From contig NZ_JAHWDQ010000004.1 in the NCBI RefSeq assembly GCF_019312595.1, forward strand, positions 186,001 through 250,000: DNA of 64,000 nucleotides. The letters are read 5' to 3'. A model generated the notes under the pieces. The model searched no databases and had not been told where the DNA came from. It was given only the letters and a program-made list of their open reading frames with translations. Within the stretch, counting starts at the first letter, position 1, and each line of letters begins with the position of its first letter. Positions 1 to 64,000 of this stretch are shown one piece after another. The position numbers and the translations under genes are program-made. The DNA comes from Zhongshania aquimaris (GTDB lineage Bacteria > Pseudomonadota > Gammaproteobacteria > Pseudomonadales > Spongiibacteraceae).

Positions 1-46
1 CCAAAGCAGAAAAGCCGGCAATAGCGCCACTGCGAATCAACGACAT
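1..46 (-). CDS. 5' end of a gene leaving the window (partial)
   Basis: On the minus strand an ATG at 46 opens a frame that stays open to the window edge (15 codons), beginning MSLIRSGAIAGFSAL. The peptide is hydrophobic after a basic residue and could be a signal or membrane segment. A weak GGA lies about 10 bases upstream. It would be divergent from the cupin operon at 173. Only the first codons are visible, so the product is unknown and the call is tentative. Confidence 0.3.
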   Translation of the reverse strand, partial: MSLIRSGAIAGFSAL

Positions 47-172
47 AGCAAAACATTCCACAGAAGAAGGTTCGTAAAAAATCAACTATTGTTCGCAATA
101 AGTCAAGCGAGTGGCGCAATCACCTTCTATATTGTAGCCATCACTTGGCCACATAATAATTCGGAGCGCCCT

Positions 173-679
173 ATGAGCCTGCCAGATGTTGTTAACCATC
201 AAGACACACTGCTAACCATCGACACCAACAAGCAGCCCCCAGTAAGCGATGCGATTCCGGGACTGACTATTAACCCCTTATTTCTAGATACTGAAAACGG
301 CCTCTGGGTGCTGCGGGTTAAATTCGCCCCCGGTGTCACACTGCCTATGCATTTCCATACCGGTACGGTGCACTTTTACACCTTGTCTGGCTGCTGGCAC
401 TACGTGGAATACCCCGACCAAAAGCAAACAGCAGGCAGTTATTTGTATGAGCCCGGCGGTTCTATACACACCTTCCACTGTCCAGAGGATGGCGGTGGCG
501 CAGACGGCTTTATGGTGGTTTCCGGCGCGAATATCAATTTTGATGGCGAGGGTAATTTCCTCAACATTATGGACGCCGGATGGATTGAAAAAACATTACA
601 AGAAACTTGCGCCGCTCAGGGAGTAACAACCCCTCGCTATATAAAACCTAAACAGAGTGCGGGATATTCCGACAAATAA
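173..679 (+). CDS. Cupin protein, 2,4'-dihydroxyacetophenone dioxygenase-like
   Basis: A 168-residue single-domain cupin. Metal-binding candidates are His60 and His62 in PMHFHTG, with His67 where most cupins have Glu, and His99 in the second motif (EPGGSIHTFH). This pattern resembles the 2,4'-dihydroxyacetophenone dioxygenase/ChrR-type cupins, which bind Fe or Zn in the cytoplasm. I chose the ATG at 173 because GGAG sits 6 bases before it; a longer frame from 89 lacks such a site and adds an unconserved-looking leader. It begins a run of four same-strand genes (hydrolase, two SDRs), so a role in breaking down a carbonyl or aromatic compound is plausible. The substrate is unknown and a non-enzymatic role is possible. 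Confidence 0.75.
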   Translation: MSLPDVVNHQDTLLTIDTNKQPPVSDAIPGLTINPLFLDTENGLWVLRVKFAPGVTLPMHFHTGTVHFYTLSGCWHYVEYPDQKQTAGSYLYEPGGSIHTFHCPEDGGGADGFMVVSGANINFDGEGNFLNIMDAGWIEKTLQETCAAQGVTTPRYIKPKQSAGYSDK

Positions 680-793
680 GTGCATTATAGGCAAGGCAGC
701 CGACACACCATTGCATTTTAAGGAGCCGCATGCAGTGCGGTATCGCAAGGTAAGCATGCTGGGCAAAAACAATAATCAGCTTGGGAGTGACTC

Positions 794-1726
794 ATGACGA
801 CACACACCAATCCCACACGTTTTAATGTGGAATTTGATAGCGAGGGAACACGCTGCAGCGCCTGGCACTACCCTAGCCAGTCAGACCAGGAAAACAGCGC
901 CTGCATAGTAATGGCCCACGGCTTGGGTGGCACCCGCGAATGTGGCCTCGCCCCCTACGCCGAGCGCTTTTCGGCCGAGGGTTATCACGTCCTTGTTTTT
1001 GATTATCGCTATTTTGGCGATAGCGACGGCGAACCCCGCCAACTGCTAAAAGTCAGCGATCAGCTCAAGGACTGGCGTGCCGCCATCGACTTTGCCCGTC
1101 AGCTGAAAGGCGTGAATGCCGAGCAGATCATATTGTGGGGAACGTCATTCTCAGGCGGTCATGTACTCAGTATTGCGGCAGAAGATCAGCGCCTATTAGC
1201 TGTCTCGGCCCAGGGCCCAATGGTCGACGGCCGCGCCGCCAGCTTAGAAATTTTAAAATACGCCGGTCCAGTTCACTTAAGCAAACTAAGCAGCTGCGGC
1301 TTAATTGATCAGGCCCGTGCAACACTCGGCATGAGCCCTCTTTATATTCCCCTCATTGCCGAGCCCGGCGCACTCGCCGCCATGACTAGTCACGACGCGC
1401 TCAGCGGCTATCACGCCATCACCAACCCCGGCTGGCGCAATGAAATGAGCGCCCGCACCGTATTAGTGTTGTCCTTGTATCGCCCGATTAGCAAAGCGAA
1501 AAAGATTCGCTGCCCTGCGCTAATTCAAGTCTGCAATAAAGACACCGTCGCGCCCGCTAAAGCGGCGATCAAAATGGCCAAACTCATGCCTAACACTGCC
1601 ACGCTTAAACAATATGATATCGGCCACTTTGACATTTATACTGGCAAGGACTTCGATATTGGCATTGCTGACCAACTGGCCTTCTACCACGACGCCCTGC
1701 ACAACGCGCGGGGAATGAAACTGTGA
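794..1726 (+). CDS. Alpha/beta hydrolase
   Basis: A 310-residue alpha/beta-fold hydrolase with no signal peptide. The likely nucleophile is Ser118 in GTSFSGGH, the oxyanion-hole motif is HGLGG near residue 42, the acid is Asp250 (CNKDTVAP) and the base is His278 (IGHFD). The set matches serine hydrolases of the dienelactone-hydrolase/S33-like group, usually esterases or C-C bond hydrolases. GGGAG lies just upstream of the ATG. Its stop overlaps the GTG start of the next SDR (GTGA), so the two are translationally coupled. It probably hydrolyses an ester, lactone or diketone made by its SDR neighbours; the substrate cannot be told from sequence. Confidence 0.85.
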   Translation: MTTHTNPTRFNVEFDSEGTRCSAWHYPSQSDQENSACIVMAHGLGGTRECGLAPYAERFSAEGYHVLVFDYRYFGDSDGEPRQLLKVSDQLKDWRAAIDFARQLKGVNAEQIILWGTSFSGGHVLSIAAEDQRLLAVSAQGPMVDGRAASLEILKYAGPVHLSKLSSCGLIDQARATLGMSPLYIPLIAEPGALAAMTSHDALSGYHAITNPGWRNEMSARTVLVLSLYRPISKAKKIRCPALIQVCNKDTVAPAKAAIKMAKLMPNTATLKQYDIGHFDIYTGKDFDIGIADQLAFYHDALHNARGMKL

Positions 1727-2556
1727 GCAAGAATGCCCTGCACGACAAAGTCATCGCCATTACCGGCGCCAGCGGCGGTTTTGGCGCCGCGTTATGCAAG
1801 ACGCTGTATGAGCGCGGAGCAAAGCTCGCACTGCTCGATATAGATGACGCTGCCTTAGCCCGCCAGCTCGCAAACTACCCCGACCCACTGCGTGCAAAAA
1901 CCTGGCACGCCAATGTCTGTGATGTGGATAGCATGCGGCACGCAATAGATTCAGCGGCCGCATTTTTTGGCCGCATAGATGTGGTGATTGCCAATGCGGG
2001 TATCGATTTAATTGAACCCCTCAGCGCTGAGGGCAGCGATCATTTTGAGCGCGTCATTGATATCAATCTTAACGGTGTATGGCGCACCTTTCGTGCATCG
2101 CTAAGTCATGTAAAAGCAAGTCGCGGCTATTTACTCGCCATTTCATCTATGGCGGCTTTTGTACACTCTCCGCTACAAGCCTCGTATACCGCAAGCAAAG
2201 CCGGCGTGTGGGCGCTCTGCAATAGTGTGCGTCTAGAGCTTCGCCAACACGAGGTGGCCGTCGGCACTTTGCACCCCACATTTTTCAAAACGCCGCTACT
2301 AGACACCATCTCTGACAATGATGCTGGCACGGCACTGTGGGGGAGCCATCAAAAATTCCCTTTTAAAACCGTCAGTCTAGACGACGTTGTTAGCGCCGCC
2401 GTGCTTGCCATAGAGACCCGCGCAGAGATAACCACTGTGCCACGGGTCAACCGACTCATTGCCAATGCCCCTGGGCTATTTCGTAAATTTATTGAACGCA
2501 TCGGCTTTAAAGATGCCAGCGTGCGCAGGGCCACAGCGTTTACTGACACAAATTAA
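1723..2556 (+). CDS. Short-chain dehydrogenase/reductase
   Basis: A 277-residue classical SDR, expected to oxidise or reduce an alcohol/ketone with NAD(P). The nucleotide loop TGASGGFG is at residues 14-21, NAG at 91-93, and the catalytic set is Ser141/142, Tyr155 and Lys159 (YTASK). Asp39 at the end of beta-2 suggests an NAD preference (inference). Translation starts at GTG 1723, overlapping the hydrolase stop by four bases. The C-terminal half, after HPTFFKTPL, is longer than in minimal SDRs, as in membrane-associated SDRs of lipid metabolism. The next SDR (from 2620) has similar length and architecture, so the two look like a tandem duplication with diverged specificity. Confidence 0.87.
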   Translation: MSKNALHDKVIAITGASGGFGAALCKTLYERGAKLALLDIDDAALARQLANYPDPLRAKTWHANVCDVDSMRHAIDSAAAFFGRIDVVIANAGIDLIEPLSAEGSDHFERVIDINLNGVWRTFRASLSHVKASRGYLLAISSMAAFVHSPLQASYTASKAGVWALCNSVRLELRQHEVAVGTLHPTFFKTPLLDTISDNDAGTALWGSHQKFPFKTVSLDDVVSAAVLAIETRAEITTVPRVNRLIANAPGLFRKFIERIGFKDASVRRATAFTDTN

Positions 2557-2619
2557 TTTCTTTTACTCATTAATCAAAATACCCCTACTAGTAAGCAATA
2601 ACGGCGACGGAATACCATC

Positions 2620-3474
2620 ATGGCTAATTACGATTTTAATAAAAAAGTTATTTTTATTACCGGCGCAACAGGCGGTATTGGCGCTGCCAGCGCGCGCGAA
2701 TTTTATCGTCAGGGAGCCAGTCTGGTGCTGACCGACCTTGGCTCCGATGCACTAGAAAAGCTCGCCGCCGAATTCGACGCCAGTCGCGTCATGTGGCACA
2801 CCCTAGATGTAACTGACCTAGAAGCAAGCAAAGTGCTGGTCGCCAAGGCGGTTGAAAAGTTTAATCGCCTCGATATCGTCTTTGCCAATGCCGGTGTAGC
2901 TTGGCAAACCCCCAAAACCATTGCCAGCGCAGATGAAATCGAATTTGAACGCATTATCGAAATTGACCTGCTAGGCGTTTGGCGAACAGTCCGCGCGGCA
3001 CTGCCAGAAATCATGAAGGCCAAGGGACAAGTGCTAGTCACGTCCTCCGTTTATGCCTTTGGCAATGGCGTCATCAATGCGCCCTATGCCATGTCTAAAG
3101 CCGGAGTGGAAAGCTTTGGTCGCGCCCTGCGCGCAGAGCTGGCTGGCACAGGCGCCACCGCCACCGTACTTTACCCAGGGTGGATAAAAACGCCGATGAC
3201 CCGTGTTGCCTTCGGCGCCAACCCCCACGCGTCTGAATTAATTGAAAAGGTATTTCCCGCCCCGCTCCGGCAGTTGATCACGCCCGAGGTGGTTGCATTG
3301 GCAGTTACGCAAGGATTAGCTAAACGTGCGCCACGCATTATTGTGCCAAAACGCTGGGCGCCCTTTGCGGCCTTACGCGGTCTGCTCAATATGTATACAG
3401 ACCGCATGTTTGATCGCCGCAGCGACTTGCAAGCCATTGTCCGACGGACAGAAAACGACACACAAGACCGCTAA
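2620..3474 (+). CDS. Short-chain dehydrogenase/reductase
   Basis: A 284-residue classical SDR. TGATGGIG at 14-21 binds the nucleotide; Ser142/143, Tyr156 and Lys160 (YAMSK) form the catalytic site; Asp39 again favours NAD. It resembles the preceding SDR along its length, including the PGWIKTPM segment after the active site and a basic C-terminal tail, so a gene duplication is likely. It ends seven bases before the convergent sorbosone-dehydrogenase-like gene. I infer a redox step on a lipid-like alcohol or ketone together with the upstream hydrolase; the substrate is not determined. Confidence 0.87.
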   Translation: MANYDFNKKVIFITGATGGIGAASAREFYRQGASLVLTDLGSDALEKLAAEFDASRVMWHTLDVTDLEASKVLVAKAVEKFNRLDIVFANAGVAWQTPKTIASADEIEFERIIEIDLLGVWRTVRAALPEIMKAKGQVLVTSSVYAFGNGVINAPYAMSKAGVESFGRALRAELAGTGATATVLYPGWIKTPMTRVAFGANPHASELIEKVFPAPLRQLITPEVVALAVTQGLAKRAPRIIVPKRWAPFAALRGLLNMYTDRMFDRRSDLQAIVRRTENDTQDR

Positions 3475-3481
3475 GCAAGAC

Positions 3482-4990
3482 TTATTTCGCCGACGTTAAT
3501 TCACGATCAAACAAGTACACCGCCAAAGCCTCTCGCTGCTCCGCGCTCAAGGGAAAAGCGGGCATGGGCGGTGTTGGCGCGCTAAAGAAATCCGTCAGAC
3601 TCGCCGCATTGTAACGCTTATGCAGAGCGATCAGCGCATTTGCCGTCTGCGGAACATGACAGCCCACACAATTAAATTGCTGATAAAGCGCCTCCCCCTG
3701 CGAGACTAAGGCTGCTCGCTGGGTTGCGTCGTAAGCATCCAACACCCCGACATTCGCGTCCGGTGCTTTCACCGTTGAGGTCAGGCTAAATGACGACTCA
3801 GCGCCGTCGGCAGGAACCACGCGATAAATAGAGCCAGAGTAATCATCAGAAATAAAAATACTGCCATCGCGAGCTTCAGCAACGTCTACCGGGCGCCCCA
3901 GTAATTTTCCGTCTTGCAAAAATCCAGTGACAAAATCGCTTTCGACAATCGTGCCATCGGGCTGCCATTGCAGGGAAACAACTTTATAACCATCGGGTAT
4001 GCTGCGATTCCATGAGCCATGCAAGGCGACTAGCGCGCTGCGCTCAAATCCCGCCAGCTTGCTATGCCGTATAAAACGAATGCCCAGAGGCGCGTTGTGA
4101 GCTCTAAATTCATGAGCTGGCGGCCGGTTCGCCGGCAAATCACTGGGCAGCTTGTCACCCAAATCGGGATCAGGGGTAGATGCGTTGACATAGGGCCAGC
4201 CGTAAAACCCACCCGCCACAATATTATTTAACTCACACGGTGGAAAATCATCCCCGAGCAAATCTCGACCGTTGTCTGTTGCAAACAACTCATTGCTCCA
4301 TGGCGACCAGTCCATACCAACACTGTTGCGCAAACCACTTGCATGCACCTCAAGCTCACTTCCATCTGGCTTAAACCGCATAATCGTTGCGCGCTGAGGA
4401 TCCGTCTCCTCGCAAACATTACAGGTTGAGCCCGAACTCAAATACAACCAGCCATCAGTACCAATGCGCAATGTCTTAGTCCAATGACCGCCCTTATCGC
4501 CGAGCCCCGTCACCACCCTCGAAATGTCGCCTCTGATGTCACCAGACTCAACATCAAACGCGACTTTAGCAACGCCATTGGATTCGGCGATATATAACCA
4601 GCCATCGGCATAATCTAGGCCGTGGGGACGAGTCAGACCGCTTAGCAATACCCGGATGTCATCTGGCGATCCGTCGCCACTGGTATCGGCTTTTAAAATC
4701 AGCACCTCGCCGCTACGTGGGCGAGTGAGCAAAATATCCCCCGCATCGGTGACATGCATAAAGCGAATCTTACCAAGACCCGTCGCATACAAATCTAAGC
4801 GATAGCCGTCAGCGACACTCAATTGCCGACGAACAATATTGCCATCCGGCTCATCGCCGCCGTAACCCACCAAGGCATGTAAAGCGACCTTTGACGTCGT
4901 CGCCACACCGGGCGGGCCGTAATGCACCAGCAAAAATGGTGTTGCCATCAATACAATCACAACATAGATAATAAAACGCAGGACTTTCAT
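3482..4990 (-). CDS. PQQ-type sorbosone/glucose dehydrogenase-like protein with cytochrome c tail
   Basis: A 502-residue exported protein. Residues 1-25 form a hydrophobic signal or anchor segment. The middle is a six-bladed beta-propeller of the soluble glucose/sorbosone dehydrogenase family, with motifs such as RPHGLDYADGWLYIAE, NSVGMDWSP and a GSWNRS loop. The end carries a cytochrome c domain with a CVGCH haem site at 441-445 and a probable axial Met476 (PPMPAF). Family members oxidise aldoses or sorbosone with PQQ in the periplasm, and the fused haem domain would pass electrons to the respiratory chain. It is convergent with the SDR operon and stands alone. PQQ dependence is family knowledge; no PQQ biosynthesis genes are in the window. 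Confidence 0.85.
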   Translation of the reverse strand: MKVLRFIIYVVIVLMATPFLLVHYGPPGVATTSKVALHALVGYGGDEPDGNIVRRQLSVADGYRLDLYATGLGKIRFMHVTDAGDILLTRPRSGEVLILKADTSGDGSPDDIRVLLSGLTRPHGLDYADGWLYIAESNGVAKVAFDVESGDIRGDISRVVTGLGDKGGHWTKTLRIGTDGWLYLSSGSTCNVCEETDPQRATIMRFKPDGSELEVHASGLRNSVGMDWSPWSNELFATDNGRDLLGDDFPPCELNNIVAGGFYGWPYVNASTPDPDLGDKLPSDLPANRPPAHEFRAHNAPLGIRFIRHSKLAGFERSALVALHGSWNRSIPDGYKVVSLQWQPDGTIVESDFVTGFLQDGKLLGRPVDVAEARDGSIFISDDYSGSIYRVVPADGAESSFSLTSTVKAPDANVGVLDAYDATQRAALVSQGEALYQQFNCVGCHVPQTANALIALHKRYNAASLTDFFSAPTPPMPAFPLSAEQREALAVYLFDRELTSAK

Positions 4991-5121
4991 TGCTGTTTAC
5001 TCTCATCAGCTAAGTCGAAAGACACAGACTAGCTTGATAAGCTCTAAATATATAGCACTGGCGAAGGGCAACGAACTACGGAGAAACACCGCGCTTCGCT
5101 AGCTACATACTCAATAATTGC

Positions 5122-5127
5122 TATAAT
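5122..5127 (+). promoter_or_regulatory. Probable -10 box (TATAAT) for the 87-residue protein
   Basis: A perfect TATAAT lies 48 bases before the ATG at 5175. No clear -35 hexamer stands 16-18 bases upstream, so this could be an extended or activator-dependent promoter. Confidence 0.4.
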
Positions 5128-5174
5128 CCTCCGTCTAACAACTATTGCCACCCACAAGAAAGAGGCCACACACC

Positions 5175-5438
5175 ATGATGAATATGGGTAGCTCAAGCGA
5201 CGAAAAATGCCCGTTTGACCTAAATTTTGAACCCGACACCTTTAAAGCTGGCGACCTTGTTAGCTACCGCGTTGAAGGCAGCATGATGGACATGCCCTTT
5301 GTCGGCGTATTAGTGGAAGTACACGATGACCACGTTATGCTGGCCCACTGGGATGGCAACACACCGCCAGAAGGCAACATCATGCGCGGCACCAAAACCG
5401 ACCGCCCCGTGGTCAGCGAAGCTGACGCACTGAAATAA
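5175..5438 (+). CDS. Small acidic hypothetical protein
   Basis: An 87-residue soluble protein without a signal peptide, rich in Asp/Glu and Met. The stretch FKAGDLVSYRVEGSMMDMPFVG followed by a WDGNTPPEGN turn suggests a small beta-barrel of SH3 or KOW-like type (inference). ATG 5175 is chosen because AAGAGG lies 9-10 bases before it; a TTG ten codons earlier has no better signal. It lies alone between the sugar dehydrogenase and the initiator tRNA, on the same strand as the tRNA. I do not recognise the family. Confidence 0.6.
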   Translation: MMNMGSSSDEKCPFDLNFEPDTFKAGDLVSYRVEGSMMDMPFVGVLVEVHDDHVMLAHWDGNTPPEGNIMRGTKTDRPVVSEADALK

Positions 5439-5579
5439 GCAACACCAAAAGTGGCGCATTTTGGGAACCCCCAAACCGAGCAACAAACGGGACGGGACGT
5501 TGAAAGAGAATCTAAAGCTGTTGTTTTTCAAAGCAAAACAATAAATGTCGGCTTTTTTAGTTTTATCTTCGAGAAGCGG

Positions 5580-5616
5580 TTGCAATAGCGAATTTCCCTC
5601 CCTATAATGCGCGCCC
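5580..5616 (+). promoter_or_regulatory. Promoter of the initiator tRNA
   Basis: TTGCAA at 5580-5585 and TATAAT at 5603-5608 are separated by exactly 17 bp. A GC-rich discriminator (GCGCGCC, 5610-5616) follows, as is typical of stringently controlled stable-RNA promoters. The tRNA begins about 30 bases downstream of the predicted start. Confidence 0.85.
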
Positions 5617-5645
5617 TGTCTTAGAGAAAAAGACAAAAGATCAGT

Positions 5646-5722
<77 letters not shown>

Positions 5723-5730
5723 AATAAAAG

Positions 5731-5770
5731 AACGGCAAATCAGTTACTTACTGGCTTGCCGTTTTTTTTC
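5731..5770 (+). terminator. Rho-independent terminator of the tRNA unit
   Basis: AACGGCAA (5731-5738) pairs with TTGCCGTT (5756-5763), and the stem runs into a tract of eight T residues. It starts nine bases after the tRNA CCA end. Confidence 0.9.
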
Positions 5771-5789
5771 GTCTGTTGGTTTTGGACCT

Positions 5790-5820
5790 CTGTGCCCACC
5801 CTGTGCCCACCCTGTGCCCA
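5790..5820. repeat. 11-bp tandem repeat next to the tRNA
   Basis: The unit CTGTGCCCACC occurs at 5790-5800 and 5801-5811, followed by a partial third copy to 5820. It lies 20 bases after the tRNA terminator, in the position where tRNA-targeted integration junctions often lie. No matching second copy of the tRNA end was seen in the window. Confidence 0.75.
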
Positions 5821-6299
5821 AAGCGCCACCTCAGTATAAATCTACTCCTGCCTGCATGACCTTCGGTCGCGAGGAGAAAAGCTCCCTGTTGATGGGCCAC
5901 AACCTAAAGTGGTAGCTGCACCACAGCATCATTGCACCATGAAATACTTATACTTTGCTCAAGCGGTAGCGTCCCAACAATAACAAGTATGAAGCCCGGC
6001 CCTGGGTTACTGGATGAACGGTAAATCTCTTTTATAGCTGTAGATTTGCATCCTATATTGTCCCACCAGTTGCACGAAATGATGGCCCACCATTCCAACC
6101 ATAGCTCATTGAACGCACTGCCATTTTTGACTCTTGAAATAGGTCACCTCACCCTGCAAATTATTGCGATATTTGGCTCAAACTTCAGTGCAAATCAACA
6201 ATGGTGCGGCATATTGGGAGCAATTGCGCTTGCGTTTTCTTGGCATGCCGACAACTTCTTTGCCGACGTATGTTATAACAAATCCTCCTCTCCTTTCGC
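5821..6299. other. Gene-poor stretch after the tRNA
   Basis: About 480 bases with no frame I can support. Open frames here lack ribosome sites and have no recognisable motifs. The stretch may be decayed integrated DNA, but I see no clear integrase. Confidence 0.4.
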
Positions 6300-6584
6300 T
6301 TATTCGGACTGCCGCTCAATTCCATTTGCGATTACGCCATCTGGGCAACCATTAAACCGGCCGAGATCAATCCGCTCCAGCATTCCGCGCAAGGACTCCA
6401 AATCCTCAACCCCGCTTAACATACCTCGATAGGGTGTTAATACCGTAACGTCTGAACACTGCTCAATAAGCGGGCGGATCTTTTCTAAGTCGGTCACTAC
6501 GTCATAATCAACCGTGTAATCCACCGCCCACACAGAGTGACTGAACAGCGCAGTCAACATAAGGGAAGTAGCCATTTTTTTCAT
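6300..6584 (-). CDS. Small exported hypothetical protein
   Basis: A 94-residue protein with a typical signal peptide: basic start, hydrophobic core to about residue 18, and an SVWA cleavage site before VDYT. The mature part of about 75 residues is acidic, with two Cys (in QCSDV and GCPDG) that could form a disulfide in the periplasm. The ATG at 6584 has only a weak GAGAA before it. There is no same-strand partner close by. The family is not recognised; the signal peptide is the main support for it being real. Confidence 0.5.
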   Translation of the reverse strand: MKKMATSLMLTALFSHSVWAVDYTVDYDVVTDLEKIRPLIEQCSDVTVLTPYRGMLSGVEDLESLRGMLERIDLGRFNGCPDGVIANGIERQSE

Positions 6585-6694
6585 ATTTATTCTCGCTTTA
6601 TTTAGACTTTATTTATTGGTCTTTCACAGTTCGATAGAGGAACACGTGTCGAGCCGGACGGCGGACGCAAAGGCATTCGCATTCGCTCATATGG

Positions 6695-6716
6695 ATGCCC
6701 GATCGGGGTCGGGCAT
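6695..6716. repeat. REP-like palindrome
   Basis: ATGCCCGA (6695-6702) pairs with TCGGGCAT (6709-6716) around a six-base loop. Flanking ATGACGGA resembles intergenic repetitive palindromes of proteobacteria. It is probably a dispersed repeat unit; no second full copy lies in the window. Confidence 0.5.
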
Positions 6717-6843
6717 GACGGATTGGGGGGAGTCCGTCGCTCTCAACGGCCACGGCGGTCATTCTTAACAACCACGCCTTTCTCAACTCACCACATCGTC
6801 ACCCCCAACGAGCACTACCATCACCCTCAACTTCCACTCGTCA

Positions 6844-6862
6844 TCCTCAACTTGATTGAGGA
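6844..6862. repeat. Short dispersed palindrome (TCATCCTCAA type)
   Basis: TCCTCAA (6844-6850) and TTGAGGA (6856-6862) form a 7-bp stem with a five-base loop, followed by TCTAT. This resembles the short intergenic palindromes scattered in many bacterial genomes. The preceding 100 bases (6770-6843) carry several related fragments. Confidence 0.45.
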
Positions 6863-6966
6863 TCTATAAGTCTCGGGCTGACGTCCAACGCAAAGGCATT
6901 CGCTACAGGGCATCTGAGGTCTTGCGTCGAGGGTCTGACGAAAGGCATTCACTCCGACTTCCGACT

Positions 6967-7185
6967 TCATCGCGTATGGCAAGCGTTGCAGCAGTAGTAA
7001 CAGCCATTAATTCGATGATTTGGATAGTTGTTTTTCGCTCGGGTGATGGCGCCGCTACAGGTTAAGTGCGAGCCCAAGGGTATTTGGTTTTGCTCAAACG
7101 GCATGTACAAGCACCCCGCCGTGGTATTGTGTACTTCGTAATCACCATTATCTTGCCTATTTCTGTTTAAAATAAATTCAGACAT
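6967..7185 (-). CDS. Small cysteine-rich conserved protein
   Basis: A 72-residue soluble protein with a strong site (AGGAAA) before the ATG at 7185. The N-terminal half has an NxNRQDNGDYEVHN segment, and the end carries CYYCCNACH, with a further Cys in GCLYMP and in TCSGA. The even set of Cys plus His suggests a metal or zinc-finger-like site. I recall similar short proteins (NGD.EVH ... GCYYCCN.CHT) in other bacteria, always annotated as hypothetical; that memory cannot be checked here. It stands alone in the variable stretch after the tRNA. Confidence 0.65.
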   Translation of the reverse strand: MSEFILNRNRQDNGDYEVHNTTAGCLYMPFEQNQIPLGSHLTCSGAITRAKNNYPNHRINGCYYCCNACHTR

Positions 7186-7226
7186 GTTTATTTTTCCTGT
7201 GCTTTAAACTAATAACTGCCATTTTA

Positions 7227-7526
7227 TTATTTTGTTTTAACGTAAACTCGTATCCCGCAGTTCACGGCGTCGTCTTCTATAATATTGATAAGCTCATCGT
7301 TTATAAAACCGAGAAATTCATTCAAGAACATCTCCTTGTCGGGCACAAAAGTGTATTCATCAACTGCACCACTGGGCGTCTCGCTAATCACTTTGGCTAT
7401 CCACTGAAGCGAACGCGGGTACAAATGGCGACAGAACTGACGGATAGGTTTGTCTGTCCAGTACTCCATTATCAAACGTCGGTTCTTGGCTTTTTTAAGA
7501 CGCTTTGCTTGTCGTGATTTTGGCAT
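7227..7526 (-). CDS. Small hypothetical protein with basic N-terminus
   Basis: A 99-residue protein whose first 17 residues are strongly basic (KSRQAKRLKKAKNRR), followed by an acidic, hydrophobic body ending YVKTK. There is no signal peptide or membrane segment. No clear ribosome site precedes the ATG at 7526. It lies 40 bases upstream, on the same strand, of the Cys-rich gene, so the two may be co-transcribed. Family unknown. Confidence 0.45.
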   Translation of the reverse strand: MPKSRQAKRLKKAKNRRLIMEYWTDKPIRQFCRHLYPRSLQWIAKVISETPSGAVDEYTFVPDKEMFLNEFLGFINDELINIIEDDAVNCGIRVYVKTK

Positions 7527-7621
7527 TCGTACGGTACGACGTTAGTTTTGTTAATGGTCCGATAGACAGCTTTATCTAGGTAAGCAAAACCTTTTTATTA
7601 TTTGCATGCACGACTCCTTTT

Positions 7622-7655
7622 AAAAAAGGTGCTCAAGCGGAGGGACTTAAGCACC
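7622..7655 (-). terminator. Rho-independent terminator
   Basis: Read on the minus strand, GGTGCTTAAG pairs with CTTGAGCACC (one G.T pair, 8-base loop), followed by six T residues. It lies about 120 bases after the stop of the FecA-type receptor and most likely ends that operon. Confidence 0.8.
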
Positions 7656-7724
7656 AAAGGGAGATTATGTGCACCGGAGTGCTCGGTGAGTGACGGTGCA
7701 TGACCCTAGGTGAGTCACGAGGAG

Positions 7725-7744
7725 GGCATCGCCGGCACGATGCC
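7725..7744. other. Hairpin after the receptor gene
   Basis: GGCATCG (7725-7731) pairs with CGATGCC (7738-7744). There is no T tract, so it is more likely an mRNA 3' stabilising hairpin upstream of the real terminator than a terminator itself. Confidence 0.4.
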
Positions 7745-7773
7745 ACCTCTAACATAAGTCACTCTGATTGGGT

Positions 7774-10674
7774 TTACTCAGCGCCGAAGCGGTAGGTCAT
7801 TTCGAGACCGAAGGTTCGGGGGTTAGCGTAGACCTGCCCCATCGCGCCGGTAACATCTACTAGCGGAATACCACCGACTAGGTAATCGGTTTTATTGGTG
7901 AGGTTTTTACCCCAAAGCGCAATTTCAAAACGCTGGTCGGGTGACAGATAGGTCACTCTTGCATCAACCATCGTCACTGGATCAGAAGTTACCGTATCTT
8001 TACCGTAGAGGAAGCTTCCGCGATCAAATCCATGATATACTTCAGATACATACCGCGCTGACACAGAAGGTGTAATAAGAGAGCCATCACTAAAAGGTAT
8101 AGTGTAATCGCTCATAAAATATGCTTGCCAACGAGGCACACGAGGCAATGGCTCATCATCACGAGTCTCAGAGGCTATTTCACTCACTGAGCCGTCAAAT
8201 GCATTTAGTATCAACTTCTGCGCTTCCCATTCCTTCATATCTGCATTTGTATAAGATGCATTAGCGAGTATTCGCCAGTTATTTGTTGGCAGAAATATGA
8301 ATTCCCCTTCAAAACCAGAAATCACAGAGCTACCAACATTCTCTACAAATGGTATCGGCAGACCCGCACGATTAGCAGTACTAGTTACCTGCATGTCAGT
8401 ATAATCCATATAGAAGACTGCCATATTAGCTTGCACACGCTTATCTATCGCTTGCAACTTCAAACCGACTTCGTAGTTTTTTACTTTTTCTGGATCAAAC
8501 GTTATTGGATCTTCCGCGCCGGCACCTGGACTTGTCCTAGCCAGGGTTACACTGCCATCAGAACCGAATTCAAACGTAACATCCTCAGCCTCGTCATCGA
8601 CAGCCCCCGCAGTAACTCCACCGGCATGAAATCCTTCACTATATGTTATATAAGCCATTGCATCGTCGAGACCAAACTGCTCACTGAGATCCCCCAATAC
8701 ATACTGCAAACTTAACAAGGGAGTCCATGCACGATCATTAGTTGAAAGCGAATCACTAGCGAATGAAATAAAATCCCAATCAAACACAGATGTCATACCG
8801 GGCATATCATTCCTGAAATTACATGCAGTTGGGCAGCCATCAAATTCATAGAAATACGGTAAAGAAACAGTTCGATTTCCATACCCCAAAGATGACTGTT
8901 TAGCATAGGCCTTACTGTAGGTACTTGATCGCTTCTCTTCTGTATAACGTAAACCAGCTGTAAGTTTTAGCTGTTCTGTTATATTGAAATCAAGTTGTCC
9001 GTACCATGCTAATGAGGAATTATCTGTCTCCAACCTCTCTAGCGTGGGTTCATTAGCGGAAACTATAAAATCATTACCATTCTGATTTGGCGCCCACGCA
9101 TAACCTGCTGCCCTTATAATATCGTCTTTAGGTGTTTCTTCTTCGAAATAATATAATCCCGTGCTGAAAAACAATCTGTCATCTAGCGTTGAACCCGTGA
9201 ATTGAAATTCCTGAGACATCTGAGTGGTCTCAGTAAAGCTCGGCTGCACTCGTAGAAGATATTCAGCACCGACGCCATCCAAGTCTTCATCGGCTATTAA
9301 ATCGACTTTTCGCCATGATGAAATGCTTTTAATCTGGGCGTTGTTTACAGCTCCTAAATCACCGATATCCCAAGTTCCTGTTAATCCTAAGGTAGCTGTA
9401 TCTACCCAATATCGCCCCTGCTTCCCAATACCCTCACTATTTTTCGAAAAATCACTGGAAAACTTATTATCTGGCAATGATTCAGATTCAGCACAAAGCT
9501 CGCCAAATGTAGGGTTTCCGTTCGCCATTCGCCTAAAGTCGGTGCTCTCGACAATTTGAGAATAAAATCCATCATCTCTTGCGAACTTACACTTTTGAGG
9601 TCTCGGCGTTTCACGTACTTTTGTACGCTCAGCGAGGAAATCAAACATTAGATCATTATTGGCATACCAGCGAAGCTGACCAATCGCAGTAATGCGGTTA
9701 TCATCACCCCACTTAGTATTGTCAACGACATTTGTGAAGTAGCCATCGCTATTTTTAGCGCCAATCGTCAACCTTCCCAGCAACTGTTCCTCAACCAAAG
9801 GGCCGTTTATCATTACCACGGCATCACTTCGTCCATAGTTACCAACAGTAACATCAACGCTAGCGCCAAAATCCTGATGAGGCTTCTTTGTCGTAATGTT
9901 TATAGCTCCACCGGTAGTATTCTTACCAAAAAGCGTACCCTGTGGCCCTCGAAGCACTTCCACACTTTCCACCCCAACAGTATCAATCAGCGATCCTTGC
10001 GTGCGGGCCAAATATATCCCGTCAATATAGGTTCCAACCGCAGGATCCAGCGTAACTTTCGTCTCACGCTGCCCTACGCCACGAATAAACGGATTACTGT
10101 CTTTCTTTACGCCGTTGCCACCGCCTCCCATATTCAGGCCGGGCACTATACCCTCCATATCTGAAAGGTTTCGGATACCCGCGTTTCGCAAATCTTCTGC
10201 CGAAAAAGCACTTATAGCTATCGGAATATCTTGAACGGATTCTTCGCGCTTACGTGCTGTAACAATAACTTCCTCTACACCGCGACGCGTTTGTTCCTTT
10301 GATGATGGCGATGACGATTCGGGTGATTCCTGAATTATATAACTTCCGTCGTCATTTTTATCATATTTTAAACCTGTTCCTTGCAGTAATTTTTCCAGGG
10401 CTTCTTCTACGCTCATATTGCCGCTAAGCGGGGTAACTTGAATGGCTTTTACCTTTTCACCTGCTGCAAATACCCCGGCGCCTGTTTGCCTTGAGAGCTC
10501 GATAAGTGCGTTCTCTAGCAAGCGATAATTTAGATCGATATCGAATTTTTCTACTTGGGCGAAGGTACTTGCGGCGCTAAGAACGCTGGCGGCAGCGAGC
10601 ATGGAGCACGCACCCAGACGGGGCTTTCTACCCCATTGCCAACGGTTAATTAGATCAGGCTTTATCAATTTCAT
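7774..10674 (-). CDS. FecA-type TonB-dependent receptor with STN signalling domain
   Basis: A 966-residue outer-membrane receptor. Signal peptide to about residue 40; STN signalling domain at about 43-115 (FDIDLNYRLLENALIEL to DGSYIIQ); TonB box EEVIVTARKRE near 134-144; plug from about 148 (GIVPGLN, FIRGVGQRE, DGIYLAR, RGPQGTLFGKN); beta-barrel to a terminal aromatic residue region (LEMTYRFGAE). The STN domain contacts a FecR protein in the periplasm, and fecR- and fecI-like genes lie directly upstream on the same strand, giving a cell-surface signalling cascade. Members of this receptor branch import siderophores or large organic molecules; the ligand is unknown. The long extracellular loops have several Cys pairs. 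Confidence 0.93.
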   Translation of the reverse strand: MKLIKPDLINRWQWGRKPRLGACSMLAAASVLSAASTFAQVEKFDIDLNYRLLENALIELSRQTGAGVFAAGEKVKAIQVTPLSGNMSVEEALEKLLQGTGLKYDKNDDGSYIIQESPESSSPSSKEQTRRGVEEVIVTARKREESVQDIPIAISAFSAEDLRNAGIRNLSDMEGIVPGLNMGGGGNGVKKDSNPFIRGVGQRETKVTLDPAVGTYIDGIYLARTQGSLIDTVGVESVEVLRGPQGTLFGKNTTGGAINITTKKPHQDFGASVDVTVGNYGRSDAVVMINGPLVEEQLLGRLTIGAKNSDGYFTNVVDNTKWGDDNRITAIGQLRWYANNDLMFDFLAERTKVRETPRPQKCKFARDDGFYSQIVESTDFRRMANGNPTFGELCAESESLPDNKFSSDFSKNSEGIGKQGRYWVDTATLGLTGTWDIGDLGAVNNAQIKSISSWRKVDLIADEDLDGVGAEYLLRVQPSFTETTQMSQEFQFTGSTLDDRLFFSTGLYYFEEETPKDDIIRAAGYAWAPNQNGNDFIVSANEPTLERLETDNSSLAWYGQLDFNITEQLKLTAGLRYTEEKRSSTYSKAYAKQSSLGYGNRTVSLPYFYEFDGCPTACNFRNDMPGMTSVFDWDFISFASDSLSTNDRAWTPLLSLQYVLGDLSEQFGLDDAMAYITYSEGFHAGGVTAGAVDDEAEDVTFEFGSDGSVTLARTSPGAGAEDPITFDPEKVKNYEVGLKLQAIDKRVQANMAVFYMDYTDMQVTSTANRAGLPIPFVENVGSSVISGFEGEFIFLPTNNWRILANASYTNADMKEWEAQKLILNAFDGSVSEIASETRDDEPLPRVPRWQAYFMSDYTIPFSDGSLITPSVSARYVSEVYHGFDRGSFLYGKDTVTSDPVTMVDARVTYLSPDQRFEIALWGKNLTNKTDYLVGGIPLVDVTGAMGQVYANPRTFGLEMTYRFGAE

Positions 10675-11182
10675 AAGAGCTGGTTTCCTGTTATTAGAGA
10701 CCTTCGCACAATAGTTATTTTGCTCTGTGGCTTCGTCAAAAGCGTACCCAAAGCACTCGCTCCGCTCGCGGGGCAGGCTCTACTCAATCGGTCATTTATA
10801 AACATAAACTCCCTCACTCTGTCCGCCCTTTCCTCGTCAGCAAGCAAAATTCCCGCTCGTGCAACGTTCTCTATTATTATCTTACTCAGATCCCCTGCCT
10901 GTTTATTGTGGTTGTTGGGCAGGCGCATACTTGTTTGAAGTGTGCTTGTAAATTACGCACTTCTAATAACTAGATGCTTTAGCCTGCTATTTTTTCCAGA
11001 AAAGTTAACATTTTTTACGATTAATATGAAAAACATTAAATCTGCCGGCGACCGTCCATCAAAATTAGATGACAACTTGACTGGGGCGTCGAACTGATTA
11101 TTAATATTTTCTACTTTAATATTTCTAGAATAAGGCTGACGCGCACATTGGCCGCGCACCATTGGGAGAGTGGATTGCGAGG
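10675..11182. other. 508-bp leader between fecR-like gene and receptor
   Basis: A long untranslated interval for a signalling operon, likely holding the sigma-dependent promoter of the receptor. An 85-codon minus-strand frame (10671-10928) overlaps the receptor start but has no recognisable motif or good ribosome site. I could not define a promoter with confidence. Confidence 0.45.
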
Positions 11183-12244
11183 CTACTTGTTATTTTTATT
11201 GGCGGCTGGTTTCACTATAACGCCAACCGGGCTGCTGGCAATATTCAGCGTGTAACTGGCCTTTAAGCCAGACAGTAGTTGGTCAGTTTTATCAGACTTA
11301 AAGCTGGCCGTTATGCGGTACTCACCTAGCTCATCGCCCATTAAGCGAATCTTCTTATCGTCACTGCGGTAGCGATTAACTTCTTCTACGACCTCTCGCA
11401 AGGGAACATCAACAAAGCGTAATTGCCCACTCTGCCACGCCATGACATCTTGTGGATTAAATTCCTCAGGCGCACCAAGCACGCCATCAAGCGCCGCTAT
11501 TACACGCTGCCCCGCCACCAACTGCTGCTGCACTTGCTGTCCGCTTACGTCTATTGGGGCATTACGATCACGCACACTAACCACACCTTCTGTTACTGAC
11601 ACGAGCACCCCAGCTTGACCTTTACTAATATCGAATTCGGTACCAACGACGCGCACGTCTGTTTTTGCCACTTCCACTGTAAAAGGTCGCGTGGCGTCAG
11701 AGCTAATATCGAAGTACGCACGGCCACGAATTAACTCAATACGGCGCTCTTGAGCAGCCAAGGTGACACTAATGCGGCTGTCACCGCTTAAAGTAATAAC
11801 GGATTCATCTGCCAATGTTAATGCTTTGACCTCGCCAATATTGGTGGCGTAATACTGTGATTCTACTGGGGCTTGCGTCGCTGGTAACCACCACAAACCC
11901 ACAGCCAAGAGCAGCATTGCCGCCGTTGCCCACGCAATGATGGGGCCGGCTGACGGTTTACGCTTCGGGGTCGGTAACGCGACAACCGGGGCAGCCGCAC
12001 GCAGCTCTGGCACCTTCAGTTGGGTATCATCTTGATGGAAGGCAAAACCGAGATCCCGCCACAGCTGTTCAGCTCGTGCGTACGCGGCGGCGTTGTCAGG
12101 CGATTTGAGCCATACCGAGAAGTCTTTTTCTGCGGCGGCTGTGCTCTTACCTGAATACAAATATACCAGCCACGCGTCTGCCTGATCTTCGCAAGATCCG
12201 TCACCCGGTTTTGGCACTTGTAGTATTTGCTGGTCGGTATTCAT
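11183..12244 (-). CDS. FecR-type anti-sigma/signal transducer
   Basis: A 353-residue inner-membrane protein. Residues 17-68 match the cytoplasmic DUF4880-like segment (DQADAWLVYLYSG, FSVWLKSPDNAAAYARAEQLWRDLG), which binds the ECF sigma factor. One membrane helix lies at about 101-121. The periplasmic FecR domain (about 128-230) contains the usual SRISV and GRAYFDI strands and VVGTEFDI. A C-terminal STN-like piece (RFVDVPLREVVEEVNRY to the end) contacts the receptor. It follows the sigma factor by 67 bp and precedes the receptor. Confidence 0.93.
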   Translation of the reverse strand: MNTDQQILQVPKPGDGSCEDQADAWLVYLYSGKSTAAAEKDFSVWLKSPDNAAAYARAEQLWRDLGFAFHQDDTQLKVPELRAAAPVVALPTPKRKPSAGPIIAWATAAMLLLAVGLWWLPATQAPVESQYYATNIGEVKALTLADESVITLSGDSRISVTLAAQERRIELIRGRAYFDISSDATRPFTVEVAKTDVRVVGTEFDISKGQAGVLVSVTEGVVSVRDRNAPIDVSGQQVQQQLVAGQRVIAALDGVLGAPEEFNPQDVMAWQSGQLRFVDVPLREVVEEVNRYRSDDKKIRLMGDELGEYRITASFKSDKTDQLLSGLKASYTLNIASSPVGVIVKPAANKNNK

Positions 12245-12311
12245 GGTTTATTAAAAAACTCTACGCTTAAAGATTGGTACCGCTGATGATGGCCGTCCAC
12301 ACTGAAGTACA

Positions 12312-12899
12312 TTACTTGCCCTCATTTTCGTATTCGCCCAAGGCGGTGTGCATGGTACTTAACGCCGCTTTTAGCTGACGGGAAATATCTGCCATGCTCC
12401 AACCGGTTTCGGCGCTGATTTGGTCGTACTTTTGGCCTAGAATTCGGCTCCGATATATCAAATCTTGCTGCTTATCGCTCAGCAGTGCCATCTGTTCTGT
12501 CACTGCGTTAAATCGCTCCCTTGATGAATAGACTCTGTCGGGCGAAATATCTTCCACATTTTGACCAACTTCGTGCAACTCATTTTCAACATAGCGCTGG
12601 GTGCGGGCTAGCCACTGAATTCCCTTTAGCGCCGTATTGGACGCAACTGTAAATAAAAACGCCTTGGGGTTCAGTATGTTACTGTGGTCGTCCATTGCAG
12701 CAATCTTAACAAACGCCGTTTGCGCGATATCTTCGGGGTCTGGTGGGCCAGCGCCGTAGCGCCAGCGCAACCAATGGCAAAGATCCTTCCAATGCTTTTT
12801 ATAAAGACGCTCCACAAAGTCACCCATGCCAGCGAGATCAGCATTGAGCTCATCAACTGGTTCGAGTAACTCTTTGGGTAGAACAGTCTTTTCGGACAT
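12312..12899 (-). CDS. ECF sigma factor, FecI type
   Basis: A 195-residue ECF sigma factor. Sigma region 2 covers about 30-95 (LYKKHWKDLCHWLRWRYG, PEDIAQTAFVKIA) and region 4 about 125-185 (LLSDKQQDLIYRSRILGQKYDQISAETGWS). In Fec systems it is held by FecR until the loaded receptor signals, then transcribes the receptor gene. It is the first gene of the fecI-fecR-receptor set on the minus strand. The left IS6-like element begins about 350 bases upstream, with only non-coding sequence between. Confidence 0.92.
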   Translation of the reverse strand: MSEKTVLPKELLEPVDELNADLAGMGDFVERLYKKHWKDLCHWLRWRYGAGPPDPEDIAQTAFVKIAAMDDHSNILNPKAFLFTVASNTALKGIQWLARTQRYVENELHEVGQNVEDISPDRVYSSRERFNAVTEQMALLSDKQQDLIYRSRILGQKYDQISAETGWSMADISRQLKAALSTMHTALGEYENEGK

Positions 12900-13251
12900 C
12901 GTTAATACGGCTCGCCGAGTTTTATTATTATGATCGCGCTTTACATTGGCTTAGACTTTATCGTGAACCAATAATGGCAGGATTGTCAATTGTGGCAGTT
13001 ATGACAGCACTTTTGGGGCCAGGCTCTACCCCATTCGGAGTAGGATGATGTCTCCGAAATAATGAAAGCCAGCTACGGGCTTATTCAAGAGTACTTTGAT
13101 TTACACTTGTTAACACCTGCTCCATGACATAACTAAATGATCGCTAAGTCGCCGTTCGACTTTAGCTGATATAAACTGTGTTACTTAAGAAATATGTGAA
13201 TTTAATTAAGTTTATCCCGCCCTCCAAGCACTTTCGATTAATAAGACGTTT
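12900..13251. other. Non-coding stretch before the left IS element
   Basis: No supportable gene. It should contain the fecI-like promoter. A small inverted repeat (CGGAG...CTCCG) surrounds 13037-13060. The stretch ends at the left terminal repeat of the IS6-like element. Confidence 0.4.
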
Positions 13252-14073
13252 GGTTCTGTCGCATAAAACAGAAGCCATATCTTATTTGCTAGAATTGAAT
13301 TTCCAAAATATCCATATGAGCCATGTATGATCACTTTCAAAGGTCGGCACGCTCCCAAATGCATTATCCTCCAGTGCGTCCGATGGTACTGCGCCTATTC
13401 ACTAATTTACCGGAACATTGAGGAGATGATGGCTGAGCGCGGCATGAAAGTTGACCATAGTACATTGAATCGATGGGTTGTTTACTATGCATCAAAGTTG
13501 GAAAAAACCTTTCATCAAAAGAAGAAGCGACCAGGCAGCCGCTGGCGACTTGACGAAACATACATCAAGGTAAGGGGTGAGTGGAGATATTATAATCGCA
13601 CGGTTGATAGGCAGGGGAATACGGTTGATTTTCTCCTCACCGCCAAGCGTGATACCAAAGCAGCGGCGCGTTTCCTTAACAAATTCATCAGTCGTAATGG
13701 TCAGCCTAGCATGATCAACATAGATAAAAGTGGAGCTAATAAAGCTGGAATCAATAGATTTAATCAAGAAAATCATCGACGAGTAAAAATCCGTCAATGC
13801 AAATATCTTAACAATGTTGTAGCGCAGGTGGTGCGGCAATCCGATCATCGTCGTATAAAGCGAATAACACGATCGATGCTAGGTTTTAAAAGCTTTCACT
13901 GCGCCCAAAGTACTTTGGCTGGAATTGAGCTAGTTGCTATGTTGAAGAAAGGTCAAATGAAGAAAAATTTGGCGGGCGCATTGACACCCACCGCCCAATT
14001 TTACGCTTTAGCTGCGTAAGCTGAAAACTGATAGTCGATTTTCGCCGAAGAATACTATATTTGCGACACAACC
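13252..14073 (+). mobile_element. IS6-family-like insertion sequence, left copy
   Basis: An 822-bp element bounded by imperfect terminal inverted repeats: GGTTCTGTCGCATAA at 13252-13266 and, at the other end, TTGCGACACAACC closing at 14073. Size, single transposase gene and end sequences fit the IS6 family. The 8-bp flanks (AGACGTTT left, TCTGCGTC right) do not match, so there is no target duplication, as expected after cointegrate resolution or recombination. A second copy in inverted orientation lies at 30315-31137. Confidence 0.88.
13327..14019 (+). CDS. IS6-family transposase, catalytic Glu replaced
   Basis: A 230-residue DDE transposase of the IS6 type. N-terminal HTH-like part (SLIYRNIEEMMAERGM), then the catalytic core: Asp76 in RLDETYIKVRGEW, Asp123 in NIDKSG, and the C-terminal block DHRRIKR...LGFKSF...GIELV. 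The third acidic residue should lie in NNVVEQ; here the sequence is NNVVAQ, with Ala156 (GCG codon). The other copy in this window keeps Glu (GAG) at that place. Both copies also carry a five-residue insertion before (D/E)HRR compared with IS26. The full-length frame is therefore probably catalytically dead. Confidence 0.85.
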   Translation: MITFKGRHAPKCIILQCVRWYCAYSLIYRNIEEMMAERGMKVDHSTLNRWVVYYASKLEKTFHQKKKRPGSRWRLDETYIKVRGEWRYYNRTVDRQGNTVDFLLTAKRDTKAAARFLNKFISRNGQPSMINIDKSGANKAGINRFNQENHRRVKIRQCKYLNNVVAQVVRQSDHRRIKRITRSMLGFKSFHCAQSTLAGIELVAMLKKGQMKKNLAGALTPTAQFYALAA

Positions 14074-14140
14074 TCTGCGTCACAAAGCGAATACACCTTC
14101 GAAAGTAAGGTGAGTCTTCTACAGCCTACCCTCTTAAAAT

Positions 14141-15910
14141 TTAATTACGCTTGACAATCGCATTGCCTTCTATCACTGCATTAATGCACGCCAAATTAGC
14201 TAAAGAACGAGGTAATATTCTGTGAAAGAAAAAAGTTTTCGTTTCTAGTTTATCCATATAGTATTCTCTATCACGACAGTCCTTATGATTAAGATAATAC
14301 AGAGAAGCAACGCAAATTTGCGCCCATTGATACGCTAAAACCACATACCCAGAATACATTAAATAATCAAACGCGACTTCCTCATAAATACTATTCGCAT
14401 TATCTACTATTGCAATTAAATCATGGCTCACGTTCTGCCAGTCTGATACGCAGGCCTTTAACTTATCCCTACACTCTGAAAACCCATCAACCCCGTCATT
14501 AGCAGAAAGAAAGCTCATAACTTCATTGATATATTCATCCAGCGCAACACCACCATCCGCAACAACCTTTCTCATGATAAAGTCTTGCGCCTGAATCCCT
14601 GTCGTACCCTCATACAAACGAGAAACACGAACATCTCTTAATCGTTGCTCTATGCCGGATTCGCGGATGTATCCATGTCCCCCGAAAATCTGTATTCCTA
14701 GATCAGCTGCTTCAAAGCCCCACTCAGTCAAACATCCCTTAGCAATTGGAATTAGCAATGACAACCTTGTTTTGGATTTATTTGAAACATTAATATCACT
14801 AGAACTACCACAATCTACTAACTTCGCGCAATAATGAGTAAGCGTGCGACCGCCCTCCGAAAAGGCACGCTGAGTTAACAACATTCGCTTAACATCTGGG
14901 TGATTTACTATTGGATCTACCACCTCGCCGCTTCCTGAGCACCTCCCTTGCAATCGGTCTTGGGCGTAATTAACGGACATTTGATATGCCCCTTCCGTTT
15001 GAGCCTGACCTTGAACAGCCGTACCAAGTCGAGATTTATTAATAAAAGTAAACATACAAGATAGGCCCTTATTAACCGGTCCGATCAGGTAGCCCTCAGC
15101 ATTATCGAAATTCATCTGGCATGTAGCACTACCATTCAACCCCATCTTGTGTTCGATTGAGCCACAAACAACGGAGTTTCTTTCAGCTATCCCCCCGTCT
15201 TCACTAACCTTAAATTTCGGCACAATAAACAGAGAAATACCCCGGCTCCCTGCGGGTGAATTTGGCAGTCTAGCAAGTACCAAATGTATAATATTCTCAG
15301 AAATATCATGATCACCGGAAGATATAAATATTTTACTTCCAGTGATACTGTATTTATCACTATCACCGCCAATAGGTACAGCCTTGGTTCTCAACAAACC
15401 CAGATCCGACCCTGCTTGCGGCTCAGTCAAACACATGGTTCCTGTCCACTTCCCGCTAACTAAGTTAGGTAAGAAAGTGCTTTTTAACTTACTGCCACCA
15501 TATGCTAGCAATGTTTCACAAGCGCCCTCACCCAAAAATGGATACATACTCCACGCTTGATTGGCTGACTGCCAAAACTCGGTCACTATTGTAGCGACCG
15601 AATGCGGTAAACCCTGACCACCAAACTCTAGCGGCTGTGACAATGTCGGCCAACCTCCATCAATATAACGCTGAAATGCCTGTTTAAATCCACCAGGAAC
15701 CTTCACTTCGCCATCAACAAGCCGAACACCTTCAGCATCACCACTCGCATTTAAAGGAAATAACTCACGCTCTGAAAATTTTGCAGCTTGCTCTACGATG
15801 GCAGTTACTAGGTCTTTTGTTAGCTCATACCCTTTATAGTGTTCGTCATAATTATTAACATCATAAAGAGAAAAAAATACATCTTTTAATGGTGCGGCAT
15901 ACGTTGTCAT
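14141..15910 (-). CDS. Acyl-CoA dehydrogenase, large (about 590-residue) type
   Basis: A 589-residue flavoenzyme, longer than classical 380-residue acyl-CoA dehydrogenases and like the DmdC/FadE group with an extra C-terminal helical domain. N-terminal helical domain, then the FAD/substrate block MCLTEPQAGSDLG and IFISSGDHD, and near residue 420 the VSRLYEGTTGIQAQD block, whose Glu is the usual catalytic base. It introduces an alpha-beta double bond into an acyl-CoA using FAD. It follows the TonB receptor by 51 bp on the minus strand and very probably shares its operator-controlled promoter. With the CoA ligase it would feed an imported acid into beta-oxidation. Confidence 0.9.
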   Translation of the reverse strand: MTTYAAPLKDVFFSLYDVNNYDEHYKGYELTKDLVTAIVEQAAKFSERELFPLNASGDAEGVRLVDGEVKVPGGFKQAFQRYIDGGWPTLSQPLEFGGQGLPHSVATIVTEFWQSANQAWSMYPFLGEGACETLLAYGGSKLKSTFLPNLVSGKWTGTMCLTEPQAGSDLGLLRTKAVPIGGDSDKYSITGSKIFISSGDHDISENIIHLVLARLPNSPAGSRGISLFIVPKFKVSEDGGIAERNSVVCGSIEHKMGLNGSATCQMNFDNAEGYLIGPVNKGLSCMFTFINKSRLGTAVQGQAQTEGAYQMSVNYAQDRLQGRCSGSGEVVDPIVNHPDVKRMLLTQRAFSEGGRTLTHYCAKLVDCGSSSDINVSNKSKTRLSLLIPIAKGCLTEWGFEAADLGIQIFGGHGYIRESGIEQRLRDVRVSRLYEGTTGIQAQDFIMRKVVADGGVALDEYINEVMSFLSANDGVDGFSECRDKLKACVSDWQNVSHDLIAIVDNANSIYEEVAFDYLMYSGYVVLAYQWAQICVASLYYLNHKDCRDREYYMDKLETKTFFFHRILPRSLANLACINAVIEGNAIVKRN

Positions 15911-15961
15911 TTACAAAAATCCAAATTCTAATTAATACACACTTCACTTATTCAGATAGAA

Positions 15962-18274
15962 TTAATACTCTAACTCCAAACGAACACCGTATTGACGAGG
16001 GGCAGACAATGTTTGGTTAACTCCAAAATCAGTTTGGAATTTTGAATAGTGGTATTTTGTATTCTCCAAATTTTTTCCAAAAGCCGTTACTCGCAAGCCT
16101 AACGGAATATATAAATAGCTAACACGGCCATTCGTTAACGTGTAATCAGGCTCCTTAATCGTATTTTGGGGAGTGTAAGAAAATCCTGAGTTGTAATAAT
16201 AGTCTGCGCCAATCTCGAACTCATGATCAGAACCTAGAGAAATTGCCTGGGTAATTGAAATACCACCTGTCATTTCCGGGGTTCGCACTATGTCATTACC
16301 TGTAAAGTCTAGATTATTGGTAAACAGGCCCGTCGTTTCGTCGTAACCAGCACCGTCACTAAAATCTATATATTTCGCGTCAAGATACCCCATATTCATG
16401 TTCACTACGAAACCGGGATTCCAGTTCAAAAAAGGAACAATCGTTGCATCAAATTCCATTCCCTCAATGCGTGCCTGGCCAGCATTTTCTAAAGTCACAG
16501 CACCACCTGCTAACAGCGACACAAAACCGGATTGCAAACTATCAATCGTTGTCTGAAATACAGCAGCATTAAATCGTAAACCGCCATCAAACCATTCTGA
16601 CTTTAGCCCTAACTCATACTGGGTTACTTCCTCAGGTTCGACATAATCTGGCTCTTCATAAATACTTACAAGGTTATAAGTCGCGCTCTTAAATCCTTTT
16701 GACCACGATGCATAGACCATAACGTCCTCAATAGGGAACGCAGAAAACACCACTTTAGGTGAGAAATTTGTAACCGTATTTCTTCTCAAAGGAAATTTAA
16801 ACAATTCAATTGTTCCATTTCCATCCAGTTGCGACAAAGCAGAATCGGACCTAACCATAAAACGCTCTTCTTCTTGATAGCGTCCACCGAGAGTTACATC
16901 AAGCCACTGCGTTGCATGAATGGTTGTTTGCGCGAAAACCGATTGACTCTTTGTTCCCAAAAGTCCATTTATATCAATAACAACTCCGCGCTCTCCAAGA
17001 GGAGTGGAATCCAAAGGAAGAAGGCTTAACAATGAGCGTATAGGATCAGTTATTGCGGGCGACAACCCTAATACACCGCCCAACAGTCCATTAACAAGAT
17101 TAGGAGCAAGGAATAAATGACCCGGCTCATAACCCACCTCGCTCTCCATATAATATAAACCGGCAATCCAATTAAACCATTTCTCGTCGACGTCATTAGA
17201 CAAAAACTGTAGCTCAACCGTTTGGTAATCAATGACTTGATTATCGGTAGTGAATGCAGCAATCGGCATGGCGGAGCCGTCGAAATCGAATCCCGTATCC
17301 GTTGTAACAGAACTGAGGTCGCTACCTATTACCTTTACGTCAAACCAAGGTAAGCCCCAGAATAAAGAACCATAAAAAACTTCCTGCTCACTGCGCATCC
17401 CTGCCGGAAAGTCAGTCTCGGTAAAGTAATCATCTTCCGTAGGCTGAATTAACAACAAACTGCCCAAAGTACTAGGAGAGTTGTTTTCGGAAAGTATCGA
17501 TGACGTAGCCACTTGCTGAGATTTAAAATAGGCCAGCTCCATCTCGATCTCTTCAGATGGCCTAAAACTAACTTTTACTCGACCTGCATCTGTTTTGTTC
17601 TCGGGCAATTCGCGATTCACCTGTTCGTAATATTCATCCGCGCGATGCGATATACCTGACACGCTAACAGACAACCAATCCGTTACCGGCGCGCTTACGT
17701 ATGCTTTATATCTGCGGCTATTAAAGTTTGATACTTCCGCACTAAGCTCCACTTCCACATCTGTTGGATTGGGCTTTTTAGTAATAACACTTATAGCTCC
17801 GCCCGTTGAATTGCGCCCAAACAAACTACCTTGCGGCCCCTTTAAAACTTCAACACGCTCTATTCCGCCAAAGGACTGAAACACCCCAAGTAAAGACGGC
17901 ATATACACACCGTCTATATATGTAGCAACACTTGGATCCGAAGACGGAACAAATGCATCTGTGCCAACACCTCGCAAGTAAATTAGCGTGTACCCTATCA
18001 CTTCGGTAAATTGTAGCGATGGAACTATTCGTCCTAACTGAGTGGTATCCTCTATTCCAAATGCTGACAAAGCTCCACCGCCAAACGCTTGAATAGCTAT
18101 CGGAACTTCTTGCTGCGACTCTTCTCGCTTTTGAGCTGTAACAACAACCTCTTCAAGTATACGACTCTTAGAGCGGGAAGCTCGATCAGTCTCTACCGCC
18201 TGAGTGTCCGCGTATATCTGGCCAGAAATCGCAAAAATAGACAAGGCGACTAACCCCAAGCTTGCTCTACTCAT
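15962..18274 (-). CDS. TonB-dependent receptor
   Basis: A 770-residue outer-membrane receptor without an STN domain. ATG 18274 is preferred over an in-frame GTG five codons upstream because GGAG precedes it. Signal peptide to about residue 23 (ISGQIYA), TonB box EEVVVTAQKREES, plug (RIVPSLQF, YLRGVGTDAF, DGVYMPS, LKGPQGSLFGRNSTGG), then a barrel ending LEYamino-acid style (VRLELEY). The VTAQKREES type is greatly expanded in degraders of hydrophobic compounds. It heads the receptor-acyl-CoA dehydrogenase operon and has a strong palindromic operator on its -35 box (18344-18380). Ligand unknown. Confidence 0.93.
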   Translation of the reverse strand: MSRASLGLVALSIFAISGQIYADTQAVETDRASRSKSRILEEVVVTAQKREESQQEVPIAIQAFGGGALSAFGIEDTTQLGRIVPSLQFTEVIGYTLIYLRGVGTDAFVPSSDPSVATYIDGVYMPSLLGVFQSFGGIERVEVLKGPQGSLFGRNSTGGAISVITKKPNPTDVEVELSAEVSNFNSRRYKAYVSAPVTDWLSVSVSGISHRADEYYEQVNRELPENKTDAGRVKVSFRPSEEIEMELAYFKSQQVATSSILSENNSPSTLGSLLLIQPTEDDYFTETDFPAGMRSEQEVFYGSLFWGLPWFDVKVIGSDLSSVTTDTGFDFDGSAMPIAAFTTDNQVIDYQTVELQFLSNDVDEKWFNWIAGLYYMESEVGYEPGHLFLAPNLVNGLLGGVLGLSPAITDPIRSLLSLLPLDSTPLGERGVVIDINGLLGTKSQSVFAQTTIHATQWLDVTLGGRYQEEERFMVRSDSALSQLDGNGTIELFKFPLRRNTVTNFSPKVVFSAFPIEDVMVYASWSKGFKSATYNLVSIYEEPDYVEPEEVTQYELGLKSEWFDGGLRFNAAVFQTTIDSLQSGFVSLLAGGAVTLENAGQARIEGMEFDATIVPFLNWNPGFVVNMNMGYLDAKYIDFSDGAGYDETTGLFTNNLDFTGNDIVRTPEMTGGISITQAISLGSDHEFEIGADYYYNSGFSYTPQNTIKEPDYTLTNGRVSYLYIPLGLRVTAFGKNLENTKYHYSKFQTDFGVNQTLSAPRQYGVRLELEY

Positions 18275-18343
18275 ATTCCAAAACTCCACATTATTATCGT
18301 TCTTTGTAACTTATAAAATACTTATTCCACTAAGTCTATTATG

Positions 18344-18380
18344 AAGATACACCCCAATATTGACACTGTCAAGATTGGGG
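18344..18380 (-). promoter_or_regulatory. Promoter with overlapping palindromic operator (receptor operon)
   Basis: On the minus strand, -35 TTGACA (18372-18367) and -10 TATCTT (18349-18344) are 17 bp apart. The -35 is one half of the palindrome TTGACA-N-TGTCAA (18360-18372). An outer pair of arms, CCCCAAT (18352-18358) and ATTGGGG (18374-18380), extends it to a 29-bp dyad with 13 of 14 pairs matching. The receptor ATG is about 70 bases downstream. Confidence 0.8.
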
Positions 18381-18575
18381 TGAAATATAAAACATTACCT
18401 ATAAATTCATTATAATCTCAAAAATGTTTAAGGTTAGTTTCTATCTAGCCAGGGGTGGAACTACCCCAATCTCTCCGAAAGTAAATAGGACGAAGGCATT
18501 CAAGCCCTAAGCCACATGCCTTCCTAATAGGATTACTATTCCGGCGAGTAAGTAAATAAAAACCAACAGTGACCG

Positions 18576-18911
18576 CTATAGCCCAGGCAACACTACCCCA
18601 TCAAGAGAATCACTGACTAAATGAAGGTTATATGGCGCACTAAGCACTGGCTCCAATGAATCTATGAGCAATGGCGCCCCTGACTCAACGAGCGGCGTTA
18701 ACGGGCTATCTGACAGCAACCCTATGGCGAGAGGCAATCCTTGATCAAATGCAAATGACAGAACTTCGATGGTTATCTCATTTCCTGTTAACCCGGTAAT
18801 AAGCCCCGAATCCGTGATAAATGAAATGGGTAACTCAGCCGCATTGACAGCAATAGATGTCGCTGCAATAAAGCCAAATAATGATTTATGCATAAGAGAT
18901 TTGCTATTCAT
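18576..18911 (-). CDS. Small exported hypothetical protein
   Basis: A 111-residue protein starting at ATG 18911, with AAAGG nine bases upstream; a TTG three codons earlier is less likely. It has a clear signal peptide (KSLMHKSLFGFIAATSIAVNA, cleavage before AELP). The mature part is hydrophobic and Leu/Ser/Pro-rich with repeated LIDSL/LVSDSL-like turns and no Cys. It follows the acyl-CoA ligase by 41 bp on the same strand, so it is probably its operon partner. A periplasmic or outer-membrane role in handling a hydrophobic substrate is possible, but I do not recognise the family. Confidence 0.6.
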   Translation of the reverse strand: MNSKSLMHKSLFGFIAATSIAVNAAELPISFITDSGLITGLTGNEITIEVLSFAFDQGLPLAIGLLSDSPLTPLVESGAPLLIDSLEPVLSAPYNLHLVSDSLDGVVLPGL

Positions 18912-18952
18912 AACAATCAACCTTTGTTATTTTAATACATGAGATTTTTACA

Positions 18953-20620
18953 CTAACACCACTCTATTAGAGTTGCTTTTCTTTCGGCGGATTCCCTTGA
19001 TAATTTTTCAGCTCGATCCCCATATAATTCCTCAATCTTCTCCCGTCGAATTTTAAGTGTAGGCGTTAGCACAGTGTTATTAATAGTCCACTTTTCACCG
19101 TCGATTAAAGCAGCACCAACTCTAGCATGCCTCTCAAGATCCAAGTTAATTTTCTCGATAACACTCCTTAATTCAGACTCTATAATGTCGCGACTCATTC
19201 CCTTAGATTTTTCGCTTAGCACACAAACTATGATCGTTTTTGAGTATCCTCGCCCCAACAAACATACCTGATCAACCAAATCACTGCCTTGAAACGCACT
19301 CTCTATAGGGTATGGCGAAACAAACTTCCCCTGTATGGTTTTAAAATAGTCTTTAACTCGACCAACCAGATAAACGAACCCGTCCTCGTCAATTCTTGCT
19401 GTATCTCCCGTATGAACCCAACCATTGACAAATGTTTTTGCGGTATCCTCGAATGACTTGTAGTACCCCACTGCCACCCCTTCCGCTTTACATAGGAGCT
19501 CACCAGAGTCGGATACCAATAATTCCACTCCTGGATATGGCTTTCCAATTGATCCAGCTCGAGATTCATTTGCAGTATTAGCAGCGATACTCATCGCCTC
19601 AGTCTGGCCGTAGCCCTCAAGAACCTGCATACCTAATACGTCAAACCACTGAATCAATTCACGCGGAGCAGGAGCAGAACCAACGGCCAGTAAATCTGCG
19701 TCCTGCAAACCGAGAGAGGCCTTAATCACCGTCTTAAGCCCTTCGCCATCACGCTCAAGTGCCAAGTTAAGCAATTCTTGAGAACCAAAAAGAGCCAGAA
19801 TGCCCTCTCGCAATTGCTCCCAAACCCTCGGTGCACCAAAGAAGAAGTTTGGTCTACATGTCGACATATCTCTTTTCAAGTGAATTAATGATTCATTAAA
19901 ACTAATCTCCGCACACTGAACCAAACTTTGCACCAACACTAACTGGCGCTCCGCAATATGTGCCAATGGAAGGTACGAAAGGAACCTTGGATTTGGTCTA
20001 GATGCATAAACCTCACTATGCCGCAGCATAGGCAATATCATCGATTCATGAGATTGAACAACCCCCTTGGGAAGACCAGTAGTTCCCGACGTAAATACTA
20101 TAGATACCACATCAGACGCTTCCCCGGAATGTTTTGGTCGAGCGCCACTCATGGCTCTCACAATCTCTTCCCACTTGATATGAGCTATAGAAGCGTCTAA
20201 ATCCGCAGTTATATCAACACCCGGTAGCGTAACGACAATCACCGACTCATCAATCACCTGACTAACATCAGCCCAGTTATCAGCTCTCCCTACGAACAAA
20301 ACCTTAACACCAGAAAATTCTATAACGTATTCAACAGTTTCTTTAGGCGAAGATGTAAACAATGGCACAGTAACATTTCCGGACGAAATAATTGCCAAAT
20401 CTGCCATTGCCCAATGAGCACAATTACTAGCCAACAATCCGATTGCAGCCCCCTCACTTCCAACTTGCCGCTCGACCCATGCGCTGACCGAATTAATTTC
20501 CTCGGAAGCTTGACGCCAACTCCAACACCCCTCAGTGACGCTACTGCAGTTTCTGAGCCACACACGATCCGGACTTTCTTCAACATTTTTTCTAAATAAA
20601 TCAACTATTGTTGCTCCCAT
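18953..20620 (-). CDS. Long-chain acyl-CoA synthetase-like AMP-forming ligase
   Basis: A 555-residue ANL-superfamily enzyme. P-loop TSGTTGLPKG at about 177-186, GYGQTEAMS adenine-binding motif, WVHTGDTARID and the hinge GRVKDYFKTIQGKFVSP typical of long-chain acyl-CoA synthetases. It activates a carboxylic acid to its CoA thioester via an acyl-adenylate in the cytoplasm. ATG 20620 is chosen over a GTG four codons upstream, with GGGAAAG just before it. It is divergent from the TetR gene at 20780, a classic regulator-target arrangement, although the TTGACA palindrome is not found in that gap. The next gene downstream is the exported small protein. Confidence 0.92.
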   Translation of the reverse strand: MGATIVDLFRKNVEESPDRVWLRNCSSVTEGCWSWRQASEEINSVSAWVERQVGSEGAAIGLLASNCAHWAMADLAIISSGNVTVPLFTSSPKETVEYVIEFSGVKVLFVGRADNWADVSQVIDESVIVVTLPGVDITADLDASIAHIKWEEIVRAMSGARPKHSGEASDVVSIVFTSGTTGLPKGVVQSHESMILPMLRHSEVYASRPNPRFLSYLPLAHIAERQLVLVQSLVQCAEISFNESLIHLKRDMSTCRPNFFFGAPRVWEQLREGILALFGSQELLNLALERDGEGLKTVIKASLGLQDADLLAVGSAPAPRELIQWFDVLGMQVLEGYGQTEAMSIAANTANESRAGSIGKPYPGVELLVSDSGELLCKAEGVAVGYYKSFEDTAKTFVNGWVHTGDTARIDEDGFVYLVGRVKDYFKTIQGKFVSPYPIESAFQGSDLVDQVCLLGRGYSKTIIVCVLSEKSKGMSRDIIESELRSVIEKINLDLERHARVGAALIDGEKWTINNTVLTPTLKIRREKIEELYGDRAEKLSRESAERKATLIEWC

Positions 20621-20779
20621 TATCTTTCCCACCTTATACTATTAAATCTCGAACACTTTAATCCCAACATTAATTTAGCCCAAAATAGCGCCATTCTTTA
20701 GAGAGACATATCTAAACAAATCTCGATAACAGCATGGAACTAATGGTTTATTTAGCTCAACTAAACTTGGCAACTCAAC

Positions 20780-21403
20780 ATGGCATCACCTACCTTAAAT
20801 TCAAAAGCAAACTACCATCATGGCGATCTTAGAAAAGAACTAATCAAAGAAGCCATTCTCATTATTCGAGAAGACGGGGTAAATGCGCTTTCAATGCGAA
20901 AGCTAGCTCTTAATGTTGGGGTATCTCGCAATGCCTACACTTACCACTTCAAAGATAAAAAAACCTTATTATCGGCTATTGCTGAAGAAGGATTTAAAAT
21001 ATTTACTAAACGCCTACGACTTACAACAAATGACAATAATATAAAACTGACAAAAAAGCGTGTAACTGAGTTTGTAACTAACTATATTTATTTCGCAATA
21101 GATCACGCTGAATATTATGAGCTTATGTTTGGGCAAGAATTATGGGCATCTCAATCATCTACCGAATCTCTTAAAAAGGAAGCGCACCAAGCCTTTAAAA
21201 ACTATGCCGGACAAATAGCCGAATACCATCGTCAAGGTAAAATCCCAATTACAATTAGCCCACTTCAGTACGCGGAAACCAGTTGGGCAACGTTACACGG
21301 CATGAGCCGTTTTTTAGTTGACCGCATATATACCCCTGAATCTGCAGACGAAATGTGTGCAAGTATTATTAATTTGTTTTGGGCACAGCTTAACCCGAAG
21401 TAA
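20780..21403 (+). CDS. TetR-family regulator (WHG-domain type)
   Basis: A 207-residue TetR protein. The HTH at about 17-62 contains the typical IREDGVNALSMRKLALNVGVSRNAYTYHFKDKKTLLSAIAE. The C-terminal ligand domain includes WATLHGMSRFLVD, which marks the WHG-type subgroup. Such proteins repress divergent operons until a small ligand binds. It is divergent from the acyl-CoA ligase and convergent with the carotenoid-oxygenase operon. It is one of two candidates for binding the TTGACA-N-TGTCAA operators in the island; the other is at 29625. Confidence 0.9.
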   Translation: MASPTLNSKANYHHGDLRKELIKEAILIIREDGVNALSMRKLALNVGVSRNAYTYHFKDKKTLLSAIAEEGFKIFTKRLRLTTNDNNIKLTKKRVTEFVTNYIYFAIDHAEYYELMFGQELWASQSSTESLKKEAHQAFKNYAGQIAEYHRQGKIPITISPLQYAETSWATLHGMSRFLVDRIYTPESADEMCASIINLFWAQLNPK

Positions 21404-21480
21404 TAGATGCCAAGAAACTATCGCCGTCAAACTCTTAGTAACTTACATTTTAAATATCGCCTCTTTATCTAGAACACTTG

Positions 21481-21504
21481 TCCGCCGAAAACTACTTCGG
21501 CGGA
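21481..21504 (-). terminator. Hairpin at the end of the oxygenase operon
   Basis: TCCGCCGAA (21481-21489) pairs with TTCGGCGGA (21496-21504). It spans the stop codon of the carotenoid-oxygenase-like gene and lies between convergent genes. There is no strong T tract, so the terminator call is moderate. Confidence 0.5.
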
Positions 21505-22865
21505 ACCAATGAATCCGGAATCCAATCTCCGTGAAATCCAGACGGAACACGATTAGGCAGTAAAACACGCGCCAACGGTTCGGCACTAAAATTTCTCCCA
21601 TCCAGCAGGACTAATTCACTTTTATTTGTAGTGGAGTCATGAACATACATAAATACGTACTCCCCCCCCTCATCATCCTCTCCCCTACTTACTGGTACCG
21701 GCTCCGAGCCTGTGCGCCCTTCTCCATGATCATGGTCAACACTTGCCCCTAGCTTAAGATCATGTCGATAGGTGTATCGCCCGAACGACCACCCCTTTTC
21801 AAGGGAGGCGCAATAGGCATACCGATTTGGCAAAGATACATACTCCGGTGCCACGCGAGGGAAATCTTGCGGTCTTGAATCAACTTCCTCTTCAAGAATT
21901 GATCCCAACTTAGGGTTTACCGTCCATCGATAATACGTAGATAAATTATCCGGTCCAGTACAGCCCTTTTCAAACAAACGGTCGTACCTACAAACATCAA
22001 TAACGACATCACCATTAGGAGCATCGAATGAATTGACAACATGAAATGCATAACACGGATTAATCTCAATCCAGACAATATCGTCTACGCTTCCGGTCCG
22101 TTCAATAAACCCAAGCCGAGATCCGTGCTCCTCATTAAAAAAGAATGCTAGTGGATGACCTGTCATAGCTACTTCTATATCAATATCTACGGCAAGGTCC
22201 AAAACAACCGCGTAAGTTTTCGTTAATGCCATATCGTGTATATTTGGCATATTCTGTACCGGCACATCATCGGCGCGTATTACCCTACCATCAGCATCAA
22301 TTACTACGTACTGTACGCAGTCAGCCTTATCGGGATACCAATAGCAAACTGCATGCAACTCACCCGTAATGGGATCAATTTTGGGATGCCCCGAAAGTGC
22401 GCCAGGAAGACCGCCGTTAAAATCGGTGCGTCGCAAACTATTAAGCTCATAATCCAATACGACGGGAGGAACTCCGCCCTCCGTCAACGCCAATGTTTCG
22501 TGATTAAATGACGTTACATGCGTATTGGCGGAAAAAGACCTTTCAAAGTTTGGACCAGGAAGCTCGGGCTCACCAAAATGCGAAGCAACCTGCCCACCCC
22601 TTACCCAGCGCGCCCTATACCACTCGGCCTTACCAGCATTAATTCTCACACCGTGAACCATTCCTTCGCCCAAGAAATAGTGTTGGAAGTTATCTGTTAA
22701 ACCTTTGATGGGGTTCGGCCCAATTCTTAAAAACCGTCCGCTTAACTCCACCGGTAGACGACCAATAACCGGAAGATCAAAACATGTCACCTCTTCTTTC
22801 AATGGTTCGGCCAGTCCCATGAACCATTGCTCTCTCGTGGTTTCATTCCCAAATTTAGTTCCCAT
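21492..22865 (-). CDS. Carotenoid-cleavage/lignostilbene dioxygenase family protein
   Basis: A 457-residue seven-bladed-propeller Fe(II) oxygenase. The four iron-ligand histidines are present at about 160 (LSGHPKIDP), 210 (PNIHDMALT), 275 (YAFHVVNSFD) and 445 (SGFHGDWIP). Family members cleave C=C bonds of carotenoids, apocarotenoids, stilbenes or isoprenoids to aldehydes or ketones without a cofactor. It lies 32 bp after the Rieske oxygenase on the same strand, so both share the operator-controlled promoter at 24180-24208. The divergent aldehyde dehydrogenase could oxidise the aldehyde produced. Isoprenoid or stilbene-like substrates are inferred, not shown. Confidence 0.92.
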   Translation of the reverse strand: MGTKFGNETTREQWFMGLAEPLKEEVTCFDLPVIGRLPVELSGRFLRIGPNPIKGLTDNFQHYFLGEGMVHGVRINAGKAEWYRARWVRGGQVASHFGEPELPGPNFERSFSANTHVTSFNHETLALTEGGVPPVVLDYELNSLRRTDFNGGLPGALSGHPKIDPITGELHAVCYWYPDKADCVQYVVIDADGRVIRADDVPVQNMPNIHDMALTKTYAVVLDLAVDIDIEVAMTGHPLAFFFNEEHGSRLGFIERTGSVDDIVWIEINPCYAFHVVNSFDAPNGDVVIDVCRYDRLFEKGCTGPDNLSTYYRWTVNPKLGSILEEEVDSRPQDFPRVAPEYVSLPNRYAYCASLEKGWSFGRYTYRHDLKLGASVDHDHGEGRTGSEPVPVSRGEDDEGGEYVFMYVHDSTTNKSELVLLDGRNFSAEPLARVLLPNRVPSGFHGDWIPDSLVPPK

Positions 22866-22897
22866 AAAAACTCCTGTTTATTATTATTTAATAACAA

Positions 22898-24055
22898 TCA
22901 CTTGAATAATTTTTCTGATAATTTTTTATGAAAGAAATGTGCTGGCAACTCGTTACGACCAAATACAAAACTTTCATTTCCTTTAGATCTGAGCCCTGAT
23001 TCGGTTAGCTGTATCTGATAGTAATCCTCAGTATCCAGCACCATTGAAATCCTTTCTGACTGCGCTTGCAATGCCTCTTTGCACTCTTCAGCATGGCGCG
23101 CATTGGGTGCAAATATCGTCTGCATCGTGAACGACGTACCTGGCTCGCGACCTGGAAATATCTGAAACATTTGATAATGATCGCCAAGGAATAGCATAAT
23201 AGTACTCGGAAAGAGATGATATAAGACTGAAATCCCCCAAGTTGAAAACGCCTTCCACTCCTCCTGAGGAACCCCCTTGCAAGCTTCCAAGGAATGACCT
23301 GGATAGACAATCCGTTGATTATCTCCAAATGCTTGCTGACAAGTTCCATACCATGTCATGTACGGCGCTAAAGTGTCTTCATGCAGCTTTTTAAGATGAT
23401 AGTTCTCCATAAATGTTTCGACTGCCAACTTCCAATTAGCATTAGCGGGGACTGGTCTTCTACTAACAACCACACAATCGCTCAAGTTCCACGAATCAAG
23501 TTCAGCTCCAAGCTCGGGAGATACAACCGTATCTATATCTATAGATGACTCACCCGCACTCGGTATTACCCAAATAATCCCATGACGTTCAACTATCGGA
23601 ACAGGGGTCAGTGCCTTTTCCACGCGACACATACCTTCAAAGGCAACATCTGCACCATTAACACCGCACAACTTCCCATGCGCATCATATGCCCACCCAT
23701 GATAGGGACAAATCATGCGCTTTGAGCTACCCGTATAATCAGCCACGAGTTTGGCACCGCGATGCCGACAAACATTGATGTATGCATGCGCCTGCCCATC
23801 GTTATCACGAGTAAGCAATATAGAAATACCGGCCATCTCAATAGTTTTAAAATCGTTTGCATTTGGTAACTCACAAGAATACGCAGCGACCTGAGGCAAT
23901 TTCCGGAATATCTCGTCGGTCTCACGATTGTGAATTTCTACATCAGTATAATTTTTGATGGGATTCTCGAACACGTCTGATGCATAGTCCCCCAAGTGGT
24001 TATCAACCCATCGCAAGGCTTTCTCAGTTAATTCAACTTCTAATTTTCTATCCAT
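22898..24055 (-). CDS. Rieske non-haem iron oxygenase, alpha subunit
   Basis: A 385-residue ring-hydroxylating-type oxygenase. The Rieske [2Fe-2S] centre is Cys96-x-His98 and Cys116-x2-His119. The mononuclear iron site is His220 and His225 in ENYHLKKLH. The residue bridging the two centres is Glu217, as in carnitine-oxygenase-type (CntA) enzymes, rather than the usual Asp. These enzymes hydroxylate or demethylate using electrons from a reductase. No reductase is in the same operon, but a ferredoxin and FAD reductase are divergently encoded from 28014 under the same operator type. A first hydroxylation or dealkylation step is likely. Confidence 0.92.
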   Translation of the reverse strand: MDRKLEVELTEKALRWVDNHLGDYASDVFENPIKNYTDVEIHNRETDEIFRKLPQVAAYSCELPNANDFKTIEMAGISILLTRDNDGQAHAYINVCRHRGAKLVADYTGSSKRMICPYHGWAYDAHGKLCGVNGADVAFEGMCRVEKALTPVPIVERHGIIWVIPSAGESSIDIDTVVSPELGAELDSWNLSDCVVVSRRPVPANANWKLAVETFMENYHLKKLHEDTLAPYMTWYGTCQQAFGDNQRIVYPGHSLEACKGVPQEEWKAFSTWGISVLYHLFPSTIMLFLGDHYQMFQIFPGREPGTSFTMQTIFAPNARHAEECKEALQAQSERISMVLDTEDYYQIQLTESGLRSKGNESFVFGRNELPAHFFHKKLSEKLFK

Positions 24056-24179
24056 TATTATTAACCCCTAAAGAAATCGACCAAGAGCTCTATCCGGGCA
24101 AATAGTAAGCCAACACGTCATACAAAATGACCCTTGACCAAATAGCCACGAACACAATCTTCTCAAAGACATGATTAGG

Positions 24180-24208
24180 ATAATAAGCATTGATTTTGAC
24201 AGTGTCAA
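24180..24208 (-). promoter_or_regulatory. Promoter with overlapping palindromic operator (Rieske operon)
   Basis: On the minus strand, -35 TTGACA (24208-24203) is 17 bp from -10 TATTAT (24185-24180). The -35 forms one arm of the perfect palindrome TTGACA-N-TGTCAA (24196-24208), the same element as at 18360-18372. Confidence 0.8.
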
Positions 24209-24270
24209 GTTTACTGTAATTAAACTACTTATGGTCACTAGGATTCTGGCCATGTAGGCTCCACATTAAC

Positions 24271-24299
24271 TTGACAGCGTCAACATCAATCGGTATTTT
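24271..24299 (+). promoter_or_regulatory. Promoter with overlapping palindromic operator (dehydrogenase operon)
   Basis: On the plus strand, -35 TTGACA (24271-24276) is 17 bp from -10 TATTTT (24294-24299). The same palindrome is present with one mismatch (TTGACA-G-CGTCAA, 24271-24283). It drives the aldehyde dehydrogenase gene, whose ATG is 57 bases further on. Confidence 0.78.
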
Positions 24300-24356
24300 C
24301 AATAAACTTGGCCATAGAAACTACCACCATGCAGCCGCCAATTGGAAATAACTATA

Positions 24357-25778
24357 ATGACAACCACCTTAGATGAACTTAACAAAGTATTTGCATCCCA
24401 GCGCGGGCATTACTTATCAAATCAAGTACCCAGCTATAAAGAAAGAATAGCTGACTTAAAGCAGCTTAAAAGACTACTTACTGAAAATAAGGGACCTATA
24501 ACAGCCGCAATAAATCGAGACTATTTGAACCGCTCCTCGAACGAAACACTATTTGCCGAGTTGATAACTACCATCGATGGGATCAACCACGCGATTAAGC
24601 ATTTGAAGGGCTGGATGAAAAAGCAAAAGCGGCAGGTAGATCACTCCATGTTCTTTGGAGGAAAAAATACAGTAGTACCTCAGCCAATTGGCGTAGTAGG
24701 AATTATTGTTCCTTGGAATTTCCCGATATTTCTTTCATTAGGACCACTTACCAGTGCATTATCCGCGGGTAACACCGCGATGATAAAGATATCTAGCAAT
24801 TCATCAAACTTGAGCAACCTTCTCTGTAACATTAGCGGAGATTATTTCCCTGAAGATAAAGTTTACTTTGCCAAAGAATCGAGCGGTCTTGGCGCCACTT
24901 TTACACAGCTTCATTTTGACTTATTGATATTTACGGGGTCTGGAGCTACTGGACGCTCCGTTATGTCAGCCGCAGCTAAGAATTTAACACCGGTGATTTT
25001 GGAGCTTGGCGGAAAATCACCGGCCATTGTAGATCCGAATTACCCACTCGATACCGCTGTCGATAGAATCATGTATACGAAACAATTCAACGCTGGTCAG
25101 ATTTGCACTACTGTTGACTATGTATTTGTACACACTTCTCAAATAGATTTATTTATTAAGAAAGCTATCGACTGGGTTAATACTCACGTACCGGATATAG
25201 CTAGCAGTGACTACACATCGATAATCGATGATCGCTCGTTGAGAAGATTAGAACGCACTCTCCAGGACGCGACCGATAAAGGTGCATTAGTAATTAATTT
25301 GAACAAAGGGCAGTCTATCGACTATACAAACAGAAAAATGCCCTTATATATTATTACTAACACTACCAGTGAAATGACTGTCTCAAATCAGGAAACATTC
25401 GGTCCGATCCTAATGGTATTAACTTATAACAATGATCACGAAGTTATAGAGTACATTAACAGCCGAGACAAGCCGCTCGCAATATACCCATTTTCCAATA
25501 ATAAAAAATTAATTAATAACTATACTACCAATATCATATCCGGCGGAGTTACTGTAAATAACGCCCTTCTTCATGTAATACAGCATGATCTTCCGTTCGG
25601 CGGTATCGGCGCTAGCGGGATGGGACACTACCATGGGAAAGACGGATTTCAAAGTTGCTCAAAAATGCGCCCTATATTTTATCAACCAAAATTCAGTTTT
25701 GTTAACCGATTCCTATCGCCACCTTATGGGAAATTTGCGACCGAGTTTATTAACCGTCTTTTCTATCTGAAATCATAA
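24357..25778 (+). CDS. NAD(P)-dependent aldehyde dehydrogenase, class 3/coniferyl-aldehyde type
   Basis: A 473-residue aldehyde dehydrogenase. ATG 24357 is chosen over an upstream TTG at 24342, whose neighbourhood supplies the GGAA ribosome site. VPWNFPIFLSLGPL lines the cofactor site, Glu216 is in ELGGKSP, and the catalytic Cys250 is in NAGQICTT. The short length and C-terminal part (PFGGIGASGMGHYHGKDGF) are those of class 3 and coniferyl-aldehyde dehydrogenases, which act on long-chain or aromatic aldehydes. It opens the operon that continues with the molybdopterin oxidoreductase, ferredoxin, reductase and TetR. It likely oxidises aldehydes made by the carotenoid-oxygenase-like enzyme. Confidence 0.92.
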   Translation: MTTTLDELNKVFASQRGHYLSNQVPSYKERIADLKQLKRLLTENKGPITAAINRDYLNRSSNETLFAELITTIDGINHAIKHLKGWMKKQKRQVDHSMFFGGKNTVVPQPIGVVGIIVPWNFPIFLSLGPLTSALSAGNTAMIKISSNSSNLSNLLCNISGDYFPEDKVYFAKESSGLGATFTQLHFDLLIFTGSGATGRSVMSAAAKNLTPVILELGGKSPAIVDPNYPLDTAVDRIMYTKQFNAGQICTTVDYVFVHTSQIDLFIKKAIDWVNTHVPDIASSDYTSIIDDRSLRRLERTLQDATDKGALVINLNKGQSIDYTNRKMPLYIITNTTSEMTVSNQETFGPILMVLTYNNDHEVIEYINSRDKPLAIYPFSNNKKLINNYTTNIISGGVTVNNALLHVIQHDLPFGGIGASGMGHYHGKDGFQSCSKMRPIFYQPKFSFVNRFLSPPYGKFATEFINRLFYLKS

Positions 25779-25823
25779 TATATCTTATAAAAATAAGACC
25801 GGAACTAGAGTCGGAGAATTACG

Positions 25824-28004
25824 ATGGAATCATCCTCAAGTAGAAAAGTAGTCTATAGTCATTGCCATTACTGTGTAAGTTTATGTGGTACTAAGATCAC
25901 AGTCGATGGCAATAAAATTGTATCTATCGAGCCTGACCGTGAGAATCCAATGTCGTGGCGAGATTTTTGTCGCAAAGGGAAATCTGCGGACGAAATGGTA
26001 TCCCATCCTGCCAGAATACTTAAACCTATGAAAAGAGTGGGTGACAGATATGAAGAATCAACCTACGAAGAGGCTTACCTGGACATTGCCACAAAATTAA
26101 ACAAAATTATAGTGGAGCATGGTGTTGATGCTGTTGGTTCGTATTCTGGAAACCCCCTAGGTTTTGATTTTGCAGGTTCTATTTTCTTCAATGGCCTCTT
26201 AGATGCAATCGGAACCGGCAACAGATTCTGGGTTGGGTCAATCGACCAGAATAACGCCCACGTTGTGCAAGACACTATGTTTGGCTCAGAACTTCTTTCA
26301 CTCCCCGCAGATATAGACGAATGTAATTTCTTCTTACTTTTGGGAATGGACCCAGTACAAAGTAAATTTGGATGGTTAGAAGTAATACCTGACGGATGGA
26401 ACAGAGTTCTTAAAAGACAACAGCAAGGAGCACAAGTTGTCGTTGTGGACCCAAGATTTTCCGACACTGCTAAATGTGCAGACACCTATCTATCCATACT
26501 ACCGGGCCAGGACTGGGCATTTGTTCTTGGAATGCTTCACATTATCTTCACTGAAAATCTAGATCAGCCTTCAGCTACACCCTTAAGCAATATCGATCCA
26601 ATTCGTGAAATTGCACTTAACGCCAGCCTTACCGACCTATCTTCGCGCTGCGGCATTGCAGAGGAATTAATACAGGATGTCGCACGCCGCTTCGCCAAGG
26701 CAGATAGAGCGATGGCCGTAGCCCACACGGGTATTTCACATCACGCAAATGGCACGATCGGAGAATGGCTAGTGACGGTGTTGAATGCTGTCACCAATAG
26801 GCTAGATACTCCGGGCGGAAGACGTCTAGAGCGAGGATACATGGATATCGTTAAAATATTCTCTAGCTTTGCTCCCCCCAGCACCCACAGAACGAGACTG
26901 AAGAATTTACCAGCTATCGCCGGATATCACGCTCTAGCCGAACTCGCCGACGAAATTACTACGCCCGGGGAAAACCAGATTAAAGCCATGATGATCGTAT
27001 CAGGAAATCCTGTAATTTCGGGTCCTGATGGCGACAGCTTGGATGAAGCGCTGAAAGGGCTAGATTTACTTGTCGCTGTAGATATTATCCAGCGCGATAG
27101 TCATCGCCACGCGGACTGGCTAATTCCTGGCACTCACTTTCTTGAACGAGAGGGCTTGCATTGCCTAGTGTCTGGAATGATGGATAAGCCATTTGTGCAG
27201 TATGCTAATAAAGCAGTTAATCCGCCTCCCGGAGTCCAGTACGAATGGGAGTTTTTTATGAACTTGGCAATAGCAATGAAACGCCCATACCTCGGAAAAA
27301 AAGGGGTTAATTCGTTTATTAAATTCACTAAATTACTTGCAAGAATTACAGGGAAAAGTCATCTGGCATTTAACCCTCGCTGGATTGAGTGGTTACTGGT
27401 TACCACCGGAAGACGCATAAAGTATAAAGACATTCTAAAGCACCCCCACGGATGGATCTATTCCAAGAAACGATATGGCGACTTACGCACCACTTTACGA
27501 ACGAAAGATAACGCCGTTCAGGTATCCCCACCCGAATTCATTAGTGCGCTGAAAAACCTACTAATCGAGAATGAAAAAGAAGATACGGAATTTCCAATGA
27601 TTATGGTTAATAAGCGCGGGCGTGAATCAATGAACTCATGGATGAACGACCTCCCGGGAATGAACAACACGGAACGCAATAGCCCATTAGATATACACCC
27701 AGACGATGCACAAGCACTTAATTTGCATCAAGGACAAATTGTGACAATTTCTTCAAAAGTAAGCAGCATGGAGGCCCCCATAAATATCGTCGATGGCGGT
27801 CGGCGCGGCGTAATTTCAATGGCTCACGGCTGGGGTTCGTCTATCTATGACCCGGTCAAAGGAACTATATCGCAAGGTTACGGCACGAATCGTAATCGAT
27901 TAGTCGATCGGCACCAGCTAGATCAATTTTCACAAGTTCCATCGCTCAGTGGCGTACCCGTAAAAATTGAAGCCGCAGCACACTCAGCAATGGAACAAGG
28001 ATAA
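25824..28004 (+). CDS. Molybdopterin oxidoreductase with N-terminal [4Fe-4S] site
   Basis: A 726-residue bis-MGD enzyme of the DMSO-reductase superfamily with no Tat signal, hence cytoplasmic. N-terminal [4Fe-4S] ligands Cys14, Cys17, Cys21 and Cys49 (CHYCVSLC, DFCRKGK). The body binds molybdopterin (PLGFDFAGSI, LLLGMDPVQSK, VVVDPRFSDTAK), and the C-terminal domain has the HPDDAQALNLHQGQIV cofactor-binding fold. Near SIDQNNAHVVQ the usual Cys, Sec or Ser metal ligand of formate dehydrogenases and nitrate reductases is not apparent (Val by alignment), so it belongs to an atypical branch. A 7Fe ferredoxin and FAD reductase follow directly, suggesting an electron path. The reaction is unknown. 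Confidence 0.87.
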   Translation: MESSSSRKVVYSHCHYCVSLCGTKITVDGNKIVSIEPDRENPMSWRDFCRKGKSADEMVSHPARILKPMKRVGDRYEESTYEEAYLDIATKLNKIIVEHGVDAVGSYSGNPLGFDFAGSIFFNGLLDAIGTGNRFWVGSIDQNNAHVVQDTMFGSELLSLPADIDECNFFLLLGMDPVQSKFGWLEVIPDGWNRVLKRQQQGAQVVVVDPRFSDTAKCADTYLSILPGQDWAFVLGMLHIIFTENLDQPSATPLSNIDPIREIALNASLTDLSSRCGIAEELIQDVARRFAKADRAMAVAHTGISHHANGTIGEWLVTVLNAVTNRLDTPGGRRLERGYMDIVKIFSSFAPPSTHRTRLKNLPAIAGYHALAELADEITTPGENQIKAMMIVSGNPVISGPDGDSLDEALKGLDLLVAVDIIQRDSHRHADWLIPGTHFLEREGLHCLVSGMMDKPFVQYANKAVNPPPGVQYEWEFFMNLAIAMKRPYLGKKGVNSFIKFTKLLARITGKSHLAFNPRWIEWLLVTTGRRIKYKDILKHPHGWIYSKKRYGDLRTTLRTKDNAVQVSPPEFISALKNLLIENEKEDTEFPMIMVNKRGRESMNSWMNDLPGMNNTERNSPLDIHPDDAQALNLHQGQIVTISSKVSSMEAPINIVDGGRRGVISMAHGWGSSIYDPVKGTISQGYGTNRNRLVDRHQLDQFSQVPSLSGVPVKIEAAAHSAMEQG

Positions 28005-28013
28005 GGATTATCT

Positions 28014-28277
28014 ATGACCTACGTAATTGTTGGGAATTGTATTAACGATACTGCTTGCGTCGATGTATGCCCGGTGGACTGTATTCATCCAGCGCCAAAT
28101 GAAATCGGATTTAAAACAGCTGACATGCTATTTATCGATCCAAAATTTTGTATCGACTGCAATGCATGCGCAGAAGCTTGCCCCATAGATGCCGTGATGC
28201 CGGCGCACAAACTTCCCAAACATTTTCGGCACTATCAAGCAATCAATGCCGAATATTCTATTGCGAGGTTAAAATGA
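28014..28277 (+). CDS. 7Fe/8Fe ferredoxin
   Basis: An 87-residue small ferredoxin. The first cluster ligands are at Cys9, Cys15, Cys19 and Cys23; the wide CxxxxxC spacing resembles the [3Fe-4S]/[4Fe-4S] FdxA type. The second cluster ligands are Cys46, Cys49, Cys52 and Cys56 (CIDCNACAEACP). It lies nine bases after the molybdoenzyme gene, and its stop overlaps the ATG of the reductase (ATGA). It probably carries electrons between the FAD reductase and the molybdoenzyme and/or the Rieske oxygenase of the same regulon. Confidence 0.93.
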   Translation: MTYVIVGNCINDTACVDVCPVDCIHPAPNEIGFKTADMLFIDPKFCIDCNACAEACPIDAVMPAHKLPKHFRHYQAINAEYSIARLK

Positions 28278-29635
28278 GCACGAGCGAACTTAATGTTGCT
28301 ATTATAGGCAGCGGTCCCGCCGGTTTATACGCTGCAGTAGAGTTGTTAAGGCGCGAGCGAACCGCAGTAGTCCATATCTATGACAGGTTACTTACTCCAG
28401 GCGGACTAGTTCGCTTTGGCGTTTCACCAGACCATTCTCAACGACGACTAATATCCGAAGCATGTGAAAACCTGGCAATCTCATCAGGAAGGTACTTTTT
28501 CCACGGCAATCTAGAGGTTGGAAAAGACCTTACACATGAAACCCTGCAACATCACCACCACGCTATTATATATGCATGCGGTGCAGCAGAAAGCCGACAG
28601 TTGGGTATAGCTGGCGAGAAATTAAAAGGTAGCCACACCGCGAGCGAGTTCATTAGTTGGTACAACGGTCACACCGATTACTCGGATTGCGATTTTAATC
28701 TAAAAACACATAGAGCTGTCGTGATTGGAAATGGCAACGTCGCACTGGATATAGCGCGCATGATATTACTGGGTGAACAACGACTTAAAAGCACTGATAT
28801 TGCTGATCACGCTTTGAGAAGCATTTCCGATAGTACGATTAAAGAAGTAGTGATACTGGGTCGACGTGGACCAAATCAAGCTGGATTCACACTACCAGAG
28901 ATACTCGAACTTGATCAGCTAGATGATATTGATATTATTTTCGAAAATGCAGACTTCTCAAGCACATCGCATAAATTAACTTTGACACAATCTATGCGAG
29001 CTAATGCCATGCAAAACTACGCAGGAAGAGCGCAAACCGAGCGACCGAAAAAATTGATATTCCGGTTCTTAACATCACCCATTCAAATCAATGGTGTCGA
29101 TTGCGTAGATTCAATTAGTACAATGAAGAATTATATGATTGACGACGCTATTAGAGATTCGCCTGTCTCACCATCCGCCGGGTACAACATTATTAAGACA
29201 GGACTGGTGATACAGGCAGTGGGGTATAAGGGAACGCGGATCCCAGACCTACCGTATGACGAACATAAATGCCTTGTTCCAAACATTGACGGCCGCGTTA
29301 TTGACGGAAATCATCAAATATTAGAAGGGACCTATGTTGCTGGCTGGCTTAAACGAGGTTCCAATGGCGTTATCGGTAGTAATAAATTCTGCTCTGCAGA
29401 AACCATCAACAACTTACTGAAAGACTGGACTGACAATAAATTAAATCACCCACACTCAACTCAAAAGCAACTTATTTCTCATCTCCGTAAGCAAGGTCTT
29501 AAACCGACCGACTTGTCAGATTGGAGAAAAATTGATCACTTTGAGAAGCACACTGGTATTACGCAAAAAAGACCACGAGTTAAAATCACATCCAAAGAAC
29601 GGATGCTAAGTATTGCCAAACAAGATGCCGTATAA
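28274..29635 (+). CDS. Ferredoxin-NADP(+) reductase, adrenodoxin-reductase/FprA type
   Basis: A 453-residue two-dinucleotide-domain flavoenzyme. GSGPAGLYAA near residues 12-21 binds FAD; VIGNGNVALDIARM near 150 binds NADP(H); the C-terminal GWLKRGSNGVIGSNK matches the FprA/adrenodoxin reductase signature. ATG 28274 overlaps the ferredoxin stop by four bases; a frame extending upstream inside the ferredoxin gene is not the real start. It transfers electrons from NADPH to the adjacent ferredoxin. The last codons overlap the start of the following TetR gene. Confidence 0.93.
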   Translation: MSTSELNVAIIGSGPAGLYAAVELLRRERTAVVHIYDRLLTPGGLVRFGVSPDHSQRRLISEACENLAISSGRYFFHGNLEVGKDLTHETLQHHHHAIIYACGAAESRQLGIAGEKLKGSHTASEFISWYNGHTDYSDCDFNLKTHRAVVIGNGNVALDIARMILLGEQRLKSTDIADHALRSISDSTIKEVVILGRRGPNQAGFTLPEILELDQLDDIDIIFENADFSSTSHKLTLTQSMRANAMQNYAGRAQTERPKKLIFRFLTSPIQINGVDCVDSISTMKNYMIDDAIRDSPVSPSAGYNIIKTGLVIQAVGYKGTRIPDLPYDEHKCLVPNIDGRVIDGNHQILEGTYVAGWLKRGSNGVIGSNKFCSAETINNLLKDWTDNKLNHPHSTQKQLISHLRKQGLKPTDLSDWRKIDHFEKHTGITQKRPRVKITSKERMLSIAKQDAV

Positions 29636-30293
29636 AAATACTTCGCCATGTTACGAATTGGTATTAAAATTGGAAAATAAAAGTATAAAAAAATCCTCCC
29701 TAACAAAGCGGGAAAGTATTATTGAGTCAGCAGGCACTCTTTTTACACTGCACGGTTATGTCAATGTAAACATGGATCATATCGCGAAAACGGCGGGCGT
29801 ATCGAAGCAAACTGTATACAGTCACTTCAAAAGTAAACAGAATCTTTTTACGGCTGCTATAGATTGTAAATGTGATGAACTTGAACTCGCACTTGATAAA
29901 ATAAAGCCCAACTTAAGCTGTCGAGACTATTTAAGTCATGTTTGCTCACATCTTGCGACAATTCTAACAAGCACTGATTCAATTGAAATATTCAGGGTAT
30001 GTATCACTGAAGCAAAACATTCAGAGGTAGGAGAGCTATTCTGGCACGCTGGCCCCGAAAAAGTTCGCGCTCATTTAAAGAGTTACCTAGATGAACAAAA
30101 TCAGCTAGGTATTTTAAAAATTGAGAACACTGACTATGCTTGCAGCCAACTAATATCCATGATTAATGGACAAGCTCAATTTCAAGCTTTACTCAACATC
30201 CCAAACAGCCAATCAATTAATGACATACAAAATTACGCACAGAGTTGTGCTAATGTTTTTTATGCAGCATATTCTAGCGATATTTCATTTTAG
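29625..30293 (+). CDS. TetR-family regulator
   Basis: A 222-residue TetR protein beginning at ATG 29625 inside the end of the reductase gene; an upstream TTG is possible. The HTH is near residues 35-75 (ESAGTLFTLHGYVNVNMDHIAKTAGVSKQTVYSHFKSK). The C-terminal half resembles AefR-like ligand domains. It is the last gene of the operon that itself carries the TTGACA palindrome, which would give autoregulation. That makes it the better candidate for the island-wide repressor than the TetR at 20780. The right IS6-like copy starts 22 bases after its stop. Confidence 0.9.
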   Translation: MPYKNTSPCYELVLKLENKSIKKSSLTKRESIIESAGTLFTLHGYVNVNMDHIAKTAGVSKQTVYSHFKSKQNLFTAAIDCKCDELELALDKIKPNLSCRDYLSHVCSHLATILTSTDSIEIFRVCITEAKHSEVGELFWHAGPEKVRAHLKSYLDEQNQLGILKIENTDYACSQLISMINGQAQFQALLNIPNSQSINDIQNYAQSCANVFYAAYSSDISF

Positions 30294-30314
30294 CTTAGCA
30301 AGCCGAAAACCAAT

Positions 30315-31137
30315 GATTGTGTCGAAAGAATTGTATTTGTCGTCGAATATCGACTATGAGTTTTCGACTTACGCAACTAAATCGTAAAATTGTTCGGTAG
30401 GTATCAATGCACCCGCCAAATTTTTCTTCATTTGACCATTCTTCAACATAGCAACTAACTCAATTCCCGCCAAAGTGCTTTGGGCGCAGTGAAAACTTTA
30501 AAACCTCGCAATGATTGTGCTATTCGCTTTACACGTCGATGTTCGGATTGCCGCAACACCTGCTCTACAACATTGTTAAGATATTTGCATTGGCGGATTT
30601 TTACTCGTCGATGATTTTCTTGATTGTACCTATTGATTCCAGCTTTACTAGCTCCACTTTTATCTATATTGATCATGCTAGCCTGACCATTACGGCTGAT
30701 GGATTTGTTAAGAACAACATGCCGCAGCTTTGGTATCACGCTTTGCGGTGAGGAGAAAATCAACCGTATTCCCCTGCTTATCAACCGCGCGATAATAATA
30801 TTTCCACTCGCCTTTTACCTTGATATATGTTTCGTCAAGTCGCCAGCGGCTGCCTGGTCGCTTCTTCTCTTGATGAAAGGTCTTTTCCTACTTTGATGCA
30901 TAGCAAACAACCCATCGATTCAATGTACTATGGCCGACTTCAATACCACTCTCAGTCATCATCTCCTCAATGTTACGGTGACTTAGTGAATAAGCACAGC
31001 ACCATCGGAAGCATTGGAGAATAATAGGTTTAGGAGTATGCCGACCTTTGAAAGTGATCATACATGGGTCATGTGGATAGCTTAGAAATTAGATTCTAGC
31101 AAATAAGATGTAGCTTCTGTTTTGTGCGACAGAATCC
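30315..31137 (-). mobile_element. IS6-family-like insertion sequence, right copy (decayed)
   Basis: An element of about 823 bp homologous to the 13252-14073 copy over its whole length, in opposite orientation. Ends: GATTGTGTCG near 30315, corresponding to GGTTGTGTCG of the left copy, and TTGTGCGACAGAATCC finishing near 31137. The ends are slightly diverged, with one extra base in the right repeat. Its inner flank (AAACCAAT) and outer flank (GAAGAGAA) do not match each other or those of the left copy. Confidence 0.85.
30369..31061 (-). pseudogene. Broken IS6-family transposase
   Basis: Reading from ATG 31061, the frame matches the left-copy transposase (MITFKGRH, IEEMMTESG, STLNRWVV) but meets a TAG after CYASK, where the left copy has TTG. 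After that, SRWRLDETYIKVKGEWKYYYRAVD continues, then a frameshift follows DTKAAA. The third part (ISRNGQASMINIDKSG to NNVVEQ) keeps the catalytic Asp and Glu. Another shift near FKVF ruins the end. At least one stop and two frameshifts make it non-functional. Confidence 0.88.
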
Positions 31138-31188
31138 GAAGAGAAACTTCAATATTCGACGGCTAATATTATAGTTTAAAAATAACCG

Positions 31189-31956
31189 CTAAAACTGAGA
31201 CAAAGTGGCACCGCCATCAATCACGATGGTCTGGCCAGTAATATAGCTGGCCTCATTTGACAATAAAAATCTGACGGTCGACGCTATTTCGGAGGGACGC
31301 CCCATGCGATGCAAAAAAGTGCTGCCTACCAGCTTTTCCTTTAGCTCAGGAAATCGCTCAAAAGCCTGATCTGACATTGCGGTTTGAATATACCCGGGGG
31401 AGACCGCGTTTATCCGTATCGCCTTTTCTCCAAGGGTATGTGCCAATGATTTCGTTAAGGAGATAATCCCCGCTTTCGATACGCTGTAGGCAGGAGTATT
31501 ACCATTCCCAAAGTCAGTATTAATGGAGGCAATGCCTACTACAGAGGACCCGGCGTTATGGCTAAACTCTTCCATTAGAGCTTTCACAATGAAAGGGTAG
31601 GATCGCAGATTAACGGATTGAACTTTGTCCCAGTTCTCTTCAGTTAAGTCACCTAATGATTCCTCAATCGATATCCCTGCGGCATGAACTAAGCCGCCAA
31701 TAGAACCCAGCGCTCTCTTGGTGGCTTCCACCGCAGAGCCCAGTGCCGCGGTGTCCGTAGTATCCAGCGCAAGAGAAAAAGTAGCGACACCATATTCTTT
31801 TTTCAAGTCTTCAGCTGCGCTCCTGGCACCGGACTCATTTAAATCCCAGATAGCAATTGCTCGCCCTGCTTCAGCCAGAGCTTCCGCACAAGCGCGCCCA
31901 ATACCCTGTGCCGCTCCTGTTACCACGACAGGGGTGAGTGGGGATTGATACAGCAT
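31189..31956 (-). CDS. Short-chain dehydrogenase/reductase
   Basis: A 255-residue classical SDR with TGAAQGIG at 14-21, Asp38 for NAD preference, Ser144, Tyr157 and Lys161 (YSVSK), and the C-terminal TGQTIVIDGG common to FabG-like enzymes. AAGGAAG stands eight bases before the ATG. It is the first intact gene right of the IS6-like element, and its promoter carries the TCAT-N8-ATGA dyad at 32030-32045. It should oxidise or reduce an alcohol/ketone of the second catabolic region; the substrate is unknown. Confidence 0.9.
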   Translation of the reverse strand: MLYQSPLTPVVVTGAAQGIGRACAEALAEAGRAIAIWDLNESGARSAAEDLKKEYGVATFSLALDTTDTAALGSAVEATKRALGSIGGLVHAAGISIEESLGDLTEENWDKVQSVNLRSYPFIVKALMEEFSHNAGSSVVGIASINTDFGNGNTPAYSVSKAGIISLTKSLAHTLGEKAIRINAVSPGYIQTAMSDQAFERFPELKEKLVGSTFLHRMGRPSEIASTVRFLLSNEASYITGQTIVIDGGATLSQF

Positions 31957-32001
31957 GATGAGGCTTCCTTTTCGGCAATATTATTAGAGTATTAGCACTG
32001 G

Positions 32002-32045
32002 ATAATACCCGTATAGTCACCCCAAAAATTCATCTAATCGTATGA
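32002..32045 (-). promoter_or_regulatory. Dyad operator plus -10 for the SDR at 31189
   Basis: The dyad TCATCTAATCGTATGA is at 32030-32045. On the minus strand, 22 bases after it, stands TATTAT (32007-32002), a good -10. The SDR ATG is 45 bases further. Confidence 0.65.
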
Positions 32046-32409
32046 TTTTTTTTCCTGTTCGGCGGCACGCTATTAATCGTTAACATTAAAAGCCGCAGAT
32101 ATACCGTAGGCTCAATGACCGATATCAAAAAAATGGAGCAGGCTCTTGATGCTTGGCATGAATTCACTTTTTCACAAGAATCGGTGCCTATATCACGGCC
32201 GTCAAGTTCAGACCAAAACAGCTATTAGTGACCAGCTGGATGTGAGCGCGGAATAGCATAAGGATACCCAATTGAAAACCTGAACGCAGAGAATTCATCA
32301 CAGGTAGCCAATATTTAAAACCGGAGTGGCATACACACGTTAACATAACGCCATGTCAAGCACTGGCACACTAGTTCTTAATAAATAACATCTTGCTACG
32401 AGCTTCACT

Positions 32410-32453
32410 TCATTCCTTCAGATGAAGTAACAGTGAATATAGGGTAGTAAGAT
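32410..32453 (+). promoter_or_regulatory. Dyad operator plus -10-like box for the SDR-Rieske-ferredoxin operon
   Basis: TCATTCCTTCAGATGA at 32410-32425 is flanked by CTT/AAG, extending the symmetry. TAAGAT (32448-32453) follows 22 bases later, and GATAAT (32451-32456) overlaps it. The operon start is at 32575. Confidence 0.6.
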
Positions 32454-32574
32454 AATACACAATAATGAACTATTAAGAATGAGCTCTAAAAATATAATGA
32501 ATGGCGAAACACCCGCTGCTTATATATTTGAGTGATATTAATTTTCATCACTTGGAAATAAAGGGAAAAATCTC

Positions 32575-33528
32575 ATGCAACTGAACAAAGCTAAAACACT
32601 ACGCTTTGATGGAGAAGTTGTTCTTGTGACTGGTGCAGGTCAAGGGCTCGGTCGCAGTTACGCTGAATTACTCGCCAGCCGCGGTGCTCGCGTAATAGTC
32701 AATGATCCCGGAGTAAGTTTTTGCGGAGCTAAAACTGATCAATCACCCGCTGATGATGTAGTTACCAACATCATCTCTGCCGGCGGATTGGCTGTTGCCA
32801 ATCATGATCGTGTCGATGAATCGCCAGAAAACATTGTAGCGCAAGCACTGGATGCCTATGGTCGCCTGGATATCGTTATCAATAACGCTGGAATAGCCGG
32901 TGGCGGGCATTTCCCTGATATTCCGTTATCTGAGTTTAATCAGGTGCTCAATGTCCACATTAACGGCACCTTGGGAGTTCTTCGTGCGGCATGGAAGCCA
33001 CTAGCATCATCCAATTGTGGCCGGGTGATCAATACGTCATCTGCTTCGATATTCGGATCTGTCGGAACGTCACCTTATGTTGGCTCTAAAGCATTTATTT
33101 TTGGGCTGACTCGATCGCTCGCCGAAGAGGCTCGATCTTCCGGTATCAGATTGAACACCATAATGCCTTCTGCCTATACGCGGTTAACGGCTATGCTACC
33201 TGACCCTAAAGTTTGTGACTATTTATGCCAACACTATTCACCTGAATCGGTTGCAGCTTTTGTCGTATGGCTTGCCCATAAAGACACCAGTATATCTGGC
33301 GAAACATTTGCAATTGGGGGAGGAGTCGCCTCCCGTGTACAAATGGCAATATCAAATAGTATGCAGGTTGACGACAACAGCGTGCCTGAATCATGGGTCG
33401 GGCAGGAGTGTGATTTACTTTCAAAGGATGCCGGTAAATTCCCCAAGAATATGTGGGATGTCATCCGCTCGGACGCTGATATTTTCGGTTGCGATTCTGC
33501 CACGGCTTTTTCTAACTTAAATCTATAA
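32575..33528 (+). CDS. Short-chain dehydrogenase/reductase, MFE-2 (hydroxyacyl-CoA dehydrogenase)-like
   Basis: A 317-residue SDR with TGAGQGLG at 19-26, NNAG at 103-106, Ser155/156, Tyr168 and Lys172 (YVGSK). The long insert after beta-2 (VNDPGVSFCGAKTDQSPADDVV) and the tail resemble the hydroxyacyl-CoA dehydrogenase domain of peroxisomal multifunctional enzyme 2. Such enzymes oxidise 3-hydroxyacyl-CoAs or steroid alcohols. AAGGGAA precedes the ATG. It leads a three-gene operon with a Rieske oxygenase (35 bp later) and its ferredoxin. Confidence 0.88.
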   Translation: MQLNKAKTLRFDGEVVLVTGAGQGLGRSYAELLASRGARVIVNDPGVSFCGAKTDQSPADDVVTNIISAGGLAVANHDRVDESPENIVAQALDAYGRLDIVINNAGIAGGGHFPDIPLSEFNQVLNVHINGTLGVLRAAWKPLASSNCGRVINTSSASIFGSVGTSPYVGSKAFIFGLTRSLAEEARSSGIRLNTIMPSAYTRLTAMLPDPKVCDYLCQHYSPESVAAFVVWLAHKDTSISGETFAIGGGVASRVQMAISNSMQVDDNSVPESWVGQECDLLSKDAGKFPKNMWDVIRSDADIFGCDSATAFSNLNL

Positions 33529-33563
33529 AAACAGAAACTGTACACTCTTAAAAGGTAAATCAA

Positions 33564-34532
33564 ATGAAACCAAGCCCTATGTCACTTCGCGCCCCCTCCA
33601 GGGAATTTCCTAAAGGGTGGTATTGTGTTGCAGACAGCAAGGAGGTCAAAGTTGAAAAACTCTTGCCGGTCTCATGGCTAGGGCGTGACTACGTGGTTTT
33701 TCGTGATACCCAAGGCCTTGCCAAAGTAGCCGACGCCTATTGTCCTCACTTAGGAGCACATCTGGCCTCTCATGACGGCTGCATCAAAGAGGGTCGGGTT
33801 ATCTGCCCTTTCCACCATTGGGGGTTTGATACCTCAACAGGTAAGTGTACAGATATCCCGTATGCCAAAGTGATTCCTCCAGTATCATTGACCTTCTATG
33901 AAGTTCGTGAAGTCAATGAGCAAATTGTAATTTGGTATCATCCCGAAGGTCTTGCACCCGACCGCGAACCATATCAAAGCGACCTGCTGAAGGAAAGGGA
34001 GTGGGTATTATTTGATAGCCGCTCATGGACAAGCTCTGCGCCATTCTGCGACATTTTGGAAAACCTGTTTGATACCGCCCATATACTAATGCTGCATCAT
34101 GCCCATGAAACGCCAAAGCTGGGTAACATAGAAGAGTTAGACTATGGATTAAAAGTCGACTACATAATGGATCCGGATAAATCCGATCAACCAATGAAAT
34201 CCCTCACCTGCCACATATCTGGCATTACGCTACTAGTGCAGCATTATGAGTTTGTGGGAACGGAGGCGCTTTTTGTCTTTTCGTTTACACCTATTGATCA
34301 CGAATATTTTGTGCAAAGAACTCACCTCTATTTACTTAATAATGTGTCACCTGAAGTGATGGAAAACATAGGCAAGGAATTTGTAGATCGTTTTGTAATG
34401 GAAGTCGATCAGGACATGGAGGTGCTTAATTTCAAGAAACATTTGACGAAACCGCGACTATGCGATGGCGATGGTCCAATACTGCGCTTTCGTCGTTATT
34501 CAAATCAGTTTCTTGAAAAAGAAGGCGTGTAG
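33564..34532 (+). CDS. Rieske oxygenase, KshA-like
   Basis: A 322-residue oxygenase. Rieske centre Cys60-x-His62 (YCPHLGAHL) and Cys81-x2-His84 (CPFHHWGF); mononuclear iron Asp170, His173 and His178 (NLFDTAHILMLHH). The N-terminal FPKGWYCVADSKEV and IPYAKVIPP segments resemble the oxygenase component of 3-ketosteroid 9-alpha-hydroxylase (KshA) and related terpenoid/steroid Rieske enzymes. The protein is somewhat shorter than KshA (about 380). Its 2Fe-2S ferredoxin starts five bases downstream, so the redox partner is linked. Hydroxylation of an alicyclic substrate is likely (inference). Confidence 0.9.
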   Translation: MKPSPMSLRAPSREFPKGWYCVADSKEVKVEKLLPVSWLGRDYVVFRDTQGLAKVADAYCPHLGAHLASHDGCIKEGRVICPFHHWGFDTSTGKCTDIPYAKVIPPVSLTFYEVREVNEQIVIWYHPEGLAPDREPYQSDLLKEREWVLFDSRSWTSSAPFCDILENLFDTAHILMLHHAHETPKLGNIEELDYGLKVDYIMDPDKSDQPMKSLTCHISGITLLVQHYEFVGTEALFVFSFTPIDHEYFVQRTHLYLLNNVSPEVMENIGKEFVDRFVMEVDQDMEVLNFKKHLTKPRLCDGDGPILRFRRYSNQFLEKEGV

Positions 34533-34537
34533 CAATA

Positions 34538-34867
34538 ATGAATACAGTAATCATCAATGTCGAAGATCGACACGGACGCATACGCAAGGTAGAAGCCTGC
34601 TGCGGAGACAATATGATGGAGGTACTTCGTGATCAAGGCTTTGGAGTTGAGGGGACTTGTGGCGGGGCGGTTTCGTGCGGCTCGTGCCATATATATGTTG
34701 ATCCCAGCCTGATGACTCAATTAACTCCGCAGATTGACGATGAGGCGGCCATGTTAGACGCAATTCAAACCGAGGTTACAGTAGATCCCACCTCGCGACT
34801 ATCTTGCCAGATAGTCGTTAGCGACTATATGAATGGAATGAGGATCAAGGTTGCACAAGAAATATGA
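34538..34867 (+). CDS. Adrenodoxin-type [2Fe-2S] ferredoxin
   Basis: A 109-residue ferredoxin with ligands Cys41, Cys47, Cys50 (CGGAVSCGSC) and Cys90 (RLSCQIV), the adrenodoxin/putidaredoxin pattern used by P450s and Rieske oxygenases. It is co-transcribed with the KshA-like oxygenase (gap of five bases). No dedicated reductase is next to it; the FprA-type reductase from 28274 could serve. Degenerate IS sequence begins 74 bases after its stop. Confidence 0.94.
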   Translation: MNTVIINVEDRHGRIRKVEACCGDNMMEVLRDQGFGVEGTCGGAVSCGSCHIYVDPSLMTQLTPQIDDEAAMLDAIQTEVTVDPTSRLSCQIVVSDYMNGMRIKVAQEI

Positions 34868-34940
34868 CTAGACGTGTCATCCTAGCCTAAACTGAAATAG
34901 CCTTAGTTACCTTTTGCGGTAACCATCCTCAGGGGGCGCT

Positions 34941-35123
34941 ATGAAAACGTCGAATTTTACATAAGCCAAGCTCATCAACATATTAGATGAAGGTAATTCT
35001 GAGATAAAAATTGAAAAGCTAAGCGGTGTGCACCGTATCAGTAACGACACCTAATTACATTGGAAACTCAGCTCCATGGCATCGAAGTATCGGACGCGCG
35101 GTACTTGCGAGATCCCGAGAACG
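34941..35123 (+). pseudogene. Remnant of IS3-family OrfA
   Basis: From ATG 34941 the frame reads MKTSNFT, stop, AKLINILDEG, with KLSGVHRISNDT further on. This is the typical start of IS3-family OrfA (MKKSRFTE.QIV.IL ... HGIS..T). After another stop and a shift it continues GIEVSDARYLRDPEND, the OrfA leucine-zipper lead-in. Several stops and a frameshift make it dead. End coordinate approximate. Confidence 0.7.
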
Positions 35124-35392
35124 ATGTACCGACAAAGGGCATCTGTGAAGCACCTCCACAAAAACACCTTACATAATTTCTACCATACATGCTTCCGCAA
35201 CAAACTCTAGGCGGATACCATCCTGATCAAGAAAAATCATGACGAGTAGATCGAGTATCACCACAATGAGGGAACTCATCAGGGAAAGGTGCTGCGGATA
35301 CCGCACCAATGGCAACGTTACTTGATGACAAAACGATTGGGGCAGAGATGAATTTAGCTCAGATCTAAACTGGCAGACACCGGTAAAAAACG
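35124..35392 (+). pseudogene. Remnant of an IS481-family transposase C-terminus
   Basis: In changing frames the sequence encodes GICE, then KNTLHNFYHTCFRNKL, then IEYHHNEGTHQGK, then APMATLLDD and NLAQI followed by a stop. These match the C-terminal part of IS481-family DDE transposases in order (NGICERFHKT, EFYQ..FRKK, YYNNERTHQGKM, TPM.TL, LNQI). At least three frameshifts or stops are present. It adjoins the IS3 remnant directly, so one element inserted into, or was fused with, the other. Confidence 0.72.
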
Positions 35393-35456
35393 GGTAACTG
35401 TCAGATCAAGTCTGAGCTACTACAGGTAACTGTCAGTTCAAGTCTGAGCTACTGCA
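35393..35456. repeat. 32-bp tandem repeat, IS-end-like
   Basis: Two copies of a 32-bp unit starting GGTAACTGTCAG and ending GAGCTACTRCA lie at 35393-35424 and 35425-35456 with two differences. A partial third copy (GAGCTACTACA) follows to 35470. The position just after the IS481-type remnant suggests duplicated terminal sequences of that element. Confidence 0.7.
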
Positions 35457-35516
35457 TCGGAGCTACTACAAATTAACAGCAACCCGAATTTTCCACTCGC
35501 GCATCCGCAACGAAAT

Positions 35517-36383
35517 CTAGGTAACCATCACATCCGATGGCTGTGCTGGGCTGCCCATCATTGGAGCGTAAGACGTGGGTATTTTTCCATCTACATCCAA
35601 CACATTTAACTCTTCACCCAACTCTGCAGTCACATAGGTTTTGCCGGTTTTTTCCATAATTTGTCCGGCTTTTAACAATGCGATAATAATACGACCGGGA
35701 TATTCTGGGCTTTCTATGCCAGGTTTCAGGTACTCGTACGTTGCTGGATCCTTATCCATAGCAGTAGTCGTACGCTCAGTTTTCACTATCCCCAGCCATA
35801 GCGAAACGCAAGCTACGTTATATTCCTTTAAATCCTTCGCCATATCATGCGCCATCTTATCCACACCGGCTTTACTAACGCCATAAACGGGGGTGTGGAT
35901 ATAACAGCGTGAACCGAAGGAAGAGATGTTCACAATCAAGCCGCTCTTGGCCTTCACCATCATCTTTGCCGCGAAGACAGAAGATATATAATGTGCTCGC
36001 AGCCCGACATCAATCATATCGTCCCAATAACTCGTTTTCTTTTCCCAAAATGGTGCATATTCCATAAGGTCATCTGGCACGACGAAGACATTATTTACCA
36101 AAATATCTAACTTTCCATGGTCAGTTTCAATTTTGTCAAAAACTGCCTGAACCTGCTCGTCACTGCGATGATCACAGGCCATCGCAACACCTTTTCCGCC
36201 ACGAGCATTGATCTCTTCTACTGTTTTAAAAATAGTGCCAGGTAAACTACTCTGACCATCCGACACACTGCGACCAGTGATATAGATAGTGGCACCAGCA
36301 TCTGCCAGGGCTAACGCAATTCCCTTTCCGACACCACGGCTAGCGCCCGTTACTAAGGCCACAGTATTCTTATCGACGATCAT
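35517..36383 (-). CDS. Short-chain dehydrogenase/reductase, DHRS1-like
   Basis: A 288-residue SDR with TGASRGVG at 12-19, NNV at 97-99, Ser154/155, Tyr167 and Lys171 (YGVSK). The extra segment after the NNV motif (DDLMEYAPFWEKKTSYWDDM) and the WLGIVKTERT region are characteristic of the DHRS1 group, whose members reduce steroids and xenobiotics. It ends the SnoaL-SDR-SDR run on the minus strand, 59 bases after the preceding SDR. An IS481-type remnant lies immediately past its stop. Confidence 0.88.
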   Translation of the reverse strand: MIVDKNTVALVTGASRGVGKGIALALADAGATIYITGRSVSDGQSSLPGTIFKTVEEINARGGKGVAMACDHRSDEQVQAVFDKIETDHGKLDILVNNVFVVPDDLMEYAPFWEKKTSYWDDMIDVGLRAHYISSVFAAKMMVKAKSGLIVNISSFGSRCYIHTPVYGVSKAGVDKMAHDMAKDLKEYNVACVSLWLGIVKTERTTTAMDKDPATYEYLKPGIESPEYPGRIIIALLKAGQIMEKTGKTYVTAELGEELNVLDVDGKIPTSYAPMMGSPAQPSDVMVT

Positions 36384-36442
36384 TATGTATCAACTCCAGA
36401 ATTCTTTTTTATAAAACAGTAGAAGCATCTATTAGCTAGACA

Positions 36443-37222
36443 CTAAATACCGAAACCGCCATCAACAGGTATTAACTGACCGGTGGTATATGAGGCTAGA
36501 CTGGAGCCCAGGAACAGCGCCATATTTGCCACTTCTTCGGGCTTGCCAAAGCGATTCATCGGCAGCATTTTTAATACCTCCGATTTCCACGCGTCATTAA
36601 AGACACCATCTTTCTCTAAACGTAGGAAAATACCGGTTTCGATGACACCAATAGCAATACTGTTTGCTCTAACGTTGTACTTCCCTTCTTCCTTAGCAAT
36701 ACCCTTAATCAACTCCTCAATAGCTGCCTTGGGCGCTACGGAAAGGATGTCTAGTTCAGCAAAGCGTTGAAGCGCCGCGGAGCTTATATGCACATAGCTA
36801 CCACCACCGCCTTTTTTCAAATAAGGAAGCGTTGTATAAACTATATTAAACACACCCTCAACATCTGCTCGAAGCACTCGCTGCCACTGATCAGGTGACA
36901 CATCCCGCACATTGATTTGAGGAATATCAAAACCTGTCGCAATGAAAACCGAATGGATTCTTCCATATTGCTCGGCGAGATCAGCTACCAATTTCTGCAT
37001 ACCTGACAGGTCATCCATAGACAACTTGGCAATACCGATACTTCCGCCACTAGCGCGAATTTCTTCCGCCATTTCAGTTGCGCGACTAACATTAGAATTG
37101 TAAGTCGAAACAACGTTAACCCCCTTACTGGCAAGCTCGGAACAGATAGCACTGCCCACCCCACCACTACCACCAAAAACCAGCGCAACACCTTCAGGGT
37201 ACAAACCATCTACAACATTCAT
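36443..37222 (-). CDS. SDR-fold protein lacking the catalytic tyrosine
   Basis: A 259-residue Rossmann protein with the nucleotide loop GGSGGVG at 17-23, the SDR Ser pair at 147/148 (HISSAA) and the C-terminal TGQLIPVDGG. The active-site segment reads FAELDILSVAPKAA. Lys165 is kept, but four residues before it is Ser161, not Tyr, and there is no Tyr nearby. NAG is also altered (ATG in FIATGFD). It superficially resembles FabL-type enoyl reductases, yet those keep their Tyr. It may act on a substrate without Tyr acid catalysis, or be a non-catalytic partner. It is coupled to the SnoaL gene four bases upstream. Confidence 0.85.
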   Translation of the reverse strand: MNVVDGLYPEGVALVFGGSGGVGSAICSELASKGVNVVSTYNSNVSRATEMAEEIRASGGSIGIAKLSMDDLSGMQKLVADLAEQYGRIHSVFIATGFDIPQINVRDVSPDQWQRVLRADVEGVFNIVYTTLPYLKKGGGGSYVHISSAALQRFAELDILSVAPKAAIEELIKGIAKEEGKYNVRANSIAIGVIETGIFLRLEKDGVFNDAWKSEVLKMLPMNRFGKPEEVANMALFLGSSLASYTTGQLIPVDGGFGI

Positions 37223-37226
37223 AATA

Positions 37227-37739
37227 TTACTCCGTAATCAAGCCAGGGTTCGCTCCCATTTGAAGAAGCTCCACTTTATTATCGTCCGAAACCTGCATTA
37301 GCAGATTTGATTGAATCGTGTATTTTGTTCTACTCATCTTCCATTCACCGCTATCAAGCTTGATGTATTTATCATCGTAATAGCCGTGCATCATCTGGAT
37401 CATTTTCTTCTCAGTTTCCAGCAGCTGGAACCTCATACGCCAGCGCCCCTCTGCGGTATTTGGCCCGGTAATAGTAATATCGGGAGCCATACCGTGATGC
37501 ATATCGATATGTGATGGATTACACGCAAGATCCTCGAATACACCGATGAATTCATCCATATTCGTATACGTACCGATAAACCCGAAATCAATCTCAAAGT
37601 CGGACTCGTTATAACAATTCCGCATTCCGTCGGTATCTCGTACATCGCAGGCAAACCACCAGCGAGCTTTTAGTTTTTTAATGTCTTCCATGTCTTCTAT
37701 ACATTGAATTCTTTCTTCAAGACTCTTATTAGCAGCCAT
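37227..37739 (-). CDS. SnoaL/NTF2-like protein (BaiE/scytalone-dehydratase-like group)
   Basis: A 170-residue cone-shaped alpha+beta-barrel protein of the SnoaL_4 type. GGAG is seven bases before the ATG. The helical lead KKLKARWWFACDVRD, IDFGFIGTYTN and the IDMHHG segment are shared with the protein at 45022; such His/Asp residues line the pocket of dehydratases and isomerases such as BaiE. It lies four bases before an SDR that lacks its catalytic Tyr, a suggestive pair. It probably catalyses a dehydration or isomerisation of a cyclic ketone or alcohol (inference). Confidence 0.82.
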   Translation of the reverse strand: MAANKSLEERIQCIEDMEDIKKLKARWWFACDVRDTDGMRNCYNESDFEIDFGFIGTYTNMDEFIGVFEDLACNPSHIDMHHGMAPDITITGPNTAEGRWRMRFQLLETEKKMIQMMHGYYDDKYIKLDSGEWKMSRTKYTIQSNLLMQVSDDNKVELLQMGANPGLITE

Positions 37740-37826
37740 TTTCTATCTCCAGTAATTAGCTTGGATGGGCGTTATTATCGATGGTTTTTCACTTATCGTA
37801 ATAATAGCAAATACGTTTCAAGGCAC

Positions 37827-38657
37827 TCATTTAACGCCGAATAATGAGAGTGATGAGTCAGGTGTTATCTCCTGCATTAAGGCGGAAATACGGCGATTAA
37901 GTTCTGGTTTAAACTCTGGGTGCGGAAATATCCAATAGCGACGCTCAGATATAGCACCGAATACAATTTTTGCCAGGCTTTGTGGCTCCATACCAAACTC
38001 ATTCAAATTAGACTGGATTTGCCTGGCAAGTAAGCTGCCCTCTTCACCTACGCCGCTATTGTCCAGGGAGCTCGACACAATATTACTCTGAACAGTGCCA
38101 GGGCAAAGGACAGAGAATCCGATTCCATCATCAAATTCATGCTCATAGTGAATGGCTTCAGTTAGCGCAACGACTGCAGCTTTTGTTGCTGCATAAGAGC
38201 TCATCTGCTTCCAGCTTAGCAGCCCACCAAGCGAGGATGTATTCACAACATGTGCATAGTTGCGACTTTCTAGCATCTGGGGAAGGAAGGCATGAAGGCA
38301 ATGCATTGCCCCCAAGAGATTAACGCCAACTACTTTTGAATAATTCGCCGGGGTGACTTCTGTAAAATTCCCGGTAATCATGATCCCGGCATTATTAAAC
38401 AGGAAATCACAGCAGCCGAATTTACTGCTGGTTTTACTAGCCAACAATTCAAGATCAGCTAAATTGGTAACATCAACTTCCTGGAAAATTACTTGACTAT
38501 CACTCAGATCAAGATCTGCTTTCAATCTACTCAACGCGGCGCCATCGACATCAGCCAGCACCAAGTTCATATCGCGAGAAGCCGCCTCCAGGGCGATCCC
38601 CCTTCCGATCCCGCTTGCTGCACCAGTAATAACGGCCGTTGTACCTTGGAAAATCAT
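37827..38657 (-). CDS. Short-chain dehydrogenase/reductase
   Basis: A 276-residue SDR with TGAASGIG at 11-18, Asp36 for NAD, NNAG at 88-91, Ser141/142, Tyr155 and Lys159 (YAATK). The C-terminal part (RRYWIFPHPEFKPELNRRISALMQ) is that of long-tail SDRs common in terpenoid/steroid clusters. It heads the minus-strand group 38657 to 35517, although 87 bp separate it from the SnoaL gene. The 16-bp dyad at 38721-38736 lies 63 bases upstream of its start. Confidence 0.89.
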   Translation of the reverse strand: MIFQGTTAVITGAASGIGRGIALEAASRDMNLVLADVDGAALSRLKADLDLSDSQVIFQEVDVTNLADLELLASKTSSKFGCCDFLFNNAGIMITGNFTEVTPANYSKVVGVNLLGAMHCLHAFLPQMLESRNYAHVVNTSSLGGLLSWKQMSSYAATKAAVVALTEAIHYEHEFDDGIGFSVLCPGTVQSNIVSSSLDNSGVGEEGSLLARQIQSNLNEFGMEPQSLAKIVFGAISERRYWIFPHPEFKPELNRRISALMQEITPDSSLSLFGVK

Positions 38658-38720
38658 CGCGATCCAATCTTTATGGTTATCAATTTTGACCTATACTGGC
38701 GACAAATCTTCTGGTTTTCT

Positions 38721-38764
38721 TCATCTAATTAGGTGATTCACCCGTATCCAAGCAGTCTTATAAT
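38721..38764 (+). promoter_or_regulatory. Best copy of the 16-bp dyad, with a perfect -10
   Basis: TCATCTAATTAGGTGA (38721-38736) pairs at 7 of 8 positions. On the plus strand a perfect TATAAT (38759-38764) begins 22 bases after it, giving a promoter toward the MFS gene. On the minus strand TATAGG stands 25 bases away, toward the SDR. The dyad thus appears to serve both directions. Confidence 0.72.
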
Positions 38765-38956
38765 TAGGGTCAATACAGGTATCAAAGTAAGAAAAATACA
38801 ACTCGCCAAGACGATTTACAATAATCTCAGAGAGCGTTTTAGTAAATTGAGCTGGCATCACCACATCGCCACCGACATAAAAATAATCATTAAACGTAAG
38901 ATCAATCAGAACAATTACTCGAATGATGTAAGCAATATCATCGTGAGGCAACATAG

Positions 38957-40189
38957 ATGACCAGTGTTTTGAAGAATAACGACTGCCAGCCAAAGCTCAA
39001 CTACCTTTTAGCCTTAGTTTGCATGCTAGGCCCTGCCTTAGTTGCCCTAGTACCCATGGCGGTTGCACCAGCCTTACCAGCGATGGCTTTATACTTTCAA
39101 GACGTTGACAGCAGCGACCTATTTGCCCAAATGGTGATGACCACCCCCGCAATAATGATTATTGTCTTCGCTCCCATATCGGGAATACTTAGCGAACGAT
39201 ATGGAGTACGACTAAACTTACTTACTGGACTATTTCTGTATATTGTATTCGGATTCAGCGGATACTTTATTTCTGACGCCACATTACTGATCATTAGTAG
39301 ATTGTTACTCGGCTTAGCTGGCGGCGCAGTTTTGACAAATTCGCTAATTCTAATCGGAAGCTCATTTTCCGGCCATCATCGAGAACTACTGCTCGGCTTA
39401 GCCACCTCGTTGGCATCTATATTTGCAGCGCTTGCTCTGATTTTCGGCGGAAACATGGTGGATACCCTCGGATGGCGATCATCTTTCATGCTTTATCTCA
39501 TAGCTGCGCCAGTAATGATCATTGCTTGGTTTTGCGTAAAAAGCACACCACCAATAGCTAAAGCTAAAACTGCGAAAAAGTCGAATGCCAACTCGTATAG
39601 CCACAAGGCACTAATACCACTATGGCCGTTCTATGCCGTACTTATTCTATTCACGATTGGAATGTTCTCGCCATCTATCCAAGGCCCCTTTTCGCTAGAA
39701 ATGAAAGGCATACATAGCGCATCGGAAAAGGGGCTAATCCTTAGCCTAACCTCAATATGCGCAGTGTTCTCCTCTGCGCTGTTCGGCTATTTCAGACGTT
39801 ACTTTAGTTCATATACAATCTTGCTAATTGACTTATTCACCATGGCAAGCGGCTTCATCCTGCTGTCAATAGCCACCGACACATATTCACTCGGTTTAGC
39901 TTGCGCGATTATCGGAATTGGCGCCGGCTTGTCCGAGCCGTCAATCGCATCAATCCTCCTCGATAGAACGAAGATTCACATCCATGGATTAGCTATGGGC
40001 CTGGTCGTTAGTGCACTCAATGCCGGGCAGTTCATAAACCCGCTAATCATGAACTTCTTCAAGAGTATGTCTAATATTGACTCAGCATTCATGATGCTAG
40101 GGTTGATATTCTCACTAGTCCTATTCATCGCCTATATACGACGCCCCACCCCAAATAATAGGCCTGATCCATTAAGTAAACTGGCGTGA
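38957..40189 (+). CDS. MFS transporter
   Basis: A 410-residue inner-membrane protein with about 12 hydrophobic helices. The MFS motif between helices 2 and 3 is GILSERYGVRLNL, and a basic central loop (AKAKTAKKSNANSYS) divides the two halves. GAGG stands nine bases before the ATG. It resembles drug/organic-acid antiporters of the DHA group. Located between SDR and SnoaL genes behind a dyad-controlled promoter, it probably imports or exports a substrate or intermediate of the pathway; direction cannot be told. Confidence 0.9.
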   Translation: MTSVLKNNDCQPKLNYLLALVCMLGPALVALVPMAVAPALPAMALYFQDVDSSDLFAQMVMTTPAIMIIVFAPISGILSERYGVRLNLLTGLFLYIVFGFSGYFISDATLLIISRLLLGLAGGAVLTNSLILIGSSFSGHHRELLLGLATSLASIFAALALIFGGNMVDTLGWRSSFMLYLIAAPVMIIAWFCVKSTPPIAKAKTAKKSNANSYSHKALIPLWPFYAVLILFTIGMFSPSIQGPFSLEMKGIHSASEKGLILSLTSICAVFSSALFGYFRRYFSSYTILLIDLFTMASGFILLSIATDTYSLGLACAIIGIGAGLSEPSIASILLDRTKIHIHGLAMGLVVSALNAGQFINPLIMNFFKSMSNIDSAFMMLGLIFSLVLFIAYIRRPTPNNRPDPLSKLA

Positions 40190-40249
40190 AATTCAAGCCC
40201 ATCAAGAGACCCTTATCAGTAACGTTGTAGTTCGAAACCGGAGATTATA

Positions 40250-40789
40250 ATGAGCTATTCTAGAGAAGAAGTTTTAGCGGCCGCCGAGGGCCTACGTGAA
40301 GCTTTTGTGGAAGCAGAAGCAAGAAACACATGGTCATGGATTGCAGATAAATTCTATCATGCCGATGCAACCTACTACTGCCCGTATGGCGGTGCGTCAC
40401 CCGTTTTTGCTAAAAACATGGAAGAAATCCGTGCCACACATTACGGCAGAGATATGGATGTAGGCTCAGGCTGGACTGGCTGGAGCTTTCCTATTACGCA
40501 TATTTTTGTTGAAGGCGACCAGATTACAACCCGGTGGGTAAATCGTGGCCCAGGAAAGCGTCCCGACGGCAGTTTTTACGAAACTGAAGGTGTTAGTTTC
40601 ATAAAGTACGGCGGAGACGGCAAATTTTCATCTCAGTACGACCTCTTTGATATTGGTCACCAAATGAAGCTTTGCGATGAGCTTAAAGAAGTCGGCCTTC
40701 TAGATCCGCGTCTGGAAGAAGAGTGGGTTAAACCAATGAAGAAGCAAATTATCGATTCACTTAAGCAAGGCATCCCGCCTAAGGAATAA
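40250..40789 (+). CDS. SnoaL/NTF2-like protein
   Basis: A 179-residue NTF2-fold protein with no signal peptide. The N-terminal helices (VLAAAEGLREAFVEAEARNTWSWIADKFYHADATYYCPYGG) are followed by the curved sheet (HIFVEGDQITTRWVNRGPG, EGVSFIKYGGDGKFSSQYDLFD). The family includes polyketide cyclases, limonene-epoxide hydrolases and ketosteroid isomerases. It follows the MFS gene by 60 bp and ends at a strong hairpin. Exact reaction unknown; one of four such proteins in this region. Confidence 0.8.
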   Translation: MSYSREEVLAAAEGLREAFVEAEARNTWSWIADKFYHADATYYCPYGGASPVFAKNMEEIRATHYGRDMDVGSGWTGWSFPITHIFVEGDQITTRWVNRGPGKRPDGSFYETEGVSFIKYGGDGKFSSQYDLFDIGHQMKLCDELKEVGLLDPRLEEEWVKPMKKQIIDSLKQGIPPKE

Positions 40790-40797
40790 TAATCTAA

Positions 40798-40828
40798 CCG
40801 CGCTTAACGCCGAAAGCCTTAAGCGCGG
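40798..40828 (+). terminator. Strong hairpin after the MFS-SnoaL unit
   Basis: CCGCGCTTAA (40798-40807) pairs perfectly with TTAAGCGCGG (40819-40828) around 11 bases. It starts nine bases after the SnoaL stop. No T tract follows, so it may act as a mRNA end-protecting hairpin or a factor-dependent terminator. Confidence 0.55.
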
Positions 40829-40899
40829 ACGCACAGCTTGACGTGCGAATTTTCTCAATGGTTTATTTACATTACGATAAACTTACCGACGAAAACTAA

Positions 40900-42042
40900 A
40901 TGAAAGACATCTCCGTATCTGAATACAGTAAATTGCTAATCGACCTCTATGACGGTCATTACGGCGACGATCCCTACTGTAATTTCTTATCCGGACTACG
41001 TGAAATTCTTGAACTTAATTTTGCCTCGATTACCTTGCGCGAACCAATTGAGACCAACGGCGGCTTACTATTTATATCATGCGACTCCCTGCAGAAAACC
41101 TACGCTGATTCAAGCGACAACCCATACACAGCCAGATACTACACATCAAATTTGATGACCAATTTATCGATGGGAAAAGTGACTACACTTGATGAGTGTG
41201 TGACTTGTGATAGCTTCGAGACCTCTGATATATACAAAATGTGCATGGAACCCATAAATATTTACCACATGGCCGGTCTAGATTTAAGAAACTACAATGG
41301 CGAAAGGTTTTCAGTTAGAGTCTGTCGACCCAAAAGTAGCGATAACTTCAATCAGGAAGAGAAGGATTTTTTCGAGCTGATTGGCTCGCACATCCAAAGA
41401 GCTATATCCAAAGCCATGCAATTGATTCAAATCGAAACTGAAAGAAAGCTATTTGCAAATACCGTAACCGGGCAGTCTATCGGCACTTTCATTCTCGATG
41501 AGCAGGGAAAGCTGTTACATAGAAACCAGGCCGCCGAGGAGATGATTTCTGACAGTGACGGACTGGAAATAGAAAACCACCAAATTAAACTGGATGACCC
41601 CGATTCAAACAGCAAACTTTACGGCTATATCAATAAAATTATAACTGCCACGAAAGAGGGAAGCATTCCCGAAGTTTACGCGATGCCGACCCAACGTAGC
41701 TCGGGAAATACTGATTACGAAATACTCATAAAGCCCTTAGCCATTGACAAGGTAGTAGCATCGACCAAAACCCCGCATATCATTGTATTTATAAGCGCCC
41801 CAGAAAAAAGAACGCAACTAGACACCAAAGTACTGATGTCCCTGTTTCCATTTACTGAGAAAGAAGCAGAATTAACCAAGCACCTCATTATAGGAAGCAA
41901 CCTTACTGAAAGCGCCGAAAAACTGCACATCTCCAAGAACACCGCAAGAACCCACCTGCGATCAATATTCCTAAAAACCGGCGTCACTCAGCAATCCATG
42001 CTTGTTAGCCTAATACTTAAAAGCGTGGCCATGCTTAACTAA
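40900..42042 (+). CDS. LuxR-family regulator with PAS-like sensor
   Basis: A 380-residue regulator. The N-terminal half has a helical/GAF-like segment, then a PAS-like domain (GTFILDEQGKLLHRNQAAEEMI). The C-terminal LuxR/GerE HTH (about 318-375) reads FTEKEAELTKHLIIGSNLTESAEKLHISKNTARTHLRSIFLKTG. It is a solo LuxR-type activator, not an AHL-type by its N-terminus. The neighbouring convergent gene encodes another regulator of exactly the same length and domain order. Likely role: activate the dyad-bearing promoters of this region in response to a substrate. Confidence 0.9.
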   Translation: MKDISVSEYSKLLIDLYDGHYGDDPYCNFLSGLREILELNFASITLREPIETNGGLLFISCDSLQKTYADSSDNPYTARYYTSNLMTNLSMGKVTTLDECVTCDSFETSDIYKMCMEPINIYHMAGLDLRNYNGERFSVRVCRPKSSDNFNQEEKDFFELIGSHIQRAISKAMQLIQIETERKLFANTVTGQSIGTFILDEQGKLLHRNQAAEEMISDSDGLEIENHQIKLDDPDSNSKLYGYINKIITATKEGSIPEVYAMPTQRSSGNTDYEILIKPLAIDKVVASTKTPHIIVFISAPEKRTQLDTKVLMSLFPFTEKEAELTKHLIIGSNLTESAEKLHISKNTARTHLRSIFLKTGVTQQSMLVSLILKSVAMLN

Positions 42043-42140
42043 ACACGCCATTCACCCATATGCTAACTATTTCAAACTTCGACCAACGTCTTTAAACCTA
42101 AAACCCTGCTACCTATCCACTCTGAATAATTAATACGCCG

Positions 42141-43283
42141 TTAAAAAATCCGCGCGCTACAACGATTTAATATTGCGACTACATGGGCCTGGTTTCTGAC
42201 TCCCAGCTTATCGTATATGCCTCTCACATGAGTTTTTACGGTATTGATACTCACCCCTAAAATGTCAGAGATTTCTGTCTGAGTCTTCCCTTCAACTATC
42301 AAGGCACTAATTTGCGCCTCACTCGGCGTCATACCGTATATTGTTCGCAAGGTATCTGTGTTTAATGCTACGTGATCATTTTTACTATCATGCAAGTATA
42401 CGGCTACTGCCTGATTAGAACTCGAACCAACATAACTATCTCTAGTTATAGGTTTTATGACCAAATCCAAAATTGAACCACACGTTATATCCTCAATTTT
42501 AAACGCTATACCACTTTGCTTCGCTTCCATACTTTCCGAAGCAACAACCGCTTGGCTTATCGCCTTTTTGAGCTCAGAATTCTTAGCCGGATTGTTCGCC
42601 TTGAGCCTCTCATTAGCACTCAAAAGGCCACGATTTGAAGCTAGTATCTTCTTCGCCAATTGGTTCATCGATATTATTTTTCCGTCACCGTCTAACAATA
42701 TTGAGCCGACAGAAACCTTACTCAAAACACTCCCCGAAAGATCTGACATCTGATTGCTAACCAAAAGGTCTTTCCGAAAATCGATGGCCTTCATTAGGTG
42801 CGGAGTAAGGAGACTGAATAAGTTCTTATCTTCTTGAGTATACTCAGACTCGCAACTTGTGCGCTCAGCACTTAGCTTTACTCGAACGCTATCGTCCCAA
42901 GACATATCCTGTGACAGGATGTATCTGATATCGATTGGCTTTAAATGTGTTAAATATAACTCACTAGAGAAAAACTGATCCAAATCATAGGTCTCGGCCA
43001 AGGTAAGCGGCTCGCTATGAAAGGTATCAAGCATCTCACTCATTGACAGTAGATGGCGAATAGTCGACTGTGACTTTCGATCATATAGCCCTGTGTCACT
43101 AGTCAACAAGTAATAATTTTGTTCCGGTTTATAGATATTAAATACCAGGGAAGAATCACGCGACTTCGTCAGCCTTGCCAACTCACAGAGGAATGTGTTC
43201 CACGGCATCTCCTCTCGTATACCGGCGTATACAAGATGTACAAGGTTGTCATACTCAGCCAAGGAAATTGAAAGATCGCCCAT
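42141..43283 (-). CDS. LuxR-family regulator with PAS-like sensor
   Basis: A 380-residue paralogue of the preceding regulator, convergent with it across 98 bp. The N-terminal segment begins LAEYDNLVHLVYAGIREE, matching SEYSKLLIDLYDGHYGDD of its partner in spacing. The PAS-like part contains GSILLDGDGKIISMNQLAKKIL. The C-terminal HTH is MTPSEAQISALIVEGKTQTEISDILGVSINTVKTHVRGIYDKLG, a more canonical LuxR HTH than in the partner. It is divergent from a SnoaL gene whose promoter has the 16-bp dyad. It may be an activator of the region's dyad promoters. Confidence 0.9.
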   Translation of the reverse strand: MGDLSISLAEYDNLVHLVYAGIREEMPWNTFLCELARLTKSRDSSLVFNIYKPEQNYYLLTSDTGLYDRKSQSTIRHLLSMSEMLDTFHSEPLTLAETYDLDQFFSSELYLTHLKPIDIRYILSQDMSWDDSVRVKLSAERTSCESEYTQEDKNLFSLLTPHLMKAIDFRKDLLVSNQMSDLSGSVLSKVSVGSILLDGDGKIISMNQLAKKILASNRGLLSANERLKANNPAKNSELKKAISQAVVASESMEAKQSGIAFKIEDITCGSILDLVIKPITRDSYVGSSSNQAVAVYLHDSKNDHVALNTDTLRTIYGMTPSEAQISALIVEGKTQTEISDILGVSINTVKTHVRGIYDKLGVRNQAHVVAILNRCSARIF

Positions 43284-43393
43284 ACTTAATCCTATACATT
43301 TAAACCAAGCAATTATAATTTTTATCCAGGCAACGCATTAATGGCTTAAACCAACTACATTCACCTTCTGGCTTTACAAATTTATTAATAATC

Positions 43394-43437
43394 TCACCCT
43401 TTTAGTTGAAGATAATACATCTCCATATTGCGATAGT
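43394..43437 (+). promoter_or_regulatory. Dyad operator plus -10-like box for the SnoaL gene
   Basis: TCACCCTTTTAGTTGA (43394-43409) reads TCAACTAAAAGGGTGA on the other strand, 12 of 16 matching the best dyad. GATAGT (43432-43437) follows 22 bases later; the gene starts 40 bases on. Confidence 0.5.
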
Positions 43438-43476
43438 TACTAATACTCCATACTAAATATTATGAAGGCACACATT

Positions 43477-43947
43477 ATGACCGAACTTAGCCTAGATACT
43501 CGGCGCGCGCAACTTAGAGCAATTTTCACTAAGGTTATTACCGCTTACGGCTCACAAGATTTTGAGACCGTTGAGCAATATCTAACAGCAAACACTCGCT
43601 TTGAATGGCCTTATCCACCGCTTGAAGACTTTCCCGACCACCTAATTGGTGGAGCGGCGTTTATCGAGGCTTCAAAGGTTGGCATGGCTGAATGCTCGCC
43701 TTATAACCATAAAATTGACATGTTTTATGACCAACTAGACCCCAACTGTTTAATAGTTGAATATCACAGCAATTCGGTGCATCTAAAAACTCAACTCCCA
43801 TACGGCAATCGCTACCTTGGCATCCTTAAGTTTGACGGTGAGAGCATTATTTTCTGGAAGGAGTACGTCAATCCCCTGCCCATTCTTAATGTCTACGGGA
43901 AAGATTACACAAACTCCGCCGCGTCTACTGAGCAGAAGCAGAAATAA
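43477..43947 (+). CDS. SnoaL/NTF2-like protein
   Basis: A 156-residue NTF2-fold protein. ATG 43477 is chosen because GAAGG stands eight bases upstream; the ATG at 43462 has no such site. The sheet contains FEWPYPPLEDFPDHLIGG and NCLIVEYHSNSVHLKTQLPYGNRYLGILKFDGESIIFWKEYVNPL, typical of SnoaL-like domains with an Ile-Phe-Trp-Lys-Glu-Tyr end strand. No catalytic pair can be named. It stands alone behind its own dyad-type promoter. Confidence 0.8.
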   Translation: MTELSLDTRRAQLRAIFTKVITAYGSQDFETVEQYLTANTRFEWPYPPLEDFPDHLIGGAAFIEASKVGMAECSPYNHKIDMFYDQLDPNCLIVEYHSNSVHLKTQLPYGNRYLGILKFDGESIIFWKEYVNPLPILNVYGKDYTNSAASTEQKQK

Positions 43948-44228
43948 GACCTTCTTTACCGTAGCCTCAAGTTAAGCAAACTGCTATTGGTTATTTCGGC
44001 CAGCAACGCCCCACCAATTAGCAGTCCGTGATCCTCCAAAACGCCCCAATACCTCTATACGCCATTATTACTACTTTTGATCTTACCGTTGACGCGATGA
44101 AGATCCTACGCCATTGCGAATACGCAATGTACTCGTTTCGCGGTAAATATACATGATTCATTGATAAATGCTATTTTTGCGTCTAATATCTACGAATAAA
44201 AACGAATAATGACAAATGGAGCCATGTA
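43948..44228. other. Intergenic stretch before the SDR-SnoaL-receptor operon
   Basis: 281 bases with no gene. It must hold the promoter of the operon starting at 44229, but I find neither the 16-bp dyad nor a convincing -35/-10 pair. Confidence 0.4.
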
Positions 44229-44996
44229 ATGCCCCCCCATTTAACCCGCCCCGTGGCGGTCGTAACAGGTGCCGCGAGCGGTATTGGCCGTGCTAGTGCA
44301 GAGTTGCTAGCTGACGGCGGGGCCCGTGTTTGCGTCGCGGATATTAATATTGAGAACGCAAAATCTGTTGCCGAGGGTATACGCCAAAAAGGCGGCGAGG
44401 CGGTCGCCATGGGGATTGATGTTAGCTTGGAGAGCGACAATAAGGCGCTGGCACGTCGGGTAAGCGCAGAGTTAGGGCCGCCGCAGATCATACATCTCAA
44501 CGCAGGGATTTTGCGCCAGACCTCCATATTGGACTGCAGTCTGGATGAGTGGGAAAAAGTACTGCGCGTCAATCTCAGCTCAGTATTCCTCGGCCTTAAA
44601 TACATGATTCCAACGATGCCGAGTAGCGGCGGTTCAGTCATTGTGACGGCTTCGTTTGCTGGACGCGAAGGAAACTCGGGGATGCCATCTTATGTTGCCA
44701 GTAAGCATGGAGTCGTTGGGCTGGTAAAGGCAGCGGCGGCAGAATTCGGACCTAGATCAATTCGTGTGAACGCCGTGTGCCCGGGCCCAATCTATACCGA
44801 CATGATGCAGTCGTCTGGCTCACTTGAGCAGGTCAATTCTTCGGAGCTTGCCCAAACCACAATGCTAAGACGGGTTGGTGAAGCTCACGAGGTTGCACAG
44901 CTGGTTTGCTTTCTCGCCAGTGAGGCCTCCTCTTTTATAACCGGTGCAGCGTACCCAATTGATGGTGGTATGCCCCTGATCGGAAAAACTTGGTAA
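44229..44996 (+). CDS. Short-chain dehydrogenase/reductase
   Basis: A 255-residue classical SDR with TGAASGIG at 13-20, Asp38 for NAD, NAG at 91-93, Ser142, Tyr155 and Lys159 (YVASK), and the FabG-like end ITGAAYPIDGG. GGAG stands before the ATG. It is visibly GC-richer than the surrounding island genes. It leads an operon of SDR, SnoaL protein, TonB receptor and Lrp-type regulator, and pairs with the SnoaL protein just as the SDR at 36443 pairs with its SnoaL neighbour. Confidence 0.9.
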   Translation: MPPHLTRPVAVVTGAASGIGRASAELLADGGARVCVADINIENAKSVAEGIRQKGGEAVAMGIDVSLESDNKALARRVSAELGPPQIIHLNAGILRQTSILDCSLDEWEKVLRVNLSSVFLGLKYMIPTMPSSGGSVIVTASFAGREGNSGMPSYVASKHGVVGLVKAAAAEFGPRSIRVNAVCPGPIYTDMMQSSGSLEQVNSSELAQTTMLRRVGEAHEVAQLVCFLASEASSFITGAAYPIDGGMPLIGKTW

Positions 44997-45021
44997 CTGT
45001 AATTTTTGACGGGGAATGACG

Positions 45022-45522
45022 ATGAGTGACTTAGCATTACGAGTAGAGCGCCTGGAAGCGGAAAGTGCCATAAAATCGCTTAAATATCGATATTTAAACG
45101 CCTGTGATGAAAAATGTCCTGACCAAATTTTGGCCTGCTTTCTTCCCGGTAAAATCAATATTGATTTTGGTCATATTGGTCAGTTCAGCAGCCGTGAAGA
45201 TTTTGTCGATGTGTATAAAGCACTAGCGAACCACGACCACATTGTCGATATGCATCACGCTCAAAATCCTGCGGTAAAGGTATTAGATTCAGATCGCGCT
45301 AGCGCAAAAATTCCCTTGCGCTTCCTAAGCATCAACACCAAAGATAAAACACGAGTACAGATTGGCGGCTACTACAGCGATGAATACCGACGAGTCGACG
45401 GGCACTGGCTGATCAGCGCATCTCGTTTCACTGTCACCCTGGTTGAGATGCAAGACTTTTCAAGTAATCAAACTGTAGTGACATACGCCGGAAATAAAAT
45501 GCCACATTTAGCAGCCGACTAA
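45022..45522 (+). CDS. SnoaL/NTF2-like protein, paralogue of the 37227 protein
   Basis: A 166-residue NTF2-fold protein. ATG 45022 is preferred over 45016, because GGGGA (45011-45015) is then six bases away rather than touching. It shares with the 37227 protein the order SLKYRYLNACDEK, NIDFGHIGQFSS, HIVDMHHAQNP and YYSDEYRRVDGHW. The conserved Asp-Phe-Gly-x-Ile-Gly and Asp-Met-His-His are probably pocket residues of a dehydratase or isomerase. It lies 25 bases after the SDR and 51 before the receptor. Confidence 0.82.
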   Translation: MSDLALRVERLEAESAIKSLKYRYLNACDEKCPDQILACFLPGKINIDFGHIGQFSSREDFVDVYKALANHDHIVDMHHAQNPAVKVLDSDRASAKIPLRFLSINTKDKTRVQIGGYYSDEYRRVDGHWLISASRFTVTLVEMQDFSSNQTVVTYAGNKMPHLAAD

Positions 45523-45573
45523 ATTTTATTACGCATATAAATATATAAGGCAATATGCCTCAGGAGTAGACCT

Positions 45574-47790
45574 ATGAGAACGTCATATTTTTCAATCATT
45601 TGCCGGCCCGCATTAGTTGCAGCTGTATTTCCTGTCATTACTTTCTCAGCCAGTATACCGCACACTGAAGCAGCGACGCTTGAAGAGGTGTTGGTAACCG
45701 CAAGAAAGCGTGAAGAAAATTTGCAACAGACACCTATCGCGGTTACTGCTTTAAATGGCGACGCATTAGCTAGAGCGGGCATTAGTAAACTAACCGCCAT
45801 AGATCGACAGGCGCCCAATTTGACATTCACCGTGGGCACCGGAGGCGGTGGCTCTACGGTAAACGCATTTATTCGCGGAGTGGGTGAAACCGACTTTATT
45901 ATCACTACCGATCCTACTGTGGGCCTGTATATGGATGGCGTGTATATCGCCCGTACATTTGGTGCAAACATGGAATTAAAAGATGTGGATCGTGTCGAGG
46001 TATTGCGCGGCCCACAGGGCACACTGTTTGGCAAAAATAGTATTGGTGGTGCAATCAATGTGGTATCACGCAAGCCTGATGGCAGTTCGGAAGCAGAACT
46101 CGAGTTTACCGTCGGGTCGCGCAATCATCATGGCGTATCATTTTATGGCCAAACACCGCTTAGTGATGACGTGTCGGCGAGTTTTTCTTATTTACAAAAT
46201 AAGGCGGACGGCTGGCAGTCTCGTCCAGGTACAGATGCCGGGAACATAGACCAGGCTACCGCACGCTTTATTATAAATTGGATGCCAAGTGACAACTTCG
46301 AGTCAACATTCTCCCTCGACTGGAGTGACCAAGAACAGACGGGATACCCAAACGTCATGCTTTCCTTCCAAGACGGGTCATTCTATGGCGATACCTGGAA
46401 TGCCCTGAATCCAACTTCTCCGTGCTGTACACCAAACAGTGATATCGACAAATCACAAGCAGAAGGACCGCTGCCCAATGATGATGTTAACGGTTTGGGG
46501 CTGAACTGGACAAATACGTGGCAATTGGGCGAAGTAGAACTGAAATCTATTACGGGCTACCGCGAAACTGATGCGCTTTTTGGTCGTGACGGTGACAATA
46601 GCCGGCAGAACTACACGGGCGACCTGCATGATCTGGAACATGAACAATTTAGCCAGGAAATACAGCTCACCGGGCAAAACTCGCTCTTTGACTGGGTTGC
46701 CGGCGTGTATTACTTTGAGGAGAAGAGCCTAGACTTAACGGATCTGATTATTATTGAGGGTGCCGGATTCTCGACACGTTATGACAATAAGCAGGAATCG
46801 ACCAGTTACGCGGCCTACGCAAACATTAATTACATGCTAACCGACTCCCTAAATATTTACGGCGGCCTGCGACATACCGTAGAAGAAAAGAATTTTCAGC
46901 AACAAATTAGCTCATATGACTTCGGAACGCCTTATGCATTTCCGATTCCCGGTATGCCGGTAGACAGCTGCAGCTACGATATAACTCAAACCGCGTTTGA
47001 TTGCTCGCAGGAATGGTCAAATACCTCACCAAAACTGGGGCTTAGCTACCAATTCAACGACGACATGATGGCGTATGCGCATGTAAGTCGTGGCTTTCGC
47101 AGCGGCGGCTATAACGGACGCGCATTTGGTAGTGCGGCCGACTTACAAGAGTACGAACCTGAAACATTAACCGGCTATGAGGCTGGACTTAAAGCTGAGT
47201 TGTTAAATCGTAGCTTGCGTTTGAACGCGGCGATATTCCGCAATGATTACGAAGATATTCAGCTGCTGATTACCCGAGCTGGCTCAGTTGCTACAGAGAA
47301 CGCGTCTAAAGCCACCATTTCTGGCGTAGAGTTAGAAGCCACCTGGTTGCCATCAGATGCGTGGCAATTTCAAGCTGGCCTGGGCTATCTAAAAGATGAT
47401 TCCGAGGGATGGATAGATTCAACCGGCGACTTTACCGACACTGAGTTGAAGCAAACCCCTGACTGGACTGTTAATTTTGCGACCGATTACCGTATTGATC
47501 TCGGAAGCAATGGCACCATTTTGGCCCGTGCAGATATGAAGTACACTTCTGGCTATTATCTCAATGCGGTCAATACCGAACAGCTTGTTGTCGATGGGCA
47601 CACTACGTTTAACGCAAGTATTACGTACGAACCACTCAATCAGCAGTGGGAAGTGTCACTACGAGGTATTAATTTGAGCGATAAGAGAGTATTAAATGCG
47701 GGCTTTGACGGAAGTGGATTCTTCGGCTTTGTCGAAGGCAGCTACACCAGACCGGCAACTTATTTATTAAGTGCAAAATATCGCTTTTAA
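45574..47790 (+). CDS. TonB-dependent receptor
   Basis: A 738-residue outer-membrane receptor without STN domain. AGGAG is seven bases before the ATG. Signal peptide to about residue 34 (PHTEAA), TonB box LEEVLVTARKREENLQ, plug with FIRGVGETDF, DGVYIARTFGANMEL and LRGPQGTLFGKNSIGG, barrel ending LLSAKYRF with terminal Phe. Loop regions include CCTPNSD and a Cys pair near DSCSYD...FDCS. It sits in an operon with SDR, SnoaL and Lrp genes, so it likely imports the substrate of those enzymes. Confidence 0.94.
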   Translation: MRTSYFSIICRPALVAAVFPVITFSASIPHTEAATLEEVLVTARKREENLQQTPIAVTALNGDALARAGISKLTAIDRQAPNLTFTVGTGGGGSTVNAFIRGVGETDFIITTDPTVGLYMDGVYIARTFGANMELKDVDRVEVLRGPQGTLFGKNSIGGAINVVSRKPDGSSEAELEFTVGSRNHHGVSFYGQTPLSDDVSASFSYLQNKADGWQSRPGTDAGNIDQATARFIINWMPSDNFESTFSLDWSDQEQTGYPNVMLSFQDGSFYGDTWNALNPTSPCCTPNSDIDKSQAEGPLPNDDVNGLGLNWTNTWQLGEVELKSITGYRETDALFGRDGDNSRQNYTGDLHDLEHEQFSQEIQLTGQNSLFDWVAGVYYFEEKSLDLTDLIIIEGAGFSTRYDNKQESTSYAAYANINYMLTDSLNIYGGLRHTVEEKNFQQQISSYDFGTPYAFPIPGMPVDSCSYDITQTAFDCSQEWSNTSPKLGLSYQFNDDMMAYAHVSRGFRSGGYNGRAFGSAADLQEYEPETLTGYEAGLKAELLNRSLRLNAAIFRNDYEDIQLLITRAGSVATENASKATISGVELEATWLPSDAWQFQAGLGYLKDDSEGWIDSTGDFTDTELKQTPDWTVNFATDYRIDLGSNGTILARADMKYTSGYYLNAVNTEQLVVDGHTTFNASITYEPLNQQWEVSLRGINLSDKRVLNAGFDGSGFFGFVEGSYTRPATYLLSAKYRF

Positions 47791-47828
47791 ATCCGAACAG
47801 TATGATGGACAAACTACGAGAGTTTTAA

Positions 47829-48746
47829 GTGGACGAAATTGACAAATTGCTGCTTGGCGCGCTAGACGGAAATATCCGCCGATCGAGCCGGGAAATAGCT
47901 GACGAGCTTGGAATCTCCGCTCCAACCGTTAAGCGGCGTATCGACCGGCTTCGTAGTAATGAGCTTGTGCATCTCGGCCCGATGTTAGATTTACACGCAG
48001 CGGGCTTTGAATATTTACTGATTATAGGCATTAAAGTTGACGGGCGTTCACCATTGAAAGTGGCTGAAGATATTGCCTTACTGGAAGAAGCCCTAACAGT
48101 AAATGTAGTCATGGGCGTTAGCGACATAGAAATTGTTGCTGCGGTAAAGTCCCGTGAGGCGCTGAGCGCGCTGCTAATGGAGACTTTAGCGACAATAGAC
48201 GGCGTTGCCCATATTGATTCTGCCATGGCCCTCGAAGTATGGAAGTACCAGCGCGGACGCATGAGCGAGTCACCCAATGACCTACCATTAAAACGGCAGC
48301 ATCTTGACGCGCTCGACATACAGATTGTCCAATGTTTAAACCAAAATGTTCGCACGAGTAATCGCGCGATCGCTGTTGAACTTGAGGTTTCCGAAAGCTC
48401 AGTGCGCAGCCGTATAAAGCGTATGCAAAGTAACCGCCAGCTCAGCTTAGCGACACCTTATCAACTGCCGCAAGGATCCGTGAACGACGCATTTATCGGC
48501 TTGAACGTTAAGGGTGGAATGGCTCGCTCGGTCTGCCGAGCACTGTCCAGGTTGGATGAGATCAGCTTTGTCTGCACCGCACTTGGCAGGAACGATGTAA
48601 TTTGTTGTATACACGTAACCGAGCTAGACGCGCTCGCTCATATTTTGCATGAGAAAGTCATTAGCATTCCAGGGGTCGAAAGTACCAACCCGTCACACTG
48701 TATTAAACAGGTAAAACATCAATCATTATTAGGGATAATACCGTAG
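47829..48746 (+). CDS. Double-length Lrp/AsnC-family regulator
   Basis: A 305-residue protein made of two Lrp/AsnC units in tandem. HTH 1 is at about 1-60 (LLLGALDGNIRRSSREIADELGISAPTVKRRIDRL), RAM-like domain 1 at about 65-145, HTH 2 at about 155-212 (IVQCLNQNVRTSNRAIAVELEVSESSVRSRIKRM), RAM 2 to the end. Normal Lrp proteins have one unit of about 150 residues and dimerise, so this is a fused dimer. Start codon GTG with GAGAG before it, 38 bases after the receptor stop. It probably senses a substrate-derived effector and regulates the operon it closes. Confidence 0.9.
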   Translation: MDEIDKLLLGALDGNIRRSSREIADELGISAPTVKRRIDRLRSNELVHLGPMLDLHAAGFEYLLIIGIKVDGRSPLKVAEDIALLEEALTVNVVMGVSDIEIVAAVKSREALSALLMETLATIDGVAHIDSAMALEVWKYQRGRMSESPNDLPLKRQHLDALDIQIVQCLNQNVRTSNRAIAVELEVSESSVRSRIKRMQSNRQLSLATPYQLPQGSVNDAFIGLNVKGGMARSVCRALSRLDEISFVCTALGRNDVICCIHVTELDALAHILHEKVISIPGVESTNPSHCIKQVKHQSLLGIIP

Positions 48747-48891
48747 CTGATACAGAACTAGCCCCACAGAACACTCTTGAATAGGCCTTTTAAAGGCGCC
48801 TAAAGAAATAATCAATAAGGCGGACAATCACGCGCAATAGAAAGGCTTATCGTTCTTACAGTATGAAGCGTAATTACATCAGTGGAAGCTG

Positions 48892-48915
48892 AAAAAAAGG
48901 GAGGAAACTCCTCCC
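48892..48915 (-). terminator. Rho-independent terminator of the monooxygenase gene
   Basis: On the minus strand GGGAGG pairs with CCTCCC around a short loop and is followed by seven T residues. It lies 35 bases after the monooxygenase stop. Confidence 0.9.
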
Positions 48916-48949
48916 AATAAACGTCCCAAAGAGACGGGAATGAATATAA

Positions 48950-50416
48950 CTACGCAATGGTAAAATTTTCAAAATTCGGAGCGGACATTTCTTCAAAAAA
49001 TCTTGATCTGGTCCATGGCCACGTTGCGGGCACCCCATTTTTATCCAGGTACCAGCTCTGACAACCTGTCGCAAATATGGTGTTTTTAGCAGCCTTTACC
49101 CTCTTTGCCTCAAACTCCTGGTAGGCAGACGTTTTTACAGAGATATTACTCTTGCCAGCCGAGTTCAATCTTTCTATGAGCTTTTCAATATAACTCCACT
49201 GGTGTTCCGCTATTTCAATCAATGAGAAGTTTCCAACCGGTCCACTCGGCCCATTTAACATAAAAAAGTTGGGGAATCCGGGCACCGCAACCGCCAAGTA
49301 AGCGGTAGGACCCTCGTTCCAAACCTCGTCAAGACTAATACCGTTTTCGCCAACAACATTAATTGGTCTTACAAATTTGTCAGTCTGGAATCCAGTTGCC
49401 AAGACAATGACATCAAACTCATGAACTCTTCCATCTTCCGTCTTAATTCCATTTGGAACTACTTCAAATCCGCCACCAACAAATACATCAACATTTTCAC
49501 GCTGAATAACGTCGTAAAAATCAGGCGAATAGATAATTCGCTTACAAGCCGGCCGATAATTTGGCGTGACTTTCTCACGCAGCGAAACATCCTTGATCAG
49601 GCTCAGGTTTTCGTGAACCTCTTGATCTATTTCCAGCATAGCGGGTGAATCTGGATCCGTTATCGCTTGCGAAAATTTCTCGATGTTCTCTTGAAGCTCT
49701 TTGTCGTTCTGAATATCTTTCAATAGTTTGGGATTATTTCGAAACGCCGCCTTCTCTTCTTCTGTGAACGCCCTATTCTCTACAATCCGTATCCACTGCG
49801 GTGAACGCTGGAAATGGGCGACGCGTGCAGAACGCTTCGATAACGCTGACACTATTTGCACACCCGTAGACCCGGTACCGATAACGGCAACACGCTTATT
49901 ATCCAGGGCTACGCTGTGATCCCATCTCGCCGAATGAAATATATCACCCTGGAAAGTATCCATTCCCGCAATTCTTGGTATATTCGGGTGATGCAGGACG
50001 CCGGTTGCCGCAATAACAAAGTCCGCTACGTCCGTAGTACCATTTTTACTGGTAATCACATACTTACCGTCTTGATATACGCAGGACTCAATTTCTTCAT
50101 TAAAACGGATGTATGGAGTTAGCTTATACATCTTCTCTACAGATTCGAAGTACGCTTGAATCTCATCACCACCGGCCAGAACTCTTGACCATTCCGGGTT
50201 GGGAGCAAATGAATATGTATATGAGTGAGCCGGCACATCACAGGTTAAACCCGGGTATGTATTCTCCCGCCAAGTACCACCAATTTTCTCAGCTTTCTCA
50301 TATATCGAGAAATTGCTATTACCCTGCGATAATAGCTTTATACCTGCAAGCATACCGGACATTCCAGCGCCAATGATTACGTATCTTTTGTTATCGCTTC
50401 TGCAATGTTCCGACAT
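48950..50416 (-). CDS. Baeyer-Villiger-type flavin monooxygenase
   Basis: A 488-residue class B flavin monooxygenase. FAD loop GAGMSG at 16-21, GGTWRENTYPG at 46-56, the Baeyer-Villiger fingerprint FQGDIFHSARWD at 145-156 and NADPH loop GTGSTG at 170-175. Enzymes with this fingerprint insert oxygen next to a ketone, giving an ester or lactone, using NADPH and O2. ATG 50416 is preferred over a TTG four codons upstream. It follows the aldehyde dehydrogenase by 49 bp on the minus strand. A ring-ketone substrate made by the SDRs is plausible; the following lactone hydrolase is not adjacent. Confidence 0.92.
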   Translation of the reverse strand: MSEHCRSDNKRYVIIGAGMSGMLAGIKLLSQGNSNFSIYEKAEKIGGTWRENTYPGLTCDVPAHSYTYSFAPNPEWSRVLAGGDEIQAYFESVEKMYKLTPYIRFNEEIESCVYQDGKYVITSKNGTTDVADFVIAATGVLHHPNIPRIAGMDTFQGDIFHSARWDHSVALDNKRVAVIGTGSTGVQIVSALSKRSARVAHFQRSPQWIRIVENRAFTEEEKAAFRNNPKLLKDIQNDKELQENIEKFSQAITDPDSPAMLEIDQEVHENLSLIKDVSLREKVTPNYRPACKRIIYSPDFYDVIQRENVDVFVGGGFEVVPNGIKTEDGRVHEFDVIVLATGFQTDKFVRPINVVGENGISLDEVWNEGPTAYLAVAVPGFPNFFMLNGPSGPVGNFSLIEIAEHQWSYIEKLIERLNSAGKSNISVKTSAYQEFEAKRVKAAKNTIFATGCQSWYLDKNGVPATWPWTRSRFFEEMSAPNFENFTIA

Positions 50417-50465
50417 CTTAATTATCAACCTAAATGGTAAGTAATCTATAAATGCTATTACTTAG

Positions 50466-51872
50466 TTACGCCTTGGAAATGCTCGTGATTTTCATATCGG
50501 TGAATTCAAGTATGCCTTCATCACCAAACTCAATCCCAATACCTGATTGCTTAATTCCGCCAAAAGGAATATTAGGGGCAAATGCACAGTGCTGGTTAAC
50601 CCATGCCGTTCCGCATTCCAATCGCTCGGCAACAGCTTGAGCCTTATCTAAATCAGATGACCAGACTGAACCACCGAGCCCAAAACTCATGGAGTTTGCT
50701 TTGTAAATCACATCATCTAATGACGAATATCTGATAACAGGCAGAATCGGGCAAAACGGCTCTTCATCGACCAATGGCGTGCCATCTAAAATATCTCTTA
50801 CTAATATCAGAGGTGCAAAGTAGCCTTGACTATCGGGACACTCACTGGTGGCAATGATATTTCCATCTCGTTTAGCTAAATCAAGATAATGATGGAACTT
50901 ACTTAATTGGGCGGCATTCTGTAATGGGCCAAACTGACTTTCCGGATTCAGGCCATCGCCAACTACTGCGCTCTTAACCAGCTCGCTGAGGGCGTCACAA
51001 ACGTCGTCATAGATTTCATCTGGAACATACAAGCGCTTAATAGCGATACAAACTTGACCACTATTAATAAATGACGTTGCAAACACCGCGGGAATAACTT
51101 TGGCGATATCAATATCACTTAATAATATTGCGGCGTCATTCCCACCTAATTCCAAAGTAACTTTCTTAAGATTTCCAGCAGAAGAAGAAACTACCTTTTT
51201 TCCAGTTTCTATAGATCCTGTCAATGAAATTTTCGCCACATCCGGATGCGCTGACAGTAGCGCGCCCAGCTCGTTACCCCCGGAAACAATATTCACCAAC
51301 CCGGCGGGAACTATGCCTTTAATAATCTGACCCAGAAAAAGAGTAGACAATGGGGTCGTTGGCGCTGGTTTAACAACAACGGCATTACCAGTCAATAAAG
51401 CCGGTGCAATTTTGTAAACAGCTTGAAGAAGTGGGAAATTCCACGGAGTAATACAACCGACTACGCCCAAAGGAACCCGGGTCTGCTCAACTCGCAGCAA
51501 CTCGCTTTCCTCTATTACTTTCTTGCCAGGTATTTCCTGATTCGAAAACCACTCACAAAATTTTTGCGCCGCGTCAACTTCAAACAGAGAAAAATCCAGG
51601 GTTTTCCCTTGTTCACACGTAATAATTCTCGCAAGCTCCTCTCTATTATTTGCAATAGACGTTGCGATTTCTTTTAGAACACGCTGCCGCTCCGATAGTA
51701 ATGATTTTTTCCACGTCAACTGAGCAACTTTGGCGGCCGCGACGGCTTCATTAAGTAGAGCACCATCCGCCGAGGGACAAGAATCAAAAACCTCGCCGGT
51801 GGCAGGATTGATGACTTCTAACTTAGTAGTTGAATCTACTGATTCACCGTTAATGAGCAGCTTGTAATTCAT
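50466..51872 (-). CDS. NAD(P)-dependent aldehyde dehydrogenase
   Basis: A 468-residue aldehyde dehydrogenase with TPWNFPLLQAVYKIAPAL, Glu241 in ELGGND, catalytic Cys275 in NSGQVCIAIKR and the C-terminal PFGGIKQSGIG. It resembles medium-chain and semialdehyde dehydrogenases rather than the class-3 enzyme at 24357. It lies between the receptor terminator and the monooxygenase gene on the minus strand, probably as a two-gene operon with the latter. A weak dyad-like sequence (TCACCGAATTAGATCA, 51907-51922) lies just upstream. Confidence 0.93.
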   Translation of the reverse strand: MNYKLLINGESVDSTTKLEVINPATGEVFDSCPSADGALLNEAVAAAKVAQLTWKKSLLSERQRVLKEIATSIANNREELARIITCEQGKTLDFSLFEVDAAQKFCEWFSNQEIPGKKVIEESELLRVEQTRVPLGVVGCITPWNFPLLQAVYKIAPALLTGNAVVVKPAPTTPLSTLFLGQIIKGIVPAGLVNIVSGGNELGALLSAHPDVAKISLTGSIETGKKVVSSSAGNLKKVTLELGGNDAAILLSDIDIAKVIPAVFATSFINSGQVCIAIKRLYVPDEIYDDVCDALSELVKSAVVGDGLNPESQFGPLQNAAQLSKFHHYLDLAKRDGNIIATSECPDSQGYFAPLILVRDILDGTPLVDEEPFCPILPVIRYSSLDDVIYKANSMSFGLGGSVWSSDLDKAQAVAERLECGTAWVNQHCAFAPNIPFGGIKQSGIGIEFGDEGILEFTDMKITSISKA

Positions 51873-51944
51873 ATACTGTACCTTCGGATTAGTTTTACTT
51901 TTGCTATCACCGAATTAGATCAGCGAAGAACACTAAAATGAAGA

Positions 51945-51970
51945 AAAAGGAGACGGGCACGAGGCCCGCC
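51945..51970 (-). terminator. Rho-independent terminator of the receptor gene
   Basis: On the minus strand GGCGGGC pairs with GCCCGTC (one wobble) and is followed by TCCTTTTT. It lies 22 bases after the receptor stop and separates it from the aldehyde dehydrogenase. Confidence 0.8.
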
Positions 51971-51991
51971 TAAAGGGATGACAAACGTCGA

Positions 51992-54283
51992 TTAAAACTC
52001 TACCTGGAAGTCCACACCGAACGTACGCGGTCTAACAAATGTTGATGCAATAGTCGAACCGCCAAGTGTAAATGAATACTCAGGAGCGTCTTCGTCAAGT
52101 AAATTTTTGCCCCAAAGAGTTACTCGCGCAACGCTGCCGCCGATTGTAATTTCATCGAGTACGTATGAAGCGCCCACCATTGTCGTAGAACCAAGTTCAG
52201 CTTGACCATCCAGTTCATAGTTCGCTGTACCGGTACAAGTATCAGATGCAGCAACTTGATCCTGCCCAGCCCTACAAGCCAGACGATGCACATCGCTTCT
52301 CCAGCTGGTATCGACACGCACCCGTTGGCTCATACCGTAAAAAATCGGTAATTCGTACTTCAGGCCAAGATATGCAGTTTGCTCAGGCTGGAATGTCCGA
52401 AGCTCGCCGGGACCGTCAACATCTGTATAGCCATAAGACGCATTTACAGAAAAGTTATTTGAGTAAAGATAGTTTACCTCCAGCTCAAGTCCGGATGAAT
52501 CCATCTCATCCCCCTTACCCATAAAGTAGCCTACTCCCGTAAACCCTTCGATCTGGGTGTCCTTTCGATTCATTGTGAAAACGGCCGCATTAAGGCGAAG
52601 ACGTCTATCCATCAAATCAGATTTTACACCAAGCTCAAAGCTCTGAACCGTTTCTTTGTCAAAAGCACTACCGCCGAGCGTTCCGCCGGACACATAGCCT
52701 GTCGCATATTTACCATAGAAGTTAATATCATCGTCAATATTATAGGTAAGCGAGATATCGTAATCTCCGTTATAGCCTGTCGTCTTGAAGTTCTGATTTG
52801 CGATCACACCCGCCATAATGACATTTTCACGTCGATCGTCTTCACTGTATCGAGCGCCACCACTTACATCAAATCGCTCAAAGCTATAGGTTGCATGCGC
52901 GTAGTAGGCTATCGATTTATTATCTACACTGTAGTTTTGACCGACAAAGTATTCACCTGCACCGATGGAATTCTCAGCAATGACGCTTGTATCGCCAATA
53001 CTTCGGAAGAGGAAAATTGGCGCGTTAACCGCCCCTTCTTCGTTAAAGTAGAAAGCACCAAGTATCCAGCTTACACCCTCAGTTGCACCGATTAATTGAA
53101 ACTCATGTGAAACTTGATTTTGTTCATCTATTCGCATAGTGAACAATGGCGCGAATACGCCACCAGCTGGTCCAAAATTGCCTGATGTATCAATATATTC
53201 TGATGCACCCCAAACCTGGTTGCCTCCTGAGAACTGATCAAATTTACGTTTAGCACCGATATACTTAATCTGGACTTCGTCGCTCAAATCATACTCAACA
53301 GTTATCGAGTGACCCTCTACTTCCAGTGACGCCTGCGACTCCAGAGGGACCGCCAGTCTATCCGAGTAGGCAAAAGATTCATTAAAAGGCGTAACCTCCG
53401 TGAGCAATCCGAGCGTACCGGCAGCAGATGGGTCGAGGCTACCAATCTGACGGTAATTTAGTGTGCCGTCCCACTCGGTCCGATCGAATTTATACGTCAC
53501 GAACAGATTGTCGATACCGTCATAACTTGCCGCGAAAAATATGTTATCGCTCTCATCATCACCGCCACGCTCATTAGTGGTAATGCTTCCAAAAGGCGCT
53601 GGGAAATTAAAAGTGCGTTTTTGCGCTGTATTTCTAACATCACCCTCTCTTTCAGTGTGCCCTAGATTAAGTTTTGTCGAAATGCCGTTCCACACAGGCA
53701 GCTCAATCATACCTTTAAGCGTTTTCTGGCCAAAGTTGCCAACTCCAGTCACGATCTTCGCGTTAAACTCACCGGAGGGTTGCCCAGTAATTAAGTTAAT
53801 CGCGCCGCCTGTTGAGTTACGACCAAACAGAGTACCTTGAGGACCACGGAGAACTTCAACACGCTCCAAGTCCGCCAAGTCAAATGCGGCCCCGCCGGCT
53901 CTTCCCAGATAAACTCCATCAATATAAAGTCCTATGCCAGAGTCAACTTGCATATTGAGCGAACCATTAGAAATACCACGTATTTGCATTTGCGGCGCTG
54001 AAGGGGTGCCGCCTTGCTTTTGGATATATACGTTGGGGACACTCTGAGCAACGGTTTGAAAGCCATCAATTCGCAAGCCTTCCAACTCTTCCCGAGGCAT
54101 TGCGGAAACCGCGGTAGGCACATCCTGCAGACTCTCACTAACGCGTCGCGCGCTAACTACGACCTCCTCTAGCTGTTTAACTCCACCATCGGCTGCAAGC
54201 ACTGGCGAGCACTGTAGCATTACGGCAAAACTAGACGCGCACGTTAATGCTGACTTAACGCCCATTTTCATTTCTTTTTTCAT
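51992..54283 (-). CDS. TonB-dependent receptor
   Basis: A 763-residue outer-membrane receptor without STN domain. Signal peptide to about residue 31 (SPVLAADGG), TonB box LEEVVVSARRVSESLQ, plug (SVPNVYIQK, MQIRGISNGS, DGVYLGRAGGAAFDL, LRGPQGTLFGRNSTGG), barrel ending VDFQVEF. It is transcribed alone, between a dyad-type promoter region (54354-54397) and its own terminator. Divergent from the sulfotransferase gene. Likely imports the growth substrate of the second catabolic region; ligand unknown. Confidence 0.93.
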   Translation of the reverse strand: MKKEMKMGVKSALTCASSFAVMLQCSPVLAADGGVKQLEEVVVSARRVSESLQDVPTAVSAMPREELEGLRIDGFQTVAQSVPNVYIQKQGGTPSAPQMQIRGISNGSLNMQVDSGIGLYIDGVYLGRAGGAAFDLADLERVEVLRGPQGTLFGRNSTGGAINLITGQPSGEFNAKIVTGVGNFGQKTLKGMIELPVWNGISTKLNLGHTEREGDVRNTAQKRTFNFPAPFGSITTNERGGDDESDNIFFAASYDGIDNLFVTYKFDRTEWDGTLNYRQIGSLDPSAAGTLGLLTEVTPFNESFAYSDRLAVPLESQASLEVEGHSITVEYDLSDEVQIKYIGAKRKFDQFSGGNQVWGASEYIDTSGNFGPAGGVFAPLFTMRIDEQNQVSHEFQLIGATEGVSWILGAFYFNEEGAVNAPIFLFRSIGDTSVIAENSIGAGEYFVGQNYSVDNKSIAYYAHATYSFERFDVSGGARYSEDDRRENVIMAGVIANQNFKTTGYNGDYDISLTYNIDDDINFYGKYATGYVSGGTLGGSAFDKETVQSFELGVKSDLMDRRLRLNAAVFTMNRKDTQIEGFTGVGYFMGKGDEMDSSGLELEVNYLYSNNFSVNASYGYTDVDGPGELRTFQPEQTAYLGLKYELPIFYGMSQRVRVDTSWRSDVHRLACRAGQDQVAASDTCTGTANYELDGQAELGSTTMVGASYVLDEITIGGSVARVTLWGKNLLDEDAPEYSFTLGGSTIASTFVRPRTFGVDFQVEF

Positions 54284-54353
54284 ATAGTTAGTCCTACACG
54301 GTGTCTTGTACGTTTATATTATTAAAATATACTTATTTTGATCTACGGATCAG

Positions 54354-54425
54354 ATGTTAGATGAAGGATCAACCCCATTCATCATTCTATTAGGTGAAGA
54401 ATTAAAATATTTTCCGCGTGATACT
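54354..54425. promoter_or_regulatory. Bidirectional dyad operator between receptor and sulfotransferase
   Basis: TCATTCTATTAGGTGA (54382-54397) matches the 38721 dyad at 13 of 16 positions. Twenty-two bases away on the minus side is TAACAT (54359-54354), toward the receptor. Twenty-two bases away on the plus side is GATACT (54420-54425), toward the sulfotransferase. Confidence 0.6.
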
Positions 54426-54530
54426 AATTTCATAAGCTAAGTACAGACCATAACTACTATAATTAATGTAATCATCAATCCGACATTCTAAATACTCATT
54501 TAGAATTAAATAACCACCAGAGGATTCTAA

Positions 54531-55718
54531 ATGCCTGATACTAGAACCGAAATCTCGTCGCACTCAAATATTAGCACCGAGAAACTACTTGAGTCTGCAT
54601 GTAAAGAATGTGGACTAACTGACTTTGGAAACGAACGCTTTTTAGCACCATTGAATGTTCTTGTGGATTCAATGAATAGTGAAGCATGCCTTTCTCCTGC
54701 AGGTATCGCCAGCCAATCCGCCAGATTAGTAAACTCGCTAATGAATCGCTTGCGCAAAGTCGAGTTCTTAAAGCGCTACCCCGAAGTACTTGATGAAGAA
54801 ATTGATGTAGGCGCCGTTATTGTTGGGTTGCCGCGAACCGGAAGCACCATGCTGCAGAGGCTCCTGGCATCATCACCCAATTTGACAGCAACGCGATGGT
54901 GGGAAACGATTTTTCCTATGCCAGTCAGCGATGACAAGGCAACTGACAGCGGCACGCGTATTCAAATGGCCGAGGATCTCGTAAAAACTATTCTCGAAGA
55001 TGCCAAAGACTTTGACTCTATCCACCCATTAAATGCAACGGCCTATGATGAGGAGCTAACTTTAATAGAGCACTCATTTATGAGTAATATGCCGGAGTCC
55101 ATGATGTATGTACCCACATACGGAAAGTGGCTATTAGAGGCCGACCAATCTCACGCGTACAATGAGCTTATCGAATATTTAAAGATTTTGCAGTGGCAAA
55201 AACCGGCTAGACGCAAGCAAAAATGGGTTCTAAAAAGCCCTCATCACCTTACCGCTCTGCCCACTGTCCTAAAGGCATTCCCGAACGCCTTAATAATTAT
55301 GACACATAGAAATATCACGGATGTCCTGCCCTCCTGGTACAGTATGGTTGGCTCCCTGACTATGGCTAACACAACGGCGGATAAGCTCACTCAGGCACAG
55401 GCAAAACACTGGACACAACGCCTGGACCTAAACTTACAATCATTCTTACAAATGAGAGATTCTGCTGACGATCGATTCTTAGACTTACACTACCTGGATC
55501 TTTTAAAGAACCCCGTTGATTCATGCTTAAAGATATTTGATAAAATTGGGTGGCCTATCGAAGAGGGTGATTTGTCAGCCTTTAAAGATCATCTATCTCA
55601 GAACACGCGAGATAACCGACCAAAACACGTTTATGATATTTCTGATTATGATATGACATTAGATACCATAAGAGAGCAGTTTTCATACTATGAGAATTTC
55701 ATAGGGCCCGCCAATTAA
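54531..55718 (+). CDS. Sulfotransferase-family protein
   Basis: A 395-residue protein with the 5'-phosphosulfate loop GLPRTGST at 99-106, followed by MLQRLLASSPNLTATRWWE as in the Sulfotransfer_3 family, and the KSPHHLTALPTVLKAFPNALIIMTHRN block for the 3'-phosphate. AGAGGA precedes the ATG. Such enzymes move sulfate from PAPS to alcohols, and members occur in steroid- and terpenoid-degradation clusters, where their role is unclear; some may not be true sulfotransferases. A strong 14-bp hairpin follows the stop. The divergent TonB receptor shares its control region. Confidence 0.87.
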   Translation: MPDTRTEISSHSNISTEKLLESACKECGLTDFGNERFLAPLNVLVDSMNSEACLSPAGIASQSARLVNSLMNRLRKVEFLKRYPEVLDEEIDVGAVIVGLPRTGSTMLQRLLASSPNLTATRWWETIFPMPVSDDKATDSGTRIQMAEDLVKTILEDAKDFDSIHPLNATAYDEELTLIEHSFMSNMPESMMYVPTYGKWLLEADQSHAYNELIEYLKILQWQKPARRKQKWVLKSPHHLTALPTVLKAFPNALIIMTHRNITDVLPSWYSMVGSLTMANTTADKLTQAQAKHWTQRLDLNLQSFLQMRDSADDRFLDLHYLDLLKNPVDSCLKIFDKIGWPIEEGDLSAFKDHLSQNTRDNRPKHVYDISDYDMTLDTIREQFSYYENFIGPAN

Positions 55719-55724
55719 ACGCGT

Positions 55725-55764
55725 AATTGCTCCAGGCTGATGACGTTCAAAGCCTGGAGCAATT
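55725..55764 (+). terminator. Long perfect hairpin after the sulfotransferase gene
   Basis: AATTGCTCCAGGCT (55725-55738) pairs perfectly with AGCCTGGAGCAATT (55751-55764) around 12 bases. It lies six bases after the stop. There is no long T run, but the stem is strong and it stands between convergent genes. Confidence 0.7.
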
Positions 55765-55887
55765 TGCCGTATTTCCTCTCAGTGTCGTCAATGATAGCAG
55801 CCAATATACGCAAAGAATTTAAATATAAATATTGGCAACATCCCCTCTACAAATCCTACGTAGAGATAGGGAAGCGCCAACAGCAAT

Positions 55888-57588
55888 TCACTTTGCGCTC
55901 ACCGCATCCAGCGCGGCTAAATACCCAAAAGTCATCGCAGGACCAAGTGTTGAGCCAGCCCCCGGATACGACGGCCCCATTACCGAAGCCGCATTATTCC
56001 CGATAGCATAGAGACCCTCAATCTGGCTGCCGTTTTGATCAAGGACTCGCCCTGTGTCATCAGTCGCCAACCCGCCTTTTGTGCCAATATCACCAGGATA
56101 AACAGGCATTGCATAGAATGGACCACTCTCTATAGCGGCAAGGTTTGGATTAGGAGTGACATTCTGGTCACCATAATAGCGATCATAAGCGGCTCCACCG
56201 CGATCAAAATCCTTATCTACCCCGTCGTGTGCGTATCCATTAAATTTTTCAATGGTTTTTTCCAGGGCATCACTGGACATATTAGTTAACTTCGCCAGCC
56301 CCTTGATGCTAGACGATTTCTTAATCATCGACCTAACTTCTTTGCTGTGAAGCCAATCGGGTATCACTGGCATCAATGGTCCCATTGGGTATTTTTTCCG
56401 GAATGTAGCATCAAAAATCAACCACGACGGCGTCGTTCGGCAATCCGGCCTATCGGCGTCAATCATTGCCTTGGAGGCAACATCATAACTTCGAGCTTCG
56501 TTCATATACCGCTCACCACCTTGGCTGACAATTATGCAGCCAGGCAAGGCTCTTTCATAAAACAAGGGACGACCGCGGCTTTCGCTCGGTACTTTCACTG
56601 TTGGCGCCCACCAAGCGTGCTCCATTAAGTCAGTCGCAGCACCGATTGCGACGCCTGCCTGTATCGCATCGCCAGTATTATTAAGCTGCCCACCAGACCA
56701 CTCACAGCGAGTATCGCCTGGTAAATATTTGTCTCTCATCTTCTGGTTGTGCTCAAACCCGCCAGCGCCGAGAATAACGCCTTTGTTTGCCTTAATTGCC
56801 GTTAGAACCCCGTCCTTAAGCACCAAAGCGCCAACGACCCTGCCGCTGTCGTCTCTTATAAGCTCCTTTAATGCGCTATTAAGCCATAGCGTTCCACCAA
56901 AGTGATTAAGAGCGATCTTTAGATGGCCGGCAATGGCATTGCCAAAAACCATAAACCGACTTCTCTTCGACTTAACTCGCTGCGGCAAGTCTGAGTAGTA
57001 TCGCCACAAGATCTTTATCATGGTCTGCACCCAACCAGGCCCACGGGTAACCATTGGCGCAGCCTCCATGGTTGTCCAGGGTATATACCCAAACAAAGCA
57101 GTACTTGGATGACCAGGCAGCAGTGAATCAAACTCTTCTTTTTCTAAAAGCGACGCATGCAATGTATTTGTTTCATGAGTTCTATACCCGTGTTTTCCAC
57201 CCGGCAATTCTGCGTGGTAATCGGTATATGGAATGGCATTAAAGCGCAGCGCAGTAACACCCTCTATATACTTCGCCATAACTCGGGCATTGACGGTGTA
57301 AGATTTAATTTTACTATCAGAGACAGTCCCGCTGGTGAGCGACTTTATATACAAAAATGCTTCTTCGGGGGAATCTTCTTGCCCCTGCGCTATTGCAGAA
57401 TGGCTTGCAGGAATCCATATTCCGCCACCGCAAGTGGCAGATGTTCCACCCCACTTACTCCCCTTTTCCACAATTAAGGTACTTGCACTTTTTTCTGACG
57501 CTGTTACGGCAGCAACTAATGAACCAGCACCACTACCAACAACCAGCACGTCGACTTCATGATCCCATTTCTGAACTGTATTACTCAT
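55888..57588 (-). CDS. KstD-like FAD dehydrogenase (3-ketosteroid delta1-dehydrogenase family)
   Basis: A 566-residue flavoprotein of the succinate dehydrogenase/KstD group. FAD loop GSGAG at 18-22, IVEKGSKWGGTSATCGGGIWIP, and the C-terminal GPSYPGAGSTLGPAMTFGY. In the latter, Tyr541 and Gly545 correspond to the Tyr/Gly pair that polarises the 3-keto group in KstD. The family abstracts hydrogens at C1/C2 of cyclic 3-ketones. AAGG precedes the ATG. Last gene of the SDR-ThDP-ADH-DUF1214-KstD run on the minus strand, 11 bases after the DUF1214 gene. Action on a non-steroid cyclic ketone is equally possible. Confidence 0.9.
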   Translation of the reverse strand: MSNTVQKWDHEVDVLVVGSGAGSLVAAVTASEKSASTLIVEKGSKWGGTSATCGGGIWIPASHSAIAQGQEDSPEEAFLYIKSLTSGTVSDSKIKSYTVNARVMAKYIEGVTALRFNAIPYTDYHAELPGGKHGYRTHETNTLHASLLEKEEFDSLLPGHPSTALFGYIPWTTMEAAPMVTRGPGWVQTMIKILWRYYSDLPQRVKSKRSRFMVFGNAIAGHLKIALNHFGGTLWLNSALKELIRDDSGRVVGALVLKDGVLTAIKANKGVILGAGGFEHNQKMRDKYLPGDTRCEWSGGQLNNTGDAIQAGVAIGAATDLMEHAWWAPTVKVPSESRGRPLFYERALPGCIIVSQGGERYMNEARSYDVASKAMIDADRPDCRTTPSWLIFDATFRKKYPMGPLMPVIPDWLHSKEVRSMIKKSSSIKGLAKLTNMSSDALEKTIEKFNGYAHDGVDKDFDRGGAAYDRYYGDQNVTPNPNLAAIESGPFYAMPVYPGDIGTKGGLATDDTGRVLDQNGSQIEGLYAIGNNAASVMGPSYPGAGSTLGPAMTFGYLAALDAVSAK

Positions 57589-57599
57589 CGTATTGCGCC

Positions 57600-58697
57600 T
57601 TAGTTGATCTTTTTAACTGTGCATTGTGGAATAGGGTGCGTTTCTGCGCCGACCCAACGAAGTAGCAAAAATCCCTGATGATGACCCGCTGTCGACAAGT
57701 AATTATCAGAACCTAGCTCTTCGTGCGAAACCGTAATTGTTACCGTTTCGTTATCGTTAAGCACCGCGTTATGCTTGTTTATACAAACTGGAAGATATCG
57801 GTAATCCAGGGATTCCATCCACCAATTATTGATCTGAATATTCCAGTGCTGGCAGTCTGGTACCGGTACCGTTATTTCTAGCAACTCTTTCTCACCAAGA
57901 TGCCAGAAGCCATGGATGTAAAATATATTGGGATCGCCCCCAGCTCGAATGAACATCTCCTGCCCCCAATCACACATTTGATTAGGACGAGACATAAATT
58001 TTGTAGCCCAAGACGCGAACAGATTAGAGCTTCCCACAACAAATTCGGCTGCAGACATTAACTTCTTAGCTAAAACATCAGGATCAAGGGGAGGCGGTAC
58101 ACTTGGCCCGGCGCTTATTCTCTCAATGCTGATACTAGCTGGCGTTTCGTTATCTCTATCGAGAAATGTCTGCCTAAGCTGAATGACACTGGAGCCGTCC
58201 TCCAGCGGAAGCCAGGCCTTACCATTTTCTGGCTTGTGTTGACTTGCAACTATCTCGAAATTTCCACTTTCATCAGCAAGAAATTCGTGACCAGACAGTT
58301 CACCAGTAGACGCCATCGTCCCATCAATAGAATAGTTATTTGCCTTTGAGCCAACACTTAAATAGGTAACAGTCCCGACATTGCCATGAATCCGATATTC
58401 TCTATCTCCCGCTATTGTTGCAGACAGATATAAATTATCAGGATTATCGCCACCTAATTTTGCTGTGGCGTGACTAGGCAACACAAAACAAGGGAAATCC
58501 GGATCACCACCCTCTAAATATATCTCCAGGCCCAGCCTGACAAGTCGACTTAAATAGCGAGTACCCTCTGCCTGATCAAACGCTGTTTTAGGTGAGCTAC
58601 TGCAATCCAGGGTTGCTTGTGCATCCTTCAAGCGCTCGCAAAATGATACCCACAAACTTCTATCATTTGCGTGGGGATTTATTGTTGTATCTTGCAT
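57600..58697 (-). CDS. DUF1214-domain protein
   Basis: A 365-residue soluble protein. The segment DNPDNLYLSATIAGDREYRIHGNVGTVTYLSVGS and the C-terminal DCQHWNIQINNWWMESLDYRY match DUF1214-type proteins as I remember them. No signal peptide. The family has no firm function but recurs next to KstD-like, SDR and acyl-CoA genes in steroid- and alicyclic-degrading bacteria. Here it lies between the zinc alcohol dehydrogenase (37 bp upstream) and the KstD-like gene (11 bp downstream), consistent with co-transcription. Confidence 0.85.
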   Translation of the reverse strand: MQDTTINPHANDRSLWVSFCERLKDAQATLDCSSSPKTAFDQAEGTRYLSRLVRLGLEIYLEGGDPDFPCFVLPSHATAKLGGDNPDNLYLSATIAGDREYRIHGNVGTVTYLSVGSKANNYSIDGTMASTGELSGHEFLADESGNFEIVASQHKPENGKAWLPLEDGSSVIQLRQTFLDRDNETPASISIERISAGPSVPPPLDPDVLAKKLMSAAEFVVGSSNLFASWATKFMSRPNQMCDWGQEMFIRAGGDPNIFYIHGFWHLGEKELLEITVPVPDCQHWNIQINNWWMESLDYRYLPVCINKHNAVLNDNETVTITVSHEELGSDNYLSTAGHHQGFLLLRWVGAETHPIPQCTVKKIN

Positions 58698-58734
58698 TAA
58701 TCGCTCCCGAAAATTTCCAATAGCACAGCCACTT

Positions 58735-59760
58735 CTACGCCTCAGTAGGCAACACCATGACCTTGATAGCTTCAGGACTCATCTGCGCAGAAAACGCCTT
58801 GTCTATGTCTGCAAGAGGATACTGATGCGTTATCAAATCATTGCGATTTACTTTTCCAGACCTCATCATCTCAAGCGCGATCACAAGGTCTTCACTCGCA
58901 TAGCCCTGAGAACCAATAATGCTAATTTGCTTATCAATGACCGGCATAAAGTTAATCGCAAGATCACTTTCATACGCGCCAAAGCAAACTATGCGACCTA
59001 TCGCGTCACCCTTTACCATATAAAGCGCTGTTTGTAGTGGCGATTCCGACTTCATACTTTTTATATAACCAGCACAATCGATCACCACATCTACTGACGG
59101 TGGATTGGAAGGCGGGAACGATACCGGCGTCGTTCCACAAATTTCTCTAACTTGCTCAACAACGTCGCCGTCTAAGGGGTTAACACAATAAACACCCAGC
59201 TCTTTTGCCTTCTTCAGCCGTACCGCTGAAATATCTATAGCGACAATTTTTCCAATCGCCTTATCTTGTGAAAGAAGCGCTTGAATGACACTTAGGCCAA
59301 TAATACCTACACCGTATACAACGACATTTTCATTGTCTTTCAATTGCGCTTTACGAACCATTTGCAATGCATCTGCCATAGGCTCCGTTGTTGCCGCCTC
59401 CTGAAAGCTAACGCCGTCTGGTATCTTCACTAGCTGGAACGGGTTGCACGGAACAGGTACGAATTCCGCAAAGCCCCCCATACCTACTCCCACGACTCGC
59501 TCGCCCTCAGCAAAGCCTTCAACGTCTGCCCCGACCTTGCGAATAACCCCGCTGAACTCGTGACCCGGTATTTCCTTTCCTGATTTCGAAACCCTATTAA
59601 GCACGCCCCGGTGACTATTGTGGCGATACATATGCAAATCAGAACCGCAAATACCACAGGCTCTAACCTCTATTAAAACTTCATTCGCCTCAATCTCAGG
59701 AACTTCAATTCCATCTTCCGCGACAAGGTCATAAGGATCTTTGAATACACCGGCCTTCAT
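58735..59760 (-). CDS. Zinc-type alcohol dehydrogenase (MDR family)
   Basis: A 341-residue medium-chain dehydrogenase. Catalytic zinc ligands are Cys38 (CGICGSD) and His67 with Glu68 (PGHEFSG); the NAD loop is GVGIIG near 150. The four-Cys structural-zinc lobe normally following residue 90 is missing; the sequence there is GVGMGGFAEFVPVP. It may oxidise a ring alcohol or a 2,3-diol with NAD. Part of the minus-strand operon led by the SDR at 61631, 69 bp after the ThDP enzyme. Confidence 0.9.
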   Translation of the reverse strand: MKAGVFKDPYDLVAEDGIEVPEIEANEVLIEVRACGICGSDLHMYRHNSHRGVLNRVSKSGKEIPGHEFSGVIRKVGADVEGFAEGERVVGVGMGGFAEFVPVPCNPFQLVKIPDGVSFQEAATTEPMADALQMVRKAQLKDNENVVVYGVGIIGLSVIQALLSQDKAIGKIVAIDISAVRLKKAKELGVYCVNPLDGDVVEQVREICGTTPVSFPPSNPPSVDVVIDCAGYIKSMKSESPLQTALYMVKGDAIGRIVCFGAYESDLAINFMPVIDKQISIIGSQGYASEDLVIALEMMRSGKVNRNDLITHQYPLADIDKAFSAQMSPEAIKVMVLPTEA

Positions 59761-59829
59761 ATGGTTACCTCTTATTAAATTATTAATTCACTAGTTGCTC
59801 GAAACGCGACACATACCAAGGCGGAGTAA

Positions 59830-61551
59830 TTAAATATAAGCAACTTTGTCTGCATGCCATTTGTATATAAGATCAGCCTCTGGCGCCTCATAGGCCGAAA
59901 TTCGTCTATCCATTACGATCTGTACAATTGCCGGCTTACCGGAAGCGAACGCCCGATCCATTGCAGGCTGAATTTCATCTGTTGTCTGACAAAACTCTCC
60001 ATGCCCTCCCATTTCCATAGCCAGGCGGTCCATTCTCACGAATTCATTATCTACTTCAAAGGTCTTACCAAAGCGATATTCGTAGTAAGGAACCTCTAGT
60101 GCCCAACCTTGATCATAAGCAACAACAATCACTACCGGCAGCTGATAACGAACTGCCGTTTCAAACTCCATCATGTAGAAACCTATAGCGCCGTCTCCCG
60201 TTACCAGGCAAACCCGCTTACCAGGCTCTGCAAGCTGAGCCCCAATAGCGTAAGGAAGTCCAACACCAAGCATGCCCATCTTCAACGTAGCGAGAAAATT
60301 ACTATGCTTGTTATTTAAATAGCGTTGTTGCCACAGAAAAATGGATCCGCCATCACTAACGATAATGGCGTCGTCTGGAATCGATTTTTGCGCCTCCAGT
60401 ATTAGGCGGCCCGGATGAACCGGCGTTATATCTTTAGCGGCCTCAATGTAACCTTGGAAAATATCTCTTCTCTGCTCTTGCCATACAGCCAATTTCTCAC
60501 TGCATCCTCTTACTTGCCTAAGTTTAAGCTCTGATATTAACTCTGGAATGATGTCTTCTATGTTTCCGACCAAGGCAATATCAATGAGTCGATTTCTACC
60601 GGCTACCTGCGGATCCTTTTCAACCTGAATCCACGTTTGATCACTGCCGAAGAAATCGCCAAATCCTTCTTGCTCAGAGAAATACAGATTATCTCCAAAC
60701 ATCAATTTTTCGCCTATTGATGAGCCGACAACCAATATGACATCGGCTTGCTGCGTGGCCTCCAAGCCAGGCCCAAACCCAAAATCCAGAACTTGAGAAT
60801 GGGTATCGGGAAAGGTTCCTCTACCACCATAGGTTCTAACAACCGGGCATTTGAGAATCTCTGCTAACTGCTGAAGTAACTCATGGGTTTTTGAAATACG
60901 AACACCGGCACCAGGCATCAGTACCGGTAGCTCTGCACTTTCTAAAATGTCAGCGACCCGCTTTATGTCCTCAGATGGCGGCATTATTCTAGCTGGCCGA
61001 TAAAGATTTTTTGCCGGTAACGCCTCAAACTCATATTCTTCACGCAACATATCGAACGGCAAGCCAAGATATACTGGGCCTGGACGACCGTAACGCATTT
61101 GCCTGAACGCCTCATAAAATAGCTCATCCACTTGCTCAGGATGCTCAAGAATAGCGGCGAATTTCGTTACCGGCTTTACCATATCTACCAAGTTAGGGCA
61201 CTGAAACTTAGGCGACCTGACAGAGCTTCTAGCCATGAGGCCCCGCTCCGAGCCCAAATACAATACCGGCAGGCCCTCCGCATCGGAGTGAACAACCGCA
61301 GGCAAAAGGTTGCTGGCGCCCGGTCCGCAGTTACCACCGGTAACCGCAATATTTCCAGTACTTTGCGCATATGACTCAGCCATATAAGCACAGGCTGTTT
61401 CATGGTGGCCCGCAATAATACGACCTTCACGCTCTACAAAACGATTGTGGATATCGCCAAATGTAACCTCTGGAAGTGTAAAAAGTTTATCTACACCCTC
61501 GTGGATTAGTAAATCAGCTATTCGACTACCAATAGTTTGCGACACTTTCAT
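59830..61551 (-). CDS. ThDP-dependent enzyme (acetolactate synthase/cyclohexanedione hydrolase-like)
   Basis: A 573-residue three-domain ThDP enzyme. Glu51 (GHHETACAYMAESYAQ) is the cofactor-activating acid. The ThDP/Mg motif begins GDG at 452-454, but where most members have Asn-Asn about 27 residues later, this protein has Tyr479-Asp480 (VVAYDQGW), so Asp would replace the usual Mg-ligand Asn. The family includes acetolactate synthase, benzoylformate decarboxylase, 2-hydroxyacyl-CoA lyase and cyclohexane-1,2-dione hydrolase, which opens a ring. No regulatory subunit is nearby, so it is not a biosynthetic ALS. C-C cleavage of a 2-hydroxy-ketone or dione is the best guess. Confidence 0.88.
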   Translation of the reverse strand: MKVSQTIGSRIADLLIHEGVDKLFTLPEVTFGDIHNRFVEREGRIIAGHHETACAYMAESYAQSTGNIAVTGGNCGPGASNLLPAVVHSDAEGLPVLYLGSERGLMARSSVRSPKFQCPNLVDMVKPVTKFAAILEHPEQVDELFYEAFRQMRYGRPGPVYLGLPFDMLREEYEFEALPAKNLYRPARIMPPSEDIKRVADILESAELPVLMPGAGVRISKTHELLQQLAEILKCPVVRTYGGRGTFPDTHSQVLDFGFGPGLEATQQADVILVVGSSIGEKLMFGDNLYFSEQEGFGDFFGSDQTWIQVEKDPQVAGRNRLIDIALVGNIEDIIPELISELKLRQVRGCSEKLAVWQEQRRDIFQGYIEAAKDITPVHPGRLILEAQKSIPDDAIIVSDGGSIFLWQQRYLNNKHSNFLATLKMGMLGVGLPYAIGAQLAEPGKRVCLVTGDGAIGFYMMEFETAVRYQLPVVIVVAYDQGWALEVPYYEYRFGKTFEVDNEFVRMDRLAMEMGGHGEFCQTTDEIQPAMDRAFASGKPAIVQIVMDRRISAYEAPEADLIYKWHADKVAYI

Positions 61552-61630
61552 AATTAGAGTTCCCAGTATTTATTGTATGTAATGTGCTATTTAAAATTCT
61601 TACCACGCACGCGATCAGCCGTGCAATTTA

Positions 61631-62422
61631 CTAGTGAGGAATAAACCCGCCACCATTAACGTCAAGCGTTGCACCGGTAACCGCGCTGGCATAGTCAGAC
61701 GCAAAGAACAGGACAGACTTCCCGCACTCCTCATCACTCGGGATACGCCCAAGCGGTATATTCCTGGTAACCTCACCGATCACTTCTTCGAGCGCCAAAC
61801 TTCGCTCCTTGGCCGAGGCGATCATGTAATTCTCAACACTTGGACCCCACATCCAGCCCATATAAACAGAATTTACGCGAATATTGTCTGCACCCAGCTC
61901 CATTGCCAGATGCGATGAAGCGCATGACAGGGCAGCCTTTGTCGAAGCGTATCCACCATTCGAAAACATCGGCGTGCGCGCCGCCATGGTATTCACCATA
62001 ACAATACTGCCACCGCCTCCGCGCCTCATATGAGGAACCACCTCTTGGGTTAAATTCAATGTACCGAAGAAATTGACGTCCATCGGCTTTCGCCAATCGT
62101 TTAAATTTGCGCTATCGATTGTTGAAAATGTACCGGGGTCATATGCACTATTGATAAGTACATCGATACGTCCGAATTTTTGATAGGCGCGGTCAGCCAA
62201 TGACCTGCATGACTCTCTATCCGCTATATCGGTGGCCACGCAAAGTATTCTCTCACCATCTACACCCTGAGCAACCAAGTCCGATTTCAACACATCGAGC
62301 TTTTCTTGTGTTCTTGATGCGAGAACAACATTTGCGCCTTCAACTAAACTCAAGGTAACCAACTTACAGCCTAAGCCAGGACCAACCCCGGATATCACAA
62401 CTGTTTTATTCTTGAGAAGCAT
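61631..62422 (-). CDS. Short-chain dehydrogenase/reductase
   Basis: A 263-residue SDR with the unusual loop SGVGPGLG at 11-18, Arg37 after beta-2 (ASRTQEKL), which favours NADP, NSA instead of NAG at 91-93, the segment VNTMAART (Thr in place of the usual Ser), Tyr158 and Lys162 (YASTK), and VTGATLDVNGG near the end. It opens the operon that runs through the ThDP, ADH, DUF1214 and KstD genes. The 16-bp dyad at 62524-62539 lies 102 bases upstream. Substrate unknown. Confidence 0.89.
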   Translation of the reverse strand: MLLKNKTVVISGVGPGLGCKLVTLSLVEGANVVLASRTQEKLDVLKSDLVAQGVDGERILCVATDIADRESCRSLADRAYQKFGRIDVLINSAYDPGTFSTIDSANLNDWRKPMDVNFFGTLNLTQEVVPHMRRGGGGSIVMVNTMAARTPMFSNGGYASTKAALSCASSHLAMELGADNIRVNSVYMGWMWGPSVENYMIASAKERSLALEEVIGEVTRNIPLGRIPSDEECGKSVLFFASDYASAVTGATLDVNGGGFIPH

Positions 62423-62803
62423 AGCGGCATAATCCCCACATAATTATTATCGATAGCACGCCCTCTTACCGAGGCGCCCAAAAAGTATGCTCACAACCAT
62501 ATCAAGCCGAAGATGTTAATAACTCATTCGATGAGATGAAGAATTGAGAAAATGATCTACCAAAAGCCCTCTTGACGAGGCGAAAAGTACATCGAGGAGC
62601 AGACCAGCTGTTTATGTGCGGCGCGATCAAAGGTACAAACCGATGTAAAAATGCGCGAAGTTATTGTGTACAATGCCCCTGTAGCGCTTACCATCGCGTC
62701 ATCACAGCGAATAGCGGCGAAAACCTCACCTTAATGAATGAATCTTCTTAAAAAGCATCGAGCTAGAATCGATGAAAAGTATATAAGAAGGCTACTTCAC
62801 ACA
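62423..62803. other. Divergent promoter interval
   Basis: 381 bases without a gene, between the SDR operon (minus) and the acyl-CoA ligase (plus). It contains the dyad at 62524-62539 with a minus-strand -10. I see no clear promoter pair for the ligase. Confidence 0.45.
62496..62539 (-). promoter_or_regulatory. Dyad operator plus -10-like box for the SDR-ThDP-KstD operon
   Basis: TCATTCGATGAGATGA (62524-62539) has perfect outer arms (TCAT/ATGA). On the minus strand TATGGT (62501-62496) stands 22 bases after it. The SDR ATG is 74 bases further. Confidence 0.6.
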
Positions 62804-64000
62804 ATGATTACTCAATCAAACTCTATTTATTCTTCATTTCGACGCGCAGTGTCGAAGAATAAGTCGAAGCTTGCCATTAGTTTCGAAGGGCGAGACTGGA
62901 CATTCCAATCTCTGGAATTAGGAATTGGACGAATCTGCAACTACCTGTCAGACAAGGGTTTCAATAAAGGTGACCGAATAATTTCATTCGGAAAGAATTC
63001 AGATACTTACATCATGTTTTGGTTAGCATGCGTAAAAATGGGCTGCATTCACATACCGGTCAATTACTCACTAACCGAAAAAGAGTTGCGCTTCATTATA
63101 GATAATTCCGGCGCGTGCGGAATCTTCTGCGATGAAGAATACCTAGAAAAAATATCTTCCATAGCCGGGAAAGTAGCTCTTAAATACTATGGGCTATTAA
63201 ACTCACGGTCTCAGGACAGCCAAAGCTTGATCAACGTTGCTAAGGCGTATAGCAACGAGTACTTCGACGAAGTCGAGTCAAATGAAAATACCCTAGCGCA
63301 AATTATATACACATCGGGTACAACGGCAGATCCAAAAGGGGTAATGCACACACATCGATCCCTCATGTCGCAGTATATTAGCACTATCATTGAATTAGAT
63401 ATTAAGCCAAACGACAAAATGCTTGCCGCTCTGCCGCTGTATCACTGCGCGCAACTTCATAATTTTAGTATGCCGTGCCTACTCATGGGAGGCACAAATT
63501 ACATTCTGCGCACACCAGTTGTTAGCCTATGTTTTGACACTGTTGAGCAACACGGAATCACGTCGCTTTTCTTTCCGCCCTCAGTGTGGACTACTTTCCT
63601 AAAGGAATACGACCAACAGTTTAGTAGGCTTACCACACTCGTCAAGGCCTACTATGGCGCATCAATTATGCCCCAAGAGGTGCTGAGCAAAATAACTCAG
63701 CTACTGCCAAAAGTCGGCTTCTACAATTGCTATGGCCAAACAGAAATCGCCCCCTTAGCTACCGTTCTGAGACCAGAGGAGCACGAGTTAAGACCAAGCT
63801 CAGTTGGAAAACCTGTTTTTAATGTTGAAACCAAGCTAATGACGGACGACCTAAAGGACGTCGAGGTAGGCTGTGAGGGTGAAATTGTGCACCGCTCGCC
63901 ACAGTTACTCGAAGGCTATTGGAATAATGATCTTGAAACATCTAAAGCATTTGAAGGCGACTGGTTTCATTCAGGCGACATCGGTCGATTTGATAGTGAA
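62804..64000 (+). CDS. AMP-forming acyl-CoA ligase (partial, cut by window end)
   Basis: The frame opens at ATG 62804 and is still open at the last base (399 codons). It carries the P-loop YTSGTTADPKGVMHTH, the adenine motif NCYGQTEIAPL and the start of the C-terminal part (WFHSGDIGRFDSE). This is a medium/long-chain acyl-CoA synthetase of the FadD13-like ANL group. It activates a carboxylic acid to its CoA ester. It is divergent from the SDR-ThDP-KstD operon and probably supplies or processes its CoA intermediates. Ribosome site: AGAAGG about 14 bases upstream, rather far. Confidence 0.9.
   Translation, partial: MITQSNSIYSSFRRAVSKNKSKLAISFEGRDWTFQSLELGIGRICNYLSDKGFNKGDRIISFGKNSDTYIMFWLACVKMGCIHIPVNYSLTEKELRFIIDNSGACGIFCDEEYLEKISSIAGKVALKYYGLLNSRSQDSQSLINVAKAYSNEYFDEVESNENTLAQIIYTSGTTADPKGVMHTHRSLMSQYISTIIELDIKPNDKMLAALPLYHCAQLHNFSMPCLLMGGTNYILRTPVVSLCFDTVEQHGITSLFFPPSVWTTFLKEYDQQFSRLTTLVKAYYGASIMPQEVLSKITQLLPKVGFYNCYGQTEIAPLATVLRPEEHELRPSSVGKPVFNVETKLMTDDLKDVEVGCEGEIVHRSPQLLEGYWNNDLETSKAFEGDWFHSGDIGRFDSE

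Follow-up and report, generated by a model that had tools for sequence, protein, structure and literature searches.

The window, as we call the whole 64-kb stretch of Zhongshania aquimaris DNA analyzed here, carries a gene cluster that, judged from its predicted products, looks suited to degrading steroid-like compounds (Table 1). The presence of KshA- and KstD-type genes suggests that the predicted substrate is broken down oxidatively. The SnoaL_4 protein encoded at 45016-45522 matches BaiE 7alpha-dehydratase structures, and past the window end the acyl-CoA synthetase gene is followed by genes for two SDRs, a BaiCD-like OYE, a SnoaL protein, a further SDR, and an esterase. A CoA ligase, SDRs, and MFS are also present here as among the bai bile-acid genes (BaiE, BaiCD, BaiB, BaiG), but the likeness is limited by the KshA- and KstD-type genes of this cluster and by the OYE-type flavoenzyme, whose best NCBIfam match, BaiCD, reaches 401.8 bits against a cut-off of 825. 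We found no PDB match for the second SnoaL protein (L053:4100-4546). The original prediction had listed a SnoaL unit; the first gene of the unit at 43462 is not a SnoaL gene, as its protein has no Pfam match at 0.001 and the SnoaL protein is the one encoded at 45016-45522.

Of the two LuxR-type proteins, LuxR2 matches PF00196 (GerE HTH) with 45.2 bits, above the cut-off of 23.5, and LuxR1 scores 21.8 bits, just below it. A weak model of LuxR2 (pLDDT 56.2) hints at a PAS-like fold at about residues 191-299, with Foldseek matches to VqmA, EL222, and PYP; a Pfam search at 0.001 gave no PAS match. VqmA and EL222, both PAS-LuxR HTH structures among the top matches of this model, share 12-15% identity with LuxR2 at a TM by query of about 0.2.

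Table 1. Dyads, predicted regulon genes, and LuxR-type genes, in window positions
Feature	Position	Strand	Remarks
Dyad 1, TCATCTAATCGTATGA	32030..32045	-	-10 TATTAT 32002-32007, facing SDR 31189-31956 (-)
Dyad 2, TCATTCCTTCAGATGA	32410..32425	+	-10 TAAGAT 32448-32453, facing SDR-Rieske-ferredoxin genes 32575-34867
Dyad 3, TCATCTAATTAGGTGA	38721..38736	+	-10 TATAAT 38759-38764, facing MFS 38957-40189
Dyad 4, degenerate, TCACCCTTTTAGTTGA	43394..43409	+	between LuxR2 (-) and 43462 (+); -10-like GATAGT 43432-43437, facing 43462
Dyad 5, divergent, TCATTCTATTAGGTGA	54382..54397	.	-10 TAACAT 54354-54359 (-), facing TonB receptor; GATACT 54420-54425 (+), facing sulfotransferase
Dyad 6, TCATTCGATGAGATGA	62524..62539	-	-10 TATGGT 62496-62501, facing SDR-ThDP-ADH-(365 aa)-KstD-like genes 62422-55888
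Dyad 7, TCACCTTAATGAATGA	62726..62741	+	-10 TAGAAT 62764-62769, gap 22, facing acyl-CoA synthetase operon
SDR	31189..31956	-	predicted regulon member
SDR, KshA-type Rieske oxygenase, 2Fe-2S ferredoxin	32575..34867	+	predicted regulon operon
MFS transporter	38957..40189	+	predicted regulon member
LuxR1	40900..42042	+	paralog, 25% identical to LuxR2; less likely binder
LuxR2	42141..43283	-	predicted binder; C-terminal GerE HTH; PAS-like middle part, low-confidence model
161-aa protein	43462..43947	+	predicted regulon member; homologs (34-39%) in L059, L060, L061, L062
SDR, SnoaL_4 protein, TonB receptor	44229..47790	+	operon link possible: possibly one unit with 43462
TonB-dependent receptor	51992..54283	-	predicted regulon member
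Sulfotransferase	54531..55718	+	predicted regulon member
KstD-like flavoprotein, 365-aa protein, Zn-ADH, ThDP enzyme, SDR	55888..62422	-	predicted regulon operon
Acyl-CoA synthetase	62738..64000	+	ORF 62738-64342, likely start 62804; operon leaves window

Dyads and promoters in the window

Dyads 1-6, which the original prediction had described as intergenic, were each located where it had placed them, outside the 45 hand-listed ORFs. Dyad 7 was absent from its list, and an eighth dyad lies 6.7 kb past the window end. The regulon is thereby predicted to exceed the earlier list by the acyl-CoA synthetase operon from 62738 and an MFS gene past the window end. The dyads have a consensus of about TCAYYYRWWYRRRTGA. 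Exact TCAT-N8-RTGA gives 13 strand-wise matches in the window (shuffle mean 4.97, sd 2.40; at least 13 in 0 of 100 shuffles), three of which are coding (50708, 50842, and 55440). With one mismatch allowed there is no enrichment in the window (130 vs 110.6; 10 of 100 shuffles as high), and the combined matrix lowers two extra candidates, 34975 and 51907, to 8.2 and 7.4 bits, as might be expected of chance palindromes chosen by eye from AT-rich intergenic DNA. We regard chance as highly improbable, since it is opposed by the held-out matrix test, the spacing tests, and the clustering in the genome described below. These two candidates, which are also without TANNNT at a gap of 21-24, were dropped; 55440 is not claimed as a site, lying inside the sulfotransferase gene despite a TAGACT at gap 24. 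With the combined matrix, the site at 43394 is weak (11.1 bits).

All seven -10-like hexamers originally quoted, on seven of twelve arms, start exactly 22 nt from the dyad. At this gap 7 of the 12 arms have at least four of six matches to TATAAT, compared with 0-4 arms at other gaps from 15 to 31 in the window, and TANNNT at a gap of 21-24 is found on 5 of the 12 (shuffle mean 1.36; 10 of 2000 shuffles as high). No -10 at 22 nt was found on the 38721 arm facing 38657 or on the 43394 arm facing LuxR2. The spacing, claimed to be fixed at 22 nt, is exact in the window and widens to 21-24 nt in relatives. Among 27 promoters with TANNNT at 21-24, the gap is 22 in 13, 23 in 9, 21 in 3, and 24 in 2.

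The best TTGACA match at spacers of 16-18 is at most three of six in 25 of these 27 promoters, no better than random. Promoters dependent on activators lack a -35, and class II activators of the LuxR/TraR type have a dyad centered near -42.5, over the -35. With an operator near -42, a -10 present, and a -35 absent, at positions predicted from sequence, the promoters here have the layout of class II promoters. From this layout, transcription is predicted to begin near 31995, 32460, 38771, 43444, 54347, 54432, 62489, and 62776. LuxR/TraR-type activators differ in having another dyad, and LuxR2 gave no Pfam match to an autoinducer-binding domain, which sets it apart from AHL-binding LuxR proteins. 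A 16-bp palindrome over the -35 region would also fit the operator of a repressor, such as either of the two TetR-type proteins encoded in the window (29613-30293 and 20780-21403), but the missing -35, as in activator-dependent promoters, argues against it. So does a BLASTP comparison at 1e-10 with ten loci (eight LuxR2 loci, one of genome G049, and one of the own genome), which covered one of the two TetR proteins, that at 29613; neither it nor the AsnC protein at 47829 had a match. We consider a repressor operator very unlikely.

Distribution in the genome and in LuxR2 relatives

The genome was scanned with TCAYNYNWWNRNRTGA, an 18-bit form of the dyad, which has 21 sites in the 4.25 Mb as against 5 for the reversed pattern. 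Eight of the 21 fall within 39 kb (C7:218030-256678), where about 0.12 would be expected from the rest of the genome. Seven of these eight are intergenic; five are sites of the original prediction and are therefore not independent. Equal density inside genes and outside this region had been named in advance as a possible refutation, and the scan supports the claim. Of the 13 sites elsewhere, called ORFs contain ten, and one more (L142) falls in an open frame of 661 codons. TANNNT at a gap of 21-24 accompanies 7 of the 8 clustered sites (one being the coding site 55440) vs 2 of the 13 elsewhere. In 17 same-genus genomes, with best LuxR2 matches of 1e-39 or weaker, we counted 130 pattern sites and 97 reversed. 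Two further patterns were rejected: the narrower TCAYYTNATNNGRTGA, which found only 38721 genome-wide, and TCAYYYNWWNRRRTGA with one mismatch, whose 96 matches equaled the 96 of its reversed control. Only exact matches were used for TCAYYYNWWNRRRTGA; of their 11 places, the window has 6, including a coding one.

The held-out matrix was trained on the six window sites only (45% GC). With it, dyads of 16-20 bits were found in each of the seven non-redundant loci of LuxR2 relatives (31-51% identity), L060 having been dropped as a near-duplicate of L059; since these loci were fetched by LuxR2 homology, the presence of LuxR2 in them is by construction. Matches of at least 16 bits number 12 in the 120 kb of these loci (GC 52-68%) vs 9 in 1262 kb of 72 other loci. 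At the 19 matches of at least 13 bits, TANNNT stands at a gap of 22-24 in 15 of 38 arms (1.07 expected; 0 of 2000 shuffles) and at exactly 22 in 5 of 38 (null 0.32; 0 of 2000). These arm counts cover all 19 matches, unselected; a first tally at gap 22-24 had used 16 of the 19, picked by hand and omitting L055 12306, L056 10610, and L058 3198. A relative fetched later, L180 of genome G687, has TANNNT at 22-24 in 3 of 12 arms (null 0.45; 12 of 2000) and at 21-24 in 5 of 12 (null 0.60; 0 of 2000), the range having been widened to 21 after L180 was seen.

In the genomes of six relatives, the pattern has 55 sites in all, of which 21 fall within 25 kb of LuxR2 (0.5 expected). Sites at the LuxR2 loci of five of these genomes had gone into shaping the pattern; G687, the sixth, had contributed none, and there 5 of 9 sites fall within this distance. 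The dyad between LuxR2 and the 43462 homolog recurs in L059 and L062. Here and in L055 and L056, the dyad is kept at the best-matching targets despite a changed gene order; these are MFS gene 70822 and SDR 61631, the SDR of the dyad 6 operon, with the dyad upstream. ORFs of the GC-rich loci were called by script and are over-long in places; dyads reported inside ORFs in L057 and L061 are probably upstream of the true starts. Besides Pseudomaricurvus, the predicted operator and its spacing are conserved across three families (f1, f9, and f219). Computation directly yields the dyads, their spacing and clustering, and their conservation with LuxR2 across these families.

LuxR proteins as candidate readers

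The shared dyad, its near-fixed distance from the -10, and its presence in relatives with the same regulator make binding by one of the two LuxR-type regulators very probable. The claim of a single regulon under one of them is supported by the comparative evidence, which favors LuxR2 (42141-43283) as the likelier binder. The LuxR2 clade has a support of 99/99. Searched for across the class at 1e-35, LuxR2 matched the own genome alone among 369, and a plasmid search gave 150 matching records, the 20 matches listed being at 24-27% identity. HTH letters common to the eight aligned proteins had been part of the search pattern.

LuxR1, another LuxR paralog, or both LuxR proteins jointly might bind the dyad instead, which we consider unlikely. 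LuxR1 is encoded inside the cluster, but no dyad lies between 40789 and LuxR1 in the window. Its ortholog in L055 (50%) follows directly after an SDR gene that has a dyad upstream, and L056 has a second LuxR with its own dyad 59 bp upstream, whereas in L057-L062 the best match of LuxR1 is the LuxR2 homolog itself (best one match per locus; some loci are short). Similarly, a strong dyad in G049 adjoins a LuxR protein 33% identical to LuxR1, whereas in G030, which has no LuxR2-level match, the LuxR1-clade gene is without a dyad of at least 13 bits within 1.5 kb (one such locus was examined) and the genome has 6 pattern sites vs 5 for the reversed pattern. Dyads of this kind also stand beside distant LuxR genes. 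The perfect G049 dyad (19.8 bits) has LuxR neighbors from outside the LuxR2 clade; in G000, the C6 paralog (23%) has a perfect dyad and, toward a divergent gene, a TATAAT at gap 21. In view of these two cases, the site may be read by further LuxR proteins.

An unexpected observation was that similar dyads lie just behind distant LuxR genes with the same recognition helix. The control loci are themselves not entirely negative: their 18 matches of at least 13 bits also show a -10, which stands exactly 22 nt away in 7 of the 36 arms (null 0.86; 0 of 2000), and 7 of the 18 are within 300 bp behind the LuxR gene used to fetch the locus. LuxR flank sets outside the LuxR2 clade are mostly without a dyad: a match of at least 13 bits occurs in 5 of 53 sets, which include the same gene twice in several cases, and of the five, one is the LuxR2-clade L003 and two are the same G049 site. 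Among loci fetched by the helix alone, the LuxR gene is directly followed by a dyad with its -10 at gap 22 in three Vibrio species, in one member of the Flavobacteriales, and in a Kapaibacterium MAG. Tentatively, LuxR-type proteins with the recognition helix VS[IV]NTVKTH could all read TCAYYY-N4-RRRTGA as a common operator, placed at a fixed class II distance of 22-23 nt from the -10, far past this clade. If so, the targets of many uncharacterized LuxR regulators, including TeiR-like steroid ones, would be readable from genomes.

Predicted mechanism and related systems

Taken together, LuxR2 is likely to be a TeiR-like class II activator of the PAS-LuxR type, with the dyad as its predicted operator and a catabolic regulon for steroid- or bile-acid-like compounds under its control. 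A LuxR2 dimer would bind the dyad, centered about 42.5 bp upstream of the transcription start and overlapping the -35 region, and would activate promoters with a recognizable -10 but no -35 (class II activation); a single dyad could serve two divergent promoters. The regulon would form a local catabolic island, with sites over about 39 kb of the genome, and its members would include SDRs, a KshA-type Rieske oxygenase, a KstD-like dehydrogenase, a BaiE-like SnoaL protein, a BaiCD-like ene-reductase, an acyl-CoA synthetase, a ThDP enzyme, and MFS and TonB transporters. The presumed signal is a substrate or intermediate resembling a steroid or bile acid, detected by the N-terminal/PAS part of LuxR2. 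LuxR2 binding, activation rather than repression, and the ligand are what we infer.

TeiR/TesR of Comamonas testosteroni is described in passages of PMC6895838 and PMC6678751 as a LuxR-type positive regulator of steroid catabolic genes, and in a passage of the latter as a membrane protein with kinase activity. Its likeness to LuxR2 is by context only, both being LuxR-type in a steroid-gene setting, which for LuxR2 is predicted, and no operator for TeiR was found in the literature searched. TeiR-like genes are placed in the P. stutzeri Chol1 cluster by a section of PMC8399759, in conflict with an excerpt of PMC6895838 that reports tesR-like genes in C. testosteroni only. The Streptomyces PAS-LuxR proteins of the PimM type, as excerpts of PMC9774167 describe them, combine PAS with a LuxR HTH and have a 16-bp palindromic operator at the -35 region. 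Their operator, CTVGGGAWWTCCCBAG, fits the dyad here in length, symmetry, and place, but not in sequence. The PimM type belongs to actinomycete antibiotic clusters, unlike the catabolic setting of LuxR2, which also differs in having about 190 residues before the PAS-like part.

In the relevant part of a review on bile-acid degraders, regulatory mechanisms in Proteobacteria are called still largely unknown, despite TeiR-like genes in a cluster (PMC8399759). The operator and spacing rule described here names a predicted regulator and predicts start sites. The operator would also help to find more members of the regulon and might be used as a part in steroid biosensors.

Dyads and promoter spacing in the window and at related loci

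The six dyads of the original prediction (16-bp palindromes TCAT-N8-RTGA at 32030, 32410, 38721, 43394, 54382 and 62524) were all found at these positions and outside the listed ORFs. Exact matches to TCAT-N8-RTGA number 13 in the window versus 4.97 in shuffles, and no enrichment was seen there with one mismatch. On 7 of the 12 outward arms a hexamer agreeing with TATAAT in 4 or more of its 6 positions starts exactly 22 nt from the dyad, as proposed; at every other gap from 15 to 31 such a hexamer occurs on at most 4 arms. When we ranked the window with a palindromic weight matrix built from the six window dyads only, these training sites came first to fifth and seventh, and sixth was an intergenic dyad outside the training set, at 62726. 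The acyl-CoA synthetase ORF that it faces runs past the window end, so this unit was out of view when the original prediction was made. Since the -10-like box at dyad 43394 faces the catabolic side, with none towards the regulator, autoregulation is not indicated.

Scanning genome contigs with LuxR2 (42141-43283, minus strand) and its 33% relative, we kept 80 loci. Eight are those of near LuxR2 relatives (31-51%; L055-L062, from six MAG contigs, Pseudomaricurvus alcaniphilus and P. alkylphenolicus); most of the other 72 matched by the HTH alone. With the window-trained matrix, the density of dyads of at least 16 bits is 10.0 per 100 kb over the relative loci (all but L060, which was dropped) versus 0.71 over the 72 others. 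The dyad is kept in the relative loci while flanking sequence varies, and in L055, L056, L059 and L062 it precedes the LuxR2 homologue by 108-186 bp, as it does in the window (43394 versus 43283). L059 (CAMAXE010000001.1; 64% GC) carries a LuxR2-type cluster common to uncultured Gammaproteobacteria; its record title, a Klebsiella pneumoniae MAG, looks mislabelled.

For all 19 hits of at least 13 bits in the relative loci, the strict -10 form TANNNT was found at gap 22-24 on 15 of 38 arms (null 1.07, 0/2000 shuffles) and at exactly 22 on 5 of 38 (null 0.32, 0/2000). G687 (locus L180), a clade member fetched after the other relatives, has 6 dyads of at least 13.7 bits, with TANNNT at gap 22-24 on 3 of 12 arms (null 0.45, 12/2000) and at gap 21-24, a range widened after L180 was known, on 5 of 12 (null 0.60, 0/2000). 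Over 27 promoters with TANNNT the gap is 22 in 13, 23 in 9, 21 in 3 and 24 in 2. The spacing predicted as fixed at 22 nt is thus exact on seven window arms, and the rule across these promoters is 22-23.

A dyad whose edge is 22 nt from the -10 would be centred at about -42.5 and would occupy the place of the -35, where the match to TTGACA in the 27 promoters is no better than random. Class II activators have their operator in this position, and by analogy the promoter geometry here is putatively of that type.

Genome distribution and choice of regulator

The genome scan for enrichment suggested with the original prediction bore it out: across 4.25 Mb in 12 contigs, of which the window is C7:186001-250000, the pattern TCAYNYNWWNRNRTGA, widened after the relatives' sites were known, gave 21 sites versus 5 for its reverse. 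Eight lie in C7:218030-256678, where ~0.12 would be expected from the density elsewhere; five of these were already in the original prediction, so not independent, and the others are 62726, C7:256663 and a coding site, 55440. Ten of the 13 sites elsewhere are within called ORFs, and that of L142 is within a 661-codon open frame. The L035 site lies in intergenic DNA upstream of the gene for a LuxR paralogue, and its arm pointing away from that gene has TATAAT at gap 21.

One regulon under one of two LuxR-type proteins had been proposed, and the comparative evidence favours LuxR2 over LuxR1 (40900-42042, plus strand), to which it is 25% identical. In a tree of 34 LuxR proteins, LuxR2 and eight relatives group at 99/99, and LuxR1 is placed elsewhere. 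Dyads are present at the loci of all nine LuxR2-clade entries; outside the clade, a hit of at least 13 bits occurs in 4 of 52 flank sets, two being one G049 site. G030, a genome with a LuxR1-clade gene and without a LuxR2-level match, has no dyad near that gene, and its genome gives 6 sites with the pattern versus 5 with the reverse. Of 55 pattern sites in six relatives' genomes, 21 fall within 25 kb of LuxR2 (5/9, 2/3, 3/5, 2/5, 4/11 and 5/22). Because of the clade-wide dyads, G030 and this clustering, LuxR2 is probably the dyad binder here as judged from sequence, subject to cautions from G049, the C6 paralogue and the Vibrio-type sites. The helix of the G687 LuxR protein is VSVNTVKTHLRGIYEK. 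That genome has a second LuxR match (C10:158542-159681, minus strand), with a pattern site ~56 bp beyond its 3' side (C10:158471), outside the main cluster.

LuxR2 has a GerE HTH. A low-confidence model gives it a PAS-like region and, besides, an N-terminal one; the PAS-LuxR proteins VqmA and EL222 are among the top fold matches.

Dyads behind distant LuxR genes

The 72 other loci also carry dyads with a -10, at exactly gap 22 on 7 of 36 arms (null 0.86, 0/2000 shuffles). Seven hits of at least 13 bits are found no more than 300 bp from the LuxR gene through which the locus was fetched, all on its 3' side (0.36 expected); such flank, 42 kb in all, thus holds 7 hits versus 9 in the remaining 1062 kb. 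Two of them are in L078, a Kapaibacterium MAG, and one each in L089, a Flavobacteriales MAG, and L063, of Acuticoccus; the other three, from three Vibrio species, are homologous and count as one event. Terminators could also account for hairpins in such a position, but a -10 at gap 22 would then not be expected, and 5 of the 7 have TANNNT there.

Dyads outside the original six, with position in window, contig C7 or locus
Dyad	Source	Setting	-10-like element
62726	window	faces acyl-CoA synthetase ORF running past window end	TAGAAT, gap 22
256663	contig C7	144 bp upstream of MFS gene	
L086 10278	Vibrio comitans	directly behind LuxR gene	TANNNT, gap 22
L122 10278	V. superstes	directly behind LuxR gene	TANNNT, gap 22
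L125 10278	V. breoganii	directly behind LuxR gene	TANNNT, gap 22
L089 10192	Flavobacteriales MAG	directly behind LuxR gene	TANNNT, gap 22
L078 2403	Kapaibacterium MAG	directly behind LuxR gene	TANNNT, gap 22

The 3'-flank pattern was found after the fact. Because its loci were selected by the peptide VSINTVKT or a longer LuxR2 stretch, the recognition helix may be the common factor. That LuxR-type proteins sharing this helix share a dyad-type operator code beyond the LuxR2 clade is a tentative idea, made slightly more probable by the dyads and -10 elements in the control loci; these also lowered our confidence in LuxR2 as binder a little. Such dyads in control loci make the enrichment in the relative loci conservative and weaken the case for LuxR2 as the only protein to read the dyad. 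In L064 (Pseudomonas sp. RIT-PI-q), a distant LuxR gene (23%) adjoins a giant ORF (2630-11188), upstream of which lies the dyad TCATCCGTTTGAATGA (11257) with TACAGT at gap 22.

Conserved candidate targets and known systems

BLASTP counterparts in several relatives' loci were found for the SDR at 61631-62422, the MFS gene at 70822 (beyond the window end), the SDR-SDR-OYE set from 64383 and a Zn-ADH. In L055 and L056 the MFS gene and SDR are divergent with a single dyad between them; here they stand apart, with one dyad each. The MFS counterpart of L062 is preceded by a dyad at a distance of 78 bp, and that of L057 has one within the called ORF, which exceeds the matched part by ~130 codons. Homologues of the 161-aa protein at 43462 (34-35%) diverge from LuxR2 in L059 and L062 with a dyad between, and one in L061 (39%) lies just downstream of two dyads.

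The Rieske protein is closest to 3-ketosteroid 9alpha-hydroxylase, and the cluster also encodes a KstD-like flavoprotein, a BaiCD-like OYE, a BaiE-like SnoaL protein, a CoA ligase, SDRs and transporters; ten proteins were compared with equivalog families, and of the matches listed none is above its cut-off. The likeliest substrate would be steroid- or bile-acid-like. Past the window (C7:250001-262000) the island continues with SDR, SDR, OYE, SnoaL, SDR, esterase and MFS genes, followed by transhydrogenase genes and one for a protein of the SBF family (bile acid symporter-type). One window ORF (47829-48746) encodes an AsnC/Lrp-type protein in which HTH and ligand-binding stretches each occur twice, and two near-identical ~29-base copies (GGTAACTGTCAGWTCAAGTCTGAGCTACT) lie at ~35393-35452, within the 34867-35517 gap.

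TeiR/TesR is described as a LuxR-type protein that activates the steroid genes of Comamonas (PMC6895838, PMC6678751), and the P. stutzeri Chol1 cluster has TeiR-like genes, with mechanisms termed largely unknown in that account (PMC8399759). Streptomyces PAS-LuxR regulators are reported to use a 16-bp palindrome at -35, which differs from the dyad here (PMC9774167). The dyad was not found among the matches listed from open-licence literature, queried by subject rather than by sequence.

Taken together, the dyad pattern is real and well supported, and the predicted regulon is a known kind of system; what is new is the predicted operator sequence, with a candidate regulator named by comparative evidence.
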